Shown in pieces: positions 1 through 64,000 of a stretch of 64,000 bases of DNA. The position numbers were made by a program, and so were the translations under genes. The notes beneath the pieces were generated by a model. It was not told the origin of the DNA. It saw only the letters and a list, made by a program, of their open reading frames with translations, and made no database searches. This DNA comes from Polaribacter butkevichii (GTDB lineage: Bacteria > Bacteroidota > Bacteroidia > Flavobacteriales > Flavobacteriaceae), in the NCBI RefSeq assembly GCF_038024105.1, contig NZ_CP150661.1:1445001-1509000 (forward strand), in the 5' to 3' direction. The first letter of the stretch is position 1. Each line of letters opens with the position of its first letter.

Positions 1-1
1 T

Positions 2-1162
2 GAAATTAAACTTCCAAGTAAGGAAGAAGCTAGAAAAAAATATAAAAAGTCTTTAGTATCTACAATATTCAAACTTAAAAAGATAAACATTAAAGCAGCT
101 ATGTTTTCTGGAACAGATGTTCTAGGTAAGTTCTATGAAGTATTTTTAAAATATGGTAATGGAGCGAAAGATATTGGTATTGTTTTAACACCAAGACACG
201 TAACAACTTTTGCTTGTAATATTTTAAACATTACTCATCAAGATGTAGTATATGACCCAACTTGTGGAACAGGTGGATTTTTAGTTTCTGCTTTTGATTA
301 TGTAAGGTCAAACTCAAGTGAAGAACAACTTTCTGAATTCAAAAAACATAGAATTTTTGGTATTGAACAACAACCTAAGGTTGCATCTCTAGCAATTGTT
401 AATATGATTTTCAGAGGAGATGGAAGTAATAATATAATAGATGATAATTGTTTGTCAGTTGGTTTAAAGAGATTAGTTCTTAATAGTTCAACAACTGGAG
501 AATATGTAAAGACTGGAGAAAATATAAACTCCAAAGTTGTTTCAAAAGTATTAATGAATCCTCCTTTTGCTCTAAAAGATAAAGACGAAAAAGAATATAA
601 ATTTATTCAACACGCACTTGACCAAATGATTGATGGAGGATTATTATTCGCCATAATACCATTATCTGTTCTTACAAAATCTGGCGTTTCTAAAAAATGG
701 AGACAGAATCAATTATTAAAAGAAAACACAGTCCTTTCTGTTATTTCATTACCGGATAAATTATTTTATCCTGTTGGTGTGCATACTTGTGCATTAATTG
801 TCAAAAAAGGAGTTCCACATCCAGAAAATCAAAAAGTTTTTTGGGCAAAATGTAATGAAGACGGCTATTTAACAAAAAAAGGTAAACGACTTAAAAACGA
901 TAGTATAGAAAATCATCTTGAACAAATTGAGGATAAACTTAAACTCTTCATTTTAAATTCAAATACTAAAATAAATAACATACCTGAATTTCAAAAATCA
1001 GAAAAAATTGATTTTAAAGATAATTTGTTAGAGTTAGTTCCAGAAGCTTATTTAGACCAAAAAATTCCGACTAAAGAAGAAATAATGATTGGAATTGATG
1101 AATTAGTGAGAGAAGCAGCAGCATTTATTATTAGGTCAAAAAATGAAAATGAAATTATATGA
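2..1162 (+). CDS. hsdM: N6-adenine DNA methyltransferase (HsdM-like), 5' partial
   Basis: Modification subunit of a restriction-modification system, transferring methyl groups from SAM to adenine in DNA. The frame is open to the left edge, so the N-terminus lies outside the window; the first ATG inside is at 101. The SAM-binding motif DPTCGTGGF lies near bases 258-284 and the catalytic NPPF motif at 557-568, both typical of the N6_Mtase family. The stop overlaps the next start by four bases (ATGA), so it is translationally coupled to the specificity subunit. It sits in a cassette whose start is off the left edge. No restriction subunit is visible here. Only the missing N-terminus limits certainty. 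Confidence 0.88.
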   Translation, partial: EIKLPSKEEARKKYKKSLVSTIFKLKKINIKAAMFSGTDVLGKFYEVFLKYGNGAKDIGIVLTPRHVTTFACNILNITHQDVVYDPTCGTGGFLVSAFDYVRSNSSEEQLSEFKKHRIFGIEQQPKVASLAIVNMIFRGDGSNNIIDDNCLSVGLKRLVLNSSTTGEYVKTGENINSKVVSKVLMNPPFALKDKDEKEYKFIQHALDQMIDGGLLFAIIPLSVLTKSGVSKKWRQNQLLKENTVLSVISLPDKLFYPVGVHTCALIVKKGVPHPENQKVFWAKCNEDGYLTKKGKRLKNDSIENHLEQIEDKLKLFILNSNTKINNIPEFQKSEKIDFKDNLLELVPEAYLDQKIPTKEEIMIGIDELVREAAAFIIRSKNENEII

Positions 1163-2046
1163 AAAATATTAATGACATTTTCGATTTTCTAACAGGTAAT
1201 CTTCCTGCATTGGAAAATACTGACGAGGGAGACATTCCATTAATTTATGGCACTTCATTTAATAATGGAGTTATCAAACTAGTTGAAGTCGAGAGCGAAG
1301 AAAACATTTTTCAACCTCCATTAATAACAGTTTCTTATTTAGGTACTGCATTTGTTCAAATACTTCCATTTACAACTTCTGTAGTAGATAAGAGTAATAT
1401 AATTATTCTTAAACCCAAGAATAAAATGACTTTATCTGAATTGTATTTCTACTGCTTTCAAATTAACACAACTGCTAAATTCGGTTTCCATTATGGGAGA
1501 CGAATGAATATGGCTAGACTACGAAAGGTAAACGTATTGGAGTATGATAAGAGTAAATACGAAACAAAAATAGATATTAAAGGCTTGTTACCTCAAATCC
1601 AATTAGATGAATATTACAAGATAAATTTACTCAATAAGTTTTTAGACATTAATAAAATATTTGATGTAGTAAATGCGAAATCAAGTGGATTTAGTTCCTA
1701 CGATATTGGGGAAATTCCATTTATTTCAAATGGAATAATGAATAATGGAATAATAGGTTATGTTTCTCCATTAGACACTGATAGAGTTTTTAACAAAAAA
1801 GGAATTTGTGTTTCTGCATTTTGTGAAGCAACTATACATAACCCTCCTTTTTTACCGAGAGGAAATGGAGGAAGTGGATTAATAGTTTTAATTCCCAAAA
1901 AAGAAATGACTCACGAAGTTTTTGTTTACTATGCTGCTTATATAAATAAATATTGTAGTTGGAGATTCTCTTATGGCAGAATGGTAACATTGGCTAGATT
2001 AAAAAAGATGGAACTTCCAGAAATAACTACACCCAACAATGTATAA
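1159..2046 (+). CDS. hsdS: Restriction-modification specificity subunit (HsdS-like)
   Basis: Probable DNA-recognition partner of the upstream methylase. The 295 residues consist of two similar halves, each with an IP(L/F)I-type strand, a NNG(V/I)I motif and a closing (F/Y)GR followed by a (M/L)ARL(R/K)K motif (near residues 112-121 and 273-282). This is the duplicated target-recognition layout of type I S subunits, although the usual long coiled coil is short here. The stop codon lies inside the following junction site: the last residues PNNV are encoded by the site itself. It starts four bases inside the methylase gene. Confidence 0.8.
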   Translation: MKNINDIFDFLTGNLPALENTDEGDIPLIYGTSFNNGVIKLVEVESEENIFQPPLITVSYLGTAFVQILPFTTSVVDKSNIIILKPKNKMTLSELYFYCFQINTTAKFGFHYGRRMNMARLRKVNVLEYDKSKYETKIDIKGLLPQIQLDEYYKINLLNKFLDINKIFDVVNAKSSGFSSYDIGEIPFISNGIMNNGIIGYVSPLDTDRVFNKKGICVSAFCEATIHNPPFLPRGNGGSGLIVLIPKKEMTHEVFVYYAAYINKYCSWRFSYGRMVTLARLKKMELPEITTPNNV

Positions 2047-2162
2047 AAATAATAGCGGTTTAATCGCTAAAATGAAAGTAAGTAAATATAAAAAAGGTCT
2101 GTGTTTAACCGAAAAGTTAGTGTGTTTTAATCCGCTACTATTCTTATACTAGACCGTTGGCA
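2031..2162 (+). repeat. attC-like cassette junction site 0
   Basis: Left core ACCCAAC ends the methylase cassette, and right core GTTGGCA starts the next. Inner arms GTATAA/TTATAC pair, followed by AATAGCGG against CCGCTACTATT. This is an atypical subtype without the usual GGAA-type central hairpin. Confidence 0.7.
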
Positions 2163-2197
2163 AACATTTTGACCAAACCCAAAACTGAAAGAAAAAA

Positions 2198-2704
2198 TTG
2201 AAAGCTGAATTTATTTACCAACCTACTTCTGGAGAATATGAAGAGAAAACTTTTGACTTAAATACAGTTTGGAAAAGTCAAATTTGGAGTTGGACAAAAT
2301 TCACAACAAAAGACGGAATTGAATGGATTGGAGCTTTTCGTGGAGAACCAAAGAAAACTGTAATTGCGGAAAAAATAAATCAAGTGGCTGTTTTGACAAG
2401 TGATGGACTTTATATATTGGATATTGACAAAAGAGAAACTCTCTTTTTTGACCAACAAACTGAATTTAGAGAATTAGCCGAATTACCAACAAAGGACAAA
2501 TTCATTATTGCGGATTATGACCAAATTGGAATTATTGACAAAGATTTTAAAACAAAATATCTAAATCTCGATTTCGGAATTGACAATATTGTGTTTAGAA
2601 ATTATATCGGAACGAAATTGAGAATTAATTTTGAGAAACTACCTGATTATGATATAATAGATGGAGTTTTGAATACTGAAAACTGGAAAATTGAGACGGA
2701 ATAA
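2198..2704 (+). CDS. Hypothetical protein, 168 aa
   Basis: I do not recognise this protein. It starts with TTG 42 bases after the cassette's right core. It has no signal peptide or membrane segment and reads as a soluble beta-rich protein, with alternating hydrophobic strands around AVLTSDGLYILDID and FIIADYDQIGIIDKD. Acidic content and small size are reminiscent of immunity-type proteins, but there is no specific motif. It is the only gene of its cassette, whose ends GTTGGCAAA and TTTGCCAAC are complementary. Confidence 0.7.
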   Translation: MKAEFIYQPTSGEYEEKTFDLNTVWKSQIWSWTKFTTKDGIEWIGAFRGEPKKTVIAEKINQVAVLTSDGLYILDIDKRETLFFDQQTEFRELAELPTKDKFIIADYDQIGIIDKDFKTKYLNLDFGIDNIVFRNYIGTKLRINFEKLPDYDIIDGVLNTENWKIETE

Positions 2705-2713
2705 AAAACGATT

Positions 2714-2848
2714 TGCCAACACCGTGTATAATTAATTGCTTTGGCAAGTGCTTATTTGGAAAATTCCTTCGGAATTTTCTCGCGTTCGTTTTTGTTTACT
2801 AAATTAGTTGCTTAAACACGCAACTAACCATACACAATCACGTTGGCT
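2714..2848 (+). repeat. attC-like cassette junction site 1
   Basis: Left core TGCCAAC, right core GTTGGCT. Inner arms GTGTAT/ATACAC; central hairpin GAAAATTCC/GGAATTTTC. Confidence 0.85.
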
Positions 2849-2878
2849 GTAATTAAAAACCGAAATCAAAATTAACAT

Positions 2879-3472
2879 ATGAAATTAAAAAGAAATTTAT
2901 TTACAATTCTATTTTTGACAATTAGTGCAATTGGAATTGCGCAAGATTATAAAAATGAACTGAAAAAGGAATTTAATGATTATTTGAGTACAATTGTAAA
3001 TATGGAATTTGAAAAATCTATGGAATATATTGTTCCTGAATTTTTTGAAATTATTCCGAAATCGCAAATGATTAAGGTTATGAAAATGACTTTTAACAAT
3101 CCAGATATGGAATTTGAAATAAAAAATCCAAAAATCTTGAAAGTTAATGACAAAAAGGAAATTGAAAAGAAATATTATTCACTTCTGACTTATTCAAATC
3201 AAATGAATATGAAAATAAAAGGAGAAGAAGGAGAAACAAAAGACGAAAAAACAACGAGAATAAACTTGACTAAATTGTCATTGGAAAGCACTTTTGGTTC
3301 TGAAAATGTCGTTTATAACGAAAAAACTGATTTTTTTGAAATTCAGTCTCAAAAAGACGTTTATGCAATTTCTGAAAGTGGAGAAAAAAACTGGAAATTT
3401 TTAGTAATTGAAAAGAAACAGAAGATGATTTTGGAAAAATTACTACCAAAAGAATTGAGTGAAAAAATATAA
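2879..3472 (+). CDS. Secreted hypothetical protein, 197 aa
   Basis: The N-terminus is a signal peptide (basic start, hydrophobic core FTILFLTISAIGIAQ, likely cut after AQ), so the protein should be periplasmic or exported. The mature part is helical and lysine/glutamate-rich, with no catalytic motif I can name. It is the single gene of a cassette whose ends GTTGGCTGTA and TACAGCCAAC are exact reverse complements over 10 bases, one of the clearest examples in the window. The ATG lies 37 bases after the core. Confidence 0.8.
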   Translation: MKLKRNLFTILFLTISAIGIAQDYKNELKKEFNDYLSTIVNMEFEKSMEYIVPEFFEIIPKSQMIKVMKMTFNNPDMEFEIKNPKILKVNDKKEIEKKYYSLLTYSNQMNMKIKGEEGETKDEKTTRINLTKLSLESTFGSENVVYNEKTDFFEIQSQKDVYAISESGEKNWKFLVIEKKQKMILEKLLPKELSEKI

Positions 3473-3481
3473 AAAAACTAC

Positions 3482-3615
3482 AGCCAACACCATATATAAT
3501 TTATTGCTAGCTTTTTGCTTACTTACGAAAATCCTCGCGGATTTTCTTTGTTAGTAATTATTTACTAAATTAAGTGCTTAAACCACGCAACAAACCATAT
3601 ATAAATACGTTAGCC
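3482..3615 (+). repeat. attC-like cassette junction site 2
   Basis: Left core AGCCAAC, right core GTTAGCC. Inner arms ATATAT/ATATAT; central hairpin GAAAATCC/GGATTTTC. Confidence 0.85.
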
Positions 3616-3648
3616 ACAATTTAAAAAAACACGAAATTCAAGAGAATT

Positions 3649-4128
3649 ATGCTTAAATATTTAACATTCGGAATATCAATATCATTTATATCGTGGATAG
3701 TCGGAATGATAATTAATAGTATTCTTGTCAAAACTGAATACTACATAAAAATATCAAATCTGAATTTTATTGAAAGTAAATCTTTAAATAAAACTATTGG
3801 AATTGACTATTTTAAATGGATTGTGAAAAATTCATTTTTCAAGTTTTTTAATCAGAAAATAAAATTGAAAAATAAAAAAACGGAATTGACTGAAATACGA
3901 AAGGAAATGACAATTGCGGAAATAAGCCATTTAATCGGATTTATATTCGTGACTTTCTTTGCTGTTTATAAAAGTATTACTCACGACTTTTTATTTGGTC
4001 TGATAATAATGATTGTGAATATATTTATGAATTTATATCCTACTTTATTACAACAGGAAAACAAAAGACGAATTGACCCAATAATAAAACGACAAAAAAA
4101 AACTGTGGCTAACACCGCGTATAATTAA
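3649..4128 (+). CDS. Membrane protein, possibly CrtO-like acyltransferase fold, 159 aa
   Basis: The protein has an N-terminal membrane helix (about residues 4-25) and a hydrophobic pair near residues 95-130. The stretch EISHLIGF followed by NIFMNLYPTLLQQENKRR resembles the E..H ... N.YP..LQ..NR pattern of small membrane proteins related to glycosyl-4,4'-diaponeurosporenoate acyltransferase. This assignment is by eye and tentative. Its C-terminal residues ANTAYN are encoded by the following junction site, so the tail depends on which site follows the gene. Cassette ends: GTTAGCCACA and TGTGGCTAAC. Confidence 0.7.
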   Translation: MLKYLTFGISISFISWIVGMIINSILVKTEYYIKISNLNFIESKSLNKTIGIDYFKWIVKNSFFKFFNQKIKLKNKKTELTEIRKEMTIAEISHLIGFIFVTFFAVYKSITHDFLFGLIIMIVNIFMNLYPTLLQQENKRRIDPIIKRQKKTVANTAYN

Positions 4129-4240
4129 TTGCTTGTTTTAAGACTACTTACGAACATTCCTGCGGAATATTCTATCTGTGATTTATTTGCTAACTTAGTT
4201 CCTTAAATCACGCAACTAACCATACACAATCACGTTGTGC
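4107..4240 (+). repeat. attC-like cassette junction site 3
   Basis: Left core GGCTAAC, right core GTTGTGC. Inner arms GCGTAT/ATACAC (one wobble); central hairpin around ATTCC/GGAAT. Confidence 0.82.
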
Positions 4241-4281
4241 CCAATTAAAAAAATCCGTTACATTAAAGAAATATAATTAAA

Positions 4282-4317
4282 TGATTGTATCTTTGATAAT
4301 ATCAAATGATAGTATCA
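4282..4317 (+). promoter_or_regulatory. Promoter -7 box with repeated operator before fic gene
   Basis: A Bacteroidota-type -7 box TATCTTTG (4288-4295) lies 25 bases before the ATG at 4321. Two perfect 5-1-5 palindromes, TGATAATATCA (4294-4304) and TGATAGTATCA (4307-4317), lie 13 bases apart, preceded by a degenerate copy TGATTGTATCT at 4282. The arrangement suggests autorepression, perhaps by the Fic protein's C-terminal winged helix. The motifs are seen; the role is inferred. Confidence 0.55.
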
Positions 4318-4320
4318 CGA

Positions 4321-5292
4321 ATGAAACCACCTTACGAAATAACATCTTCAATTTTAAAATTAATAACTTCTATTTCAGAAAAAATAGGTGAAGTAAACGC
4401 TAACTTATTAAACAAACCTTCTCCTAAATTAAGAAAACAGAACAGAATTAAAACAATTCATTCCTCTCTAAGAATTGAAGGAAATACACTTACAGAAGAA
4501 CAAATAACAGCACTTCTTGAAAACAAAAGAGTTATTGGTCCAAAAAAAGATGTTGTTGAAGTTTTAAATGCAATAGAAATCTACGAGAATTTAGATATTT
4601 ACAAACCATCTAATGAAAAGTCATTTTTAAAAGCACATAAAAGCTTAATGAAAGGCCTTGTTGAAGATGCAGGAACATATAGGAAACAAAGTGTTGGAAT
4701 TGTAAAAGGCACTAAAGTAGAACATGTAGCTCCACCTTTTGGAAACCTTCCATACTTAATGAAAGACCTTTTTGAATATTTAAAAAAGTCAGACGAAATT
4801 GAGTTAATTAAAAGTTGTGTTTTCCATTATGAAATGGAGTTTATACATCCATTTTTAGATGGTAATGGAAGAATGGGAAGATTATGGCAAACTCTAATAT
4901 TAATGGAAAAATATCCAATATTTGAATTTTTACCTTTTGAAACTTTAATTAGTAACGATCAAGAAAAATATTACCAGGCTTTAGCTGAAAGTGATAAATC
5001 TGGAAAATCAACAAAGTTTATTGAATATATGTTAGGAGTAATTGATATTTCAATAAGTGAATTATTGAATTTCAATAATCGAACATTAAATGAAAAAGAC
5101 AGATTAGAATATTTTGTTTCTTTAAATAAAATTCAATTTACTAGAAAAGATTATATGGATATATTTAAAGATATTTCTGCTGCAACTGCAAGTCGAGATT
5201 TGAAAAAAGGAACAGAATTAAAAATATTTGAGAAAACAGGAAAACTAAATAAAACAATATACAAACTAATAACTGGGCACAACACCGTATAA
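4321..5292 (+). CDS. Fic family protein with C-terminal winged-helix region
   Basis: Probable AMP-transferring (Fic domain) enzyme that modifies hydroxyl groups on target proteins. The active-site motif HPFLDGNGRMGR begins at residue 176 (canonical HxFx(D/E)GNGRxxR), and the N-terminal inhibitory motif SLRIEGN matches S/TxxxE(G/N), making it an autoinhibited class II Fic. The last 60 residues (QFTRKDYMDIF...ATASRDLKK) look like a winged-helix DNA-binding domain. I chose ATG 4321 (MKPPYEIT is the usual start of this subfamily) over ATG 4306, which lies inside the operator palindromes. The final residues NTV come from the junction site. Cassette ends: GTTGTGCCCA/TGGGCACAAC. Confidence 0.93.
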   Translation: MKPPYEITSSILKLITSISEKIGEVNANLLNKPSPKLRKQNRIKTIHSSLRIEGNTLTEEQITALLENKRVIGPKKDVVEVLNAIEIYENLDIYKPSNEKSFLKAHKSLMKGLVEDAGTYRKQSVGIVKGTKVEHVAPPFGNLPYLMKDLFEYLKKSDEIELIKSCVFHYEMEFIHPFLDGNGRMGRLWQTLILMEKYPIFEFLPFETLISNDQEKYYQALAESDKSGKSTKFIEYMLGVIDISISELLNFNNRTLNEKDRLEYFVSLNKIQFTRKDYMDIFKDISAATASRDLKKGTELKIFEKTGKLNKTIYKLITGHNTV

Positions 5293-5409
5293 ACTTTATT
5301 GCTAGTTTTAGCTCACTTGGGAAATTCCTTCGGAATTTCGCCGTTCGTGTTTTATTTACTAAATTCACTGATTAAACCACGCAACAAAGCTTATACAACA
5401 ACGTTGCAA
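5277..5409 (+). repeat. attC-like cassette junction site 4
   Basis: Left core GCACAAC, right core GTTGCAA. Inner arms GTATAA/TTATAC extend further (CTTTATTGC against GCAACAAAG); hairpin GAAATTCC/GGAATTTC. Confidence 0.87.
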
Positions 5410-5774
5410 GTAATTGGCGGAAACCACTCAGACACTTGAAATTTGCGGTTCAAAACTCTTGAATTTAAAAACGGAAAAAAGCTAGACACTCTCTCGTTCG
5501 GCAAAATTTGTAAAATTGGAGAGTTTTAGCAATTTAATCAAAATGAATTTACTCAATCCCTGAAAATCCAAAATTGCGGAATTTAGCAAAATGCCGGAAT
5601 TTTCACTCAAACCCTGAATTTAATAAGTTTGCGGAATTTAGCAAAACACGAAAAATCTAGAGCGCGAAATTCACTCAAACCTTGAATGACAAACTTGGCG
5701 GAATTACCACTCAAACGTTGAATTTTGAAAATGAAAAAGTGCTACAAACTGAAAAAAAACCAACTACTTGCAAC
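5403..5774 (+). mobile_element. Noncoding cassette, family A copy 1
   Basis: A 372-bp cassette with ends GTTGCAAGTA and TACTTGCAAC and no credible reading frame. It contains ACTCTCTCG followed about 25 bases later by GGAGAGTTT (a possible stem), then four or five degenerate units of the type ACTCAAAC..TGAATTT..GCGGAATT. It appears identical to the copy at 33379 and nearly identical to the other family A copies, all carrying the same downstream site. Confidence 0.8.
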
Positions 5775-5902
5775 ACCGTTTATAAAAAATTGCTAAATTG
5801 TGCCTTATCAAAACTAGTCGCGTTTTTGTAAACCCCTATTTTCCTGCGGAAAATAGCCGTTCACTTTTAAACGCAACTTTCCCATAAACAACAACGTTAC
5901 CA
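5768..5902 (+). repeat. attC-like cassette junction site 5
   Basis: Left core TTGCAAC, right core GTTACCA. Inner arms GTTTAT/ATAAAC; hairpin CTATTTTCC/GGAAAATAG. Confidence 0.85.
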
Positions 5903-5907
5903 CACAT

Positions 5908-6609
5908 TTGAGAAAAACGCTTTTCATATCGACAATTTTAGTTTTGAATTCATTCTTTTCGTTTGCCCAAAACAGAATTGAATTAGTTACGAATGATTGT
6001 AGTCAAGAAAATGGATTTACAATGTTTTTATTGGATAGAGCTAAACCGAAAATTCTAACTGAACAAAAATTTGAACAAGAAGAAAAATATTGGAATAGCC
6101 AAAAGAAGATTTTACTCAATAATTCGGACATTATTAAAATAGAATACACGAATATTTTTGGACAGATAATCGACACAACTTTCACAAACGCAAAGGAACT
6201 GAATGAAATAAAAATCTGTGTAAATAAATTCAAAGATTACGAAAATAAATCTCTAATAAAAGAATCAATCGAAAATAATGAAAGTTGGATTTTGAATAGA
6301 ACTTGGGGACATCAAACTTTTGAATCTGACAAACTGATTTTAAAACCTAAAAACGGATTTTTAAAATATAAATATTATAAAAACGGAAAAAGAATAAAAC
6401 GTGGAAAAATAAAAATAACAGAATCCATCATAGAAAAAATAGCATTGTTTGAGCGTAAACTGAATCTAATGCAAAATGCTGACAATTCCTGTAATTTCGG
6501 AATCAATTATAATCTTAACAATGGAATTGAAAAGTTGAATTTTCAAGACGACAGTTGTTCTGGGTTTTCGAATGAACAATTATTGTCTGAATTAAAAATA
6601 ACGGAATAA
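5908..6609 (+). CDS. Secreted hypothetical protein, 233 aa (duplicated cassette, copy 1)
   Basis: The start is TTG five bases after the right core; the signal peptide LFISTILVLNSFFSFAQ follows immediately, supporting this start. The mature protein has no motif I recognise: two cysteines (CSQE; DSCSGFS) and a conserved-looking NRTWGHQTFESDKLILK stretch. The DNA appears identical to 58784-59485, including the downstream site up to GTT, while the upstream sites differ, so a whole cassette was copied. Cassette ends: GTTACCACAC/GTGTGGTAAC. Confidence 0.8.
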   Translation: MRKTLFISTILVLNSFFSFAQNRIELVTNDCSQENGFTMFLLDRAKPKILTEQKFEQEEKYWNSQKKILLNNSDIIKIEYTNIFGQIIDTTFTNAKELNEIKICVNKFKDYENKSLIKESIENNESWILNRTWGHQTFESDKLILKPKNGFLKYKYYKNGKRIKRGKIKITESIIEKIALFERKLNLMQNADNSCNFGINYNLNNGIEKLNFQDDSCSGFSNEQLLSELKITE

Positions 6610-6618
6610 AAAAACGTG

Positions 6619-6753
6619 TGGTAACAACGTGTATAAAAAATTGCTATATTTAGCATAAACTAAAACTTGTTGCTCTTTTGCAAACTTCTGAATTTCCTCC
6701 GGAAATTCCTCGTTCACAAAACCGCAACTTTCCATAACACAACAACGTTGGCA
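6619..6753 (+). repeat. attC-like cassette junction site 6
   Basis: Left core TGGTAAC, right core GTTGGCA. Inner arms GTGTAT/ATAACAC with one bulge; hairpin GAATTTCC/GGAAATTC. Same sequence as the site at 59495 apart from the right core. Confidence 0.83.
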
Positions 6754-7298
6754 AAAACTGGGCGAAAGTATAATCCGCAAGTAAAAGTTCTTTTAAAAAC
6801 ATTTAGCTTTAAAGTCTGAAAACTCAAAAAAGCGAAATAAAACGTTTGAAAAATTAGTTTTTCGGAACACTCTCTCGCGAATCAAAATTTTGAAAAGTTG
6901 GAGAATTTTCTAAATTTCACAAAAAAGGAATTTACTCAAATGCTGAAACCAAGATTACGGAGAAATCACTCAAATGTGAATTTCTAAACTTTGCGGAATT
7001 GAGCAAAATGCGGAACAAAAACTGTGCGGAATTTTCTCTTAAACAAAGTTTCGTAAGGCTGAGAATTTTCTGAAAATTAAATTAAGTGAAAATTATTGTC
7101 GGAATTAAGCACGTGGGAAAACACTCAAACGCTGAAAATCAAAGTTGCGGAATTTTTACTCGGAATTTAATTTATCAAGTTTGCGGAATTGGAAATGCCT
7201 GAAAAATGGAATTTAATGAAATTACTACTTGTAAATTAAAAATAACCCGAAATATGAACAAAATATGAAAATTGAAATAAAATAACGCATTTGCCAAC
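6747..7298 (+). mobile_element. Noncoding cassette, family C copy 1
   Basis: A 552-bp cassette with ends GTTGGCAAA and TTTGCCAAC. It has the ACTCTCTCGCGA element and several GCGGAATT / ACTCAAAC units, with stops in all frames. It looks identical to 61022-61573. Compared with the family C copies at 11082, 22286 and 27376, the cores are GGC instead of GCC, and the opposite end has changed to match. Confidence 0.8.
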
Positions 7299-7424
7299 AC
7301 CTTGTATAAAAAATTGCTAAATTTGGCTTAATCAAGGTTTGTTGCATTTCTGTCAACTCCTATTTTCCTGCGGAAAATAGCCGTCGACTTAAAACGCAAC
7401 TTTCCATACAAAACAACGTTGCAA
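7292..7424 (+). repeat. attC-like cassette junction site 7
   Basis: Left core TGCCAAC, right core GTTGCAA. Inner arms TTGTAT/ATACAA; hairpin CTATTTTCC/GGAAAATAG. Confidence 0.85.
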
Positions 7425-7790
7425 GTAATTGGCGGAAACCACTCAGACACTTGAAATTTGCGGTTCAAAACTCTTGAATTTAAAAACGGAAAAAAGCTAG
7501 ACACTCTCTCGCTCGGCAAAATTTGTAAAATTGGAGAGTTTTAGAAATTTAATCAAAATCAATTTACTCAAACCTTGAGAACCCCAAATTGCGGAATTTA
7601 GCAAAATGCCGGAATTTTCACTCAAACCCTGAATTTAGCAAGTTTGAGGAATTTAGCAAAACACGAAAAATCTAGAGCGTGAAATTCACTCAAACCTTGA
7701 ATGACAAACTTGGCGGAATTACCACTCAAACGTTGAATTTTGAAAAATAAAAAAGTGCTACAAACTGAAAAAAAACCAACTACTTGCAAC
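7418..7790 (+). mobile_element. Noncoding cassette, family A copy 2
   Basis: A 373-bp family A unit that looks identical to the copy at 14598 and differs from copy 1 by a few substitutions (for example GCTCG for GTTCG in the ACTCTCTCG element). No credible gene. Confidence 0.8.
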
Positions 7791-7918
7791 ACCGTTTATA
7801 AAAAATTGCTAAATTGTGCCTCATCAAAACTAGTCGCGTTTTTGTAAACCCCTATTTTCCTGCGGAAAATAGCCGTTCACATTTAAACGCAACTTTCCCA
7901 TAAACAACAACGTTGGCA
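7784..7918 (+). repeat. attC-like cassette junction site 8
   Basis: Left core TTGCAAC, right core GTTGGCA. Inner arms GTTTAT/ATAAAC; hairpin CTATTTTCC/GGAAAATAG. Confidence 0.85.
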
Positions 7919-8314
7919 AAAACTCGGGAAAGGCGCCAAAATAAAGTCTGTTTTATAAATTTACTTCTTGCTTTTCCTCTCTTTTCAAAACCCAATTTCG
8001 GAAAATGTAGAAATTTAAAATTTATGGAACAGTCTCTCGCTCGTGAAATTTTGTAAAAATTGGAGAGTTTGAAAAATTTAATAAAATGGAATTTACTCAA
8101 ACACTGAAAATCCAAAATTGCGGAATTTTCACTCAAGCCTTGAATTTAGCAAGTTTGCGGAATTTAGCAAAATACGGAAAAACAAAATGGTGGAATTCTT
8201 ACTCAAACTCTGAATTTAGCAAGTTTACGGAATTCTCACTCAGAGTTTGAATTTTGAAAAAAAAGAAAATTATGAAAAAGTTGAACGAAATAAAAAAATC
8301 ACGCATTTGCCAAC
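7912..8314 (+). mobile_element. Noncoding cassette, family D copy 1
   Basis: A 403-bp cassette with ends GTTGGCAAA/TTTGCCAAC. The shared element appears as AGTCTCTCGCTCG with GGAGAGTTT downstream. It is nearly identical to the copies at 24522 and 52504. An open frame on the minus strand exists but shows no sign of being a gene. Confidence 0.78.
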
Positions 8315-8441
8315 AACTTGTATAAAAAATTGCTACTTTTAGCTTAAACAAAGGCTGTTGCATTTTTGTAAACTTCTGAATTTCCGTTGGAAATTCCTCG
8401 TTCACAAAAATCGCAACTTTCCATACAAAAATACGTTGGCA
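8308..8441 (+). repeat. attC-like cassette junction site 9
   Basis: Left core TGCCAAC, right core GTTGGCA. Inner arms TTGTAT/ATACAA; hairpin GAATTTCC/GGAAATTC. Confidence 0.85.
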
Positions 8442-8467
8442 ACAAGCGCAAAATAGCACGCTGAAAA

Positions 8468-9190
8468 ATGAAAAAATTAACAATACTTATAACTATAATT
8501 TTAATGGCATTTACAAATTATGTAGATGTTGGAGATCCTTCTATTCAAGCTGTTTGTAAAATTACCACTGAAAATGGTGAAACACACGTAGGTTTTGTAA
8601 CTTTAATAAATGGAAGTTATAATGGAATGCATGCTAATGGTTTTTATCTCTATCAAGATGAGCACTATAATTGGACAACATTATTTGATTTTGAGTTGCA
8701 TAGTTTGAAAAGAATTGGAAAAACGAAATATAACATTGGGAATTTTAGTCCAGATGCAAAAGAAATTCATTTTATAGCTCATACCTGGGGAAATGATAGA
8801 TATTCTTCAAAAGACTCTAAAAAGGTCATTAGTGACTCTATTGGAAAACACTTAATTAAGAAAACGGAATTAATTCATCAATACAGAATGTTCGATTCAA
8901 TTCCTTTATTTAAAGAACTCCCAAGAACTTATCATTTAAATTATAACGAGACAGATTCTATTGCAGAAAAAATAGCAATGAATAACATTGTGTCTTTTGA
9001 AATTCTCAAAAACCCGAATTCAAAATGGTTAGAAAAAATTGAACAAGCTCGAAAAACATATTTAAATGACAATAGCGGAGAAGATTCGACAGGAGATTAT
9101 CTCGAACCAATTTGGATACACGAATTAATTAAAAAACCGAAAAGATTTAAGGAACTGAAAGATTATTTTAAAAGTTGGAAAAATAAATAA
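8468..9190 (+). CDS. Secreted or anchored hypothetical protein, 240 aa
   Basis: The hydrophobic start KKLTILITIILMAFTNYVDV is a signal peptide or anchor. The rest is a soluble domain with several aromatic and histidine residues (FIAHTWGNDRY, HQYRMF) and no motif I can assign. It is the single gene of a cassette with ends GTTGGCAAC and GTTGCCAAC. The ATG is 27 bases after the core. Confidence 0.78.
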   Translation: MKKLTILITIILMAFTNYVDVGDPSIQAVCKITTENGETHVGFVTLINGSYNGMHANGFYLYQDEHYNWTTLFDFELHSLKRIGKTKYNIGNFSPDAKEIHFIAHTWGNDRYSSKDSKKVISDSIGKHLIKKTELIHQYRMFDSIPLFKELPRTYHLNYNETDSIAEKIAMNNIVSFEILKNPNSKWLEKIEQARKTYLNDNSGEDSTGDYLEPIWIHELIKKPKRFKELKDYFKSWKNK

Positions 9191-9198
9191 AAGCCAGT

Positions 9199-9331
9199 TG
9201 CCAACACCTTGTATAAAAAATTGCTTAATTTGGCTTAATCAAAGGGTGGTGCATTTTTGTAAACTTCTGAATTTCCGTTGGAAATTCCTCGTTCACAAAA
9301 CCGCAACTTTCCATACAAAACAACGTTAGGC
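9199..9331 (+). repeat. attC-like cassette junction site 10
   Basis: Left core TGCCAAC, right core GTTAGGC. Inner arms TTGTAT/ATACAA; hairpin GAATTTCC/GGAAATTC. Confidence 0.85.
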
Positions 9332-9358
9332 ATAATATCCAAGAAAACCGAAAATTGA

Positions 9359-10087
9359 ATGAACATAAAGTTTGAGAATGATAAAACAAAGAATGAAACT
9401 ATAAAGGTCCTTTGCTCATCTTGTAAAAATAATACAAATCATAATGTATTAACATCTATTAACGAAATTGGAACTGAACCTTTAGGAGAATATTATTCTA
9501 TAGACTGGAATACTGACTATGAAATTATTCAATGTTTAGGCTGTGAAAGAATTTCATTCAGGAATCACTCAACAAACTCTGAAAACACTGATTATCAAGG
9601 TCGACCAATATCAACTACTCTAATTTACCCTAAAAGAAGTAAAGACACTATAGCAGCAAAACATTATTTTAATGTTCCATATAATTTACAAAGAATATAC
9701 AGTGAAACTGTCGAAAGTTATAACTATGGAAACTTAACGCTTTGTGGAGCTGGTGTGAGAGCTTTAGTGGAAGGAGTATGCAAAGAAAATGGAATTACAG
9801 AAGGTAATGTTGAATTTAAGAATAAAGATGGTTCTACTGTAACTCAAAAAAAAACGAATCTTCAAGGAAAAATTAACGGACTTCATGAAAGCGGAAAACT
9901 TACGTTACAACATTCGGAAATATTACATGAACATCGGTTTTTAGGAAACGAAGCGATACATGAACTATCACTTCCATCAAAAGAAGATTTATATTTAGCA
10001 ATTGAGATAGTTGAAAATGTTTTTGATACACTTTATGAAATTCCGAGTAAAGGTTTAGAATTGAAAAGTAAAAGATTGAAAAAATAA
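9359..10087 (+). CDS. DUF4145 domain protein with N-terminal zinc-ribbon-like cysteines
   Basis: The protein has two CxxC pairs near the N-terminus (CSSC at residues 20-23 and CLGC near 61-64) that should bind zinc. The helical segment LTLCGAGVRALVEGVCKENGI, the linker LQGKINGLHESGKL and the closing ILHEHRFLGNEAIHE match the DUF4145 pattern often found with mobile and defence genes. DUF4145 is related to HEPN-type helical bundles, but I see no clear catalytic pair, so the biochemical role is open. Cassette ends: GTTAGGCATA/TATGCCTAAC, 10 of 10 complementary. Confidence 0.85.
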   Translation: MNIKFENDKTKNETIKVLCSSCKNNTNHNVLTSINEIGTEPLGEYYSIDWNTDYEIIQCLGCERISFRNHSTNSENTDYQGRPISTTLIYPKRSKDTIAAKHYFNVPYNLQRIYSETVESYNYGNLTLCGAGVRALVEGVCKENGITEGNVEFKNKDGSTVTQKKTNLQGKINGLHESGKLTLQHSEILHEHRFLGNEAIHELSLPSKEDLYLAIEIVENVFDTLYEIPSKGLELKSKRLKK

Positions 10088-10095
10088 AATACTAT

Positions 10096-10228
10096 GCCTA
10101 ACACCGTATAGTAAAAATTGCTAAATTGGTGCTTTACAAAACTAGTGGCATTTTTGTAAACGTCCATTTTCCTTCGGAAAATAGCCGTTCACTTTAAACG
10201 CAACTTTCAATATACAACAACGTTGCCA
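10096..10228 (+). repeat. attC-like cassette junction site 11
   Basis: Left core GCCTAAC, right core GTTGCCA. Inner arms GTATAG/ATATAC (one wobble); hairpin CATTTTCC/GGAAAATA. Confidence 0.82.
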
Positions 10229-10233
10229 AACAT

Positions 10234-10947
10234 ATGAGAACGAAACTTATTAAAGTATTTATATTACTGGTAATTACAGTTACTATTTTTCTAATCTATT
10301 CAAATAGAAAAATAAATGGAATATGGATTGGAACGTATATAAGTTACGACAATAGTAAGTATAATTCAATTAATGAATCTCTAATAAATTTTAATACTTT
10401 TAACTTCAAATACATTAATCCTTATCTAAAAAAGGACAGTATAATAAAAAGAAATTACATTACTCTTGGTAATCTCATATTTTCAAAACCAATTAACGAA
10501 TTTGAAACAATTCAAACTAAAATTGTTAATTTTAAAAATGACAGTTTAATATTGAAAAGTGTTTTAGAGACTAAAGCATATAGAAAAATTCCTGACTCTT
10601 TAAAATCTAATTCAAATCAAACTCTTGAATTAAAAAACAAATTTTTTAAAATAGAAAATCAAAGAAATATTGACACAATATATTTTAGTGAAAAATATTT
10701 ATTTTTTAAAGGGAAAAAGAAAAAACGTGAAAAATGGGAATCCACAGGTTACTGGAAATTAATATATTTTGAAAATTATTATGTAATATTTAGTAATTTC
10801 TCACCAATTGTTGTGAATAAATCAAACGAATATTTAAATTTTAATCAATTAACAAAAGATAGAAATAATGTTCTCAAAGTAATTGAAATTGAAGGAAAGA
10901 TAAATGATATTGAAATAATAAAAAAGAATATTGAAATGAATCAATAA
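10234..10947 (+). CDS. Membrane-anchored hypothetical protein, 237 aa (duplicated cassette, copy 1)
   Basis: One N-terminal membrane helix (VFILLVITVTIFLIYS) is followed by an exported lysine-rich domain beginning NGIWIGTYISYD, a start reminiscent of lipocalin-like small domains, with no firm assignment. The ATG lies six bases after the right core GTTGCCA. The DNA appears identical to 29675-30388 together with the downstream site, while the upstream sites are of different subtypes. Cassette ends: GTTGCCAAAC/GTTTGGCAAC. Confidence 0.8.
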   Translation: MRTKLIKVFILLVITVTIFLIYSNRKINGIWIGTYISYDNSKYNSINESLINFNTFNFKYINPYLKKDSIIKRNYITLGNLIFSKPINEFETIQTKIVNFKNDSLILKSVLETKAYRKIPDSLKSNSNQTLELKNKFFKIENQRNIDTIYFSEKYLFFKGKKKKREKWESTGYWKLIYFENYYVIFSNFSPIVVNKSNEYLNFNQLTKDRNNVLKVIEIEGKINDIEIIKKNIEMNQ

Positions 10948-10953
10948 TACGTT

Positions 10954-11088
10954 TGGCAACACCGTGTATAAAAAATTGCTATATTTAGCATAGACTAAAA
11001 CTTGTTGCTCTTTTGCTAACTTCTGAATTTCCGCTGGAAATTCCTCGTTCACAAAATCGCAACTTTCCATAACACAACAACGTTGCCA
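10954..11088 (+). repeat. attC-like cassette junction site 12
   Basis: Left core TGGCAAC, right core GTTGCCA. Inner arms GTGTAT/ATAACAC (bulged); hairpin GAATTTCC/GGAAATTC. Same as the site at 30395. Confidence 0.83.
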
Positions 11089-11605
11089 AAAACTGGTGAA
11101 TCGAGCCGAATACAAGTCGTTTAGTAAAATATAATTTTGGCTTTTTTTTAGTTTGTAAATCTGAAAAAAGTTAAACACTCTCTCGCGAATTAAAATTTTG
11201 AAAAATCGGAGAGTTTTCTAAATTTTACAAAAAAGGAATTTACTCAAACGCTGAAACCAAGATTGCGGAGAAATCACTCAAATATGAATTTCTAAACTTT
11301 GCGGAATTCAGCAAAATGCGGAACAAAAACTGTGCGGAATTTTCTCTAAAAAAAGTTTAGTAAGGCTGAGAATTTTCTGAAAATTAAATTAAGTGAAAAT
11401 TATTGTCGGAATTAAGCACGTGAGAAAACACTCAAACGCTGAAAACCAAAGTTGAGGAATTTTTACTCAGAATTTAATTTATCAAGTTTACGGAATTGGA
11501 AATGCATGAAAAATGGAATTTAATGAAATTACTACTTGTAAATTAAAAATAACGTGAATATTAAACGAAATATGGAAATGGAAATAAAATAACGCATTTG
11601 GCAAC
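11082..11605 (+). mobile_element. Noncoding cassette, family C copy 2
   Basis: A 524-bp cassette with ends GTTGCCAAA/TTTGGCAAC that looks identical to 27376-27899. The ACTCTCTCGCGA element pairs with CGGAGAGTTTT about 20 bases on. No credible gene. Confidence 0.8.
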
Positions 11606-11731
11606 ACCTTGTATAAAAAATTGCTAAATTTGGCTTAATCAAGGTTTGTTGCATTTCTGTCACCTCCTATTTTCCTACGGAAAATAGCCGTCGACTTAAA
11701 ACGCAACTTTCCATACAAAACAACGTTGTAA
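11599..11731 (+). repeat. attC-like cassette junction site 13
   Basis: Left core TGGCAAC, right core GTTGTAA. Inner arms TTGTAT/ATACAA; hairpin CTATTTTCC/GGAAAATAG. Confidence 0.85.
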
Positions 11732-11749
11732 GTAATACAGAATCCGAAA

Positions 11750-12358
11750 ATGAAAGAGACTATTTTGCTAATTTTATTCATTTCAATTTTATCTTGTAAA
11801 TCTGATAATAAAGAAAATTATATAAAGGAATCGACAAACAGAATTGGAATAAAAAAACTTAAATCTTCAGATAAAAATATTAAAGATAGTATAGTTGAAT
11901 ATCTAAAAATTAATGGAAAGGAATATGCAAATCAAATTTGGTTAGTAGATAAAGAAAATGATACTATTGGAGGAAATTATTTTGATTTATATGTAAATGA
12001 TACTACAAAATTAGGAGAATTAACTACTTTAAGATTTGTATTGACAAAACCGACAATAAATTGGGAGTCTGATATGTTCGTAATATTCCCAATACCTGAA
12101 AATAAACTGAAAGAGGATTTTTCCAACCTATCAGAAATTAAACTTGATACTTTTTACAGTCTGAAAAATGATAAAATTCCACATCCTGAATTATCTAATT
12201 TAAATTTACCTTTAAACCATATAACAGAATTTAAATATGACTATCAAAGTTCTGGAAAAAAAGTTCTTCGTGGAGTTGTAGTTGAAAGAGGGGAATTTGA
12301 GAATAAAAAATATGAAAGAAGATTATTTTTCGAGAAAAGTATTTATATTAAAGAATAA
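11750..12358 (+). CDS. Lipoprotein of unknown function, 202 aa
   Basis: The short hydrophobic leader LLILFISILSC ends in a lipobox cysteine (residue 16), so the protein is probably lipid-anchored in the outer membrane or periplasm. The mature part contains the stretch IWLVDKENDTIGGNYFDLYVNDT and C-terminal VLRGVVVERGEF, which I cannot assign. It is the only gene in a cassette with ends GTTGTAAGTA/TACTTACAAC. Confidence 0.78.
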   Translation: MKETILLILFISILSCKSDNKENYIKESTNRIGIKKLKSSDKNIKDSIVEYLKINGKEYANQIWLVDKENDTIGGNYFDLYVNDTTKLGELTTLRFVLTKPTINWESDMFVIFPIPENKLKEDFSNLSEIKLDTFYSLKNDKIPHPELSNLNLPLNHITEFKYDYQSSGKKVLRGVVVERGEFENKKYERRLFFEKSIYIKE

Positions 12359-12382
12359 ACTGAAAGTACAAAAAAGTACTAC

Positions 12383-12515
12383 TTACAACACCGTATAAAC
12401 TTTATTGCTGGTTTTAGCTCACTTGGGAAATTCCTTCGGAATTTCGCCGTTCGTGTTTTATTTAGTAAATTCACTGCTTAAACAACGCAACAAAGCTTAT
12501 ACAACAACGTTGTAG
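12383..12515 (+). repeat. attC-like cassette junction site 14
   Basis: Left core TTACAAC, right core GTTGTAG. Inner arms GTATAA/TTATAC; hairpin GAAATTCC/GGAATTTC. Confidence 0.86.
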
Positions 12516-12536
12516 CACATTTGAGAAACGAACTAA

Positions 12537-13004
12537 ATGATAGAATTAATACTTTCAACTTTAGCTGAATTTAGACTAATTCGTGAAGATTATAAACATC
12601 AAAAACGGATAAGTAAAAAGGAAAAAGAAGACGGAATTAAAAGACCGATTCAAAAGTATTTTATGCAACCAAGTGCATTAATGTTTATTGCTGTTTTTAT
12701 CATTGGAAGTTTTAGTGCTGTTCTATTTTTTACTTATCAAAGAACATCTGTATTTCCAAAAAAAACTGAAAAGGAAATCTCGGAAATGAGCGAGAGAATG
12801 GAAAACTGGAATAAAAATCTCGGAAAATACCCAACAGAATTGAATGAATTAATCGGAAATAGTCCTTTAAGAAAAGATTGGACAAAAGATGCTTGGAATC
12901 GAGAATATGAATTTACGATTACAGAGAACGGAAAAGGATTTTTAATAACGTCTGCTGGTTTAGACGGAAAATTTGGAACTGAAGATGACATTAAATCGGA
13001 ATAA
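12537..13004 (+). CDS. Membrane protein with GspG-like pseudopilin C-terminal domain, 155 aa
   Basis: A cytoplasmic N-terminus of about 40 residues, one membrane helix (ALMFIAVFIIGSFSAVLFFTY), then an exported domain. The C-terminus has the pattern YPTELNEL ... DAWNREYEFTI ... LITSAGLDGKFGTEDDI, which matches the calcium-binding C-terminal part of type II secretion major pseudopilins (GspG). There is no prepilin cleavage motif at the start, so this is a domain reuse rather than a pilin. It is followed five bases later by a small membrane protein in the same cassette. Confidence 0.8.
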   Translation: MIELILSTLAEFRLIREDYKHQKRISKKEKEDGIKRPIQKYFMQPSALMFIAVFIIGSFSAVLFFTYQRTSVFPKKTEKEISEMSERMENWNKNLGKYPTELNELIGNSPLRKDWTKDAWNREYEFTITENGKGFLITSAGLDGKFGTEDDIKSE

Positions 13005-13009
13005 AAATA

Positions 13010-13225
13010 ATGAGCACGTCTAAAAAATATACTGACTCTGACCTTAAACTCTTTTTTTTAGGCCCTTTATATCTAATATTGATTAGATTAAATGGAACAT
13101 ACAGTCATCACAACACAGGCATAAAAAGGAGTTCAGACAATAAAATGGGTCGAAAATTAATTTTAATGACTTTGGGCACAATATTTTATGTTATTCTAAT
13201 AATTGTACTGATTAATTATGATTGA
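13010..13225 (+). CDS. Small membrane protein, 71 aa
   Basis: Two hydrophobic segments (LFFLGPLYLILIRL and LILMTLGTIFYVILIIVLI) flank a short basic loop. It begins five bases after the pseudopilin-like gene, so both are probably co-transcribed. No family is recognised. The cassette ends are GTTGTAGCAC/GTGCTACAAC. Confidence 0.65.
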   Translation: MSTSKKYTDSDLKLFFLGPLYLILIRLNGTYSHHNTGIKRSSDNKMGRKLILMTLGTIFYVILIIVLINYD

Positions 13226-13404
13226 ATATAAATAAAAAAACGTGCTACAACACCGTGTATAATTAATTGCTTTTTACTTGCTTACTTGCGAAAATTCCTG
13301 CGGAATTTTCACGGGTTCGTTAAAGTTTGTTAACTTAGTTGCCTAACCACGCAACTAACCATACACGTATTCCAAGATCAAATCCTAATAAAATTTAGTT
13401 TTTT

Positions 13405-14397
13405 TTAAGCCATATGATTTTGAAGTACAACATAGGGCGTTCCTCTTTTAACAACCGCAAATGCTCTTGCTATTAGTTTATTTCTCACATTGTTTATCGC
13501 TAACATTTTATCTTTTCCTTCTGCTAATTTTTTTTGATAATATAACTTTAGTTCACTATCATGTTGTATAGCAGAAACACTTGCCATACTCAACAAACTT
13601 TTCATTTTTCTATCTCCTAAATAATGACACTGTTTTCGCCTATGAATACTGGTTCCAGAGCTATGTTCAAAAGGTGCGGTTCCACAATAACTAGAGAACG
13701 ATCGCCAGCTTTTAAACCTCGTAAAATTACCTGTATGATAAATAAGTTGACAAGCAACAACAAAGCCAATTCCTCTCATGCTTCTAAGTAATTCGTAGTT
13801 TTTACTCATAGAAATATCGTCAAAAATTATTTCTTCAATTCTAATTTCTATTGCCTTGACTTGTTTTGTGAGATAGTCAATACTTCGTTTTAAACTGATA
13901 CAACCTAAATCTGTTGTAGAGCTTGTTAAAAGTACTTTCATCTCTTTTAAAGTACCTTTTAAACCTGAATTATTTCTAACCAACTGATCTCTTAAAGCTA
14001 ACAATCTACCCAACTCTAAATGAGCGCTACTTTTAACAGTACTTGGAGTTAATTCCTCCCGGTAAAGCCAACCATACCTAGCAATTACCTGAGCATCTAA
14101 CTTATCAGTTTTTTCTTTTACAATGCCAGATGAACGTTTAATTTTTAACGGACTCTCCTCTACGTAAATAACTTTTTTACTGTGTAAATAAAGTGCCAAC
14201 TTTAAGGAATAATAACCGGTATTCTCAAAACAATAAAAAACAGCACTCTCTTTTGTTGCTTTTAAAACCCATTTTATTAGGCTTTTGTAACCAGTTAAAT
14301 CGTTCTTAAACTCTTTGTGTACTTGGGCATGATAACAATAAGCATCAATCGTCTTTTTTGACACATCAATTCCTACTACTTCTTGGTAATTTTTCAT
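13405..14397 (-). CDS. IS110-family transposase (DEDD recombinase), 330 aa
   Basis: Catalyses insertion and excision of the surrounding element. The N-terminus VVGIDVSKKTIDAYCY carries the first acidic residue of the RuvC-like DEDD domain; the C-terminal transposase_20 region reads MRGIGFVVACQLI...GNFTRFKSWRSFSSYCGTAP, with the serine-containing SSGTS segment. The length fits the family and the frame is intact, so the element may be active. It runs against the direction of the cassette genes. Confidence 0.93.
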   Translation of the reverse strand: MKNYQEVVGIDVSKKTIDAYCYHAQVHKEFKNDLTGYKSLIKWVLKATKESAVFYCFENTGYYSLKLALYLHSKKVIYVEESPLKIKRSSGIVKEKTDKLDAQVIARYGWLYREELTPSTVKSSAHLELGRLLALRDQLVRNNSGLKGTLKEMKVLLTSSTTDLGCISLKRSIDYLTKQVKAIEIRIEEIIFDDISMSKNYELLRSMRGIGFVVACQLIYHTGNFTRFKSWRSFSSYCGTAPFEHSSGTSIHRRKQCHYLGDRKMKSLLSMASVSAIQHDSELKLYYQKKLAEGKDKMLAINNVRNKLIARAFAVVKRGTPYVVLQNHMA

Positions 14398-14591
14398 ATT
14401 TTTACAATTAGAATGATTAAATATGTTGCAAAAACTACTTCCTTTATCGGGGTTTTATACGCCTGGTATTCCAAATGGTTCTTTGCAACTTTATAGAAAC
14501 AGAGGACTCGTACGTGTAAGGGACCTTCAAATCTAAAACACGTTATAGTTCTCCTCTGTTACTACATAAAGATATTTAATACAAACTAAAG
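14398..14591 (-). ncRNA. Candidate bridge RNA region of IS110 element 1
   Basis: IS110 elements encode a guide RNA in the noncoding end 5' of the transposase. Here a perfect 9-bp stem AACAGAGGA/TCCTCTGTT (14498-14506 with 14552-14560) encloses a loop. The loop contains AAACACGTT (14536-14544), identical to the target flank at 14592-14600, and TACGTGTA (14511-14518), the complement of TACACGTA at the left junction. Guide function is inferred from the match. Confidence 0.5.
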
Positions 14592-14597
14592 AAACAC

Positions 14598-14970
14598 GTT
14601 GCAAGTAATTGGCGGAAACCACTCAGACACTTGAAATTTGCGGTTCAAAACTCTTGAATTTAAAAACGGAAAAAAGCTAGACACTCTCTCGCTCGGCAAA
14701 ATTTGTAAAATTGGAGAGTTTTAGAAATTTAATCAAAATCAATTTACTCAAACCTTGAGAACCCCAAATTGCGGAATTTAGCAAAATGCCGGAATTTTCA
14801 CTCAAACCCTGAATTTAGCAAGTTTGAGGAATTTAGCAAAACACGAAAAATCTAGAGCGTGAAATTCACTCAAACCTTGAATGACAAACTTGGCGGAATT
14901 ACCACTCAAACGTTGAATTTTGAAAAATAAAAAAGTGCTACAAACTGAAAAAAAACCAACTACTTGCAAC
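14598..14970 (+). mobile_element. Noncoding cassette, family A copy 3
   Basis: A 373-bp family A unit that looks identical to the copy at 7418, with ends GTTGCAAGTA/TACTTGCAAC. Its right core survives next to the IS110 element. No credible gene. Confidence 0.8.
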
Positions 14971-15098
14971 ACCGTTTATAAAAAATTGCTAAATTGTGCC
15001 TCATCAAAACTAGTCGCGTTTTTGTAAACCCCTATTTTCCTGCGGAAAATAGCCGTTCACATTTAAACGCAACTTTCCCATAAACAACAACGTTAGCA
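14964..15098 (+). repeat. attC-like cassette junction site 16
   Basis: Left core TTGCAAC, right core GTTAGCA. Inner arms GTTTAT/ATAAAC; hairpin CTATTTTCC/GGAAAATAG. Confidence 0.85.
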
Positions 15099-15117
15099 CC
15101 AATTAGAAACCAATTCA

Positions 15118-15963
15118 ATGAACAAATTAAAATTATCGATTTTACTTATATTATTTTCAGCATTTTTATATTCACAAGAAGAAGCTGAATTGAACACAAA
15201 AGGAATAGAATTTGCAAAAAAAGGAAAAATAAATGAAGCTTTTAAATTATTTGACAAAGCCATTAAGATAAATCCAGATTTCCCGAATGCTTATTCTAAT
15301 CGTGGAAATGTTTACAGAATGAGAAAGGAATATGATTTAGCTATAAAAGACTATTCAAAATCTATTCAATTAAACCCTGAAAACTTGGGAGTTATTTACT
15401 CAAGAGCAAGTGTTTATTTGGAAAAAGAGGAATTTAAAAAAGCTATCAAAGATTACTCTACGATTATAAATAAAAAACCATCATATAAAACTATTTACTT
15501 TGACAGAGCATATGCAAATATTAGGCTTGAAAAGTATGAAATCGCTAAAACTGACTTGGAATCTCAAATAAAACTTAATCCTAAAGACTTTAAATCTCTT
15601 GCAAATTTAATAAATATTAAAACAAAATTGGAATTGTATGAAGAAGCAAAATTAGATTATGAAAAGATATTGAACGACTTTCCAACACAACCAAATTTAC
15701 ATATTCTTTATAATAATAGAGCGAGTCTTTATCAAGAGACAAATGAATTAGAAAAAGCCTTAAAAGATGTAAATAAATCTATAAAATTAAAAAGAAAATA
15801 TCCTTTAGGAATTCTTAATAGAGCTAATGTTTACCTGAAATTAGGAAACACAGAAAAAGCTTGTAAAGATTTTAAAAAAGCTATAAAATTAGGAGTTTTA
15901 AAAGAAGAACACTTTAAAGCAGACGAAGATTTTGAAAAGTTAAAAACTAATTGTGAAAAATAA
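15118..15963 (+). CDS. Secreted tetratricopeptide-repeat protein, 281 aa
   Basis: A signal peptide (LSILLILFSAFLYSQ) is followed by about seven TPR units through the whole mature part, with typical A..Y..RG / A..DY.KAI..NP spacing (for example YSNRGNVYRMRKEYDLAIKD and GILNRANVYLKLGNTEKACK). TPR arrays bind other proteins, so this is probably a periplasmic scaffold; the partner is unknown. It is the single gene of a cassette with ends GTTAGCACCA/TGGTGCTAAC. The ATG is 20 bases after the core. Confidence 0.9.
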   Translation: MNKLKLSILLILFSAFLYSQEEAELNTKGIEFAKKGKINEAFKLFDKAIKINPDFPNAYSNRGNVYRMRKEYDLAIKDYSKSIQLNPENLGVIYSRASVYLEKEEFKKAIKDYSTIINKKPSYKTIYFDRAYANIRLEKYEIAKTDLESQIKLNPKDFKSLANLINIKTKLELYEEAKLDYEKILNDFPTQPNLHILYNNRASLYQETNELEKALKDVNKSIKLKRKYPLGILNRANVYLKLGNTEKACKDFKKAIKLGVLKEEHFKADEDFEKLKTNCEK

Positions 15964-15968
15964 ACTGG

Positions 15969-16101
15969 TGCTAACACCGTGTATAATTAATTGCTTGGTT
16001 TTAGCTAATTTACGAAAGTCCTCGCGGACTTTCTATCTGTGTTTTATTTACTAACTTTATTGCTTAAAACACGCAACTAATCATACACAACAACGTTGTG
16101 C
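15969..16101 (+). repeat. attC-like cassette junction site 17
   Basis: Left core TGCTAAC, right core GTTGTGC. Inner arms GTGTAT/ATACAC; hairpin GAAAGTCC/GGACTTTC, a compensated version of GAAAATCC/GGATTTTC. Confidence 0.87.
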
Positions 16102-16268
16102 ATAATGCGGAAAATCGTGTTAAACATCAACATTTGAACTAAAAAAGCCAACCGCACAAACAGCACATTTATTTTTTCCAGACACCTAAAGCCAACGCTT
16201 AAAAAAATAAAAGAGCTGTTTTTAGCCTACGCTCAAAAACGGAACGCAAAACAGAATTAAGAAATGAC
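16102..16268 (+). other. Leader region of the metal cassette, no gene seen
   Basis: About 167 bases between the junction site and the promoter. The GC content is higher than in neighbouring spacers, and it contains AAGCCAACGCTTAAAAA, echoed by AAGCCAACGCTAAAAGCC near 21956. I find no reading frame worth calling. Confidence 0.4.
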
Positions 16269-16305
16269 TTTGCAATACCATTGCATTAATAATTCTCTAT
16301 CTTTG
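16269..16305 (+). promoter_or_regulatory. Promoter and Fur-type operator 1
   Basis: A perfect 6-3-6 palindrome TGCAATACCATTGCA (16271-16285) lies 12 bases before a Bacteroidota -7 box TATCTTTG (16298-16305). The same pair recurs at 19287. It is probably the binding site of the Fur-family protein encoded in the same cassette, controlling it with the TonB receptor. Confidence 0.6.
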
Positions 16306-16310
16306 TGACA

Positions 16311-16628
16311 ATGAAATTTATCACTATCATATTATCCTTATTAATACTTGTTTTGTCAATAAAACCTTGTTCTGACGGAAATAATGCCGAAGACCAACAC
16401 CAAGACGAAATAACTGCTGAACACAATCATCAAAATGATAGTGATGATACGTGTCCAATAACTTGTATTTGTAATTGTTGCGGAATCGCAATTACATACC
16501 AACCAATTCAAACTTTTGAATTAGGTAATAATAATCAAATTTCTACAGAAATTCTATCTGCTTATCAATCAATATACAGATTTAATTTTCATTCCAATAT
16601 CTGGCAACCGCCTCAATTGATTAGCTAA
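16311..16628 (+). CDS. DUF6660-like small metal-associated protein, 105 aa
   Basis: A hydrophobic leader (FITIILSLLILVLSIKPC) is followed by an acidic, histidine-rich stretch (EDQHQDE, EHNHQND) and a cysteine cluster CPITCICNCCG. This layout matches small exported proteins found next to TonB receptors and metal efflux genes in Bacteroidota. It is likely periplasmic and metal-binding. I chose ATG 16311; a GTG at 16305 is also in frame but overlaps the -7 box, so the transcript may be nearly leaderless. It lies 51 bases before the receptor gene. Confidence 0.75.
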   Translation: MKFITIILSLLILVLSIKPCSDGNNAEDQHQDEITAEHNHQNDSDDTCPITCICNCCGIAITYQPIQTFELGNNNQISTEILSAYQSIYRFNFHSNIWQPPQLIS

Positions 16629-16679
16629 TTTATCGACCAAAAGTCAAAAAATTTTAGTTAATTAATTTTTACATTTTCA

Positions 16680-18866
16680 ATGAATAAATACATATTGAGC
16701 GCAATGCTCACAATAATAATGTGCTTTTCTATAAAAGCGCAAACATCTGATATACAAATAAAAGTAGTTTCAGAATCCGAAAACGAACCGTTATTAGGAG
16801 CAACAGTATATTTTGAGGAATTAGAAAAAGGAGCAGTAACCGATTTTGACGGAATTGCAACTTTTACAGAAATTCCAAACGGAGAACATATTCTAATAAT
16901 TTCATATTTAGGTTTTGAAACCTTAAAAACTACTATTCTATTCCCTAATAGTTCAAACTTAATTTTCAAGTTAAAAAGTGGAGGAAATGAATTGGATGAA
17001 GTTGTGTTACAATCTTCAAGAAGCACAAGAACGGTAAGAAAAATTCCAACAAGAATAGAATATATTGGTGCAGAAGAGTTAGGAGAAAAAGCCATAATGA
17101 ATCCCACCAATATCTCAATGGTACTTCGTGAAAGCACAGGAATTCAAATGCAACAAACTTCTTTAAGTAGCGGAAGTACAAATATTAGAATACAAGGACT
17201 TGATGGACGCTACACGCAACTTTTAAGAGATGGATTTCCTCTTTATGGAGGTTTTTCAAGTGGTTTGAGCATATTGCAAATTCCACCATTAGACTTAGAA
17301 CAGTTTGAAATTATTAAAGGAAGTTCTTCAACACTATATGGTGGTGGAGCAATTGCAGGTTTAATAAATATGGTTTCAAAAACACCTGACGAAGAACCAG
17401 CTTTAGATATTATGTTGACGCAAACCCAAGCATTAGGAAGTACAGCAAATGTATTTTACAGCAAGCGAAATGAGAAATTTGGTGTTTCACTTTACGGTTC
17501 TGGTCATTCTCAAAAAGTATACGACCCAGAAAATGATGGTTTTAGTAATTTACCAAAAACAACATCAATTTCATTCAACCCAAAATTCTTTTATTATCCA
17601 TCAGAAAAAACAACCTTTTGGATTGGTTTAAATGGAACTTACGATGACAGAATTGGTGGAGATGTAACAAAAATTGAAAGTGGAGAAAATGGAATTCATC
17701 AATATACTGAAGAAAATATCTCAAAAAGAGTAAGCAGTCAAGCAGTTTATAAAACACAAATAGATTCAATAAGCTCTTTAAACATAAAAAATAGTGTTTC
17801 CTTTTTCGATAGAAACCTTACTATTCCAGATTTTAATTTTGACGGTAAACAAATCAACACGTTTACAGAAGTTACCTATCAAAAAGCAACTTCAAAAGCT
17901 GATTGGATTTTTGGTGCAAACTTATATACATCAAACTTTGATGAGAATGATAACGCAACTTTACAACGTGACCAAACAGATATAACTTATGGAATGTTTG
18001 CAAACAATATTTATGACCTTTCAGATAATTGGATTTTAGAAACTGGATTGAGAGCAGATTACAATACGGATTTTGGATTTTTTCCACTTCCAAGAATTTC
18101 ATTATTATATAAAAATGACAATGGATTTTCAAGTAGAATTGGTGGTGGTTTAGGCTACAAAATACCTGATATTTTCACAGAGGAAGCAGAATTTATAAAT
18201 TTCGAAAATGTACTTGGTATAGATAAATCAAACTTAAAAGCAGAACGTTCTTATGGTTTAAATCTTGATTTTAATTATAAAACTCGACTATTCGAGAGTA
18301 TAGGTTTTTCAATTAATCAGCTTTTTTACGTTTCTGCAATAAACAACGGTTTATTATTAAATAGTACAGATAACGGATTGTTTGCATTTGAAAATGCAAC
18401 CGACGAAATTTTAAGCAAAGGAGCAGAAACAAATATAAAGTTTACATACAAAGACTTTCGATGGTTTTTAAATTATGCGCTAATAGATATAAAATTGAAC
18501 TATTTGGCAGGAAATCCGCAAAAGCCTTTAACGGCAAAACATAACGCAGGAAGCGTGTTGATGTATGAATCTGAAAAATGGCGAATAGGTTATGAAACAT
18601 TTTATACAGGAAAGCAATTTTTGTCAAACGGAACTGAAACAACAGACTTTGTAACTATGGGTTTACTTTTAATGAGGAATTTTAAGTTTGGTAGTGCTTT
18701 CGTAAATTTTGAAAATTTCACAGATAGAAGGCAAAGTAGGTTTTCACCTTTGGTTTTGCCACCTCACGAAAATCCTATATTTCCAGAAATATATGCACCA
18801 ACAGATGGATTTATATTTAGCGTAGGAATAATAATTAAACCATTTGGAAACGAAGACCACGATTAA
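16680..18866 (+). CDS. TonB-dependent outer-membrane receptor, 728 aa
   Basis: Energy-coupled outer-membrane transporter, here probably for a metal ion or metal complex. After the signal peptide (SAMLTIIMCFSIKAQ) comes a carboxypeptidase-regulatory-like beta domain (about residues 23-108), then a plug domain (about 115-235, with STLYGGGAIAGLINMVSK) and a 22-strand-type barrel ending near GFIFSVGIIIKPFG. The next gene, encoding a Fur-family regulator, starts two bases after its stop, and a Fur-type operator precedes the cluster. Compared with the surrounding small cassette genes it is large and well conserved, suggesting recent capture. Confidence 0.93.
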   Translation: MNKYILSAMLTIIMCFSIKAQTSDIQIKVVSESENEPLLGATVYFEELEKGAVTDFDGIATFTEIPNGEHILIISYLGFETLKTTILFPNSSNLIFKLKSGGNELDEVVLQSSRSTRTVRKIPTRIEYIGAEELGEKAIMNPTNISMVLRESTGIQMQQTSLSSGSTNIRIQGLDGRYTQLLRDGFPLYGGFSSGLSILQIPPLDLEQFEIIKGSSSTLYGGGAIAGLINMVSKTPDEEPALDIMLTQTQALGSTANVFYSKRNEKFGVSLYGSGHSQKVYDPENDGFSNLPKTTSISFNPKFFYYPSEKTTFWIGLNGTYDDRIGGDVTKIESGENGIHQYTEENISKRVSSQAVYKTQIDSISSLNIKNSVSFFDRNLTIPDFNFDGKQINTFTEVTYQKATSKADWIFGANLYTSNFDENDNATLQRDQTDITYGMFANNIYDLSDNWILETGLRADYNTDFGFFPLPRISLLYKNDNGFSSRIGGGLGYKIPDIFTEEAEFINFENVLGIDKSNLKAERSYGLNLDFNYKTRLFESIGFSINQLFYVSAINNGLLLNSTDNGLFAFENATDEILSKGAETNIKFTYKDFRWFLNYALIDIKLNYLAGNPQKPLTAKHNAGSVLMYESEKWRIGYETFYTGKQFLSNGTETTDFVTMGLLLMRNFKFGSAFVNFENFTDRRQSRFSPLVLPPHENPIFPEIYAPTDGFIFSVGIIIKPFGNEDHD

Positions 18867-18868
18867 TT

Positions 18869-19285
18869 ATGCAAACAATAGAAAAATTATTAGAGTCAAA
18901 AGATATACGAGTTACGGCAATGCGTTTACTTATTTATAAGTTTCTTGCAGAAAAAGAAGTCGCTGTTACATTGAGTGATATCGAAAGTGCTTTTGATAAA
19001 GCAGATAGAACGACATTGTATAGAACAGTAAAAACATTTGAGGAAAAAGCGATAGTGCATCAAATAGACGATGGTACAGGAAATACAAAATATGCTTTGT
19101 GTGAAAAAGGTTGTAATTGCGAAATTGAAACCGATTTGCATTTGCATTTTCATTGCAACAACTGTAACGAAACTGTTTGTTTAACAGAGCATAAAATCCC
19201 TCAAATTAAAGTGCCTGATGGTTTTGTTTCAGAAAATGTAAACTTGGTTGTAAAAGGAATTTGTGATAAATGTAGTGGTCAATAA
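18869..19285 (+). CDS. Fur-family metalloregulator (Zur/Fur-like), 138 aa
   Basis: Metal-responsive repressor. The N-terminal winged helix includes RVTAMRLLIYKFL and DRTTLYRTVKTFEE; the C-terminal dimer domain has the HLHFHCNNC metal site and a second CDKC pair (CxxC ... CxxC). It starts two bases after the receptor stop, so it is probably co-transcribed with it. Palindromes TGCAATACCATTGCA before the cluster and TGCACTTCCATTGCA after this gene are the likely operators. Whether it senses zinc or iron cannot be read from the sequence; the ATPase downstream favours zinc or cadmium. Confidence 0.9.
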   Translation: MQTIEKLLESKDIRVTAMRLLIYKFLAEKEVAVTLSDIESAFDKADRTTLYRTVKTFEEKAIVHQIDDGTGNTKYALCEKGCNCEIETDLHLHFHCNNCNETVCLTEHKIPQIKVPDGFVSENVNLVVKGICDKCSGQ

Positions 19286-19286
19286 T

Positions 19287-19322
19287 TGCACTTCCATTGC
19301 ATTGATATTTAGAGCATTTTTG
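19287..19322 (+). promoter_or_regulatory. Promoter and Fur-type operator 2
   Basis: TGCACTTCCATTGCA (19287-19301) differs by one base per arm from the operator at 16271, and CATTTTTG (19315-19322) resembles the TAnnTTTG -7 box at nearly the same distance (13 instead of 12 bases). It would drive the methyltransferase-like and ATPase genes. Confidence 0.5.
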
Positions 19323-19338
19323 TATCAAATTAGAAATT

Positions 19339-19923
19339 ATGTTATTATTTGCTTATCTGATATTATATTTTTTATTGGTCTTTGTATTAAGGTCTTTATT
19401 ACTATGGAAAAAAACAGGTATAAACCCATTAACGTTTAATAAAACTGATAATGCTCACGGTTTTAATGGCAAGGTATTTACATTTATCTCGTTTTTGGAA
19501 TTAATAGTTGTTGGAATCTATGCTTTTAAAAGTGAATGGTATGAATACTTGCTTCCATTTTGGTATATAGAAAACTCTACTTTACACAAGATTTGTTGGG
19601 CACTTTTGTTTCTATCGTTAATTGTAGTATGGATTTCTCAAAGTCAAATGGCGAATTCTTGGAGAATTGGGATTGATGAAAATAACAAAACTAAATTAGT
19701 TACAAATGGAATGTTTTCAATTTCAAGAAACCCAATTTTTCTTGGTATTATGATAGCAAATATCGGATTGTTTTTAGCGATACCAAACGCTTTTACATTA
19801 TTAATAATTTCGTTATCAACAATAAGTATAAACACACAAATTAGATTAGAAGAAGAGTTTTTAAAAAGAGAATTCGAAAATGATTATTTAGAGTATGCAA
19901 AAAAAGTAAGACGTTGGATATAA
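19339..19923 (+). CDS. Isoprenylcysteine methyltransferase-family membrane protein, 194 aa
   Basis: Five or so membrane helices. The C-terminal half has the family signature: TNGMFSISRNPIFLGIM followed by LEEEFLKREFENDYLEYAKKVRRW, matching the SAM-binding ICMT/PEMT-like region. Homologues commonly sit beside heavy-metal ATPases and Fur-type regulators; their substrate is unknown. It follows operator 2 by 16 bases and precedes the ATPase by 26 bases, so the two are probably one transcript. Confidence 0.85.
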   Translation: MLLFAYLILYFLLVFVLRSLLLWKKTGINPLTFNKTDNAHGFNGKVFTFISFLELIVVGIYAFKSEWYEYLLPFWYIENSTLHKICWALLFLSLIVVWISQSQMANSWRIGIDENNKTKLVTNGMFSISRNPIFLGIMIANIGLFLAIPNAFTLLIISLSTISINTQIRLEEEFLKREFENDYLEYAKKVRRWI

Positions 19924-19949
19924 ATATTTCTTATCTAAAGAATTAAATA

Positions 19950-21905
19950 ATGATGAAAAAAAAGAAAATCAATTTAAGAGATTTAAAACCAAATTCGGAA
20001 GAGCAACATAGTCACGATGATGGTCATAATCATAGTGGTCAACCCAATAACTTTAAAGCCTATATACCAGCTATAATTAGCTTTACGATGCTCATTATTG
20101 GTATTGCTTTAGATTATTTTGATGTTGCATTTTTTAAAGATTGGCTTCGAATTGTGTGGTATATCATTGCCTATTTACCAGTAGGATTCCCAGTATTAAA
20201 AGAAGGTTGGGAAAGTATTAAAAAAGGCGATGTATTTACAGAGTTCTTTTTAATGTCAATAGCAACAATTGGTGCATTCATCATTGGCGAATATCCCGAA
20301 GGAGTTGCAGTAATGTTATTTTATGCAGTTGGCGAATTGTTTCAAAATGCAGCAGTCAACAGAGCGAAATCTAATATCAAAGCATTGCTCGATGTAAGAC
20401 CTAATGAGGCTTTGGTTTATCGGAATAACGATTACATTTCGGTTAATCCCGAAACAGTTGAAATTGGAGAAAAAGTACAAGTGCGTGTGGGCGAAAAAGT
20501 TCCTTTAGATGGTATTTTGATTTCCGAAAAAGGCTCTTTCAATACAGCAGCATTAACAGGCGAAAGCAAACCTGACACTATTGCGAAAAACGAAAAAGTC
20601 TTTGCTGGAAGTATTAATATGGATAGTGTAATTGAAATTGAAACAACTAAAGAATTTAAGGATAGTTCCATTGCTCGAATTTTGGATATGGTTCAAAATG
20701 CGACAGCTCGTAAATCAAAAACGGAATTATTCATTAGACAATTTGCAAGAATTTACACGCCAATCGTTGTGTTTTTAGCAATTGGAGTTACGTTTTTACC
20801 GTACTTTTTTGTGGATGATTATGTATTTAGAGATTGGTTGTATCGTGCCTTAATTTTTCTCGTGATTTCGTGTCCTTGTGCGTTGGTAATTTCAATTCCG
20901 TTAGGCTACTTTGGCGGATTGGGAGCAGCTTCAAAAAACGGAATTTTATTTAAAGGCGCTTCGTTTCTCGATGCAATGACAAAAATAAATACGTTGGTTA
21001 TGGATAAAACAGGAACTGTAACCAAAGGTGTTTTCAAGATTAAAGAAATTAAAGCAATTGGTTGGGAAGAAACCGAATTTATGAAATATTTGATGGCGAT
21101 GGAAGAACAATCTACGCATCCAATCGCCAAAGCTATTTTAGAATATAAAGCAAACGGAGCAGATTTTGAGGCTACAGAAGTTTCAGAAATCGCTGGAAAA
21201 GGTTTGAAAGGTATTGTAAATGGCAAAACCGTTTTAGTTGGAAACAAAGCGTTGATGACAGCAAATAATGTTGAAGTTTCGAAGGAAACGGAAAACATTG
21301 TTGAATCAATTGTTTTAGTCGCTATCGATGTAAAATTTGCAGGTTATGTGGTTATTGCGGATGAATTGAAAGACGATGCAAAAGACACAATTATTAATTT
21401 ACAAAAAGTAGGCATTAAAAATATTATGATGCTTTCGGGAGACAAAGATTCCATAACTCAAAAAGTTGCTGCCGAATTAAACATTGAAAAAGCCAAAGGC
21501 GGATTATTGCCAGAAGATAAACTGAATGAGGTTGAGCTTTTAAAGAAGAATCCCGAAAACAAAATTGCCTTCATTGGAGATGGAATTAACGATGCGCCAG
21601 TTTTAGCCGCAAGTGATGTCGGAATTGCAATGGGTGGTTTAGGAAGTGATGTTGCAATAGAAACCGCAGATGTGATAATTCAAACCGACCAACCTTCGAA
21701 AGTTGTAAAAGCAATACAAATAGGTCGTTCCACTCGAAAAATTGTTTGGCAAAATATTGGTTTAGCTTTTGGAGTAAAAGTGATTGTATTGATTTTAGGA
21801 GCAGGTGGATTGGCGACAATGTGGGAAGCAGTTTTTGCCGATGTTGGTGTGGCTTTATTAGCAATCTTAAACGCTGTAAGATTACAGAAAATGAAGTGGG
21901 ATTGA
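19950..21905 (+). CDS. Heavy-metal P1B-type ATPase (Zn/Cd/Pb efflux class), 651 aa
   Basis: ATP-driven export of divalent metal across the inner membrane. The N-terminus carries a histidine-rich HSHDDGHNHSG stretch instead of a ferredoxin-like metal domain. Motifs in order: TGES (203-206), CPC (308-310), phosphorylation site DKTGT (352-356), STHP, and GDGIND (543-548). The final helices contain ADVGVALLAILNAVR, whose aspartate is typical of the zinc/cadmium class. Full-length and intact. It is the last gene of the cassette; the Fur-family gene and its operators suggest metal-controlled expression. Confidence 0.95.
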   Translation: MMKKKKINLRDLKPNSEEQHSHDDGHNHSGQPNNFKAYIPAIISFTMLIIGIALDYFDVAFFKDWLRIVWYIIAYLPVGFPVLKEGWESIKKGDVFTEFFLMSIATIGAFIIGEYPEGVAVMLFYAVGELFQNAAVNRAKSNIKALLDVRPNEALVYRNNDYISVNPETVEIGEKVQVRVGEKVPLDGILISEKGSFNTAALTGESKPDTIAKNEKVFAGSINMDSVIEIETTKEFKDSSIARILDMVQNATARKSKTELFIRQFARIYTPIVVFLAIGVTFLPYFFVDDYVFRDWLYRALIFLVISCPCALVISIPLGYFGGLGAASKNGILFKGASFLDAMTKINTLVMDKTGTVTKGVFKIKEIKAIGWEETEFMKYLMAMEEQSTHPIAKAILEYKANGADFEATEVSEIAGKGLKGIVNGKTVLVGNKALMTANNVEVSKETENIVESIVLVAIDVKFAGYVVIADELKDDAKDTIINLQKVGIKNIMMLSGDKDSITQKVAAELNIEKAKGGLLPEDKLNEVELLKKNPENKIAFIGDGINDAPVLAASDVGIAMGGLGSDVAIETADVIIQTDQPSKVVKAIQIGRSTRKIVWQNIGLAFGVKVIVLILGAGGLATMWEAVFADVGVALLAILNAVRLQKMKWD

Positions 21906-22096
21906 GAAATGTTGCGGAAAAATTTGGTGCTAACATTAAAAATCGATTATTGAAAAGCCAACGCTAAAAGCCATACACATTCACAGTCGCATCATCCACG
22001 CTTCACCCAAACTGTAAAAGAGTATGTCTTGCCAACGCTTACTTTTGAACTAAATAACAAACATCGGAAAACCAAGCTGAACGTGAAAAGCACTAT
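21906..22096 (+). other. 3' tail of the metal cassette, no gene seen
   Basis: About 190 bases between the ATPase and the closing junction site. It contains several AAGCCAACGC-like and TTGCCAACGC-like words that superficially resemble core sites but lack the paired arms. No credible reading frame. Confidence 0.4.
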
Positions 22097-22292
22097 GCAC
22101 AACAACGTGTATAAAACATAGCTATTACAGGCTTTCCGAGAGGTTTTTGCTTATTTATTAAGTCCGCCAAATTTTTATTTTTGTATATTTAGAAAATAAA
22201 ATTAAAGATAAAAAATAAAAATTCGGCTCGTGCTAAATCCGAAAAGTTAGCGTTTATTTATACGCTACGTTTCATACACAAGACCGTTGCCA
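22097..22292 (+). repeat. attC-like cassette junction site 18, long variant
   Basis: Left core GCACAAC, right core GTTGCCA. Inner arms GTGTAT/ATACAC plus CATAGC against GCTACG. About 196 bases, with an AT-rich centre containing GTCCGCCAAAT and CCGAAAAGTTAG, shared with the long site at 38710. Confidence 0.7.
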
Positions 22293-22808
22293 AAAACTGG
22301 GTGAATCGAGCCGAATACAAGTCGTTTAGTAAAATATAATTTTGGCTTTTTTTTAGTTTGTAAATCTGAAATCTGAAAAAAGTTAAACACTCTCTCGCGA
22401 ATTAAAATTTTGAAAAATCGGAGAGTTTTCTAAATTTTACAAAAAAGGAATTTACTCAAACGCTGAAACCAAGATTGCGGAGAAATCACTCAAATGTAAA
22501 TTTCTAAACTTTGCGGAATTCAGCAAAATGCGGAACAAAAACTGTGCGGAATTTTCTCTAAAACAAAATTTATTAAGGCTGAGAATTTTCTGAAAATTAA
22601 ATTAAGTGAAAATTATTGTCGGAATTAAGCACGTGGGAAAACACTCAAACGCTGAAAACCAAAGTTGCGGAATTTTTACTCAGAATTTAATTTATCAAGT
22701 TTACGGAATTGGAAATGCATGAAAAATGAAATTACTACTTGTAAATTAAAAATAACGTGAATATTAAACGAAATATGGAAATGGAAATAAAATAACGCAT
22801 TTGGCAAC
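22286..22808 (+). mobile_element. Noncoding cassette, family C copy 3
   Basis: A 523-bp cassette with ends GTTGCCAAA/TTTGGCAAC, close to the copies at 11082 and 27376. It has a tandem ATCTGAA duplication and a short deletion near GCATGAAAAATG. No credible gene. Confidence 0.8.
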
Positions 22809-22934
22809 ACCTTGTATAAAAAATTGCTAAATTTGGCTTAATCAAGGTTTGTTGCATTTCTGTCAACTCCTATTTTCCTGCGGAAAATAGCCGTCGACTT
22901 AAAACGCAACTTTCCATACAAAACAACGTTGCCA
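22802..22934 (+). repeat. attC-like cassette junction site 19
   Basis: Left core TGGCAAC, right core GTTGCCA. Inner arms TTGTAT/ATACAA; hairpin CTATTTTCC/GGAAAATAG. Confidence 0.85.
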
Positions 22935-23382
22935 AAAATTGTCCAGAACCACTCAAACCGTTGGAAAAAAACAATAAAACTCTTGAATTTTAAAATGTTA
23001 GACACTCTCTCGCGAGTCAAAAATTTAGTTTTTTATAAAAATTAAAAAGGTTGAAAATATATAGATTCTTAAAACAAAGTTTGTGGAATTTTTACTCAAA
23101 CTCAAAATTTTAAAAGGCGGAGAAATCTCGTTTTTCAAGAATAAAAGAAACCACTCAAATGTTGAATTTCCAATTATTTCGGAGTGAAAATCTTTGCGGA
23201 ATTATCACCCAAACGCAAAATTTGAAAATTAGGAAAGATCTCGTAAGTCAAAACATGAAAAACACTCAAATGTTGAATTCCAAATATTGCGGAATTAAAA
23301 ATATTGGCGGAATTATCTCTCGAACGCTAAATCTCGAAAATAATAACCAAAATAGGAAAAACAAAAAACAACTTTAGGCAAC
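22928..23382 (+). mobile_element. Noncoding cassette, family F copy 1
   Basis: A 455-bp cassette starting GTTGCCAAAAATTGTCC and ending TTTAGGCAAC (core complementary over six bases, then one mismatch). It carries ACTCTCTCGCGAGT, itself partly palindromic, and repeated ACTCAAAC / GCGGAATT units. A 72-codon plus-strand frame at 23159 is not kept in other F copies and is probably chance. Confidence 0.8.
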
Positions 23383-23510
23383 ACCGTGTAAAAAAAATTG
23401 CTTAATTTTAGCTTAATAAAAATTAGTCGCATTTATATAAACTTCTATTTTCCTTCGGAAAATAGCCGTTCATTTTAATCGCAACTTTTCATAACACAAC
23501 AACGTTGCAA
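23376..23510 (+). repeat. attC-like cassette junction site 20
   Basis: Left core AGGCAAC, right core GTTGCAA. Inner arms shortened to GTGT/ACAC; hairpin CTATTTTCC/GGAAAATAG. Subtype that follows all family F cassettes. Confidence 0.8.
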
Positions 23511-23821
23511 GTAATTGGCGGAAACCACTCAGAAACTTGAAATTTGCGGTTCAAAACTCTTGAATTTAAAAATGGAAAAAGCTAGACACTCTCTCGTTCG
23601 GCAAAATTTGTAAAATTGGAGAGTTTTAGAAATTTAATCAAAATCGATTTACTCAATCCCTGAAAATCCAAAATTGCGGAATTTAGCAAAACACGAAAAA
23701 TCTAGAGCACGAAATTCACTCAAACCTTGAATTAAAAACTTGGCGGAATTACCACTCAAACGTTGAATTTTGAAAAATTGAAAAAGTGCTACAAACTGAA
23801 AAAAAACCAACTACTTGCAAC
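23504..23821 (+). mobile_element. Noncoding cassette, family A copy 4 (short form)
   Basis: A 318-bp family A unit lacking one internal GCGGAATT / ACTCAAAC unit relative to the 372-bp form. It looks identical to the copy at 33872. Confidence 0.8.
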
Positions 23822-23949
23822 ACCGTTTATAAAAAATTGCTAAATTGTGCCTTATCAAAACTAGTCGCGTTTTTGTAAACCCCTATTTTCCTGCGGAAAA
23901 TAGCCGTTCACTTTTAAACGCAACTTTCCCATAAACAACAACGTTGCCA
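23815..23949 (+). repeat. attC-like cassette junction site 21
   Basis: Left core TTGCAAC, right core GTTGCCA. Inner arms GTTTAT/ATAAAC; hairpin CTATTTTCC/GGAAAATAG. Confidence 0.85.
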
Positions 23950-24400
23950 AAAATTGTCCAGAACCACTCAAACTGTTCGAAAAAAAACAATAAAACTCTT
24001 GAATTTTAAAATGTTAGACACTCTCTCGCGAGTCAAAAATTTAGTTTTTTATAAACATTAAAAAGGTTGAAAATATAGAGATTCTTAAAACAAAGTTTGT
24101 GGAATTTTTACTCAAACTTAAAATTTAAAAAAGGCGGAGAAATCTCGTTTTTTAAGAATAAAAGAAACCACTCAAATGTTGAATTTCCAATTATTGCGGA
24201 ATGAAAATCTTTGCGGAATTTTCACTCAAACTCAAAATTTGAACATTAGGAAAGATCTCGTAAGTCAAAACATGAAAAAACACTCAATTGTTGAATTCCA
24301 AATATTGCGGAATTAAAAATATTGGCGGAATTATCTCTTGAACGCTAAATCTCGAAAATAATAACCAAAATCAGAAAAACAAAAAACAACTTTAGGCAAC
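23943..24400 (+). mobile_element. Noncoding cassette, family F copy 2
   Basis: A 458-bp family F unit (variant with ACTGTTCG near its start) that looks identical to 46260-46717. Ends GTTGCC/GGCAAC. Confidence 0.8.
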
Positions 24401-24528
24401 ACCGTGTAAAAAAAATTGCTTAATTTTAGCTTAATAAAAATTAGTCGCATTTATATAAACTTCTATTTTCCTTCGGAAAATAGCCGTTCATTTTAATCGC
24501 AACTTTTCATAACACAACAACGTTGGCA
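24394..24528 (+). repeat. attC-like cassette junction site 22
   Basis: Left core AGGCAAC, right core GTTGGCA. Family F subtype: arms GTGT/ACAC, hairpin CTATTTTCC/GGAAAATAG. Confidence 0.8.
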
Positions 24529-24924
24529 AAAACTCGGGAAAGGCGCCGAAATAAAGTCTGTTTTATAAATTTACTTCTTGCTTTTCCTCTCTTTTCAAAA
24601 CCCAATTTCGGAAAATGTAGAAATTTAAAATTTATGGAACAGTCTCTCGCTCGTGAAATTTTGTAAAAATTGGAGAGTTTGAAAAATTTAATAAAATGGA
24701 ATTTACTCAAACACTGAAAATCCAAAATTGCGGAATTTTCACTCAAGCCTTGAATTTAGCAAGTTTGCGGAATTTAGCAAAATACGGAAAAACAAAATGG
24801 TGGAATTCTTACTCAAACTCTGAATTTAGCAAGTTTACGGAATTCTCACTCAGGGATTGAATTTTGAAAAAAAAGAAAATTATGAAAAAGTTGAACGAAA
24901 TAAAAAAATCACGCATTTGCCAAC
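24522..24924 (+). mobile_element. Noncoding cassette, family D copy 2
   Basis: A 403-bp family D unit that looks identical to 52504-52906 and differs from 7912-8314 by a few bases. Ends GTTGGCAAA/TTTGCCAAC. Confidence 0.78.
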
Positions 24925-25051
24925 AACTTGTATAAAAAATTGCTACTTTTAGCTTAAACAAAGGCTGTTGCATTTTTGTAAACTTCTGAATTTCCGTTGG
25001 AAATTCCTCGTTCACAAAAATCGCAACTTTCCATACAAAAATACGTTGCAT
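24918..25051 (+). repeat. attC-like cassette junction site 23
   Basis: Left core TGCCAAC, right core GTTGCAT. Inner arms TTGTAT/ATACAA; hairpin GAATTTCC/GGAAATTC. Confidence 0.85.
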
Positions 25052-25081
25052 AAAATACAAGTAAGGAGAGAAAGGAAAGGA

Positions 25082-25543
25082 ATGAAGATAAAACATAAAG
25101 AAACAAAAATCGAAAGGAATCCTACGTTTGGAGAATGGGTAAGAGAATACGTTAGAAAAGAATTGTATAAAGATTGGGAAATATTAAATCTGAATAATGT
25201 AGTAAAAGTTAAGACACTTCACAAAGACGGAAAAACATCTGAAACTTTAATGAGTAAGAGAGATGCTGAAAGACATAAAAATCAATTTTCAACAAGCACT
25301 TCTATTTTGAAAGAAAAAGTTACAATGGAATTTTATAAAGAGTATTTGGAAACTAAAATACTTAAAAATCAAAATAAATCATCCCAAAACCATTTTTTAA
25401 AAAGAATACGATATGCAATATTTGAGAAAATAAGACCAAAAGCAATACTAAAACCAATTTGGAAATCTATTGTAGTAATCATTTTAAGTGGGTTAGGAAC
25501 TTTATTAGGGTATATACTAGTTGAGTTTTATAAAACATTTTAA
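25082..25543 (+). CDS. Basic protein with C-terminal membrane anchor, 153 aa
   Basis: I place the start at ATG 25082, directly after a purine-rich GGAGAGAAAGGAAAGGA; the longer open frame reaching back to 24968 runs through the junction site and is not credible. The protein is lysine-rich, with NPTFGEWVREYVRKELYKDW near the start and a single C-terminal membrane helix (SIVVIILSGLGTLLGYILV). No family is recognised. It shares its cassette (ends GTTGCATAAA/TTTATGCAAC) with a second small gene. Confidence 0.7.
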   Translation: MKIKHKETKIERNPTFGEWVREYVRKELYKDWEILNLNNVVKVKTLHKDGKTSETLMSKRDAERHKNQFSTSTSILKEKVTMEFYKEYLETKILKNQNKSSQNHFLKRIRYAIFEKIRPKAILKPIWKSIVVIILSGLGTLLGYILVEFYKTF

Positions 25544-25588
25544 ACCAACTTATAATGAACATTAAATAATTTTTTAAAATAAATAACT

Positions 25589-25864
25589 ATGAAAACAATT
25601 GAAGTAATTAAACAAAAGTGTGAAATTAAGAAAAATGAAGTAATTACAGAATTATCTTCTAAAATTGACTTTAGCCAAGGAATAGATAAAGCAATAAATT
25701 CCTTGGCAGATATTGATTCCCAAATAAACACGAAACTAAAACCATTAGGTGAAGATATAAAATTAATAATAGAATCATCTAATGAGGATAAGGATGTTTT
25801 AGAAAAACAAGCTTCTGTAATTATGGAAAATACTCTATCAGAAATTTTCGGAAAGTTCTTTTAA
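25589..25864 (+). CDS. Small helical hypothetical protein, 91 aa
   Basis: A soluble, helical 91-residue protein with coiled-coil character (SQGIDKAINSLADIDSQINTKL). It starts 45 bases after the membrane-anchored protein in the same cassette, so the two may act together. Its 3' end overlaps a small convergent frame on the other strand. No family is recognised. Confidence 0.6.
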   Translation: MKTIEVIKQKCEIKKNEVITELSSKIDFSQGIDKAINSLADIDSQINTKLKPLGEDIKLIIESSNEDKDVLEKQASVIMENTLSEIFGKFF

Positions 25865-25981
25865 CTTTTTAAGTTCGTTGGAAATAACTACAACACTATC
25901 TTTAATTTTAGACAATCTTTCTTCTGTCTTTTTAATTATAGTGTTGAATTTTTTTCCGTCGTAATTTGAATCATCGGTCAT
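25838..25981 (-). CDS. Possible 47-aa coiled-coil protein on the opposite strand
   Basis: A minus-strand frame beginning MTDDSNYDGKKFNTIIKK and ending LKELSENF has a coherent amphipathic helical pattern (heptad-like V/I/L spacing). It overlaps the tail of the 25589 gene by 27 bases. If real, it is one of the few cassette genes pointing against the array. Confidence 0.35.
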   Translation of the reverse strand: MTDDSNYDGKKFNTIIKKTEERLSKIKDSVVVISNELKKLKELSENF

Positions 25982-25996
25982 TTGAAAAAGTACTTT

Positions 25997-26124
25997 ATGC
26001 AACACCGTGTATAATTAATAAGGGCTGATGTCTTGTTAAAATTTATTTTTTTCTATCTACAAAGTGCCAAATGAACAGTAACTTATAACTACCCCTTACT
26101 TACCATACACGTAACACGTTGCCA
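25997..26124 (+). repeat. attC-like cassette junction site 24, atypical
   Basis: Left core ATGCAAC, right core GTTGCCA. Inner arms GTGTAT/ATACAC are extended by TTAATAAGGG against CCCCTTACTTA. The centre lacks the usual TTGC/GCAA arm and the GGAA hairpin. Confidence 0.7.
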
Positions 26125-26572
26125 AAAATTGTCCAGAACCACTCAAACCGTTGGAAAAAAAACAACAAAACTCTTGAATTTTAAAATGTTAGACACTCTC
26201 TCGCGAGTCAAAAATTTAGTTTTTATAAAAATTAAAAAGGTTGAAAATGTATAGATTCTTAAAACAAAGTTTGTGGAATTTTCACTCAAACTCAAAATTT
26301 TAAAAGGCGGAGAAATCTCGTTTTTCAAGAATAAAAAAAACCACTCAAATGTTGAATTTCCAATTATTGCGGAGTGAAAATCTTTGCGGAATTTTCACTC
26401 AAACGCAAAATTTGAAAATTAGGAAAGATCTCGTAAGTCAAAACATGAAAAACACTCAAATGTTGAATTCCAAATATTGCGGAATTGAAAATGTTGGCGG
26501 AATTATCTCTTGAACACTAAATCTCGAAAATAATAACCAAAATCGGAAAAACTAAAAACAACTTTAGGCAAC
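26118..26572 (+). mobile_element. Noncoding cassette, family F copy 3
   Basis: A 455-bp family F unit, close to copy 1 at 22928, with ACTCTCTCGCGAGT. Ends GTTGCC/GGCAAC. No credible gene. Confidence 0.8.
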
Positions 26573-26700
26573 ACCGTGTAAAAAAAATTGCTTAATTTTA
26601 GCTTAATAAAAATTAGTCGCATTTCTATAAACTCCTATTTTCCTTCGGAAAATAGCCGTTCATTTTAATCGCAACTTTTCATAACACAACAACGTTGGGC
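26566..26700 (+). repeat. attC-like cassette junction site 25
   Basis: Left core AGGCAAC, right core GTTGGGC. Family F subtype: arms GTGT/ACAC, hairpin CTATTTTCC/GGAAAATAG. Confidence 0.8.
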
Positions 26701-26767
26701 TTAATTTGAGTGAAAATTAAAAAATTAATCCAAGTGATTTAAAAACAGAGTTAATATTCTATATTAA

Positions 26768-27265
26768 ATGGAGAAAATTAGAAATTATAGCGAAGATGAA
26801 TATGGATTATTCATTATGTCTGAATTAACAAAAATAGAAGACATTGAATTAACTATTTTGAAAGGACATATTTTTACTGAATTTACATTAAATTGTTACT
26901 TGGAAAGTATATCAACCAATAACGATTCAAATTTTTTTAAAGAAAATTTCTCTTATAGTGCGAAAACAAAATTGCTACGCCTTTTCGGAGAATTGAATAC
27001 TAATAAAGGAGAATTGATAATTAAAAGTCTAAATGTTCTTAATAAATTGAGAAATACAATAGCACATTCTTTAGATGTTAATGAACAATTAATAGTTGAA
27101 TTTTTAGCTATTTTAAGAAAAATAAGCCCTAATAAAGGAAATTTCAATAACACAGACTCTCCTATTCTATACAGATTAGAAGGAGGAATTGCTTTTATTT
27201 GCGGAATTATTTTTTCAAGATACTGCATAAATCGGAATAAAAAAACTAAGCCCAACACCGTGTAG
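26768..27265 (+). CDS. HEPN-like helical protein with RNTIAH motif, 165 aa
   Basis: An all-helical soluble protein. Residues 95-100 read RNTIAH, preceded by LNKLRN, which fits the Rx4-6H motif of HEPN ribonucleases, and the helix layout around it is compatible. Related small proteins are also annotated as MltR/DUF4145-like. A ribonuclease or toxin role is possible but not shown; no antitoxin gene accompanies it in the cassette. The last residues (KPNTV) are encoded by the junction site. Cassette ends: GTTGGGCTTA/TAAGCCCAAC. Confidence 0.7.
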   Translation: MEKIRNYSEDEYGLFIMSELTKIEDIELTILKGHIFTEFTLNCYLESISTNNDSNFFKENFSYSAKTKLLRLFGELNTNKGELIIKSLNVLNKLRNTIAHSLDVNEQLIVEFLAILRKISPNKGNFNNTDSPILYRLEGGIAFICGIIFSRYCINRNKKTKPNTV

Positions 27266-27382
27266 TAAAAATTGCTATATTTAGCTAAACTAAAACCTGT
27301 TGCTTTTTTGCAAACTTCTGAATTTCCGTTGGAAATTCCTCGTTCACAAAATCGCAACTTTCAATACACAACAACGTTGCCA
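27250..27382 (+). repeat. attC-like cassette junction site 26
   Basis: Left core GCCCAAC, right core GTTGCCA. Inner arms GTGTA/TACAC; hairpin GAATTTCC/GGAAATTC. Confidence 0.84.
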
Positions 27383-27899
27383 AAAACTGGTGAATCGAGC
27401 CGAATACAAGTCGTTTAGTAAAATATAATTTTGGCTTTTTTTTAGTTTGTAAATCTGAAAAAAGTTAAACACTCTCTCGCGAATTAAAATTTTGAAAAAT
27501 CGGAGAGTTTTCTAAATTTTACAAAAAAGGAATTTACTCAAACGCTGAAACCAAGATTGCGGAGAAATCACTCAAATATGAATTTCTAAACTTTGCGGAA
27601 TTCAGCAAAATGCGGAACAAAAACTGTGCGGAATTTTCTCTAAAAAAAGTTTAGTAAGGCTGAGAATTTTCTGAAAATTAAATTAAGTGAAAATTATTGT
27701 CGGAATTAAGCACGTGAGAAAACACTCAAACGCTGAAAACCAAAGTTGAGGAATTTTTACTCAGAATTTAATTTATCAAGTTTACGGAATTGGAAATGCA
27801 TGAAAAATGGAATTTAATGAAATTACTACTTGTAAATTAAAAATAACGTGAATATTAAACGAAATATGGAAATGGAAATAAAATAACGCATTTGGCAAC
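27376..27899 (+). mobile_element. Noncoding cassette, family C copy 4
   Basis: A 524-bp unit that looks identical to the copy at 11082. Ends GTTGCCAAA/TTTGGCAAC. Confidence 0.8.
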
Positions 27900-28025
27900 A
27901 CCTTGTATAAAAAATTGCTAAATTTGGCTTAATCAAGGTTTGTTGCATTTCTGTCACCTCCTATTTTCCTACGGAAAATAGCCGTCGACTTAAAACGCAA
28001 CTTTCCATACAAAACAACGTTGTAG
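27893..28025 (+). repeat. attC-like cassette junction site 27
   Basis: Left core TGGCAAC, right core GTTGTAG. Inner arms TTGTAT/ATACAA; hairpin CTATTTTCC/GGAAAATAG. Confidence 0.85.
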
Positions 28026-28047
28026 CCAATTAAAAAAAATCACGTTA

Positions 28048-29532
28048 ATGAATAGAATATCAGTACTTTTAATTATCATGACTTTATCTTTTAAAATTTC
28101 TCTTGGTCAGAATTTTGGAGATTTTCCAAAAATAGAAAAACAAAAACTACTTAATGATTTAGAAATTCTTTATCAAGGTTTAGATAAGTTTCATTCTGGA
28201 ATGTATTGGTATACGCCAAAAGATAGCGTAGATATTGCTTTTAAAAATGTGAAGTCAAAAATAAGTGAAGATATGAACGTTCTTCAATTTCATAAACTTA
28301 TTGCGCCTTTAGTTGCCCTTTCAAGAGAAGACCATACAGACATATATTTACCAAAAAAAATAATTGAAAAGAGAAATTTAGAATCTACTTTTATTCCTCT
28401 AACTTTTGTTTTTTTAGGAACAAAATTATATTGCGTTAAAAATGGTTCAAACTATCAAGAATTAATAATTGAAGGAAAGGAAATTGAATCTATAAATGGA
28501 GAAAAACCTATAGATATTGTTGAGAAAATTGGAAATTTATTTGCATCTGACGGATATATAAAACCCGTTAAATATAGCGACTTAGAAGGTTTTAATTTCT
28601 CTAAATATTATTTTTATTATTACGGCAACATAACAGATGTAACTATTAAATTTCAAGAATTTGAAAACCCAATAATTATTAAGCCTTTAAAAATTGAAAA
28701 TATCAATAAAAATTTACGCTCGAGAAATACAAATAAAAAAGGCGATAAAAATAAGGAGTTATTAGAATTCAAAATACTCAACAAAACAACGGCATACTTA
28801 GGACTTCACTCGTTTTCTAACTCTGATATAAAAAAGGAAACAAAAGAAAAAAGTTTGAGTAAATTTTTAGAAAACAGTTTCAAATCAATTTTAGTTAATA
28901 AAATTACAAATCTAATAATTGACGTAAGTGAAAATGGAGGTGGGACTGAAGGAAATGAAGGAATTGTTTATTCATATCTTGGAGACAATTATCAAAAATA
29001 CAAGAAAGTAAGAGCAAAAACTCAAAAAGCAGTTCTTGATAATGGAATTGACAAACCAATAACATTAAAAACATTTGGCTTTTTAGAAAGAACATTTGTA
29101 AACAAAAAAATGACAGATGGTTCTTTAGAAAGGAAGCAATGGATTGGATACGGTTTAATGGCTTACAAAAAAGAACCAAAAAATAAATTTTCAGGAAAAA
29201 CATATGTTATTATTAGTCCAATAACTTATTCTGGTGGAAGTGAGTTTAGTAATATGGTTTATTCAAATGACAAAGGAACTTTTGTTGGTCAAGAAACTGG
29301 AGGCGGATATTTGGGAAATACAAGTGGCTATAGTAAAGAACTTATTTTACCAAATTCGAAAATTGAAATAGACATACCAGCATTGCAATTTGTTATGAAT
29401 GTTGAGCAAAAACTACCGTTTGGAAGCGGAGTAGTTCCTGACCATAAAGTTATACAGACTTTTGATCAGTACATAAATAATGTAAACGCACCTTTAGAAT
29501 ATATTTTAGAAAAAATTAAGAATGAAAAATAA
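28048..29532 (+). CDS. S41-family peptidase, secreted, 494 aa
   Basis: Serine protease of the C-terminal-processing (tail-specific) family. A signal peptide (ISVLLIIMTLSFKISLGQ) directs export. The catalytic region reads IISPITYSGGSEFSNMV with the nucleophile serine around residues 395-398, followed by GQETGGGYLGNTSGY; the earlier IIDVSENGGGTEGNE is the conserved strand before it. A PDZ-like segment with INGEKPIDIVEKIG lies near residues 150-165. It is intact, and among the largest single-gene cassettes here. Ends GTTGTAGCCA/TGGCTACAAC. Confidence 0.92.
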   Translation: MNRISVLLIIMTLSFKISLGQNFGDFPKIEKQKLLNDLEILYQGLDKFHSGMYWYTPKDSVDIAFKNVKSKISEDMNVLQFHKLIAPLVALSREDHTDIYLPKKIIEKRNLESTFIPLTFVFLGTKLYCVKNGSNYQELIIEGKEIESINGEKPIDIVEKIGNLFASDGYIKPVKYSDLEGFNFSKYYFYYYGNITDVTIKFQEFENPIIIKPLKIENINKNLRSRNTNKKGDKNKELLEFKILNKTTAYLGLHSFSNSDIKKETKEKSLSKFLENSFKSILVNKITNLIIDVSENGGGTEGNEGIVYSYLGDNYQKYKKVRAKTQKAVLDNGIDKPITLKTFGFLERTFVNKKMTDGSLERKQWIGYGLMAYKKEPKNKFSGKTYVIISPITYSGGSEFSNMVYSNDKGTFVGQETGGGYLGNTSGYSKELILPNSKIEIDIPALQFVMNVEQKLPFGSGVVPDHKVIQTFDQYINNVNAPLEYILEKIKNEK

Positions 29533-29536
29533 CTGG

Positions 29537-29669
29537 CTACAACACCGTATAAACTTTATTGCTGGTTTTAGCTCACTTGGGAAATTCCTCCGGAATTTCG
29601 CCGTTCGTGCTTTATTTAGTAAATTAACTGCTTGAAACACGCAACAAAGCTTATACAACAACGTTGCCA
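29537..29669 (+). repeat. attC-like cassette junction site 28
   Basis: Left core CTACAAC, right core GTTGCCA. Inner arms GTATAA/TTATAC; hairpin GAAATTCC/GGAATTTC. Confidence 0.86.
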
Positions 29670-29674
29670 AACAT

Positions 29675-30388
29675 ATGAGAACGAAACTTATTAAAGTATT
29701 TATATTACTGGTAATTACAGTTACTATTTTTCTAATCTATTCAAATAGAAAAATAAATGGAATATGGATTGGAACGTATATAAGTTACGACAATAGTAAG
29801 TATAATTCAATTAATGAATCTCTAATAAATTTTAATACTTTTAACTTCAAATACATTAATCCTTATCTAAAAAAGGACAGTATAATAAAAAGAAATTACA
29901 TTACTCTTGGTAATCTCATATTTTCAAAACCAATTAACGAATTTGAAACAATTCAAACTAAAATTGTTAATTTTAAAAATGACAGTTTAATATTGAAAAG
30001 TGTTTTAGAGACTAAAGCATATAGAAAAATTCCTGACTCTTTAAAATCTAATTCAAATCAAACTCTTGAATTAAAAAACAAATTTTTTAAAATAGAAAAT
30101 CAAAGAAATATTGACACAATATATTTTAGTGAAAAATATTTATTTTTTAAAGGGAAAAAGAAAAAACGTGAAAAATGGGAATCCACAGGTTACTGGAAAT
30201 TAATATATTTTGAAAATTATTATGTAATATTTAGTAATTTCTCACCAATTGTTGTGAATAAATCAAACGAATATTTAAATTTTAATCAATTAACAAAAGA
30301 TAGAAATAATGTTCTCAAAGTAATTGAAATTGAAGGAAAGATAAATGATATTGAAATAATAAAAAAGAATATTGAAATGAATCAATAA
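29675..30388 (+). CDS. Membrane-anchored hypothetical protein, 237 aa (duplicated cassette, copy 2)
   Basis: The translated protein is identical to that at 10234: one N-terminal membrane helix, then NGIWIGTYISYD and a lysine-rich exported domain. The downstream site is also the same sequence, but the upstream site is a GTATAA/TTATAC subtype instead of GTATAG/ATATAC, so the copied unit begins exactly at the core GTT. Confidence 0.8.
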   Translation: MRTKLIKVFILLVITVTIFLIYSNRKINGIWIGTYISYDNSKYNSINESLINFNTFNFKYINPYLKKDSIIKRNYITLGNLIFSKPINEFETIQTKIVNFKNDSLILKSVLETKAYRKIPDSLKSNSNQTLELKNKFFKIENQRNIDTIYFSEKYLFFKGKKKKREKWESTGYWKLIYFENYYVIFSNFSPIVVNKSNEYLNFNQLTKDRNNVLKVIEIEGKINDIEIIKKNIEMNQ

Positions 30389-30394
30389 TACGTT

Positions 30395-30529
30395 TGGCAA
30401 CACCGTGTATAAAAAATTGCTATATTTAGCATAGACTAAAACTTGTTGCTCTTTTGCTAACTTCTGAATTTCCGCTGGAAATTCCTCGTTCACAAAATCG
30501 CAACTTTCCATAACACAACAACGTTGTAG
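30395..30529 (+). repeat. attC-like cassette junction site 29
   Basis: Left core TGGCAAC, right core GTTGTAG. Same body as the site at 10954; arms GTGTAT/ATAACAC; hairpin GAATTTCC/GGAAATTC. Confidence 0.83.
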
Positions 30530-30547
30530 CCAATATAAGAAACGCCT

Positions 30548-31402
30548 ATGGGAACTTGGGGAACAGGAATTTCTTCAAATGATATTTACGAAGATATTAA
30601 CTATGAATTCTTTGAATTATATAATCAAGGGATGGAAGTCTCTGCGATTACCGAAAAGTTAATTAAGGAAAATAAGGAACTGATTGATTCTCATGAAGAC
30701 CAAAATAATTTTTGGATAACTATCGCAAAATCTCAATGGGAATGTAAATCACTTGACCCAAAAGTTCTTAATCGAATTAAAGATATTGTCGAATCTGGAA
30801 AGGATATTGAATTGTGGAAAGAACTTGACTCTTCAACATCTGATTTGACTAAAAGGAAAAAAGTTTTAGTTAGTTTTTTAGAGAAAATATCGACCGAAAA
30901 AAAGACATCTCGAAAACGAAAGGTAAAAAAATCACGAAATGCAATTTTTGAAAAAGGCGATTGTTTGGCTTTTAAATTAAATGATGGAGATTATTGTGGA
31001 GTTTTTGTTTTAGAATCAGAAAAGGAAACGGAATTCGGACTGAATTTAATTGTTGTAACTGACATTAAACAATCAGAAAAACCAACTGAAAAAGATTTCG
31101 AAAACGCAAAACTATTATTTAGACTTGAACAACAAATAAACAAAGAGTATAAACCAAAAGAACAAATTAGTTGGTATTATGCTCAACATTTCAAAAAATC
31201 GGAAACGGAATTTGAAAAAATTGGACAATTAAAAGTTAATAAAGATTATTTTTCAAATAAAGATTATCAGAGTTTTTCGAATTGGGACAATCTGAAATTA
31301 TTTCAAGACGAATTCTATTCTGACTTTGAAAATAATAAGTGTAAAAACAAAGTTAAATTGAGTAGCTTAAGGAAAAAATACTGGCTACAACAACGTATAT
31401 AA
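30548..31402 (+). CDS. DUF4259-type protein, 284 aa
   Basis: The N-terminus MGTWGTGISSNDIYEDI is the hallmark start of DUF4259 proteins, followed by a helical region with WECKSLDPKVL. A basic linker (KKTSRKRKVKKS, near residues 117-128) leads to a second beta-rich domain containing GDCLAFKLNDGDYCGVFVLESE. The function is unknown. The stop lies in the junction site, so the last residues (WLQQRI) come from it. Cassette ends: GTTGTAGCCA/TGGCTACAAC, the same cores as the S41 peptidase cassette. Confidence 0.85.
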   Translation: MGTWGTGISSNDIYEDINYEFFELYNQGMEVSAITEKLIKENKELIDSHEDQNNFWITIAKSQWECKSLDPKVLNRIKDIVESGKDIELWKELDSSTSDLTKRKKVLVSFLEKISTEKKTSRKRKVKKSRNAIFEKGDCLAFKLNDGDYCGVFVLESEKETEFGLNLIVVTDIKQSEKPTEKDFENAKLLFRLEQQINKEYKPKEQISWYYAQHFKKSETEFEKIGQLKVNKDYFSNKDYQSFSNWDNLKLFQDEFYSDFENNKCKNKVKLSSLRKKYWLQQRI

Positions 31403-31515
31403 TCCATTGCTAGTACTAGCCTACTTACGAAAATCCTCACGGATTTTCTATTCGGTTTTTATTTGCTAAATTACGTGCTAAACCACGCAACGTATCATAT
31501 ACAAAACCGTTGCCA
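31385..31515 (+). repeat. attC-like cassette junction site 30
   Basis: Left core CTACAAC, right core GTTGCCA. Inner arms GTATAT/ATATAC; hairpin GAAAATCC/GGATTTTC. Confidence 0.86.
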
Positions 31516-31965
31516 AAAATTATCCAGAAACACTCAAACCGTTGGAAAAAAAACAATAAAACTCTTGAATTTTAAAATGTTAGACACTCTCTCGCGAGTC
31601 AAAGATTTAGTTTTTTATAAAAATTAAAAAGGTTGAAAATATATAGATTATTAAAACAAAATTTGTGGAATTTTTACTCAAACTTAAAATTTAAAAAGGC
31701 GGAGAAATCTCGTTTTTTTTTTAATAAAAGAAACCACTCAAATGTTGAATTTCTAATTATTTCGGAATAAAATCTTTGCGGAATTTTCACTCAAACGCTT
31801 AATTTTAAAATACGGAAAGATCTCGAAAATCAAAACATGAAAAAATACTCAAATGTTGAATTCCAAATATTGCGGAATTGAAAATGTTGGCGGAATTGTC
31901 ACTCGAACGCTAAATCTCGAAAATAATAACCAAACTAGGAAAAACAAAAAATAACTTTAGGCAAC
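31509..31965 (+). mobile_element. Noncoding cassette, family F copy 4
   Basis: A 457-bp, somewhat diverged family F unit with ACTCTCTCGCGAGT and several ACTCAAAC / GCGGAATT units. Ends GTTGCC/GGCAAC. Confidence 0.8.
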
Positions 31966-32093
31966 ACCGTGTAAAAAAAATTGCTTAATTTTAGCTTAAT
32001 AAAAATTAGTGGCTTTTCTATAAACTTCTATTTTCCTTCGGAAAATAGCCGTTCATTTTAATCGCAACTTTTCATAACACAACAACGTTGTAA
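31959..32093 (+). repeat. attC-like cassette junction site 31
   Basis: Left core AGGCAAC, right core GTTGTAA. Family F subtype: arms GTGT/ACAC, hairpin CTATTTTCC/GGAAAATAG. Confidence 0.8.
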
Positions 32094-32600
32094 AAAACTA
32101 CTGAATCGCGCCAGAAACAAATAATTTATTTTAAATTAACTTTTGGCTTTTAAGTTTGAAAACCTAAATGTTGGAAAATAAATTTTCAGAAATATGAAAC
32201 ACTTTCTCGCGAGTGAAAATTTCTCTAAATTGGAAAGTTTGAGAAATTTAATAAAAAGGTTTTACTCAAACGCTTGAGAACCCAAATTGCGGAATTCTTA
32301 CTCAACCTCTGAATTTATAAAGTTTAAGGAATTCAGCAAAACACTAAAAAAAGGTCTTGCAAAATTGGAGAATTTTAGTATTTAAAAAATAATTTACTCA
32401 AACTCTGAAAACCAAAATTGCGGAAAAAAAATAAAAATGCTGGAATTCTTACTCAAACGATAAATTTGGAAATTTAGTAAAACACCAAAAATCAGAATTG
32501 CTGAATTAATTCTTAAAAATAAATCTAAAAAAATAAAAGTTGAATTAGTAGAAGCTAAAAAAACCAAAACTATGGAAAAATTAAACACGCATTTTACAAC
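32087..32600 (+). mobile_element. Noncoding cassette, family G copy 1
   Basis: A 514-bp cassette with ends GTTGTAAAA/TTTTACAAC. The shared element appears as ACTTTCTCGCGAGT, followed by GGAAAGTTT. It is nearly identical to 62695-63196 apart from small indels near the 3' end. Confidence 0.78.
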
Positions 32601-32727
32601 AACTTGTATAAAAAATTGCTACTTTTAGCTAAAACAAAAGCTGTTGCATTTTTGTAAACTTCTGAATTTCCGTTGGAAATTCCTCGTTGACAAAAATCGC
32701 AACTTTCCATACAAAAACACGTTGGCA
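32594..32727 (+). repeat. attC-like cassette junction site 32
   Basis: Left core TTACAAC, right core GTTGGCA. Inner arms TTGTAT/ATACAA; hairpin GAATTTCC/GGAAATTC. Confidence 0.85.
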
Positions 32728-32754
32728 ACTATTACTCACTCAAAATCTGAAAAA

Positions 32755-33267
32755 TTGAAAATCGGAATTAAAAAATATTTTTCAATACTATTTTACAAAA
32801 CCAAAATAGAAAATTGGAATAAAATAGGAAAAATCAAAAGTTTTCTAATTTTACTATTTAGTATTTTACCTTTAATTCTCTTTAAAGTTAGAGAAGATTT
32901 AGATTCTCTAAATAACTTTGAAATATTAGGGATTAGTATTATGATTTTTGTCTTTGTAATTTTATTTTTAGCATTTATAACTAAACTTTGGAGTTGGTTC
33001 GGAATTGAATTTAAGAAACCAACTTGGAATGAAAATCCTCTTTCTTTAAATTCTTCAAAAAGTTTGAATTTTTTCCAATTTATGGGATTTTGGTTTATTA
33101 CTTCAGGAATTATTAAAATTCTTTTTATTGGAGTTTTTCATCAAAAATTTGACAAAGAAAGTATTCTATTATTTGTTTATGGAATTAGTTTAATAATTGG
33201 AATAAAATTGAGTTTAAAAATATTGAATAAAAACGGAAATAAAAAAACAGTTGCCAACACCGTATAA
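32755..33267 (+). CDS. Multispan membrane protein, 170 aa
   Basis: I place the start at TTG 32755, 34 bases after the right core; the open frame extending back to 32644 runs through the junction site. Four membrane helices are evident (SFLILLFSILPLILF; ISIMIFVFVILFLAFI; MGFWFITSGIIKILFIGVF; LFVYGISLIIGIKL). No family is recognised. The stop and the residues VANTV come from the junction site. Cassette ends: GTTGGCAAC/GTTGCCAAC. Confidence 0.65.
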   Translation: MKIGIKKYFSILFYKTKIENWNKIGKIKSFLILLFSILPLILFKVREDLDSLNNFEILGISIMIFVFVILFLAFITKLWSWFGIEFKKPTWNENPLSLNSSKSLNFFQFMGFWFITSGIIKILFIGVFHQKFDKESILLFVYGISLIIGIKLSLKILNKNGNKKTVANTV

Positions 33268-33385
33268 AAAAAATTGCTAAATTAGTACTTAATCAAAGGC
33301 AGTTGCATTTTTGCCAACTTCTGAATTTCCTTCGGAAATTCCTCGCTGACAAAACCGCAACTTTTCTTATACAACAACGTTGCAA
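33252..33385 (+). repeat. attC-like cassette junction site 33
   Basis: Left core TGCCAAC, right core GTTGCAA. Inner arms GTATAA/TTATAC; hairpin GAATTTCC/GGAAATTC. Confidence 0.85.
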
Positions 33386-33750
33386 GTAATTGGCGGAAAC
33401 CACTCAGACACTTGAAATTTGCGGTTCAAAACTCTTGAATTTAAAAACGGAAAAAAGCTAGACACTCTCTCGTTCGGCAAAATTTGTAAAATTGGAGAGT
33501 TTTAGCAATTTAATCAAAATGAATTTACTCAATCCCTGAAAATCCAAAATTGCGGAATTTAGCAAAATGCCGGAATTTTCACTCAAACCCTGAATTTAAT
33601 AAGTTTGCGGAATTTAGCAAAACACGAAAAATCTAGAGCGCGAAATTCACTCAAACCTTGAATGACAAACTTGGCGGAATTACCACTCAAACGTTGAATT
33701 TTGAAAATGAAAAAGTGCTACAAACTGAAAAAAAACCAACTACTTGCAAC
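33379..33750 (+). mobile_element. Noncoding cassette, family A copy 5
   Basis: A 372-bp unit that looks identical to the copy at 5403. It is directly followed by the short family A form, so two family A cassettes stand in tandem. Confidence 0.8.
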
Positions 33751-33878
33751 ACCGTTTATAAAAAATTGCTAAATTGTGCCTTATCAAAACTAGTCGCGTT
33801 TTTGTAAACCCCTATTTTCCTGCGGAAAATAGCCGTTCACTTTTAAACGCAACTTTCCCATAAACAACAACGTTGCAA
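33744..33878 (+). repeat. attC-like cassette junction site 34
   Basis: Left core TTGCAAC, right core GTTGCAA: here both cores match because family A cassettes lie on both sides. Inner arms GTTTAT/ATAAAC; hairpin CTATTTTCC/GGAAAATAG. Confidence 0.85.
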
Positions 33879-34189
33879 GTAATTGGCGGAAACCACTCAG
33901 AAACTTGAAATTTGCGGTTCAAAACTCTTGAATTTAAAAATGGAAAAAGCTAGACACTCTCTCGTTCGGCAAAATTTGTAAAATTGGAGAGTTTTAGAAA
34001 TTTAATCAAAATCGATTTACTCAATCCCTGAAAATCCAAAATTGCGGAATTTAGCAAAACACGAAAAATCTAGAGCACGAAATTCACTCAAACCTTGAAT
34101 TAAAAACTTGGCGGAATTACCACTCAAACGTTGAATTTTGAAAAATTGAAAAAGTGCTACAAACTGAAAAAAAACCAACTACTTGCAAC
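33872..34189 (+). mobile_element. Noncoding cassette, family A copy 6 (short form)
   Basis: A 318-bp unit that looks identical to the copy at 23504. No credible gene. Confidence 0.8.
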
Positions 34190-34317
34190 ACCGTTTATAA
34201 AAAATTGCTAAATTGTGCCTTATCAAAACTAGTCGCGTTTTTGTAAACCCCTATTTTCCTGCGGAAAATAGCCGTTCACTTTTAAACGCAACTTTCCCAT
34301 AAACAACAACGTTGGGC
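34183..34317 (+). repeat. attC-like cassette junction site 35
   Basis: Left core TTGCAAC, right core GTTGGGC. Inner arms GTTTAT/ATAAAC; hairpin CTATTTTCC/GGAAAATAG. Confidence 0.85.
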
Positions 34318-34339
34318 ATAATTAAAAACAACATACATA

Positions 34340-35623
34340 TTGACTATTATTAAGGACAAAGAAGAGTTTCTTGACTGGATAAATCTAAAGGATGAGGAAT
34401 ACATCCGGAAAGGTTTTGAATATTGCAACTACAGGGTAGCAGACAGTATGCTCAATTTAGATAATTTGAAAATTGAGAATATTGATATAACATATAAATC
34501 TTTTGAATGTACTTTTTTTAAAAATTGTGTATTCTTCAATTGTGATATTAATCATTCAGTTTTTCATTCTTGCACTTTTGTAGATTGCCAATTCATCCAA
34601 TGTAAATTTTATCAAACTAAATTCCTTTTCGTGGAGTTAACTAATTGTCAATTTATAGATTGCACAATAACTGGATTAGAATTTTCGGACTTGGATGCAA
34701 ACAATTTGATTTTCATTGATTGCCCTGAAATTCTTGATTTAAGTTTACGAGGTTTTGGTAAACGTTCCATTTCATTCGTTCGCTGTTATTTGCACCATTT
34801 AGATGTCGAACCTATTAGCGTCAATGAAAATTCCCCCAAAGAGATTAATCAAGAAATAATTGATTTTGAAGAGTGTATAATTAAAGAGTCTAGTTTTGAC
34901 CGAATTGATTTTACGAAAAGTACATTCAAAGAATGTGATTTATCGTTAATTCAATTTTCTTCCTGTGAATTTTCAAAAAATACTATTGATGTTTCTAATA
35001 AAACTTATGCAAATGAATTTAATATGGTTGACATTAGAACGATTTTAAATTCACCACCACTTGATAAAATTGTACTTGAAAATATTTTTGGAATAAATAG
35101 TTCAGATGTAAAAGAGTATTTAATCGATTTAACTTCAAAAATTGAATTTCAATCAATTTTTATTTCATACAGTTTTGCCGACAAACAGTTCGCTAAAAAA
35201 ATAAATGAAACGCTAAATAGACGTGGAATAATGACATTTCTATGGGAATATGATTCTCCTGGAGGTAAGAGCCTCAAAAACATAATGTCATCAAACATTA
35301 AGAACAAAGACAGAGTTCTATTTATTGCCTCGGAAAATTCCATAAAAAGTAAAGCCTGTCAATTTGAATTGTCAAAAGGGAGAGAAAAACAGGAAATAAC
35401 TTGGAATGATGTTCTTTTCCCAATACATATTGATAATTTTTTATTTGATTTAGAAAAGGAACAAATAAGGCCTATTGAAAATCAAGATGAATACTGGAAA
35501 AACATTGAAGAATTAAGGAAATTAAATTCTTTGGACTTTTCAGATTTTGTAAATCCAGATTCAATGGATGAACATAAATTTGAAAAACTGATTTATAGAT
35601 TAATAAAAGGATTAAGAAAATAA
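34340..35623 (+). CDS. Pentapeptide-repeat protein with C-terminal TIR domain, 427 aa
   Basis: Residues about 50-215 form a right-handed pentapeptide-type helix (repeated CxF.(D/N)C patterns such as CTFVDCQFIQCKF and SSFDRIDFTKSTFKECDL). Residues about 271-400 are a TIR domain: IFISYSFADKQFAKKINETL, GGKSLKNIMSSNI and the CQFELSKG helix with the presumed catalytic glutamate at 343. Bacterial TIR domains commonly cleave NAD+ in antiphage defence, so an abortive-infection sensor-effector is plausible (inference). The start is TTG, 23 bases after the core. Cassette ends: GTTGGGCATA/TATGCCCAAC. Confidence 0.88.
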   Translation: MTIIKDKEEFLDWINLKDEEYIRKGFEYCNYRVADSMLNLDNLKIENIDITYKSFECTFFKNCVFFNCDINHSVFHSCTFVDCQFIQCKFYQTKFLFVELTNCQFIDCTITGLEFSDLDANNLIFIDCPEILDLSLRGFGKRSISFVRCYLHHLDVEPISVNENSPKEINQEIIDFEECIIKESSFDRIDFTKSTFKECDLSLIQFSSCEFSKNTIDVSNKTYANEFNMVDIRTILNSPPLDKIVLENIFGINSSDVKEYLIDLTSKIEFQSIFISYSFADKQFAKKINETLNRRGIMTFLWEYDSPGGKSLKNIMSSNIKNKDRVLFIASENSIKSKACQFELSKGREKQEITWNDVLFPIHIDNFLFDLEKEQIRPIENQDEYWKNIEELRKLNSLDFSDFVNPDSMDEHKFEKLIYRLIKGLRK

Positions 35624-35627
35624 CTAT

Positions 35628-35758
35628 GCCCAACAATGGCTATATGTAATTGCTTGTTCTCGCCTACTTCTGAAAATCCTCGCGGATTTTCAGTTTGGTG
35701 TGTACTTGCAAAGTTAAGTGCTAACCCACGCAACTACTCATAGCCGAGACCGTTACCA
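35628..35758 (+). repeat. attC-like cassette junction site 36
   Basis: Left core GCCCAAC, right core GTTACCA. Inner arms GGCTAT/ATAGCC, a fully compensated change from GTGTAT/ATACAC; hairpin GAAAATCC/GGATTTTC. Confidence 0.87.
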
Positions 35759-35800
35759 TTTATTAAACAAAAAATCAATAACCCAAACAAAAATTGAAAT

Positions 35801-36112
35801 ATGAAAAAAAAGATTAATTTATTTGTAATTACTATTTTATTAACATCATTTCCTTTTATTACTTCTTGTAGTAATAATGACGATAATGACGAAAACGAAT
35901 TGAAATATTCCGTTGAATTAGAAGAAGTATGTCGAGAAGATGGAAATGATTATTGCATAACGAAACAAGAATATGAAAGAATAAAAGAAATTCAAAATAC
36001 TCCTCCATTTGAACCTTGTGAATGGATTTCTATCAAAGATATCAATGGAAACGGACATAGTGGCTATATAAGAAGTTTAGGAGCAAGTTCAAGTAACTCT
36101 AACTGTAATTAA
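35801..36112 (+). CDS. Small lipoprotein, 103 aa
   Basis: A signal peptide ends in a lipobox (PFITSCSNNDD, cysteine near residue 23). The mature part is acidic with cysteines (VCREDGNDYC, PCEWISIKD) that could form disulfides. No family is recognised. It is the first of two genes in its cassette (start GTTACCATTT). Confidence 0.75.
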   Translation: MKKKINLFVITILLTSFPFITSCSNNDDNDENELKYSVELEEVCREDGNDYCITKQEYERIKEIQNTPPFEPCEWISIKDINGNGHSGYIRSLGASSSNSNCN

Positions 36113-36118
36113 ACCTGA

Positions 36119-36691
36119 ATGGAAAAAATCACAGAATTTCTTGCTGTATATCCTAAAATTGGCGCAACATTAATTGCTACCACTTTTGCATCAATTGGTT
36201 GGGTTTTTAGAAATTTATTTGAACTTTTCATAGAAAAAAGAAAATATAATAGAGAACTAAAAACCTATTTCTGGAAAGAAAAAATTGATGCTTCTAAAAA
36301 AGCATCTGAATTTTACTTTGAATATGCTAATTTCTTAAATTTAGCACGTATTCAATTTGAAAACTATAGGCTACAGAAAATTGAACACGGTTTATTAATC
36401 AAAAATTTCCAAAAAGAAGTGCAATTTTATGCGGATAAACTAAAGTCGTTTCCTCATTTTGAACATCATCATATAAATATTTTTTATGAATTTGACGAAA
36501 ATAAATCGCTGGAAATAAATAATGAAATTAATTCTGTAAACAGAGAAATTTTAGAATTAAATCCCGAAGAAGATAATTCCGAAAAAGCAAAATATTTGTT
36601 TGGGAAAATTGAGAATAATTATGAAAAATTATTTAATCTTCAAAAAGGTCACACAACTAAAGTTCGGAAAGATTTGAAAGAGTTCATATAA
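36119..36691 (+). CDS. Membrane-anchored helical protein, 190 aa
   Basis: One N-terminal membrane helix (IGATLIATTFASIGWVF) is followed by a long charged helical cytoplasmic part (FWKEKIDASKKASEFYFEYANF and later coiled-coil-like segments). It begins six bases after the lipoprotein gene, so the pair is probably co-expressed. It resembles the small single-span helical proteins often seen in defence or phage loci, without a named family. Cassette end: AAATGGTAAC. Confidence 0.75.
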   Translation: MEKITEFLAVYPKIGATLIATTFASIGWVFRNLFELFIEKRKYNRELKTYFWKEKIDASKKASEFYFEYANFLNLARIQFENYRLQKIEHGLLIKNFQKEVQFYADKLKSFPHFEHHHINIFYEFDENKSLEINNEINSVNREILELNPEEDNSEKAKYLFGKIENNYEKLFNLQKGHTTKVRKDLKEFI

Positions 36692-36699
36692 AAAACAAA

Positions 36700-36831
36700 T
36701 GGTAACACCGTATATAATTTATTGCTGGCTTCCCGCCTACTTACGAAAATCCTCGCGGATTTTCTATTCGGTTTTTATTTGCTAACTTAGTCGCTTAACT
36801 ACGCAACAAACCATATACAACAACGTTAGGC
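36700..36831 (+). repeat. attC-like cassette junction site 37
   Basis: Left core TGGTAAC, right core GTTAGGC. Inner arms GTATAT/ATATAC; hairpin GAAAATCC/GGATTTTC. Confidence 0.86.
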
Positions 36832-36848
36832 AATATTAAAAATAAACT

Positions 36849-38705
36849 ATGAGAATAAAGGAAGACATTCCAATATTAGGAAAGGTTAATGTTAACTTCC
36901 TTGAATTAAGTGCAAAACTGTATAAGCATTTCATTGACATCAAAGAAATTGATAGACAGAAAAACACAGCTCATTTAGGACTAATTTCTCACGCCTTTAA
37001 AAACTCAAATCACAGCAGATTTGATTATTTAATTTTGCAATGTGTAATATCCGATTTAATTGAAAACTCATATAAAGGAACTTCTAATGCTCAAGGAAGT
37101 ATAACTATAAATGGAACTAAGCAAAATGGAAACGATATTATTAAAACTTGGATTTTACTTTCCAATTTTGGGCATTGCAAAAATACTATTGGAGATGAAA
37201 AAACACTACTTCTTCATTGTATTCAAAATAAAACATTTAAAAGAAAATTAATCAATTCAATTAAAGACATTAGACTAAAAAAATGGTCTGAAGAAGTAAT
37301 TAATAATTTTGATTATGTAAATTTTCATCATATAATAAGTTTCATTAGAATATATAAAACATTCACAAGGAGAGTTTCAAGACAAGATGAACTTATTAAG
37401 TTATACAAATTATTAATACTACCTGAAGAAGAAAATAAGGTAATTGCAAATCCTATTCAGATTTCTCAATTGAAAAACATTTATTACATATTGAGAGATA
37501 TTTCTATTATCTCTTTAGATTCAAGAAATAGCTCTTTACCTTTCAATTTAGATATTCTTTCAACAGTATTATCATTAGATTCGTTTGAACAAAAATATCA
37601 AAATAGAAGAATTTCAGTCATTTTAGAACCTCTTATTTCAATTCTGTGTGATAACCTTTATTTAAATGTTAAAAGCCAAACTCACCAAAGGTCATATGAA
37701 ATAAATGCATCTAAAAAAATTGATCCAAATGTTATAAAAAGTATTGATATTGCATTAAGCGATGGATTATACGACCCTACAGAATGTAATTTGGAACATT
37801 TTTTAAGGATTCAACTTAATAAAAAGAATATGGTTTTTGAGAAAATTTCAAGAGCCACTCAACAAATTTTAACTGTAAAAAATGGAATAGAAGGTGTTAA
37901 TGCCTCAATAGATTTAAATCCTTTTACTGACGAGAGAGTTATTGATTTTTATATAGAAAATAATTTCAATATTAAATATTTCTCTAGTTTCATATACAAT
38001 ATCGGAGAAATAACAATTAGACAAATTATAGGTACAGCTTCTAATGAATTTAATAAAACTAAAAAAATCAATGAAATAATCGATAGTAATTTAAATGTAC
38101 TACCAATCACGGAAGCACAAAAAAAAGATTTTAAGAAACCAATTCAAGAACATATTTCATCTAATATTAAAAAAGCTTTATTAAATAAAAACCTACCAAT
38201 ATTCAAAAATATACTTTGGTCAGTTCTACGTTACCACTTAGATAAAGAGTATCATTTTGATATTGAAAACCATTCTTTTGAGAAATACGATTATTTTGGA
38301 GTAAAGGTTGCTGGCCTAAACCCTCTTAAAGAAAATTTAGATAAAGCGATAATTTCTGAGAAAGATATAGATAGAAAACACGAATTAAATCAACAAAAAA
38401 AATCAGCATATCGCAAATTTGATGGTACTGTCTTGATTTGTCTTTCTAGAATAAAAATTTACAATTATTCATTAGCACCAAGTAAAAGGCCAGTGACTGA
38501 TATTGATGGAGTTGTATTAAAATTTAATGATAAAGAATTAATTCTAGAATTACACGAAAGTAAGAATACAGCGAAACCCGAAAAAGATGCTATAAAAGAT
38601 ATAAATTCTAAACTACTAAAAACAATTGATAAAAAAATTAAGGGTATTAAAATCAAAAAAGTTCCAAGTTATGGAGCGAAAATTTATATCAGACATAAAA
38701 AATAA
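36849..38705 (+). CDS. Large hypothetical protein, possibly degenerate HD-domain, 618 aa
   Basis: A soluble, mostly helical protein and the longest single cassette gene outside the metal cluster. The N-terminal NHSRFDYLILQCVISDL and the following SNFGHCKNTIGDEKTLLLH resemble the HxRFxH...DxGH layout of HD/dNTPase proteins, but the HD pair is not clean, so this is tentative. The C-terminal 120 residues (DIDGVVLKFNDKELILELHESKNTAKP) look like a separate beta-rich domain with E..E-K residues. Its size and isolation suggest a single-gene defence or nucleic-acid enzyme. Cassette ends: GTTAGGCAAT/ATTGCCTAAC. Confidence 0.75.
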   Translation: MRIKEDIPILGKVNVNFLELSAKLYKHFIDIKEIDRQKNTAHLGLISHAFKNSNHSRFDYLILQCVISDLIENSYKGTSNAQGSITINGTKQNGNDIIKTWILLSNFGHCKNTIGDEKTLLLHCIQNKTFKRKLINSIKDIRLKKWSEEVINNFDYVNFHHIISFIRIYKTFTRRVSRQDELIKLYKLLILPEEENKVIANPIQISQLKNIYYILRDISIISLDSRNSSLPFNLDILSTVLSLDSFEQKYQNRRISVILEPLISILCDNLYLNVKSQTHQRSYEINASKKIDPNVIKSIDIALSDGLYDPTECNLEHFLRIQLNKKNMVFEKISRATQQILTVKNGIEGVNASIDLNPFTDERVIDFYIENNFNIKYFSSFIYNIGEITIRQIIGTASNEFNKTKKINEIIDSNLNVLPITEAQKKDFKKPIQEHISSNIKKALLNKNLPIFKNILWSVLRYHLDKEYHFDIENHSFEKYDYFGVKVAGLNPLKENLDKAIISEKDIDRKHELNQQKKSAYRKFDGTVLICLSRIKIYNYSLAPSKRPVTDIDGVVLKFNDKELILELHESKNTAKPEKDAIKDINSKLLKTIDKKIKGIKIKKVPSYGAKIYIRHKK

Positions 38706-38709
38706 CATT

Positions 38710-38907
38710 GCCTAACATTGGCTATAATTAATACGGGTTTTGGTGTTTAATCGAAAAGTTAGTGTATTTTTATAATGTCCGCCAAATCTTTTGATTTGGA
38801 ATTTAAAAAGGAAAAATTAAAACAAAATAAAAAGTTTTGGCTAAGTGCTTAATCGGAAATTAATCGCTTATTTATTCCCATACTAATCATAGCCGAAGCC
38901 GTTACCA
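38710..38907 (+). repeat. attC-like cassette junction site 38, long variant
   Basis: Left core GCCTAAC, right core GTTACCA. Inner arms GGCTAT/ATAGCC. About 198 bases; the centre shares GTCCGCCAAAT and CGAAAAGTTAG with the long site at 22097. Confidence 0.7.
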
Positions 38908-39329
38908 AAAATAGCTCAATCACTCAAATCCTGAATTTAAAATAGCATTTAAAAGCTAAAAAAAAAGAATTTAAAATTGCGGAACACTCTCTGAAGATTG
39001 GAGAATTCTGAAAGAATTTTGTTTACATTTTTGAGAATTTAGAAAAATAAAAAGTAAAAACTGAGCAGTGTGGAATTGAGCAAAATGCGGAGTAAAATTA
39101 TCTTTAAAACGAAAATTCAGAAAGGCTGAGAATTTCTTTAAAATCAAAAAAAAAAAGTAAAAATTGTTGGCGGAATTAAGCACGTAAGAAAACACTCAAA
39201 CGCTGAAAAACCAAAATTGCGGAATTGAGCAAAATGTGGAATTAAAATATTGGCGGAATTTTCACTCGAACGCTGAATTTAGAAAATAATAAGAAAAAAT
39301 TGGAAAATAAAAAAACTACTTTTGGTAAC
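38901..39329 (+). mobile_element. Noncoding cassette, family H (single copy)
   Basis: A 429-bp cassette with ends GTTACCAAAA/TTTTGGTAAC. It holds AACACTCTCTGAAGATTGGAGAATT (given here as three overlapping words: ACTCTCTG, GATTGG, GGAGAATT), plus GCGGAATT and ACTCAAAC units. No credible gene. Confidence 0.72.
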
Positions 39330-39457
39330 ACCGTGTATAAAAAATTGCTTATTTTTAGCTTAACCGAAGGCAGTTGCATTTTTACTCACTTCAATTTTCC
39401 TGCGGAAAATAACCGTTCATAAAAATCGCAACTTTCCATAACACAACAACGTTGTAA
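39323..39457 (+). repeat. attC-like cassette junction site 39
   Basis: Left core TGGTAAC, right core GTTGTAA. Inner arms GTGTAT/ATAACAC (bulged); hairpin ATTTTCC/GGAAAAT. Confidence 0.83.
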
Positions 39458-39529
39458 GCAATACACAAAAACTCAGATAATCTTAAACATTTTTTTTGAA
39501 TCTAGAATAATAGGCAAGCCAAAAGAATT

Positions 39530-40396
39530 ATGAAAAAGTTAAAAATACTATTATTAAGTCTATTAATCCTAAATATATCTTGTTCCTCTATAACCAATAA
39601 ACAAAACAAAGGAAATGTCGTTCCCGAAAATTTTGAATATAAAACGAAATTTACGACACTCAAATCAGTTATGATTTTACCATTTGAAATAAATGGAGTT
39701 ACCAAAAACTTTATTTTTGATACAGGTGCTGACTATTCCATTATTCAAAGAGACTCGATGATTGGCAAAACTAACAATTATGGGGGAGCCTCTAAACGTA
39801 AAATGAGATTAGGGAGTGAGATTATATTATCGATGAAAATTAATAATATAGATTTCACTAATACGTTCGCTCTAAATGGTGACATGAAAGGTCTTAAAGA
39901 ACAAATCCCCAATTTTGGAGGGATAATTGGACAGTCTATTATAAAAAAAGCAAATTGGCTTATTGATTACCCTAACAGAACGATAAAATTATCTAACAAA
40001 AATATAGTGGACACAAATTATGAGACCATTAAAAGAACAATAGAAAAAGGTTCACCATATACATACATTACAATCAATGAAACTGATTATAAAGTAATGG
40101 TAGATTTTGGTTCATCAGCTGATTTTAATATTCCTAAGGAATCTAAACTAGCTAAAGAATTATTAATACAACATAATTTTTCTAACAATGAAAGAGAAAG
40201 ATATACTCTTGGCGGTCTTCAAAAACTAAAGGAAAAAGTTGGAATATTGCCTATAATCAAATTAGGAAATATAAAGTTTGAAAATATCAAAACAACTATA
40301 AATTCAGCAAAGGAAGCAAAAATCGGAATTGGATTTTTCAAAGACTCTAAAATCTATATAGACAACATAAATGACAACTATAAAATTAAGAAATAG
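39530..40396 (+). CDS. Retropepsin-like aspartyl protease lipoprotein, 288 aa
   Basis: The signal peptide ends in a lipobox (LLILNISCSS, cysteine 18). The protease active-site motif is FIFDTGADYS, with the catalytic aspartate at residue 64; a second half-site YKVMVDFGSSADF near residue 184 has DFGSS in place of DTG, giving a two-lobe single-chain aspartyl protease as in other Bacteroidota. It probably acts in the periplasm. Cassette ends: GTTGTAAGCA/TGCTTACAAC. Confidence 0.86.
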   Translation: MKKLKILLLSLLILNISCSSITNKQNKGNVVPENFEYKTKFTTLKSVMILPFEINGVTKNFIFDTGADYSIIQRDSMIGKTNNYGGASKRKMRLGSEIILSMKINNIDFTNTFALNGDMKGLKEQIPNFGGIIGQSIIKKANWLIDYPNRTIKLSNKNIVDTNYETIKRTIEKGSPYTYITINETDYKVMVDFGSSADFNIPKESKLAKELLIQHNFSNNERERYTLGGLQKLKEKVGILPIIKLGNIKFENIKTTINSAKEAKIGIGFFKDSKIYIDNINDNYKIKK

Positions 40397-40411
40397 AGCT
40401 AATAATACTGC

Positions 40412-40545
40412 TTACAACACAGTATATAAAAAATTGCTGGTGTTGTGCTTAAACAAAGGTCGTTGCTTGTTTTGTTACGTCTGATTTTCCTTCGGAAAAT
40501 CCTCGCATACAAAACCGCAACTTTCCATATACTAACACGTTAGCA
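40412..40545 (+). repeat. attC-like cassette junction site 40
   Basis: Left core TTACAAC, right core GTTAGCA. Inner arms GTATAT/ATATAC; hairpin GATTTTCC/GGAAAATC. Confidence 0.85.
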
Positions 40546-40562
40546 CCAATAAGATAAAAATA

Positions 40563-41066
40563 ATGAACTTGAACAAATTATTACCGATAATCTATGTTAT
40601 TATTTGGATTTCAATAATTTTTCTTACACCGAAAGAAGTCTTTTATTCTGGAGAAGGAATAATGAGATGGATTATATATGGAGGAATATTTTTATTATTA
40701 CCGTATTTACTATTTAAATCATTGGAATTAACTTCTTTTTCCAAAAAGACACGAAAAGGAATTGCTTATCTGTCAATTTTTCTTGGAATTCCATTTGGTC
40801 TGTGGCTGAATGTTTATAGTGAAAACGAACTGAAAGAAAACGGAAAAATAACATACGGAATAATTGAAAAAGCGTGGTTAATTATTAGAAAAAGCAGAAC
40901 GGATGTTTGGTCTGTTAAGGCAAAATATATTGTAGGAGATAAAACATTTCATACGTCTACAAAAGAAAATCCTGAAAAAACATTATTTATAGGAGACACA
41001 ATAAGAATCAAATACTCGGAAAAAACACCACAAATAAGTGAAATTATCGAATTGAAAAATAAATAA
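40563..41066 (+). CDS. Membrane protein with DUF3592-like tail, 167 aa
   Basis: Three membrane helices (about residues 6-23, 36-52, 67-83) precede an extracytoplasmic beta domain: ITYGIIEKAWL ... VKAKYIVGDKTFHTS ... LFIGDTIRIKYSEKTPQIS. That order (G.V/I strand, Y.V.G..F, G..I.V.Y...P) resembles DUF3592 proteins; the likeness is by eye. Cassette ends: GTTAGCACCA/TGGTGCTAAC, the same cores as the TPR cassette. Confidence 0.72.
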   Translation: MNLNKLLPIIYVIIWISIIFLTPKEVFYSGEGIMRWIIYGGIFLLLPYLLFKSLELTSFSKKTRKGIAYLSIFLGIPFGLWLNVYSENELKENGKITYGIIEKAWLIIRKSRTDVWSVKAKYIVGDKTFHTSTKENPEKTLFIGDTIRIKYSEKTPQISEIIELKNK

Positions 41067-41070
41067 CTGG

Positions 41071-41202
41071 TGCTAACACCGTATATAATTTATTGCTAGT
41101 TCTAGCCTACTTACGAAAATCCTCGCGGATTTTCTATTCGGTTTTTATTTGCTAAATTAGGTGCTTAAACCACGCAACAAAACATATACAACAACGTTGC
41201 CA
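41071..41202 (+). repeat. attC-like cassette junction site 41
   Basis: Left core TGCTAAC, right core GTTGCCA. Inner arms GTATAT/ATATAC; hairpin GAAAATCC/GGATTTTC. Confidence 0.86.
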
Positions 41203-41652
41203 AAAATTGTCCAGAACCACTCAAACCGTTGGAAAAAAAACAATAAAACTCTTGAATTTTAAAATGTTAGACACTCTCTCGCGAGTCAAAAATTTAGTTT
41301 TTTATAAAAATTAAAAAGGTTGAAAATATAGAGATTCTTAAAACAAAGTTTGTGGAATTTTTACTCAAACTTAAAATTTAAAAAGGCGGAGAAATCTCGT
41401 TTTTTAAGAATAAAAGAAACCACTCAAATGTTGAATTTCCAATTATTGCAGAGTGAAAATCTTTGAGGAATTATCACTCAAACGCAAAATTTGAAAATTA
41501 GGAAAGATCTCGTAAGTCAAAACATGAAAAACCACTCAAATGTTGAATTCCAAATATTTCGGAATTGAAAATGTTGGCGGAATTGTCACTCGAACGCTAA
41601 ATCTCGAAAATAATAACCAAAATCAGAAAAACAAAAAACAACTTTAGGCAAC
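41196..41652 (+). mobile_element. Noncoding cassette, family F copy 5
   Basis: A 457-bp unit that looks identical to 43483-43939. It contains ACTCTCTCGCGAGT. Ends GTTGCC/GGCAAC. Confidence 0.8.
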
Positions 41653-41780
41653 ACCGTGTAAAAAAAATTGCTTAATTTTAGCTTAATAAAAATTAGTGGC
41701 TTTTCTATAAACTTCTATTTTCCTTCGGAAAATAGCCGTTCATTTTAATCGCAACTTTTCATAACACAACAACGTTGTAC
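41646..41780 (+). repeat. attC-like cassette junction site 42
   Basis: Left core AGGCAAC, right core GTTGTAC. Family F subtype: arms GTGT/ACAC, hairpin CTATTTTCC/GGAAAATAG. Confidence 0.8.
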
Positions 41781-41838
41781 GTAAGCTAGAATTACCAACA
41801 AAAATTTAGTTAAAATTTAAGTTTTCAGATATTTAAAA

Positions 41839-42420
41839 ATGAAAAACAAGCGGAATTTAAAGCTGAAAATGAAAAAATCTGAAACAAAAATATTTGTCGG
41901 AATTGGAGTTCTAATTTTATTAATTGATATTTTATTAATGAAATATTGGGTTAGTATAATTGAACCTTATTCATTTATGTCAGTTGGAATTGAATCTTAT
42001 AGACCTCGAATATTTATTGTGAACATTCTGGTTGGAATTATTACATTCTTAATTAAAAAAAGATTTTCTATTTTATTTTTTGTAAACACAATTATCTGTT
42101 ATTTAATCTTCTCTTTTTTCTGGAATTCTTGGATTGAAAATCATCCTTATTCTCAAACGAACTATCATTTTAAAATTGAAAACAGAAATTTACGTTTAGA
42201 TATTTCTGAAAACCCAAATACTTATGGAATTTATGAACTGAATCCAAATCCGAATGATTCTTTGAAAATCATAAAAATGGGTATGAATCTAAAAAAAGGA
42301 GATAGTATTATATTAAAATGGTGGAAACAAGGCGAAAATTTTGAAATGTATTTTTACAAAAACAAATTAATTGGATTTCCTGAAAACCCGAAAGGAATTG
42401 AAATGAAGAAACAGGAATAA
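41839..42420 (+). CDS. Three-span membrane protein, 193 aa
   Basis: Membrane helices near residues 18-36, 58-74 and 79-98 are followed by a soluble domain (LRLDISENPNTYGIYELNPNPND...DSIILKWWKQGENFEMYFYKN). An ATG at 41869 is an alternative start. No family is recognised. Cassette ends: GTTGTACGTA/TACGTACAAC. Confidence 0.72.
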   Translation: MKNKRNLKLKMKKSETKIFVGIGVLILLIDILLMKYWVSIIEPYSFMSVGIESYRPRIFIVNILVGIITFLIKKRFSILFFVNTIICYLIFSFFWNSWIENHPYSQTNYHFKIENRNLRLDISENPNTYGIYELNPNPNDSLKIIKMGMNLKKGDSIILKWWKQGENFEMYFYKNKLIGFPENPKGIEMKKQE

Positions 42421-42429
42421 AAAGCCTAC

Positions 42430-42562
42430 GTACAACACCGTATAAACTTTATTGCTGGTTTTAGCTCACTTGGGAAATTCCTCCGGAATTTCGCCGTTCG
42501 TGTTTTATTTATTAAATTCACTGCTTAAACAACGCAACAAAGCTTATACAACAACGTTGTGG
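42430..42562 (+). repeat. attC-like cassette junction site 43
   Basis: Left core GTACAAC, right core GTTGTGG. Inner arms GTATAA/TTATAC; hairpin GAAATTCC/GGAATTTC. Confidence 0.86.
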
Positions 42563-42575
42563 TTAATTTAAGAAA

Positions 42576-42923
42576 ATGACGATAGAACAATTAAAATTGA
42601 ACATAAAATGGTGGGAATCCAAAAGATGGATTTATAATGTCGCTGTTGGACTTTTCGGAATTTTTGGAATTTACGATGGACTTTCAAGAGGAGAATACTC
42701 TTGGACAATAGACGACACAATTGGAATTATTATTTGGGGAATTGGAGCAAATATTTTTTATTCATTAGGAATTTTATTGGAATTATTTGACTGGTATTAC
42801 CTGAAAAACAGAGTCGGAATTAAAAGGTTCCGAATGGTATTTTTCATAATCGGAATTTTATTCAGTTGCTTATGGACTTTATGGTGTAGTTGGCTTTATT
42901 TTGCAAAACCACATTTATGGTAA
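42576..42923 (+). CDS. Three-span membrane protein, 115 aa
   Basis: The compact membrane protein has an N-terminal amphipathic part (LKLNIKWWESKRWIY) and three helices (VAVGLFGIFGIYDGL; IIIWGIGANIFYSLGILLELF; MVFFIIGILFSCLWTLWCSWLYF). It is first in a two-gene cassette starting GTTGTGGTTA. No family is recognised. Confidence 0.72.
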   Translation: MTIEQLKLNIKWWESKRWIYNVAVGLFGIFGIYDGLSRGEYSWTIDDTIGIIIWGIGANIFYSLGILLELFDWYYLKNRVGIKRFRMVFFIIGILFSCLWTLWCSWLYFAKPHLW

Positions 42924-42943
42924 AACAAATCAAGAAGTCTAAA

Positions 42944-43357
42944 ATGAACGAAATCTATTTATCTAAAATAAATGAAGAACAAAATCGAGAGGTCATTGTC
43001 GAAGGAGATGACCATTCTGTTTGGGCTTATGTCTTGAAACATTCGGAGGAAAGTATCGGAATTGAATTTGACGGATTTATATGTTCTCGCGGAACTCTTG
43101 TTGAGTCAAGTAAAGAAATAAAAGACTATATCAATAACGCTATTTCTGCACCATTAATGAAAAGGTATTCGAATGAATTCTCTATCCAACGAGAAATTAA
43201 AAATAAGGACATAGAAATTGATTGGAACGGAAACGAAATAAGTATAAAACTAAACGGAATTGATTTTCTGATTATGGATTTAAAAAACCGAAAATCTTAC
43301 TCAAAATCAACATCTGAAAATGGTCCTTATGGAATTCCAATAACTGAAAAAAACTAA
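42944..43357 (+). CDS. Soluble hypothetical protein, 137 aa
   Basis: I chose ATG 42944; an in-frame ATG at 42917 would overlap the membrane-protein gene. The protein begins MNEIYLSKINEEQNREV and contains VWAYVLKHSEESIGIEFDGFICSRG, a beta-rich pattern without a named family. Small acidic soluble partner of a membrane protein is a layout seen in immunity pairs, but nothing more specific can be said. Cassette end: TAACCACAAC. Confidence 0.68.
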   Translation: MNEIYLSKINEEQNREVIVEGDDHSVWAYVLKHSEESIGIEFDGFICSRGTLVESSKEIKDYINNAISAPLMKRYSNEFSIQREIKNKDIEIDWNGNEISIKLNGIDFLIMDLKNRKSYSKSTSENGPYGIPITEKN

Positions 43358-43489
43358 CCACAACACCGTGTATAATTCATTGCTAGTTATAGCCTACTTA
43401 CGAAAGTCCTCGCGGACTTTCTATCTGTGTTTTATTTATTAACTTTAGTGCTTGAAACACGCAACTAATCATACACAACAACGTTGCCA
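43358..43489 (+). repeat. attC-like cassette junction site 44
   Basis: Left core CCACAAC, right core GTTGCCA. Inner arms GTGTAT/ATACAC; hairpin GAAAGTCC/GGACTTTC. Confidence 0.86.
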
Positions 43490-43939
43490 AAAATTGTCCA
43501 GAACCACTCAAACCGTTGGAAAAAAAACAATAAAACTCTTGAATTTTAAAATGTTAGACACTCTCTCGCGAGTCAAAAATTTAGTTTTTTATAAAAATTA
43601 AAAAGGTTGAAAATATAGAGATTCTTAAAACAAAGTTTGTGGAATTTTTACTCAAACTTAAAATTTAAAAAGGCGGAGAAATCTCGTTTTTTAAGAATAA
43701 AAGAAACCACTCAAATGTTGAATTTCCAATTATTGCAGAGTGAAAATCTTTGAGGAATTATCACTCAAACGCAAAATTTGAAAATTAGGAAAGATCTCGT
43801 AAGTCAAAACATGAAAAACCACTCAAATGTTGAATTCCAAATATTTCGGAATTGAAAATGTTGGCGGAATTGTCACTCGAACGCTAAATCTCGAAAATAA
43901 TAACCAAAATCAGAAAAACAAAAAACAACTTTAGGCAAC
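43483..43939 (+). mobile_element. Noncoding cassette, family F copy 6
   Basis: A 457-bp unit that looks identical to the copy at 41196, only 2.3 kb away. Confidence 0.8.
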
Positions 43940-44067
43940 ACCGTGTAAAAAAAATTGCTTAATTTTAGCTTAATAAAAATTAGTGGCTTTTCTATAAACT
44001 TCTATTTTCCTTCGGAAAATAGCCGTTCATTTTAATCGCAACTTTTCATAACACAACAACGTTACCA
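43933..44067 (+). repeat. attC-like cassette junction site 45
   Basis: Left core AGGCAAC, right core GTTACCA. Family F subtype: arms GTGT/ACAC, hairpin CTATTTTCC/GGAAAATAG. Confidence 0.8.
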
Positions 44068-44087
44068 CACATAAAAAATTTGTACCT

Positions 44088-44921
44088 ATGATAAAACAAA
44101 ATCCTTTTTCAATTTATGATTTTTTAGGATATTTTATACCAGGAGCTCTTCTAATTTATTTATATACTTTCATAGAATATCTTGGGAGTATAAATGACAA
44201 ACTTGATTTATCTAGTTTTCTAAAATTAAACTCGGAACTTCAAATTGAAAAAGTCCTTTTCTTTGTAATATTAAGTTATTCCTTAGGTCATTTATTAAAT
44301 TTCACATCATCAATTACAATTGAAAAATATGCGAATTGGAAATATGATTATCCTTCAAAATACCTTTTAGGTTTTAATAAAAAAGGAGTAATTAAAACTC
44401 TGAATATTAGGAGATTTATTTTAGCCGTTATATTATTTCCTGTTACAGTTTTAGATTTAATACTTGGAGATTTATTTAAGTTTAAAAATTTCTATACTAG
44501 AAAATTAGATGATTTTCTAATTGAGACAATTTCAAAAAAAGGACTTATTTTAATTAATAGATTACTTGAAAATATTGAGCTTGATAATAAAATTAAAGGT
44601 TTGAAAAATTATGACTTCTTCAGAATATTTTCACATTATACATTTGAGCATTCTAAAAACCATCAATTTAGATTAGTAAATTATGTTGTTCTTTATGGTT
44701 TTTTGAGAACTATGACTTTGATATCAATAATTATATTTTGGTATTTTGTATACATAATGACTAACCAGATAAATGGTTTTGTGAATTATTTACAATTAAT
44801 TATAATTGGACTAATTTCCTATGTGTTTTTTATGGCATTTATGAAATTTTATCGCAGATATACATTGGAAGGATTAATGCTAATTGCAATTGACAAGGAA
44901 TTAATAGAAATTGAAGAATAA
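44088..44921 (+). CDS. Five-span membrane protein, 277 aa
   Basis: The N-terminus NPFSIYDFLGYFIPGALLIYL is a recurrent start in small membrane proteins of Bacteroidota accessory regions. Further helices lie near residues 55-75, 110-128, 200-225 and 232-255. The loop between them is basic and helical (LIETISKKGLILINRLLENIE). The function is unknown. Cassette ends: GTTACCACAC/GTGTGGTAAC, sharing cores with the duplicated 233-aa gene cassette. Confidence 0.75.
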   Translation: MIKQNPFSIYDFLGYFIPGALLIYLYTFIEYLGSINDKLDLSSFLKLNSELQIEKVLFFVILSYSLGHLLNFTSSITIEKYANWKYDYPSKYLLGFNKKGVIKTLNIRRFILAVILFPVTVLDLILGDLFKFKNFYTRKLDDFLIETISKKGLILINRLLENIELDNKIKGLKNYDFFRIFSHYTFEHSKNHQFRLVNYVVLYGFLRTMTLISIIIFWYFVYIMTNQINGFVNYLQLIIIGLISYVFFMAFMKFYRRYTLEGLMLIAIDKELIEIEE

Positions 44922-44930
44922 AAAAACGTG

Positions 44931-45065
44931 TGGTAACACAGTGTATAAAAAATTGCTACTTTTAGCTTAAATTAAAGTTTGTTGCTTTTTTATAAACTTC
45001 TGAATTTCCTTCGGAAATTCCTCGTTCACAAAAACGCAACTTTCCATAACACAAACACGTTGCAA
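44931..45065 (+). repeat. attC-like cassette junction site 46
   Basis: Left core TGGTAAC, right core GTTGCAA. Inner arms GTGTAT/ATAACAC (bulged); hairpin GAATTTCC/GGAAATTC. Confidence 0.83.
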
Positions 45066-45431
45066 GTAATTGGCGGAAACCACTCAGACACTTGAAATTT
45101 GCGGTTCAAAACTCTTGAATTTAAAAACGGAAAAAAGCTAGACACTCTCTCGTTCGGCAAAATTTGTAAAATTGGAGAGTTTTAGCAATTTAATCAAAAT
45201 GAATTTACTCAATCCCTGAAAATCCAAAATTGCGGAATTTAGCAAAATGCCGGAATTTTCACTCAAACCCTGAATTTAATAAGTTTGCGGAATTTAGCAA
45301 AACACGAAAAATCTAGAGCGCGAAATTCACTCAAACCTTGAATGACAAACTTGGCGGAATTACCACTCAAACGTTGAATTTTGAAAAATGAAAAAGTGCT
45401 ACAAACTGAAAAAAAACCAACTACTTGCAAC
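45059..45431 (+). mobile_element. Noncoding cassette, family A copy 7
   Basis: A 373-bp unit equal to copy 1 except for one extra A near GAAAAATGAAAAAG. Ends GTTGCAAGTA/TACTTGCAAC. Confidence 0.8.
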
Positions 45432-45559
45432 ACCGTTTATAAAAAATTGCTAAATTGTGCCTTATCAAAACTAGTCGCGTTTTTGTAAACCCCTATTTTC
45501 CTGCGGAAAATAGCCGTTCACTTTTAAACGCAACTTTCCCATAAACAACAACGTTGTAA
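45425..45559 (+). repeat. attC-like cassette junction site 47
   Basis: Left core TTGCAAC, right core GTTGTAA. Inner arms GTTTAT/ATAAAC; hairpin CTATTTTCC/GGAAAATAG. Confidence 0.85.
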
Positions 45560-45575
45560 AACATTTGAAAAAAAA

Positions 45576-46121
45576 ATGAAAACAAGATTAAAATATTTAA
45601 TAATTCCTTTTTTAGGATTGCTAATTGGTTGCGCAAGCGGACAACTGAAAACTACGGAAATCGAGAATGATGAAGCTATCATAATTACTCGTGCGTTCAT
45701 AAAAAATAATGGAGAAAATATAAATACAAAATGGAATTTTCTCTGGGATGAAAGGTTATGGGGGAAAAACGCTGTTTGGGTTGAAAAAGATGGATATGTA
45801 TTTATGAAATTACCAAAAGGAAAACATTTTATATCTCTACTTCAATACAATGAATATCGAAAAAATGTTCCTGACAATTATTTATCTGTAGATTTAGAAC
45901 CGAACAAAATATATTATATCGGAGATTTGACTTTTAACTGGAATATCAACAAAAATGATGTTGCGAATACTGGTGTTGTCGGAGCAGTTTCAGACGCAGG
46001 AAAAAATGAAAATAAAATTCAAGTTGACCTAATTGACAATTACGAAAATATGGTCAAGGAATTTAATGAAAAGTACGGAAATTCAAAACCTGTTGAAAAG
46101 CAACTAATCCGAATTGAATAA
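45576..46121 (+). CDS. Lipoprotein with DUF2846-like domain, 181 aa
   Basis: The lipobox LLIGCASG (cysteine 19) predicts a lipid anchor. The mature part (AVWVEKDGYVFMKLPKGKHFISL ... VDLEPNKIYYIGDLTF) follows the beta-sandwich pattern of DUF2846-type lipoproteins, in which a short ligand-like domain presents a YY(I/V)G strand. Cassette ends: GTTGTAAAAC/GTTTTACAAC. Confidence 0.78.
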   Translation: MKTRLKYLIIPFLGLLIGCASGQLKTTEIENDEAIIITRAFIKNNGENINTKWNFLWDERLWGKNAVWVEKDGYVFMKLPKGKHFISLLQYNEYRKNVPDNYLSVDLEPNKIYYIGDLTFNWNINKNDVANTGVVGAVSDAGKNENKIQVDLIDNYENMVKEFNEKYGNSKPVEKQLIRIE

Positions 46122-46133
46122 ATAAAAAACGTT

Positions 46134-46266
46134 TTACAACACCGTATAAACTTTATTGCTGGTTATAGCTCACTTGGGAAATTCCTCCGGAATTTCGCCG
46201 TTCGTGTTTTATTTAGTAAATTCAATGCTTAAACAACGCAACAAAGCTTATACAACAACGTTGCCA
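46134..46266 (+). repeat. attC-like cassette junction site 48
   Basis: Left core TTACAAC, right core GTTGCCA. Inner arms GTATAA/TTATAC; hairpin GAAATTCC/GGAATTTC. Confidence 0.86.
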
Positions 46267-46717
46267 AAAATTGTCCAGAACCACTCAAACTGTTCGAAAA
46301 AAAACAATAAAACTCTTGAATTTTAAAATGTTAGACACTCTCTCGCGAGTCAAAAATTTAGTTTTTTATAAACATTAAAAAGGTTGAAAATATAGAGATT
46401 CTTAAAACAAAGTTTGTGGAATTTTTACTCAAACTTAAAATTTAAAAAAGGCGGAGAAATCTCGTTTTTTAAGAATAAAAGAAACCACTCAAATGTTGAA
46501 TTTCCAATTATTGCGGAATGAAAATCTTTGCGGAATTTTCACTCAAACTCAAAATTTGAACATTAGGAAAGATCTCGTAAGTCAAAACATGAAAAAACAC
46601 TCAATTGTTGAATTCCAAATATTGCGGAATTAAAAATATTGGCGGAATTATCTCTTGAACGCTAAATCTCGAAAATAATAACCAAAATCAGAAAAACAAA
46701 AAACAACTTTAGGCAAC
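46260..46717 (+). mobile_element. Noncoding cassette, family F copy 7
   Basis: A 458-bp unit that looks identical to 23943-24400. Ends GTTGCC/GGCAAC. Confidence 0.8.
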
Positions 46718-46845
46718 ACCGTGTAAAAAAAATTGCTTAATTTTAGCTTAATAAAAATTAGTCGCATTTATATAAACTTCTATTTTCCTTCGGAAAATAG
46801 CCGTTCATTTTAATCGCAACTTTTCATAACACAACAACGTTGCCA
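46711..46845 (+). repeat. attC-like cassette junction site 49
   Basis: Left core AGGCAAC, right core GTTGCCA. Family F subtype: arms GTGT/ACAC, hairpin CTATTTTCC/GGAAAATAG. Confidence 0.8.
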
Positions 46846-46942
46846 GTAATTTAACGGAACAGCTAGAAGCCATTTGAATTGAACGAATAGAAAACTAAAA
46901 TCACAATTATATTTAAATAAGGAAATAGAATTTTAACCGAAA

Positions 46943-47392
46943 ATGACTTTAAAGAATAAAATATTATTGAATAAATTTCTTGTACCTGCGATATTGTTGG
47001 TTATCCTAATAATCTATGTATTAAGACAAAATTATTTAGAATTCGGATTTATAATTTATTACCTCATTTTGTGGTTAATAGTTTCTCTGTTTATCTTTTA
47101 CAAACAGAAAAACCATTTGATTGAATATAATGCTGAATCGAATGAATTAAAAATCAAATATTACGCTGGAATAAATAAAACTGCTGAAAAGATTATCCAA
47201 GTAGATAAAATAGTAAGCAACAAATTAGATACGAGAATATTCGATTTCGGATTTGATGTATTATCAATAAAATATGTAAATGAACAAGATTTGTATGACC
47301 TTTTGGAATTAAGAGTTAGCAAAAAAGAAGATTGGATTGATATTTTATCTTCAATCAACAACTCAACCGAAATAAATAAACCAGCGGAATAA
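46943..47392 (+). CDS. Two-span membrane protein with PH-like tail, 149 aa
   Basis: Two membrane helices (FLVPAILLVILIIYVL and FIIYYLILWLIVSLFIFY) are followed by a cytoplasmic domain with strands HLIEYNAESNELKIKYYAG and DVLSIKYV, resembling the bacterial PH-like domain of small two-helix proteins. The assignment is tentative. The start is about 100 bases after the right core, a longer leader than most. Cassette ends: GTTGCCAGTA/TACTGGCAAC. Its closing site is of the family F subtype. Confidence 0.72.
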   Translation: MTLKNKILLNKFLVPAILLVILIIYVLRQNYLEFGFIIYYLILWLIVSLFIFYKQKNHLIEYNAESNELKIKYYAGINKTAEKIIQVDKIVSNKLDTRIFDFGFDVLSIKYVNEQDLYDLLELRVSKKEDWIDILSSINNSTEINKPAE

Positions 47393-47399
47393 AAACTAC

Positions 47400-47534
47400 T
47401 GGCAACACCGTGTAAAAAAAATTGCTTAATTTTAGCTTAATAAAAATTAGTAGCTTTTCTATAAACTTCTATTTTCCTTCGGAAAATAGCCGTTCATTTT
47501 AATCGCAACTTTTCATAACACAACAACGTTGGCA
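47400..47534 (+). repeat. attC-like cassette junction site 50
   Basis: Left core TGGCAAC, right core GTTGGCA. Body like the sites after family F cassettes (arms GTGT/ACAC, hairpin CTATTTTCC/GGAAAATAG) but attached to a gene. Confidence 0.82.
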
Positions 47535-47560
47535 ACAAGCAAAAAACAGAACGCTGAAAA

Positions 47561-48076
47561 ATGAACAGAATGAAAAATTACATAATAATATTTCTGATTT
47601 TTATAAATATTTCTTGTAATGAGAAAAAGACGAACAAAACTTATTTAGCAAATTATGTTGAGTCAATTAAGGAAAAACATTCTTTAACTGAAAATCCATT
47701 AGTTCTAATTGATGGTTATGTTGAGCAGTATGAATTAATGAATGACGGAGCATTCTTATTATTAGAAGAAGATATTGTAAACACCGAATATTTAAAGAAA
47801 GAAACTGCTTTTAAAATTTACGGAGAAAAAGGAAAAAATGGAGCTGTATTAGTAAAAACGATACTTTCAGAATTAGGAAATAAAAACTCAAATTCTGACA
47901 AAAAAACTATTTATGTCTTGGATGGAAAAATTATATCAAAAAATGCATATCATAAGATTGAAAAGAATAAAATAATCGGAATTGCAACAATTTTGGAAAA
48001 GAATGCTATTAAGGAATTAACATCAGAAAAATGTGATGAACTGATTTATGTCACAACAGAAATGCCGAAAAAGTAA
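47561..48076 (+). CDS. Lipoprotein with TonB-plug-like motif, 171 aa
   Basis: The signal peptide ends in a lipobox (FINISCNEKK). The segment FKIYGEKGKNGAVLVKT matches the (Y)G..G.NGV(I/V) motif found in plug domains of TonB receptors and in M56/BlaR1-type tails, and IYVLDGKII follows. It is probably a small detached plug-like domain; the partner is unknown. Cassette ends: GTTGGCAAC/GTTGCCAAC. Confidence 0.78.
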   Translation: MNRMKNYIIIFLIFINISCNEKKTNKTYLANYVESIKEKHSLTENPLVLIDGYVEQYELMNDGAFLLLEEDIVNTEYLKKETAFKIYGEKGKNGAVLVKTILSELGNKNSNSDKKTIYVLDGKIISKNAYHKIEKNKIIGIATILEKNAIKELTSEKCDELIYVTTEMPKK

Positions 48077-48084
48077 AAGCCAGT

Positions 48085-48218
48085 TGCCAACACCGTATAA
48101 AAAAAATTGCTAAATTAGTGCTTAATTAAAGGCAGTTGCATTTTTGCCAACTTCTGAATTTCCTTCGGAAATTCCTCGCTGACAAAACCGCAACTTTCCT
48201 TATACAACAACGTTAGGC
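48085..48218 (+). repeat. attC-like cassette junction site 51
   Basis: Left core TGCCAAC, right core GTTAGGC. Inner arms GTATAA/TTATAC; hairpin GAATTTCC/GGAAATTC. Confidence 0.85.
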
Positions 48219-48247
48219 GTAATGTCAAAAAAAACGAACGTAATGAA

Positions 48248-48778
48248 ATGATAATAAGCAATATAAAAGATAATTTTTATAGTTTTTTTAAATTACAGAA
48301 AGACGAACTTAAACGTGAAGAGTTAAATGATTATTCTCTTAAAGTTTATAAATATTTAAAAAGGCATAACAAAGAGTTATTAAAAAATATATCATTAGAA
48401 AAATCGAATTTTGGAAAAAAGTATATTTCGGTTGAACTAAAACCAAAAAATGAAAATACTGTTGCTAATTTATACTTTGAAACTGAAAATAACGAATTAA
48501 CTGTTGGGTTTGGTAATTTTCATAGCCATTATGATAATTTTGCAGAACTGAATTTCAAAAAGGAACTGAAAAAAGCACTTGAAAATTTTTATAAATTATT
48601 AAAAGACGAATTATTTGTTGTTTCTGCTGGTGGTGGAGTATCAACACTTTTGACAAATAAAGAAATAGAAATTCTTGAAAGTGGGAAAAATCTTGAACAT
48701 TTTAATTATGATTGTATTACATATTATATAACTTCGTGGAGCGGAAAACACGACAGAACATTTAAAAAACCAAGTTGA
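48248..48778 (+). CDS. Soluble hypothetical protein, 176 aa
   Basis: A mixed alpha/beta protein with the stretch VANLYFETENNELTVGFGNFHSHYDNF, a pattern common in predicted immunity proteins against polymorphic toxins (strand, then an H.H.D segment). This is only a resemblance. It is the single gene of its cassette (ends GTTAGGCGTA/TACGCCTAAC). Its closing site is interrupted by an IS110 element. Confidence 0.72.
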   Translation: MIISNIKDNFYSFFKLQKDELKREELNDYSLKVYKYLKRHNKELLKNISLEKSNFGKKYISVELKPKNENTVANLYFETENNELTVGFGNFHSHYDNFAELNFKKELKKALENFYKLLKDELFVVSAGGGVSTLLTNKEIEILESGKNLEHFNYDCITYYITSWSGKHDRTFKKPS

Positions 48779-48930
48779 AAAAAGAAGTATTGAAAAGTAA
48801 AAACACTACGCCTAACAAAGAACTGAGCTAAAAAACAACTCTTTTCTTCATTAAATTTACGCACTATTATTTTAGGCTCATAATGCTATGAATTCGTATT
48901 TTGAGCTTTTATTTTTTATGTAAATACTAC

Positions 48931-49899
48931 TTATTTTGATAAAACAGAAACGTACGTTTCGTCATATGGTAAACCTGATTTTGCAATAGCAAAACCCTGT
49001 CTTATCAATTTATTTGAAACCGCTATTAAAGCCAATTTCTTACTCTTACCCTTGTTAACAATTCGCTCATAAATCTCGCGACATCCTTTATTATGCTTGC
49101 TAGCTGTAAAAGCACAGAGAAACAAGAGGTTGCGTAACTTCCTATTTCCAACCTTACTTATTCTACTTCTTCCACGTACACTACTCCCAGATACTCTTAT
49201 CGTTGGAGTAATTCCTACATAACTACATAATTGTGAAGCTGTTTCAAATTTCTTAAATCCATCAGTAATTACAATTAAAAACAATGCCGTTTTCAATCCT
49301 ATTCCTGGAATACTTGTTAGCAATGTTAACTGTGCTTGCTGGTCTTGTTTTACTAACGATAATACTTTTGTTTCGATTCCTAAAATCTCTTTATCTAAAT
49401 GTTTTTTAGTCCGTTTTAATGAACTATAAACCCACTTAGAAGGAATCCCTAAAACTTCTTCTCCGTGAATTTTATTCTTAACCGCTGTACGTTTTTTAAT
49501 ATTACTATCTAATAATCTAAACAACTGTAAACACTCGCTCTGAACATTGGTAAGAGCCGTATACAATGGAACTTCATTAATGGTTCCATATTCACAAATA
49601 GCCTTCGCATCACTTTTATCCGTCTTTACTTTAGATAATTTCATTTGGATAAATCGCTTGACTGATAAAGGATTTACAACCGATACAAAAATGCTTTGCT
49701 TGTATAAAAACTGAGCTAATCTATAATGATAATAACCTGTTGCTTCCATAATTACTAATGAGTTGTTAGGCAGACTTTTTAAGAATCTTTTAAACCCTAA
49801 TTCATCATTTTTAAATTGATCATGACCACTTGTACTTCCATAAACATCAAAAACGTCTTTACTGATGTCAACTCCAAAAATTTCCTTATATTTATTCAT
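48931..49899 (-). CDS. IS110-family transposase (DEDD recombinase), 322 aa
   Basis: Transposase of the surrounding element. The N-terminal EIFGVDISKDVFDVYG holds the first acidic residue of the RuvC-like domain; the C-terminal region reads LTSIPGIGLKTALFLIVITDGFKKF...LCSYVGITPTIRVSGSSVRGRSRISKVG, with the family's catalytic serine region VSGSSVRG. I start at the ATG at 49899 (MNKYKEIFG); an upstream in-frame ATG at 49968 would extend into the putative guide-RNA region. Intact. Confidence 0.92.
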   Translation of the reverse strand: MNKYKEIFGVDISKDVFDVYGSTSGHDQFKNDELGFKRFLKSLPNNSLVIMEATGYYHYRLAQFLYKQSIFVSVVNPLSVKRFIQMKLSKVKTDKSDAKAICEYGTINEVPLYTALTNVQSECLQLFRLLDSNIKKRTAVKNKIHGEEVLGIPSKWVYSSLKRTKKHLDKEILGIETKVLSLVKQDQQAQLTLLTSIPGIGLKTALFLIVITDGFKKFETASQLCSYVGITPTIRVSGSSVRGRSRISKVGNRKLRNLLFLCAFTASKHNKGCREIYERIVNKGKSKKLALIAVSNKLIRQGFAIAKSGLPYDETYVSVLSK

Positions 49900-50121
49900 A
49901 AGAACTGATTTATGAAAGAATAACCTACTTTTACTCACAACAACTTGAAATCGAGATCTAGGTCTCACAGAACTGAACGTGATTGTTAGTAGAAAAGAGA
50001 GAGGATTATCAATGTTGTCGAAGTCTTGGCTTCACCGTGTATATTAACCTTAATTCTCTCTTTTATTCTTTCTGATTTATATACTTAAATTTAGTCTTTT
50101 ATTATAAAATGCTAACTTAAG
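49900..50121 (-). ncRNA. Candidate bridge RNA region of IS110 element 2
   Basis: A perfect 10-bp stem AAAAGAGAGA/TCTCTCTTTT (49993-50002 with 50055-50064) encloses a loop containing CACCGTGTATA (50033-50043). These 11 bases equal the restored target across the insertion point (AACA joined to CCGTGTATA). ACAACA-like bases elsewhere in the loop could read the other half. Guide function is inferred. Confidence 0.5.
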
Positions 50122-50271
50122 CCGTGTATAATTTATTGCTGGTAATCGCCTACTTACGAAAGTCCTTTGGGACTTTCTTGGTTCGTGTTTTATTTACTAA
50201 ATTTACTGCTTAAACACGCAACAAACCATACACAACAACGTTGTGTTTAATACAAAACGAAATCCTAATCA

Positions 50272-50922
50272 ATGAATGAACTTATAGAATTAAATTCCAA
50301 AAATCTGAAAAAAGGATACTTTTGGTCTGCTGGTTTTTTAAGTTTTATTTTCATTTTACTTTTATTGTTTGATAGTTCTGAAATACCTTTAAAATGGATA
50401 ATTATTATTTTTTTAGGAACATTAATTATTCTTCCGCTTTTTATTTTGGGCGTTTGGTCTTGGGATTGGTATAGAAACAGGAAAAATTACAACCGAATTT
50501 ACTCTAAAAACCCATATAAAAATCTGAAACAAATTGGATTTTATAATCGTGTGAAATCTGTAATTCATCCAAATGGAATGATTGATTATATTTATTTTTC
50601 AAAATTTAATAATTGGGAAATATATTTCGAAGTAAGTTTTCGAAAACCGAAAATTGTAACATTCAGTATTTATGGAAACATTCCTGAATTAAAAGAAATG
50701 AAAACGGAATTTGAAAAAAAGAATAACGAGAAATTTATAATTGACAAATATGGAATTTCTTGGGAAATTAATACAAAAAAGGAAAATTCAATCACAATAA
50801 AATACATTGAGAATAAATTAAACTCTATGATTAAAATGGCTGAAAATTTAAATTGCGAAGAGACAATAACATCTGAATATGAAAAAGTACTAAACACAAC
50901 ACCGTATAAACTTTATTGCTAA
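50272..50922 (+). CDS. Two-span membrane protein, 216 aa
   Basis: Two helices (FWSAGFLSFIFILLLLF and WIIIIFLGTLIILPLFILGVW) precede a soluble domain with FEVSFRKPKIVTFSIYGNIPEL. No family is recognised. The frame runs through the left core into the junction site, so the last residues (TTPYKLYC) are site-encoded. Cassette ends: GTTGTGTTTA/TAAACACAAC. Confidence 0.72.
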   Translation: MNELIELNSKNLKKGYFWSAGFLSFIFILLLLFDSSEIPLKWIIIIFLGTLIILPLFILGVWSWDWYRNRKNYNRIYSKNPYKNLKQIGFYNRVKSVIHPNGMIDYIYFSKFNNWEIYFEVSFRKPKIVTFSIYGNIPELKEMKTEFEKKNNEKFIIDKYGISWEINTKKENSITIKYIENKLNSMIKMAENLNCEETITSEYEKVLNTTPYKLYC

Positions 50923-51027
50923 CTATTTGCTTACTTGCGAAAGTCCTCGCGGACTTTCTTGGTCAGTAATTATTTAGTAACTTTACTGCTAAACCAACGC
51001 AACAAAGCTTATACATCAACGTTGGCT
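50894..51027 (+). repeat. attC-like cassette junction site 53
   Basis: Left core ACACAAC, right core GTTGGCT. Inner arms GTATAA/TTATAC; hairpin GAAAGTCC/GGACTTTC. Confidence 0.86.
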
Positions 51028-51116
51028 TTAATGCAGGAAAATCCAAGCTCGAAATTTGAAATTACGTTATAAGAATTGATATTAATTCAGAAAATCTGAA
51101 TTAATAAGTTTAAGAA

Positions 51117-51692
51117 ATGAAAATTAAAAAAATTTTAACGATAATAGGACAAGTAATTGTTTTAAGTATAATATCACTGATAGGAATAATTTTCATTTAT
51201 ATGAATATTCCTGGAAACGGAGCGATTTGTGACGCTGAAAGTATATTTTTACTTGGATTCATTTTGACTTTTACAATTCTAATAATTGGATTTATTATCA
51301 ACACAATAAATTTTCACAATCAAGGGAAATGGAAAAAATATAGAATTATTTCAATAATATATGTTTGTACGTTAGTCATATTAAGTATTTCTTTTAGGGG
51401 AATTTTGTTCTCAACAACTTATGGAAAACAAAAAATTGTTATTGAAAGTAATAGTTTTCCTTTAATAAAATTAGAATTATACGAAAGTGGTCGCTTTTTC
51501 TCAAATACTTTGGGAATTGGTTGTGAAACGGAAAATATTGGAACATTTAGCTTAAATAATAATGTTCTAAAACTAAATTATAATAATGAGAAATCTGAAT
51601 ATTTAGGAACAAAGTACAAGATTGAAAATAAAAATGTTATATGTTTAGATTGTAAAAATAAGTCTGAATTAAGAATAACGAAAGGAAATTAA
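51117..51692 (+). CDS. Three-span membrane protein, 191 aa
   Basis: Membrane helices near residues 6-30, 40-62 and 75-95 are followed by an exported domain with two cysteine pairs (GIGCETEN; CLDCKNKS) and a strand IVIESNSFPLIKLELYESGRFF. No family is recognised. Cassette ends: GTTGGCTTTA and AAAAGCCAAC (complementary over the core and most of the extension). Confidence 0.72.
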   Translation: MKIKKILTIIGQVIVLSIISLIGIIFIYMNIPGNGAICDAESIFLLGFILTFTILIIGFIINTINFHNQGKWKKYRIISIIYVCTLVILSISFRGILFSTTYGKQKIVIESNSFPLIKLELYESGRFFSNTLGIGCETENIGTFSLNNNVLKLNYNNEKSEYLGTKYKIENKNVICLDCKNKSELRITKGN

Positions 51693-51706
51693 ACAAAAGC
51701 ACTAAA

Positions 51707-51839
51707 AGCCAACACCGTGTAAAAAAAATTGCTTGTTTTAGCTTACTTGCGAAAATCCTCTCGGATTTTCTTGGTTTGTGTTTTATTTACTAACTTTAGT
51801 GCTTAAACCCGCAACTTTTCCTACACAACAACGTTGGTA
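51707..51839 (+). repeat. attC-like cassette junction site 54
   Basis: Left core AGCCAAC, right core GTTGGTA. Inner arms GTGTA/TACAC; hairpin GAAAATCC/GGATTTTC. Confidence 0.85.
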
Positions 51840-51851
51840 AAAATTAAAAAA

Positions 51852-52193
51852 ATGAGTGATAATAAAAAACCATTTTTCTTCATTCTTTCAGTTTTATTAA
51901 TTATTTGCTACACAATATTTGAAAAAAATTCTTATCACAAAGAAATCATTGACAATAAAAAAACTGTAATCGGAAAAGTTACTGAATATCAATTTTCTGA
52001 ATATGATTACCTTCTAACATATGAATATGAAGTTAATGAAGTTAAATATAAAAATGTTATTTCGACTTCATTTTTTAAATGTAAAGATGGAATTCGAGGT
52101 TGTGTTGGAAAAGCTTTTAATGTTTCTTATTCTTCTATTAACCCAAAAAAGAGTGATATAAATTTAGAAGAATATAATAAGTTTAAAGATTAA
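51852..52193 (+). CDS. Small anchored protein with DUF3592-like domain, 113 aa
   Basis: I chose ATG 51852; a TTG at 51834 lies inside the core. One N-terminal helix (FFFILSVLLIICYTIF) is followed by an exported domain TVIGKVTEYQF...LTYEYEVNEVKYKNVIST...GKAFNVSYSSINPKKSDI, which follows the DUF3592 strand order (G.V, Y.Y.V...Y, G..v.V.Y...NP..S). Cassette ends: GTTGGTAAAA/TTTTACCAAC. Confidence 0.72.
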   Translation: MSDNKKPFFFILSVLLIICYTIFEKNSYHKEIIDNKKTVIGKVTEYQFSEYDYLLTYEYEVNEVKYKNVISTSFFKCKDGIRGCVGKAFNVSYSSINPKKSDINLEEYNKFKD

Positions 52194-52376
52194 TTATAAC
52201 ATAAAATTGTCGAAATAAAAAATATGTGAATTTATAAAACGTGAAAATAAAATTGTACAAATTAATGAAATATGAAATTGAAAATATTTGCGAACTTCTT
52301 ACTCAACTCTGAATTTTAAAAACCTGAATGAAAAAGAATACTTAAATTTAATCAATTTTGGAATTAAAAAAACTTT
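52194..52376 (+). other. Noncoding tail of a gene cassette resembling noncoding cassettes
   Basis: About 180 bases after the gene contain TTACTCAACTCTGAATTTT and GGAATT words like those in the gene-free families. It may be the remains of a noncoding cassette fused to a gene cassette. Confidence 0.4.
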
Positions 52377-52510
52377 TACCAACACCATATATAATTTATT
52401 GCTGGCTTTTTGCTTACTTGCGAAAATCCTCGCGGATTTTCTTTGTCAGTAATTATTTACTAAATTAGGTGCTTGAAACACGCAACAAACCATATATAAA
52501 CACGTTGGCA
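52377..52510 (+). repeat. attC-like cassette junction site 55
   Basis: Left core TACCAAC, right core GTTGGCA. Inner arms ATATAT/ATATAT; hairpin GAAAATCC/GGATTTTC. Confidence 0.85.
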
Positions 52511-52906
52511 AAAACTCGGGAAAGGCGCCGAAATAAAGTCTGTTTTATAAATTTACTTCTTGCTTTTCCTCTCTTTTCAAAACCCAATTTCGGAAAATGT
52601 AGAAATTTAAAATTTATGGAACAGTCTCTCGCTCGTGAAATTTTGTAAAAATTGGAGAGTTTGAAAAATTTAATAAAATGGAATTTACTCAAACACTGAA
52701 AATCCAAAATTGCGGAATTTTCACTCAAGCCTTGAATTTAGCAAGTTTGCGGAATTTAGCAAAATACGGAAAAACAAAATGGTGGAATTCTTACTCAAAC
52801 TCTGAATTTAGCAAGTTTACGGAATTCTCACTCAGGGATTGAATTTTGAAAAAAAAGAAAATTATGAAAAAGTTGAACGAAATAAAAAAATCACGCATTT
52901 GCCAAC
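52504..52906 (+). mobile_element. Noncoding cassette, family D copy 3
   Basis: A 403-bp unit that looks identical to 24522-24924. Ends GTTGGCAAA/TTTGCCAAC. Confidence 0.78.
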
Positions 52907-53033
52907 AACTTGTATAAAAAATTGCTACTTTTAGCTTAAACAAAGGCTGTTGCATTTTTGTAAACTTCTGAATTTCCGTTGGAAATTCCTCGTTCACAAA
53001 AATCGCAACTTTCCATACAAAAATACGTTGGTA
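52900..53033 (+). repeat. attC-like cassette junction site 56
   Basis: Left core TGCCAAC, right core GTTGGTA. Inner arms TTGTAT/ATACAA; hairpin GAATTTCC/GGAAATTC. Confidence 0.85.
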
Positions 53034-53046
53034 GTCATATAAGAAA

Positions 53047-53643
53047 ATGAAGTTTAGAAAAACAAACAGAAGGAAAACAAAAATAAATTATATTCCAATA
53101 TTTTCACTTGGAATAGTTTTTCTATTGCTTTCTTTTACTTTCTCTCATAGTTATATCAATAACTTTAATTGGAATGGAATTAGAAATGAAATTAAAGATT
53201 CTATAATTGAATTTGAAAAATATGGAAGTATCACTTCAAAGTATGTTGGTTATGCAGGAAAAACTCCTCAACAATGGTTCAGACAAAATTGGTTGAATGA
53301 AAACCTGAATGAAAAGGAATTGTCAAAATTGACTGAATATCCAAATGGAAGTGTAAAAGGAATAGCTTATTGGAATTTATTTAAAAATAAAAAAGTTGAG
53401 AAAAAGGAATTATTTGAAAAAGCTTTGAATGACACATTAGCTTTTGTTCATTATGAAAGTGGCTGTATTGGAACAGGTTTTATGCTTGGTGAATTTGTAG
53501 TTTCTTATTTACCAATGACTGAAAATATAAAACTGGAAGAAATCCTAACTAAAAAAGGAAGTAAAGAAATTTTGAACCTTTTGAAAAAAAGAAAAATGAA
53601 GGAAAATTTCTACAAAAAAGAATATTATAAAACATTGAAATAA
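53047..53643 (+). CDS. Anchored hypothetical protein, 198 aa (paralogue of 55394)
   Basis: A basic N-terminus and one helix (IFSLGIVFLLLSFTFSHSY) are followed by an exported helical domain: FNWNGIRNEIKDSI, ELSKLTEYPNGSVKGIAYWNL and YESGCIGTGFMLGEFVV. The same landmarks occur in order in the protein at 55394 (FNWNGIERNIKDSI, LLKLTEFPNGNIKAIAYEGL, YQSGCLGNELKVGEYLV). They are diverged members of one unnamed family in two different cassettes. Ends GTTGGTAGTC and GCCTACCAAC share the 7-base core. Confidence 0.78.
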   Translation: MKFRKTNRRKTKINYIPIFSLGIVFLLLSFTFSHSYINNFNWNGIRNEIKDSIIEFEKYGSITSKYVGYAGKTPQQWFRQNWLNENLNEKELSKLTEYPNGSVKGIAYWNLFKNKKVEKKELFEKALNDTLAFVHYESGCIGTGFMLGEFVVSYLPMTENIKLEEILTKKGSKEILNLLKKRKMKENFYKKEYYKTLK

Positions 53644-53650
53644 ATACGCC

Positions 53651-53785
53651 TACCAACACCGTGTATAATTAATTGCTAGGTTCTTCCCTACTTGCGAAAA
53701 TTCCTGCGGAATTTTCACAGGTTCGTTAAAGTTTGCTAACTTAGTTGCCTAACCACGCAACTAACCATACACAAACACGTTAGGC
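53651..53785 (+). repeat. attC-like cassette junction site 57
   Basis: Left core TACCAAC, right core GTTAGGC. Inner arms GTGTAT/ATACAC; hairpin GAAAATTCC/GGAATTTTC. Closest intact relative of the IS-interrupted site at 13245. Confidence 0.87.
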
Positions 53786-53805
53786 ACAATTAAAAACTTC
53801 TGAAA

Positions 53806-54465
53806 ATGGCATTTTATTTACCTAAAAACTATGATAGTCTTTTTGAAAATGAAAGGAAGGAATGGATTAATATTAAGAGAATTTTTTCTCACATTTCTTC
53901 TGAATTTAAAGTTTCAAAAACCCGAAAACCATCTCTTTCAAGTTTTGAAATTTTGAATAAAGGAAATTCCTTAAAAGTTCTTCAGTCTTATGAAATAAAA
54001 AAAGATCATAATGAATTTACGCTCTGCGTGGTTGAATATAGCAATTCATACGAAATAGTCCATAAATATGGTGGAAGAATGGCTTCTGAATCACATAAAT
54101 ATTTATTTGGTTTTTTAAGGACAAGCAAAGATTTTGGAAAAGGATTCTTAAGACCTGAAAATATTGGAGACAAAATAAGCGAATATTTTTCTCCTGTAGA
54201 ATTAGATATAGATGGATTTGAAAAGTTTAGCAAAAATTACTATTTAGTAGTTTCTGAAAAAGAAAAATTTTTAAAATCAATAAATGAAAATATATTAAAT
54301 TCCATAACAGAATATAAAAATCTTGAAATGGAATTTTCTAATAGGAAATGTCTTTTTCGTTTTAAAAAAGTATTTGAATTAAAAGAAGCAATAAAACTTT
54401 GTGAATTAGGAATTAAATTAGCTACATCAACAAAAATAACTGTGCCTAACACCGTACAAAATTAA
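53806..54465 (+). CDS. Soluble hypothetical protein, 219 aa
   Basis: No signal peptide or membrane segment. It has beta-rich central stretches (EFTLCVVEYSNSYEIVHKYGG) and helical ends; no family is recognised. The frame passes the left core and ends inside the junction site, giving a site-encoded tail VPNTVQN. The next gene's start lies 124 bases further, beyond the site. Cassette ends: GTTAGGCACA/TGTGCCTAAC. Confidence 0.7.
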   Translation: MAFYLPKNYDSLFENERKEWINIKRIFSHISSEFKVSKTRKPSLSSFEILNKGNSLKVLQSYEIKKDHNEFTLCVVEYSNSYEIVHKYGGRMASESHKYLFGFLRTSKDFGKGFLRPENIGDKISEYFSPVELDIDGFEKFSKNYYLVVSEKEKFLKSINENILNSITEYKNLEMEFSNRKCLFRFKKVFELKEAIKLCELGIKLATSTKITVPNTVQN

Positions 54466-54577
54466 TTGCTTGCTTCTATCCTACTTGCGAAAATCCTCGC
54501 GGATTTTCTTTGTCAGTTATTATTTAGTAACTTTATAGCTAAACCAACGCAACTAATCTTGTACAACAACGTTGGCT
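54444..54577 (+). repeat. attC-like cassette junction site 58
   Basis: Left core GCCTAAC, right core GTTGGCT. Inner arms GTACAA/TTGTAC, a compensated variant; hairpin GAAAATCC/GGATTTTC. Confidence 0.87.
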
Positions 54578-54588
54578 ACAACCTAAAA

Positions 54589-55257
54589 ATGAGAAACTTA
54601 AGAATAATTTCGACAATTATAATAATCCTGACTTTTTTAGGATGTTCAATCAAAAAATATTATTTCCCAATATCTGAATTGACAAATGGAAAAGTTTACA
54701 AATACGAATGTAAAAACGAACCAAATAAAACTCAATATTGGAAAATAACTTATAATCCTGAAAATAAAGTTTTAACTACAAAAGCTTATGAAAGTGACTT
54801 CAGACAATATGAACTTTTTAAAGAAAAATTTACAGAGGAAGGAACAGAAGTTATAGAGTTTATAAGCTATATCAAAAACGGAAAAGGGCGTTCAATTCCA
54901 TTATCAAATATTCCGAAAGATATTGATGTTTTCAGATGGGAAAAGAAAGATCCATATAAATATTCAGCAGAAACTTTATATGCTCAAAATCAAAAAACGA
55001 TATTTTCAAAAGAAAGAGAATTTATTGGCAAATCGAAAATTATTATTCTCGGAAAAGAATATGAAGCTATAAAACTGAAAGGAAGTTATAAAACTATTGT
55101 TGTGAATTCTACAGATAAATTTGAATACACTCAATTCAGTTATTATATAAAAGGAATTGGATTAGCTAAAATGGAAAAGGAATATTCAGACGGAAAAAAA
55201 GAAACGTTGGAATTAACAGAAATAATGACAATTGAACAATGGAACAAAAGGCAGTAG
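54589..55257 (+). CDS. Lipoprotein of unknown function, 222 aa
   Basis: I chose ATG 54589, which gives a signal peptide ending in a lipobox (IILTFLGCSIKK); the longer open frame back to 54466 runs through the junction site. The mature part has strands YYFPISELTNGKVYKYE and FEYTQFSYYIKGIGLAKMEKEY, the latter resembling the terminal strands of periplasmic lipoprotein beta domains. No family is recognised. The stop codon overlaps the left core. Cassette ends: GTTGGCTACA and AGTAGCCAAC (complementary over eight bases). Confidence 0.75.
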   Translation: MRNLRIISTIIIILTFLGCSIKKYYFPISELTNGKVYKYECKNEPNKTQYWKITYNPENKVLTTKAYESDFRQYELFKEKFTEEGTEVIEFISYIKNGKGRSIPLSNIPKDIDVFRWEKKDPYKYSAETLYAQNQKTIFSKEREFIGKSKIIILGKEYEAIKLKGSYKTIVVNSTDKFEYTQFSYYIKGIGLAKMEKEYSDGKKETLELTEIMTIEQWNKRQ

Positions 55258-55388
55258 CCAACACCGTACAAAATTAATTGCTTGCTTTTTGCTCACTTAC
55301 GAAAATCCTCGCGGATTTTCTTGGTCAGTAATTATTTATTAACTTTATTGCTTAAACACGCAACTAACCTTGTACAAACACGTTGCCA
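55256..55388 (+). repeat. attC-like cassette junction site 59
   Basis: Left core AGCCAAC, right core GTTGCCA. Inner arms GTACAA/TTGTAC; hairpin GAAAATCC/GGATTTTC. Confidence 0.87.
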
Positions 55389-55393
55389 ACAAT

Positions 55394-55975
55394 ATGATAA
55401 AACGCAGAAACACTAACAAACGAGGTCGATTTTCGATTTTATTTCCAATCCTGACAATACTCGGAATTGGAATTATTGCTGCGTTAACTTCTGGCTATGA
55501 AAAAAGTTGGACATTTAATTGGAACGGAATTGAAAGAAATATTAAAGATTCTATTAGTGTTTATGAATATCAATCTATTTCGAGCGGAATTGGAGGAAAT
55601 GGAAGAGCAATGCCTGAGGAAATAGAAAGTAGAAAATGGATTATGGAAAATGCAACAGAATCTGAACTTCTAAAACTTACGGAATTTCCAAATGGGAATA
55701 TAAAAGCAATTGCTTACGAGGGATTATTGAGAAAAAAGAATTTCAAAAACAAACCTGAACTGATTTCAAATGCGATTAATGACACGATTTATTCTGTTTA
55801 TTATCAATCTGGTTGTTTAGGAAACGAATTGAAAGTTGGCGAATATTTGGTTCAAAATGTTTTAATGATTGACAACCGAATTCCACCTTTCCGACCTGAA
55901 TTAATAACTGATTTTGGACTTTCGAAATTGGAAAAACAAAAAGTTCTGACTGAATTTTATAATCGGAAAAAATAA
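55394..55975 (+). CDS. Anchored hypothetical protein, 193 aa (paralogue of 53047)
   Basis: I chose ATG 55394, six bases after the right core. Basic N-terminus, one helix (LFPILTILGIGIIAALTSGY), then the landmarks FNWNGIERNIKDSI, LTEFPNGNIKAIAYEGL and YQSGCLGNELKVGEYLV shared with the protein at 53047. No named family. Cassette ends: GTTGCCAACA/TGTTGGCAAC. Confidence 0.78.
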   Translation: MIKRRNTNKRGRFSILFPILTILGIGIIAALTSGYEKSWTFNWNGIERNIKDSISVYEYQSISSGIGGNGRAMPEEIESRKWIMENATESELLKLTEFPNGNIKAIAYEGLLRKKNFKNKPELISNAINDTIYSVYYQSGCLGNELKVGEYLVQNVLMIDNRIPPFRPELITDFGLSKLEKQKVLTEFYNRKK

Positions 55976-55983
55976 AATACTGT

Positions 55984-56115
55984 TGGCAACACCGTATATA
56001 ATTTATTGCTAGTTCTAGCCTACTTACGAAAATCCTCGCGGATTTTCTATTCGGTTTTTATTTGCTAAATTAAGTGCTTAAACCACGCAACAAACCATAT
56101 ACAAACACGTTGGCA
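55984..56115 (+). repeat. attC-like cassette junction site 60
   Basis: Left core TGGCAAC, right core GTTGGCA. Inner arms GTATAT/ATATAC; hairpin GAAAATCC/GGATTTTC. Confidence 0.86.
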
Positions 56116-56157
56116 TTCATTGATCAGAAGAATTCTAAATTTAAAAAAAATATAAAA

Positions 56158-56319
56158 TTGAAAAAACTAAAATTACTAGGATTTATTGGAATAATAGGAT
56201 TTCTTCCTTATTTTATTGAATGTCCATATTATTTAAAATACTTTAAATTATTCTTCTTCTTTTTTTGGACAGAAGATATTTTTAATTTCTTTAATAAAAA
56301 AGAAACTACTGATAAATAA
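56158..56319 (+). CDS. Small membrane protein, about 53 aa
   Basis: I place the start at TTG 56158 because the open frame further upstream lies in the junction site. The peptide is almost entirely hydrophobic (KLLGFIGIIGFLPYFIECPYY and LKYFKLFFFFFW) with a charged tail. Small size and unusual composition make the call moderate. Cassette start: GTTGGCATTC. Confidence 0.45.
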   Translation: MKKLKLLGFIGIIGFLPYFIECPYYLKYFKLFFFFFWTEDIFNFFNKKETTDK

Positions 56320-56603
56320 TTTATAGTTATTTTTTTAATGAAAATACTATTATTAATAAAATGACGAATTATAAATCTGAATAAAATCAAATACTGATTT
56401 TTTAACTGATTTGTGGAATGGGAAACTGAATTGAAAAATAAAAAACTAACTGAATGTGGAATTTAGCAAGTTGAATAATTTCTCACTCAACTGGAATTGA
56501 AAAAGTTTGCGGAATAAATCGCTGACCGAATTAAATAAAACGCTGAAAAAGTGTAAAACGGAATTTAGTTGAATAATTAAAAATCTGAATAAAAACAACG
56601 AAA
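56320..56603 (+). other. Noncoding tail with repeat-like words, no gene seen
   Basis: About 280 bases with TTTAGCAAG, CACTCAACTGGAATTG, GTTTGCGGAAT and ACGCTGAAAA words like those in the noncoding cassettes. Probably noncoding-cassette sequence joined to the small gene. Confidence 0.4.
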
Positions 56604-56736
56604 TGCCAACACCGTATAAACTTTATTGCTGGTTTTGTCTCACTTGGGAAATTCCTCCGGAATTTCGCCGTTCGTACTTTATTTACTAAATTCACTGCTG
56701 AAACAACGCAACAAAGCTTATACAACAACGTTGCAA
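56604..56736 (+). repeat. attC-like cassette junction site 61
   Basis: Left core TGCCAAC, right core GTTGCAA. Inner arms GTATAA/TTATAC; hairpin GAAATTCC/GGAATTTC. Confidence 0.86.
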
Positions 56737-56845
56737 GTAATAGCGGAAAAAACTCTTGCATTCAAATAATTTGTGGTTTGAAACTCTAAAATTTTACGAT
56801 TATTAAATATTGAAAAAAATTACTTAAACACAATAAAGAAGAACT

Positions 56846-57037
56846 ATGAACAATATTTACTCCGATAAAATAGGATTTATTTTAAGGCTAATTTTTGTAT
56901 ATAAAGGTAATTTTAAAAAAATGAGAAATGCTAAAAGCAAAAATAAGATTCTCGAAAATGAATTAAATACTCAATGGGGAACAACTTTTCTTATACTAGG
57001 TATATTATCGTTTGTATTAATCTATAACCTATTGTAA
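56846..57037 (+). CDS. Small membrane protein, 63 aa
   Basis: A possible gene inside a mostly noncoding cassette. Two hydrophobic stretches (IGFILRLIFVYKG and WGTTFLILGILSFVLIYNLL) surround a basic middle. The start ATG 56846 follows GAAGAACT; an internal ATG at 56921 is an alternative. The cassette has the family A-type core GTTGCAAGTA/TACTTGCAAC but different contents. Confidence 0.45.
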   Translation: MNNIYSDKIGFILRLIFVYKGNFKKMRNAKSKNKILENELNTQWGTTFLILGILSFVLIYNLL

Positions 57038-57245
57038 AACAAAATGTGGAATTTCCAATATTTCGGAATTATAAAACGTTCGGAATTGAGCCGTTTTTCG
57101 GAATTTTCTCTCTCACAAAAACAAGAAAAAAAGATTTCCAAAATTGTGGAATTTAGCAACTTTCGGAATTAAAAATGTTGGAAAAATGCTAAAAGAGAAA
57201 ATTAGGGAAAATAATAAAACCAAACTTGTGAAAAAAAACTACTAC
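57038..57245 (+). other. Noncoding tail with GCGGAATT-like words
   Basis: About 200 bases after the small gene contain TTTCGGAATT, TGTGGAATTTAGCAA and TTCTCTCTCAC words similar to the noncoding cassettes. No reading frame worth calling. Confidence 0.4.
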
Positions 57246-57378
57246 TTGCAACACCTTGTATAAAAAATTGCTTAATTTGGCTTAATCAAAAGTTTGTGTT
57301 TTCTTATAAACTTCATTTTTCCTGCGGAAAAATGCCGCTCATTTAAAACGCAAATTTCCATACAAAAACACGTTGCAA
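57246..57378 (+). repeat. attC-like cassette junction site 62
   Basis: Left core TTGCAAC, right core GTTGCAA. Inner arms TTGTAT/ATACAA; hairpin CATTTTTCC/GGAAAAATG, a compensated variant of CTATTTTCC/GGAAAATAG. Confidence 0.86.
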
Positions 57379-57875
57379 AAAACTGGCTGAAAGTATAATT
57401 TTGGAACAAAAGTTATTTTAAAATATATTTTGTTTTACAAGTTAGAAAACTCAAAAGGCGGAAAAAAGTTTGAAAAAATTAGTTTCGGAACACTCTCTCG
57501 AGATTGGAAAATTCTGAAAGAATTTTATTAATAATTAGTGTTTCAGAACGTTGAAAAAGTTGATCAAATTTAACTAGTTTGAAAATTAGTAAAAACTTGA
57601 AACTTATTTACTGTTTGAAAAGATAATTAAGCAAAGTGTTGAATAAATGTTGGTGGAATTAACTCTCAAACACAATTTTAGAAAGGCTGAGAGATTTAGA
57701 GAACAAACAAAAAGGTTTACTCGCTTTCGGAATTAAATGCGCCTGAAAACACGAAAAAACTAAAATTGAGAAACTGAATAAATTGCGGAATTAAAATATT
57801 GTCGGAATTTACTCTCAAACTCAAAAAATAGAAATTGAAAACATAAAAACGAAAATTAAACCCGCATTTTGCAAC
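57372..57875 (+). mobile_element. Noncoding cassette, family I copy 1
   Basis: A 504-bp cassette with ends GTTGCAAAA/TTTTGCAAC, nearly identical to 63317-63820. The shared element reads ACTCTCTCGAGATTGG. It has fewer ACTCAAAC units than other families. No credible gene. Confidence 0.76.
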
Positions 57876-58001
57876 ACCTTGTATAAAAAATTGCTTAATT
57901 TGGCTTAATCAAAGTTTGTTGCATTTTTGTAAACTTCTGAATTTCCGTTGGAAATTCCTCGTTCACAAAACCGCAACTTTCCATACAAAACAACGTTCTA
58001 C
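57869..58001 (+). repeat. attC-like cassette junction site 63
   Basis: Left core TTGCAAC, right core GTTCTAC, the only core here with C at position 4. Inner arms TTGTAT/ATACAA; hairpin GAATTTCC/GGAAATTC. Confidence 0.85.
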
Positions 58002-58006
58002 ACCAT

Positions 58007-58621
58007 TTGAAACAAACATTCGTCATAGCATTAATATTAGTAATCGGAATAGTTTCTGGCTGTAAAAATAATAACACTATGAATTCAAAAAATATGTCTG
58101 AATTACCAAAGTTTAAATACCAACCGAACGCAATCGAATTGGGAATAATTGAAAAGAAAAATATTGATTGTCCAGTTTGTGAGAAAAATAGAGACTATGC
58201 ATACTCTGGCGGAATTTACGCTGTCGAAGAAGTTGAATTTATTTGTCCTTGGTGTGTTGCGGACGGAAGCGCAGCCGAAAAATACGATGGAATGTATGTT
58301 GACGATGCTTCTTGCGAAGAAGTTTCTGACCAAAATAAACTGACTGAATTGGTTACGAAAACACCAAATTATGTGAGTTGGCAACAAGAAGTTTGGCTTG
58401 CACATCACGATGATTATTGTTCATTTGAGAAATATGTTGGCTGGAAAGAAATTGAACATCTGAAAGAAAATTTATCAGACGATATTGAAAGAATTAAATC
58501 GGAATATGGATTATCGCAGTCGGAATTTGAGCAATATTTAGTAAATGATGGCGGAATGCAAGGTTATTTATTTAAGTGTTTACATTGCGACCAACATCGA
58601 TTACATATCGACACGAATTAA
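58007..58621 (+). CDS. CbrC family (UPF0167) protein with lipoprotein signal, 204 aa
   Basis: The mature part matches the CbrC family: LPKFKYQPNAIELGIIE, CPVCEKNRDYAYSGGIYAVEEVEFICPWCVADGSAAEKYDG, then VSWQQEVWLAHHDDYCSF. The two CxxC pairs suggest metal binding. The family is named for colicin E2 tolerance in E. coli; the molecular role is unclear. Unusually, this copy begins with a hydrophobic leader ending in a lipobox (LVIGIVSGCKNN) directly after a TTG start, whereas CbrC proteins are normally cytoplasmic. Cassette ends: GTTCTACACC/GGTGTAGAAC. Confidence 0.87.
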   Translation: MKQTFVIALILVIGIVSGCKNNNTMNSKNMSELPKFKYQPNAIELGIIEKKNIDCPVCEKNRDYAYSGGIYAVEEVEFICPWCVADGSAAEKYDGMYVDDASCEEVSDQNKLTELVTKTPNYVSWQQEVWLAHHDDYCSFEKYVGWKEIEHLKENLSDDIERIKSEYGLSQSEFEQYLVNDGGMQGYLFKCLHCDQHRLHIDTN

Positions 58622-58643
58622 TAAAAATCGGAATAAAAACGGT

Positions 58644-58778
58644 GTAGAACAACGTGTATAATTAATTGCTTTGGCAAGTGCTTATTTGGAAAATTCCTTC
58701 GGAATTTTCTCTGGCACGTATTTGTTTACTAATTTAGTTGCTTAACCACGCAACTAATCATACACAACAACGTTACCA
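58644..58778 (+). repeat. attC-like cassette junction site 64
   Basis: Left core GTAGAAC, complementary to the unusual GTTCTAC core at the start of this cassette; right core GTTACCA. Inner arms GTGTAT/ATACAC; hairpin GAAAATTCC/GGAATTTTC. Confidence 0.87.
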
Positions 58779-58783
58779 CACAT

Positions 58784-59485
58784 TTGAGAAAAACGCTTTT
58801 CATATCGACAATTTTAGTTTTGAATTCATTCTTTTCGTTTGCCCAAAACAGAATTGAATTAGTTACGAATGATTGTAGTCAAGAAAATGGATTTACAATG
58901 TTTTTATTGGATAGAGCTAAACCGAAAATTCTAACTGAACAAAAATTTGAACAAGAAGAAAAATATTGGAATAGCCAAAAGAAGATTTTACTCAATAATT
59001 CGGACATTATTAAAATAGAATACACGAATATTTTTGGACAGATAATCGACACAACTTTCACAAACGCAAAGGAACTGAATGAAATAAAAATCTGTGTAAA
59101 TAAATTCAAAGATTACGAAAATAAATCTCTAATAAAAGAATCAATCGAAAATAATGAAAGTTGGATTTTGAATAGAACTTGGGGACATCAAACTTTTGAA
59201 TCTGACAAACTGATTTTAAAACCTAAAAACGGATTTTTAAAATATAAATATTATAAAAACGGAAAAAGAATAAAACGTGGAAAAATAAAAATAACAGAAT
59301 CCATCATAGAAAAAATAGCATTGTTTGAGCGTAAACTGAATCTAATGCAAAATGCTGACAATTCCTGTAATTTCGGAATCAATTATAATCTTAACAATGG
59401 AATTGAAAAGTTGAATTTTCAAGACGACAGTTGTTCTGGGTTTTCGAATGAACAATTATTGTCTGAATTAAAAATAACGGAATAA
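58784..59485 (+). CDS. Secreted hypothetical protein, 233 aa (duplicated cassette, copy 2)
   Basis: The translated protein is identical to that at 5908: TTG start, signal peptide LFISTILVLNSFFSFAQ, and the NRTWGHQTFESDKLILK stretch. The identity extends from the core GTTACCA through the closing site to the next GTT and stops there, while the upstream site is a different subtype. This pair defines the copied unit very precisely. Confidence 0.8.
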   Translation: MRKTLFISTILVLNSFFSFAQNRIELVTNDCSQENGFTMFLLDRAKPKILTEQKFEQEEKYWNSQKKILLNNSDIIKIEYTNIFGQIIDTTFTNAKELNEIKICVNKFKDYENKSLIKESIENNESWILNRTWGHQTFESDKLILKPKNGFLKYKYYKNGKRIKRGKIKITESIIEKIALFERKLNLMQNADNSCNFGINYNLNNGIEKLNFQDDSCSGFSNEQLLSELKITE

Positions 59486-59494
59486 AAAAACGTG

Positions 59495-59629
59495 TGGTAA
59501 CAACGTGTATAAAAAATTGCTATATTTAGCATAAACTAAAACTTGTTGCTCTTTTGCAAACTTCTGAATTTCCTCCGGAAATTCCTCGTTCACAAAACCG
59601 CAACTTTCCATAACACAACAACGTTAGCA
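59495..59629 (+). repeat. attC-like cassette junction site 65
   Basis: Left core TGGTAAC, right core GTTAGCA. Body the same as the site at 6619; arms GTGTAT/ATAACAC; hairpin GAATTTCC/GGAAATTC. Confidence 0.83.
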
Positions 59630-59648
59630 ATAATTAACAAGAAACATC

Positions 59649-60443
59649 GTGACTAAAGAAAAACACCTTTATCGAATATTATTTCTTGCTTCAATATTCC
59701 TATTGTTGATTAACGATTTATACTTGAAATTTGAATATCATAATTATCTAACTGGAAAACTTTCTGATTTTGTTGGACTTTTTGCTTTTCCATATTTTTT
59801 CAGTTGTTTCTTTCCAAAAAAGATAAAGCCTATTTACATTTTGAGCGGGCTTTTGTTTGTCTTTTGGAAATCGGAATTTTCACAACCGATATTTGATTTT
59901 GCTCTCTCAAACGGAATTGGAATAAATCGAACAATAGATTATTCTGATTTAATTGCTTTATTGGTTCTACCATTTTCATATGTCTATTGGAATTCGGAAT
60001 CTAAATCTTTGTTTAAAGCAACGAAAAAATTAAAGCCAATAATTATCGGAATAAGTTGCTTTGCATTTATTGCAACTACTCTACCTAAACATTACGAAAA
60101 ATTATCTATGAAATCGGAATTTTCGACTATTGTTAGTTCTGATAAACAATCTGTAAGAACACAACTTCAGATATACAAAGAAGGAATGTTTGCACAAGAT
60201 AACTATCGAATTGAAATGTCTGGAAAAAATGCTCATATTTTAACTTCTATAAAAGTAGATTCTATAAATGAACAGACGACAAGAGTTTCTTTGGACAGTA
60301 TATTAAGTTTTACTGTTGAGGGAAATGGATTTCTATTTAGTAGCGGAATTGACAAAGATGACGTTGAATATATTAGAAAATTAAGTAAAAATGAAATTGA
60401 GCAATTGTTTTCAAAACAAATAAAAAAGGAATTTGAAAATTAA
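59649..60443 (+). CDS. Five-span membrane protein with LTGKLSDF motif, 264 aa
   Basis: The GTG start at 59649 follows the core by 20 bases. The N-terminal part has about five helices and the conserved-looking NYLTGKLSDFVGLFAFPYF motif, which recurs in a family of uncharacterised bacterial membrane proteins. The C-terminal third is an exported soluble domain (YRIEMSGKNAHILTSIKV). The function is unknown. Cassette ends: GTTAGCAATA/TATTGCTAAC. Confidence 0.78.
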   Translation: MTKEKHLYRILFLASIFLLLINDLYLKFEYHNYLTGKLSDFVGLFAFPYFFSCFFPKKIKPIYILSGLLFVFWKSEFSQPIFDFALSNGIGINRTIDYSDLIALLVLPFSYVYWNSESKSLFKATKKLKPIIIGISCFAFIATTLPKHYEKLSMKSEFSTIVSSDKQSVRTQLQIYKEGMFAQDNYRIEMSGKNAHILTSIKVDSINEQTTRVSLDSILSFTVEGNGFLFSSGIDKDDVEYIRKLSKNEIEQLFSKQIKKEFEN

Positions 60444-60450
60444 TAACTAT

Positions 60451-60582
60451 TGCTAACACCATATATAATTTATTGCTAGTTCTAGCCTACTTACGAAAAT
60501 CCTCGCGGATTTTCTATTCGGTTTTTATTTGCTAAATTAGGTGTTTAAAACACGCAACAAACCATATACAAACACGTTGGGT
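60451..60582 (+). repeat. attC-like cassette junction site 66
   Basis: Left core TGCTAAC, right core GTTGGGT. Inner arms ATATAT/ATATAC (one mismatch); hairpin GAAAATCC/GGATTTTC. Confidence 0.84.
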
Positions 60583-60901
60583 TTAATGCAAAAAGTCATT
60601 GCAAAACCACAAGTTCAAGCTTAAAAACAGAAGTCCATTAAGTCTGATTTCTAAAAATGTTCACGAGGAATTTGAGCCAATTACGGAAAATAAAACTGTG
60701 AACTTTCAGCAAGTTTACGGAATCGATACGCTGACAAAAATTACGACTGACTTTTGACTTGGTTTACGCAGTAGAAATCTGAAAAAGAACAGATCGCTGA
60801 AATTCACTTTTGCGGAATTTAGCCAGTTTGCGGATTTGAAAAATATTGCGGACTGAAAAAACAACTGAATAAAATCGTACAAAAAAGCACTAAAACCCAA
60901 C
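60576..60901 (+). mobile_element. Noncoding cassette, family J (single copy)
   Basis: A 326-bp cassette with ends GTTGGGTTTA and TAAAACCCAAC (complementary over the core with a one-base slip). It has GCGGAATT and AGCAAGTTTACGGAAT words but lacks a clear ACTCTCTCG element. No credible gene. Confidence 0.68.
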
Positions 60902-61028
60902 AACGCATAAAAAAAATTCCTATTTTGGGCTTGCATTATGGTCGTTGCTTTGCTTGTTCGCTTCTGATTTTCCTACGGAAAATCGCCGCGCACAAACACG
61001 CAACTTTTCTTATGCAAAACCGTTGGCA
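60895..61028 (+). repeat. attC-like cassette junction site 67
   Basis: Left core ACCCAAC, right core GTTGGCA. Inner arms GCATAA/TTATGC, a compensated variant found only here; hairpin GATTTTCC/GGAAAATC. Confidence 0.86.
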
Positions 61029-61573
61029 AAAACTGGGCGAAAGTATAATCCGCAAGTAAAAGTTCTTTTAAAAACATTTAGCTTTAAAGTCTGAAAACTC
61101 AAAAAAGCGAAATAAAACGTTTGAAAAATTAGTTTTTCGGAACACTCTCTCGCGAATCAAAATTTTGAAAAGTTGGAGAATTTTCTAAATTTCACAAAAA
61201 AGGAATTTACTCAAATGCTGAAACCAAGATTACGGAGAAATCACTCAAATGTGAATTTCTAAACTTTGCGGAATTGAGCAAAATGCGGAACAAAAACTGT
61301 GCGGAATTTTCTCTTAAACAAAGTTTCGTAAGGCTGAGAATTTTCTGAAAATTAAATTAAGTGAAAATTATTGTCGGAATTAAGCACGTGGGAAAACACT
61401 CAAACGCTGAAAATCAAAGTTGCGGAATTTTTACTCGGAATTTAATTTATCAAGTTTGCGGAATTGGAAATGCCTGAAAAATGGAATTTAATGAAATTAC
61501 TACTTGTAAATTAAAAATAACCCGAAATATGAACAAAATATGAAAATTGAAATAAAATAACGCATTTGCCAAC
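61022..61573 (+). mobile_element. Noncoding cassette, family C copy 5
   Basis: A 552-bp unit that looks identical to 6747-7298, about 54 kb away. Ends GTTGGCAAA/TTTGCCAAC. Confidence 0.8.
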
Positions 61574-61699
61574 ACCTTGTATAAAAAATTGCTAAATTTG
61601 GCTTAATCAAGGTTTGTTGCATTTCTGTCAACTCCTATTTTCCTGCGGAAAATAGCCGTCGACTTAAAACGCAACTTTCCATACAAAACAACGTTGGGC
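61567..61699 (+). repeat. attC-like cassette junction site 68
   Basis: Left core TGCCAAC, right core GTTGGGC. Inner arms TTGTAT/ATACAA; hairpin CTATTTTCC/GGAAAATAG. Confidence 0.85.
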
Positions 61700-61753
61700 A
61701 TAATTTGACGCAACCTATTTGGAATTTATTCATCTATTCTAAAAAGAACAATA

Positions 61754-62560
61754 ATGAGAAAACTGACACTAATAATCCTATCCATAATTATATTTAGTTG
61801 TAATACGAATGATGAGGGGACAAATGAAACAGAATATTCTGAATTTATTACGGGAAACTTAATTGAAACTGAAATAAATTTTATGGCAGAGGAAATATAT
61901 ACAACTAATGAAACTCAAGAACCAATTTTAAAACTAAAATTAATCAGTTCTGAAATTTTCCCTTGTGTAAACTATACTTTATCTACAACCGAATTTATAA
62001 AGGGAAATGAACTAATTATAAGGTTTGATGAAATAATTGAACCAGAAATTTGTTTAACCGCACTTGGATCCGCCATTTCTTATATTGACTTACCTCTAAA
62101 CACAAATAAATTAACTTTTATAAATGGAAATACAATTGATAAATATTCAATTGACATTAACGAACAAAAAATATCTGTAACGCACATCGAAAATAATTTT
62201 ACAACTTCATTATACAATAAAACTTTTAGGATTCCTGAAAATTCATTTGCCTATGTTTGCGGAACTAATACAAATAACACAAATATTTATAAAGATTTTT
62301 CAGCGATTATAGAACAAAATCCTGACTTCATAGAATTTGAATTTGACGGAGAAGGAAGAATTCCTTATCCTGAGACAACCGATGGAAATTGGGTCAATCA
62401 CCCTTCTAAATATTATAAATACACAGAATCAGTCGAATTTAACAGTTTAGCTGACATATTGAATGATTATTCTTCACAGAATATCGAAGAAAATTCTGGA
62501 GTTACAATTTCAATTTATAGTTGGAATAATATCAAATTTTATAGCTGGATTGAAAATTAA
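61754..62560 (+). CDS. Lipoprotein of unknown function, 268 aa
   Basis: The signal peptide ends in a lipobox (ILSIIIFSCNTND, cysteine 17). The mature part is threonine/asparagine-rich and beta-like (KLKLISSEIFPCVNYTLSTT and FEFDGEGRIPYPETTDGNW), consistent with a surface or periplasmic lipoprotein. No family is recognised. The leader of about 60 bases after the core is longer than most. Cassette ends: GTTGGGCATA/TATGCCCAAC, the same cores as the TIR-protein cassette. Confidence 0.78.
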   Translation: MRKLTLIILSIIIFSCNTNDEGTNETEYSEFITGNLIETEINFMAEEIYTTNETQEPILKLKLISSEIFPCVNYTLSTTEFIKGNELIIRFDEIIEPEICLTALGSAISYIDLPLNTNKLTFINGNTIDKYSIDINEQKISVTHIENNFTTSLYNKTFRIPENSFAYVCGTNTNNTNIYKDFSAIIEQNPDFIEFEFDGEGRIPYPETTDGNWVNHPSKYYKYTESVEFNSLADILNDYSSQNIEENSGVTISIYSWNNIKFYSWIEN

Positions 62561-62568
62561 AAAACTAT

Positions 62569-62701
62569 GCCCAACACCGTATAAACTTTATTGCTGGTTA
62601 TAGCTCACTTGGGAAATTCCTTCGGAATTTCGCCGTTCGTGTTTTATTTAGTAAATTCACTGCTTAAACAACGCAACAAAGCTTATACAACAACGTTGTA
62701 A
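62569..62701 (+). repeat. attC-like cassette junction site 69
   Basis: Left core GCCCAAC, right core GTTGTAA. Inner arms GTATAA/TTATAC; hairpin GAAATTCC/GGAATTTC. Confidence 0.86.
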
Positions 62702-63196
62702 AAAACTACTGAATCGCGCCAGAAACAAATAATTTATTTTAAATTAACTTTTGGCTTTTAAGTTTGAAAACCTAAATGTTGGAGAATAAATTTTCAGAAA
62801 TATGGAACACTTTCTCGCGAGTGAAAAATTCTCTAAATTGGAAAGTTTGAGAAATTTAATAAAAAAGTTTTACTCAAACGCTTGAGAACCCAAATTGCGG
62901 AATTCTTACTCAACCTCTGAATTTATAAAGTTTGAGGAATTCAGTAAAACACTAAAAAAAGGTCTTGCAAAATTGGAGAATTTTAGTATTTAAAAAATAA
63001 TTTACTCAAACTCTGAAAACCAAAATTGCGGAAAAAAAATAAAAATGCTGGAATTCTTACTCAAACGATAAATTTGGAAATTTAGTAAAACACCAAAAAT
63101 CAGAATTGCTGAATTAATTCTGATAAAATAAAAATTGAATTAGTAGAAGCTGAAAAAAACCAAAACTATGGAAAAATTAAATACGCATTTTACAAC
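62695..63196 (+). mobile_element. Noncoding cassette, family G copy 2
   Basis: A 502-bp unit close to 32087-32600, with ends GTTGTAAAA/TTTTACAAC and the element ACTTTCTCGCGAGT. No credible gene. Confidence 0.78.
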
Positions 63197-63323
63197 AACT
63201 TGTATAAAAAATTGCTACTTTTAGCTTAAACAAAGGCTGTTGCATTTTTGTAAACTTCTGAATTTCCGTTGGAAATTCCTCGTTCACAAAAATCGCAACT
63301 TTCCATACAAAAATACGTTGCAA
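63190..63323 (+). repeat. attC-like cassette junction site 70
   Basis: Left core TTACAAC, right core GTTGCAA. Inner arms TTGTAT/ATACAA; hairpin GAATTTCC/GGAAATTC. Confidence 0.85.
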
Positions 63324-63820
63324 AAAACTGGCTGAAAGTATAATTTTGGAACAAAAGTTATTTTAAAATATATTTTGTTTTACAAGTTAGAAAACTCAAA
63401 AGGCGGAAAAAAGTTTGAAAAAATTAGTTTCGGAACACTCTCTCGAGATTGGAAAATTCTGAAAGAATTTTATTAATAATTAGTGTTTCAGAACGTTGAA
63501 AAAGTTGATCAAATTTAACTAGTTTGAAAATTAGTAAAAACTTGAAACTTATTTACTGTTTGAAAAGATAATTAAGCAAAGTGTTGAATAAATGTTGGTG
63601 GAATTAACTCTCAAACACAATTTTAGAAAGGCTGAGAAATTTAGAGAACAAACAAAAAGGTTTACTCGCTTTCGGAATTAAATGCGCCTGAAAACACGAA
63701 AAAACTAAAATTGAGAAACTGAATAAATTGCGGAATTAAAATATTGTCGGAATTTACTCTCAAACTCAAAAAATAGAAATTGAAAACATAAAAACGAAAA
63801 TTAAACCCGCATTTTGCAAC
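63317..63820 (+). mobile_element. Noncoding cassette, family I copy 2
   Basis: A 504-bp unit nearly identical to 57372-57875. Ends GTTGCAAAA/TTTTGCAAC. Confidence 0.76.
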
Positions 63821-63946
63821 ACCTTGTATAAAAAATTGCTTAATTTGGCTTAATCAAAGTTTGTTGCATTTTTGTAAACTTCTGAATTTCCGTTGGAAAT
63901 TCCTCGTTCACAAAACCGCAACTTTCCATACAAAACAACGTTGTAC
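63814..63946 (+). repeat. attC-like cassette junction site 71
   Basis: Left core TTGCAAC, right core GTTGTAC. Inner arms TTGTAT/ATACAA; hairpin GAATTTCC/GGAAATTC. Last site in the window. Confidence 0.85.
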
Positions 63947-63958
63947 ACAATACGAAAA

Positions 63959-64000
63959 ATGAAAATCAGGAATAAAATAATAATCTTAATTTTGACTTTT
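63959..64000 (+). CDS. Start of a secreted or membrane protein, 3' partial
   Basis: ATG lies 13 bases after the right core of the last site, the usual spacing. The visible 14 residues MKIRNKIIILILTF look like the beginning of a signal peptide or membrane helix. The gene continues beyond the window, showing that the array does too. Confidence 0.55.
   Translation, partial: MKIRNKIIILILTF

What the first reader, a model, noticed from the sequence alone, without database searches (positions are those of the whole stretch)
2031..63946. Superintegron-like array of 72 sites in a Bacteroidota genome
Every gene or gene-free unit is bounded by a junction site, and each unit begins and ends with its own complementary bases: GTTGGCTGTA...TACAGCCAAC, GTTGTGCCCA...TGGGCACAAC, GTTCTACACC...GGTGTAGAAC and so on. 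The pairing is between the two ends of one cassette, not across one site, which is what integron cassettes show after linear integration of a circle. Virtually all genes point the same way. Integrons are well described in Proteobacteria (Vibrio superintegrons) and are rare or absent in Bacteroidota as far as I know, so this may be a new lineage of the system or an independent one.
Basis: partly seen in the sequence, partly recalled or inferred. Interest (0 to 1): 0.96.

Follow-up and report, generated by a model that had tools for sequence, protein, structure and literature searches.

The report
Integron-like cassette array without integron integrase
A bacterium related to Polaribacter carries about 120 gene-sized DNA cassettes in a row beside a recombinase that likely captures and reshuffles them as integrons do, although it lacks an insert that every integron integrase measured here has; matching sites turn up in 261 of 299 genomes searched in its family.

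Summary
Confirmed, and larger than the window: 119 co-oriented ~125-bp sites span 114 kb of a Polaribacter-group genome, 71 in the window. Each cassette's ends pair with each other, not across a site (109 of 115 match at 6-7 of 7 variable bases; re-dealt pairs average 3.1). The site stem covaries, and the bottom strand folds better than the top in 259 of 259 reconstituted sites from four arrays. A 384-aa tyrosine recombinase lies directly upstream, then a conserved attI-like junction whose first cassette usually differs between species. Identical cassettes at different places break at the GTT core. The recombinase is no IntI: below the family cut-off and without its ~42-residue insert. Such sites occur in 261 of 299 Flavobacteriaceae genomes; relatives across the class often head arrays with paired ends (16 of 28 loci), including a Bacteroides array with the published features of rAID, whose gene-gaining mechanism is open. 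I read this as an integron-like system run by an insert-less recombinase, sister to or source of classical integrons. Recombination was not tested.

The parts
1..64000 (+). Part of a 114-kb cassette array (whole array G000:C1 1434130-1547954, i.e. from 10.9 kb before to 39 kb behind the window), all its sites on + strand. Outside the window, upstream: 384-aa tyrosine recombinase (L009:7488-8642, G000:C1 1432488-1433642, +, 3' end facing the array) and the attI-like junction (GTT core at G000:C1 1433676, with TATATTTG 22 bases before it)
101..2046 (+). 3' part of a restriction-modification cassette (methyltransferase and specificity subunits)
2035..2158 (+). cassette site, divergent (58 bits)
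2718..2844 (+). cassette site
3486..3611 (+). cassette site; bottom strand of 3471-3624 folds at z -4.16 against shuffles
4111..4236 (+). cassette site
4306..5292 (+). cassette gene: Fic family (PADLOC SoFic)
5281..5405 (+). cassette site
5772..5898 (+). cassette site
6623..6749 (+). cassette site
7296..7420 (+). cassette site
7788..7914 (+). cassette site
8312..8437 (+). cassette site
9203..9327 (+). cassette site
10100..10224 (+). cassette site
10958..11084 (+). cassette site
11603..11727 (+). cassette site
12387..12511 (+). cassette site
13249..13371 (+). cassette site interrupted near its right end by an IS110-family element
13405..14397 (-). IS110-family transposase of the element inserted in that site
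14968..15094 (+). cassette site
15973..16097 (+). cassette site
16680..21905 (+). large multi-gene cassette: TonB-dependent receptor, FUR-type regulator, phospholipid-methyltransferase-like protein, P-type ATPase
22101..22288 (+). cassette site, longer variant
22806..22930 (+). cassette site
23380..23506 (+). cassette site
23819..23945 (+). cassette site
24398..24524 (+). cassette site
24922..25047 (+). cassette site
26001..26120 (+). cassette site, divergent (38 bits)
26570..26696 (+). cassette site
27254..27378 (+). cassette site
27897..28021 (+). cassette site
29541..29665 (+). cassette site
30399..30525 (+). cassette site
31389..31511 (+). cassette site
31963..32089 (+). cassette site
32598..32723 (+). 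cassette site
33256..33381 (+). cassette site
33748..33874 (+). cassette site
34187..34313 (+). cassette site
34340..35623 (+). cassette gene: TIR domain with pentapeptide repeats
35632..35754 (+). cassette site
36704..36827 (+). cassette site
39327..39453 (+). cassette site
40416..40541 (+). cassette site
41075..41198 (+). cassette site
41650..41776 (+). cassette site
42434..42558 (+). cassette site
43362..43485 (+). cassette site
43937..44063 (+). cassette site
44935..45061 (+). cassette site
45429..45555 (+). cassette site
46138..46262 (+). cassette site
46715..46841 (+). cassette site
47404..47530 (+). cassette site
48089..48214 (+). cassette site
48931..49968 (-). second IS110-family transposase; its element abuts the left arm of the site at 50114-50242
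50114..50242 (+). cassette site whose left end does not fit the consensus, next to the IS110-family element
50898..51023 (+). cassette site
51711..51835 (+). cassette site
52381..52506 (+). cassette site
52904..53029 (+). cassette site
53655..53781 (+). cassette site
54448..54573 (+). cassette site
55260..55384 (+). cassette site
55988..56111 (+). cassette site
56608..56732 (+). cassette site
57250..57374 (+). cassette site
57873..57997 (+). cassette site
58648..58774 (+). cassette site
59499..59625 (+). cassette site
60455..60578 (+). cassette site
60899..61024 (+). cassette site
61571..61695 (+). cassette site
62573..62697 (+). cassette site
63194..63319 (+). cassette site
63818..63942 (+). 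cassette site

Best explanation
This is an integron-like cassette array headed by a tyrosine recombinase without the integron-specific insert, which is predicted to insert, excise and reorder circular gene cassettes at folded single-stranded sites. Shown by sequence: recombinase gene, then a conserved attI-like junction, then a run of co-oriented cassettes; nearly every cassette is bounded by its own pair of complementary ends; the site has a conserved, covarying stem; identical cassettes occur at different places with breaks at the GTT core. Inferred: a cassette circle carries one site; its bottom strand folds into a long hairpin (R stem of about 10 bp, unpaired spacer, L stem, large terminal part); the recombinase joins it to the attI-like junction or to another site at or next to the GTT. 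Strand choice is likely written as A.C mismatches of the top strand, which become G.T wobble pairs on the bottom strand. A TATATTTG in the junction is a candidate promoter for the first cassettes (the consensus is recalled, not tested).
For: Own-end pairing 109 of 115 at 6 or more of 7, against 3.11 mean for re-dealt tails; again in G040 (32 of 35), G053 (96 of 100) and a second cluster of the same genome (28 of 31). Stem covariation: 97.8% of cells paired against 29-43% when slid; 117 cells with both sides changed against 39.6 shuffled. Bottom strand more stable in 259 of 259 reconstituted sites (200 of 200 distinct; kept by a filter on length and on 5 or more of 7 paired bases out of 271 with both boundaries), mean -5.4 kcal/mol; random 150-mers of the region 65 of 150. 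Adjacency: of 48 recombinase loci 38 hold at least 1400 bp of 3' flank, and 30 of these 38 have a site there on the same strand; no site lay upstream or on the other strand within the 1.5 kb held. In 299 Flavobacteriaceae genomes the recombinase (E <= 1e-60) is in 161 of 261 with sites and 7 of 38 without, Fisher p 7.7e-7 (tallied by hand from the printed lists). Junction: 55 bp before GTT (about 19 of them gene end) 70% identical on average among 18 loci, the 7 bases after it 44%, 16 different first heads. Identical cassettes at new places end 0-2 bases after the next GTT in nine of nine comparisons, two of which share one block. Of 119 cassettes 19 are shared with G040, none of them clearly coding.
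Against: No recombination, circle or single-strand step was observed. 8 of 38 recombinase loci show no site within 1.5 kb (in three of them sites lie further off on the same contig), and 10 of 48 were cut by a contig end. 100 of 261 family genomes with sites have no recombinase at E <= 1e-60. L025 and L075 show no GTT junction behind the recombinase. The closest genome's recombinase frame looks broken in its assembly. The single-strand route is argued from fold energies alone, and only one classical attC was folded beside them (no strand difference).
Confidence: 0.86

Rival explanations
1. It is an ordinary integron whose IntI lost its insert: a derived member of the classical family.
For: Same architecture; recombinase and IntI form one clade apart from 15 XerC/XerD-type sequences at 100/100; integrases transcribed toward the array are known in Treponema integrons (PMC3607928, passages). 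[quoted passage not shown]
Against: The IntI sampled form one clade of their own (100/100) and the insert-less recombinases do not fall inside it; the array recombinase is below the IntI cut-off (209.4 of 265 bits); cassette heads fit GTTRRRY in only 13 of 149.
Confidence: 0.1
2. The array is a cluster of sites without its own enzyme, moved by the host's XerC/XerD or a distant integrase; the adjacent recombinase is unrelated to it.
For: 100 of 261 family genomes with sites have no recombinase at E <= 1e-60; two Xer-type recombinases exist in this genome.
Against: Same-strand adjacency in 30 of 38 loci and none upstream; conserved junction beside the recombinase where first cassettes differ; paired ends beside relatives across the class.
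Confidence: 0.05
3. The sites are MITE-like repeats or insertion-sequence ends scattered between genes.
For: Sites resemble each other and IS110-family elements insert into them.
Against: Variable ends pair within each unit and not across a site; a repeat family would not carry a different 7-base code at each unit; the sites of the array have one orientation (one lone site on the other strand lies 9 kb before the array).
Confidence: 0.02

Closest known systems
Integrons (class 1, Vibrio superintegrons; IntI, attI, attC)
   Same: Recombinase beside an attI-like junction, long co-oriented array of mostly unknown genes, cassette-specific paired ends, hairpin site with two boxes, unpaired spacer and large terminal part, break at a GTT core.
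   Different: Recombinase lacks the ~42-residue insert (motif spacing 65 against 107 residues); R box about 10 bp and not GTTRRRY; strand asymmetry shows in fold energy (one classical attC shows none); recombinase points toward the array; no IntI over the cut-off in this genome.
Treponema-type integrons
   Same: Integrase transcribed toward attI in the cassette direction (PMC3607928, passages).
   Different: Those use IntI (the paper calls the gene intI; insert not checked here).
rAID systems of Bacteroidales (recombinase-associated acquired interbacterial defence)
   Same: Predicted tyrosine recombinase, co-oriented short genes, conserved intergenic motifs (PMC12247911, passages). The B. ovatus locus examined has a related recombinase (41%) and own-end pairing.
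   Different: That locus holds immunity genes with gaps of mostly 40-80 bp and a TTA core; this array is far longer, mostly of unknown genes, with ~125-bp sites and a GTT core.
XerA / XerC / XerD recombinases
   Same: Catalytic fold; best Foldseek match is XerA (4.0e-16) with IntI4 next among families (1.1e-15).
   Different: The XerC/XerD-type sequences sampled form their own clade (100/100); their chromosome-dimer role is recalled.
CALINs and attC sites reported in phages
   Same: Polaribacter phage P12002L was reported to carry attC sites; attC2 was recombined by IntI1 from the bottom strand, with no top-strand recombinants (PMC9892861, passages). The phage holds four matches to this site model at E <= 2.2e-4.
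   Different: Whether the tested attC2 is one of these four was not checked.

Membership tests
Integron | Integrase is IntI (TIGR02249 over its curated cut-off of 265 bits) | tested here: not met
   209.4 bits as a protein; no match over the cut-off in the whole genome
Integron | IntI-specific additional domain in the catalytic part | tested here: not met
   GKGxKxR to HxLRH spacing 65 residues in the 20 of 40 array recombinases that match both motifs, 107 in the 19 of 20 IntI that do; the window genome's recombinase measures 65 (row L174), and its alignment to IntI4 splits at that place
Integron | attI-like primary site beside the integrase | tested here: met
   conserved stretch ending at GTT in 18 loci, first cassettes mostly differ; function not tested
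Integron | Array of co-oriented cassettes bounded by own complementary ends | tested here: met
Integron | attC core GTTRRRY / RYYYAAC | tested here: not met
   GTTR in 148 of 149 distinct heads, GTTRRRY in 13 of 149, four arrays pooled
Integron | attC hairpin with R and L boxes, unpaired spacer, terminal structure | tested here: met
Integron | Extrahelical bases in the L stem that set strand choice | tested here: inconclusive
   conserved unpaired columns exist, but on the bottom strand several read as G.T wobbles; no assay
Integron | attC found by the standard attC covariance model | not testable with these tools
   IntegronFinder is not available; IntegronFinder 2.0 reported no integrons in Tenacibaculum larymnensis (PMC10013915, passages), a genome in which I did not look for these sites
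Integron | Integrase-dependent cassette excision and integration | not testable with these tools
   needs an experiment
CALIN | No integrase next to the site cluster | tested here: not met
   recombinase 0.5 kb before the first site
rAID | Related tyrosine recombinase, co-oriented genes, conserved intergenic motifs | tested here: met
rAID | Array consists of orphan immunity genes | tested here: not met
   40 window proteins scanned: 27 without a Pfam match at E <= 0.001; of the other 13 none is named an immunity family; the 27 could still hide some
XerC/XerD | Groups with chromosomal XerC/XerD | tested here: not met
   separate clades at 100/100; below the XerC and XerD cut-offs

The most novel reading that the evidence does not exclude
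Bacteroidota hold a whole second branch of integrons that work without the IntI insert, reaching from 100-kb superarrays in Flavobacteriaceae to the small rAID defence arrays of gut Bacteroides; the classical integron integrase arose from within this branch, so that the insert is a later addition and not what made cassette recombination possible.
Probability: 0.33. Interest if true: 0.96.

Novelty: new variant of a known kind. Interest (0 to 1): 0.88.

Why it matters
Integrons are defined by IntI, and its extra domain is held to be essential for integron recombination (PMC8138268 and PMC9668308, passages). Here is an array of the same logic, with 119 sites, headed by a recombinase without that domain, and with its sites in 261 of 299 genomes sampled from one large bacterial family. 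If it recombines, the domain is not needed for the trick, tools built on IntI and attC models are likely to miss a large cassette pool, and rAID arrays of gut Bacteroides gain a candidate mechanism for collecting immunity genes, which their students call an area of active research (PMC12247911, passages). It also makes the origin of integrons testable: the recombinase tree puts IntI next to or inside these enzymes.

Tried and rejected
Rfam at gathering thresholds: 0 matches in the window. Phage collection by DNA similarity with one site: no match, although the covariance model later found four sites in one Polaribacter phage. A link to SOS genes: an XRE/S24 gene, a pol-IV-like gene and a DnaE-like gene lie upstream of the recombinase, but tblastn found none of the three at E <= 1e-20 in 19 other recombinase loci; the control search found all three in their own locus, and at 1e-5 two short DnaE-like fragments appeared beside the recombinases of L158 and L161, so the link is not general. 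Promoters in the gene-free cassettes: TAnnTTTG 1.12 per kb on + against 0.94 on -, 0.67 and 0.85 in the others, so no clear enrichment. A loose chain finder for arrays outside the family gave chains in shuffled DNA too (up to 7) and its reverse-strand control is void because the pattern is its own reverse complement; it was replaced by an exact rule. Monophyly of the insert-less recombinases is not rejected (AU p 0.303), so the nesting of IntI (86/97) is only a lean. Structure: AlphaFold2 model pLDDT 80.2, pTM 0.49, too weak in domain placement to argue from; Foldseek and VIA-align put XerA, IntI4, XerH and archaeal Xer close together. Ten literature searches listed no paper whose title or shown abstract describes such arrays in Flavobacteriaceae or calls rAID an integron; the library holds open-licence papers only, and the paper that first described rAID is not held, so an earlier remark may exist. 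Rows dropped: one search left out 3 of 118 cassettes; one search kept 259 of 271; one search left out 4 of 32 fetched class loci (L204, L210, L213, L217) because the contig ended; one search used 18 of 21 junction loci (L025 shows none, L033 and L070 were missed by the search pattern though a junction can be seen). The first 12 of the 28 class loci were picked partly because sites or long contigs were known: 8 of 12 have exact pairs; of the later 16, 8 of 16.

Full report
What is there. The window is G000:C1 1445001-1509000 of a single-contig genome of 4,079,563 bases. Named loci that share the recombinase at 73-85% are Polaribacter, Tenacibaculum and one Winogradskyella MAG. Sites of about 125 bp (AACACCGTGTATAATTAATTGC ... 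GCAACTAACCATACACAACAACGTT) were modelled and counted: 119 on the + strand from 1434130 to 1547954, 71 of them in the window. One lone site on the other strand lies at 1425432-1425556, before the array.

Ends of a cassette pair with each other. Over 115 cassettes, positions 4-9 counted from the start of GTT match the cassette's other end in 85-98% of cases, position 10 in 70%, and position 11 in 2%; 109 of 115 match at 6 or 7 of the 7 bases tested. Across one site, or with tails re-dealt, the figure is that of chance (3.12 and 3.11 of 7). The same holds in G040 (32 of 35), G053 (96 of 100) and a second cluster of 32 sites in this genome at 2025367-2053470 (28 of 31).

The site is a folded one. 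On 53 non-redundant sites RNAalifold gives a 13-pair stem, 8 pairs with changes on both sides. Against controls: 97.8% of cells pair (29-43% when the partner is slid by 1-3 columns), covariation score 0.428 (0.038-0.115 slid; 0.111 shuffled). The structure was derived from the same sites, which favours it over the slid versions on cells paired. Conserved mismatches of the top strand are of the A.C kind (R stem position 11: tail C with head A in 242 of 259), which become G.T wobbles on the bottom strand. Put together as in a circle, the bottom strand is the more stable in 259 of 259 sites, by 5.4 kcal/mol on average; random 150-mers of the region show no such bias (65 of 150). One classical attC, that of an aadA2 cassette, gave -25.2 and -25.5. 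In integrons too the bottom strand is the substrate, with strand choice set by extrahelical bases (PMC2727003, passages); here the asymmetry looks differently built. That it serves strand choice is inference.

The recombinase. A 384-aa tyrosine recombinase (L009:7488-8642) ends 0.49 kb before the first site and points toward the array. Pfam: Phage_integrase and two SAM-like domains. NCBIfam: XerA-type 217 of 220 bits, IntI 209.4 of 265, XerD 190 of 330, XerC 188 of 335: no cut-off is met. The distance from GKGxKxR to HxLRH is 65 residues in the 20 of 40 array recombinases that match both motifs and 107 in 19 of 20 IntI; in the class-wide set it is 64-70 where measured. So the IntI insert is absent. 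IntI1 is 33% identical over two thirds of the protein.

The junction. Behind the recombinase, 18 loci share a stretch ending in or near ATATAACC.GTT: 55 bp (about 19 of them gene end) are 70% identical on average, the 7 bases after GTT 44%, which is the chance level (3.11 of 7), and there are 16 different first heads in 18 loci. TAnnTTTG lies 22 bases before GTT in 14 of 18; it is the Bacteroidota -7 promoter consensus as I recall it. L025 and L075 show no such junction.

Movement. Cassettes identical over 372-1050 bases lie at different places: within the array (730, 739 and 663 bases) and between array and second cluster (1050, 565+647, 513, 372). In nine of nine comparisons identity ends 0-2 bases after the next GTT on the right and starts 1-11 bases before GTT on the left, within shared site sequence (two comparisons share one block). 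Among 290 cassettes of the four arrays 156 are singletons at 80% identity and length. With G040, whose recombinase region is 91% identical in DNA, 19 of 119 cassettes are shared; 18 of these have no ORF of 80 aa and the partner of the last has none either; homology at the head stops at the junction. With G053 3 of 119 are shared, all without an ORF of 80 aa.

Contents. 48 of 119 cassettes have no ORF of 80 aa. Of 40 window proteins scanned 27 have no Pfam match; the others include Fic, TIR with pentapeptides, TonB receptor, P-type ATPase, S41 peptidase, TPR, DUF4145 and UPF0167. PADLOC names a methyltransferase, a specificity subunit, SoFic and weak TIR matches among 10 proteins scanned.

Spread. 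Site model matches: 92 of 97 genomes of the genus sample, 261 of 299 of the family in 183 of 203 genera, 16 of 197 of the class, 13 of these 16 outside the family. Only the best 36, 11 or 17 candidates per genome were scored, so site numbers per genome are floors. Recombinase: 68 of 97 at E <= 1e-40 in the genus, 168 of 299 at 1e-60 in the family, 109 of 197 for the profile at 1e-60 in the class. A second tier of recombinases (37-44% identical) also heads arrays: in 10 of 11 loci examined sites lie downstream on the same strand; in the other (L162) the contig ends 0.13 kb behind the gene. Outside the family, 46 exact own-end pairs (GTT, 7 bases, position-11 A with C) lie behind 16 of 28 recombinase loci against 1.52 expected from shuffles; 147 kb of other real DNA gave none. 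Several of these arrays have sites of other sequence.

rAID. The B. ovatus locus on NZ_CP081918.1 has a recombinase 41% identical over 257 residues, followed by SMI1/KNR4, Imm26, PoNi-like and Tdi1-domain immunity genes among others, all co-oriented: the published features of rAID (PMC12247911, passages). Its gaps carry the same logic: by an automatic rule 8 of 12 heads match the next gap's tail at 5 of 5 bases, against 2 of 144 other pairings. So rAID arrays look like small relatives of this system. That reading is mine, from one locus.

Descent. In a tree of 56 recombinases, insert-less ones plus IntI stand apart from 15 XerC/XerD-type sequences, E. coli's included, at 100/100; IntI is one clade (100/100) placed among the insert-less ones (86/97), but holding the latter together is not rejected (AU p 0.303). 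Phage and other transposon integrases were not included. So 'sister or source' is what the data allow.

Verdict. It works, by anatomy, like an integron, but fails two defining tests of one (IntI with its insert; GTTRRRY core). I file it as a new variant of a known kind. Shown: anatomy, adjacency, covariation, duplicates and turnover between species. Not shown: recombination, circles, single-strand route, promoter.

Noticed in passing
window 13371-14397, 48931-49968; L010:624, L012:16948, L094:8470: IS110-family elements sit in cassette sites: one kind at the same point of the right arm in three sites of the main array and one of the second cluster, another kind at the left arm (two copies in the array, three matching stretches in G040). 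Recalled: IS1111-type elements target attC of integrons.
   Followed up: partly
window 5406-5771, 7421-7787, 23507-23818 and others: 48 of 119 cassettes hold no ORF of 80 aa; several families of 312-552 bp recur many times, with degenerate internal motifs of the kind ACTCAAACGTTGAATTT...GCGGAATT. What they do is unknown; no promoter enrichment was seen.
   Followed up: partly
L222 (Bacteroides ovatus NZ_CP081918.1): A rAID-like locus shows own-cassette end pairing with a TTA core.
   Followed up: partly
L247:14503-14624, 31118-31313, 32224-32280, 32798-32924: Polaribacter phage P12002L holds four matches to the site model, three of them around its methyltransferase genes.
   Followed up: partly
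L144 and L223 (Chryseobacterium plasmid NZ_CP041688.1): A plasmid carries a recombinase of this kind (42% identical) with weak site matches (31 and 29 bits) behind it, and an IS110 and a group II intron reverse transcriptase nearby.
   Followed up: partly
L145:872-994 and 1580-1705 (Flagellimonas plasmid NZ_CP092416.1): Two site matches (99 and 30 bits) flank a dihydrofolate-reductase-family gene on a mobilizable plasmid that also carries erm(F) and a related short recombinase.
   Followed up: no
L146 (Acinetobacter plasmid NZ_CP104735.1): The recombinase fragment next to tet(X3) (called TnpF in another record) groups with the insert-less recombinases, closest to one from another family of the class.
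   Followed up: partly
L009:1518-6695: DnaE-like, pol-IV-like and XRE/S24 genes lie just upstream of the recombinase; short DnaE-like fragments also lie beside the recombinases of L158 and L161, but no such genes were found at E <= 1e-20 in 19 other loci.
   Followed up: partly
G000:C1 2025367-2053470, L200:3663-3786 and 4849-4969, L009:432-556 (minus): Further sites in the same genome: a cluster of 32, two more near 878 kb, and a lone inverted one. One search found only one recombinase match at E <= 1e-40 in this genome, the one at the main array, so the 32-site cluster seems to have none of its own.
   Followed up: partly
G040:C1 1546648-1547800: The recombinase of the closest genome is split into two reading frames in its assembly.
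   Followed up: no
10 of 48 recombinase loci: Assemblies break within 0.6 kb behind the recombinase, as expected if repeated sites follow; such arrays are probably under-reported in draft genomes.
   Followed up: yes
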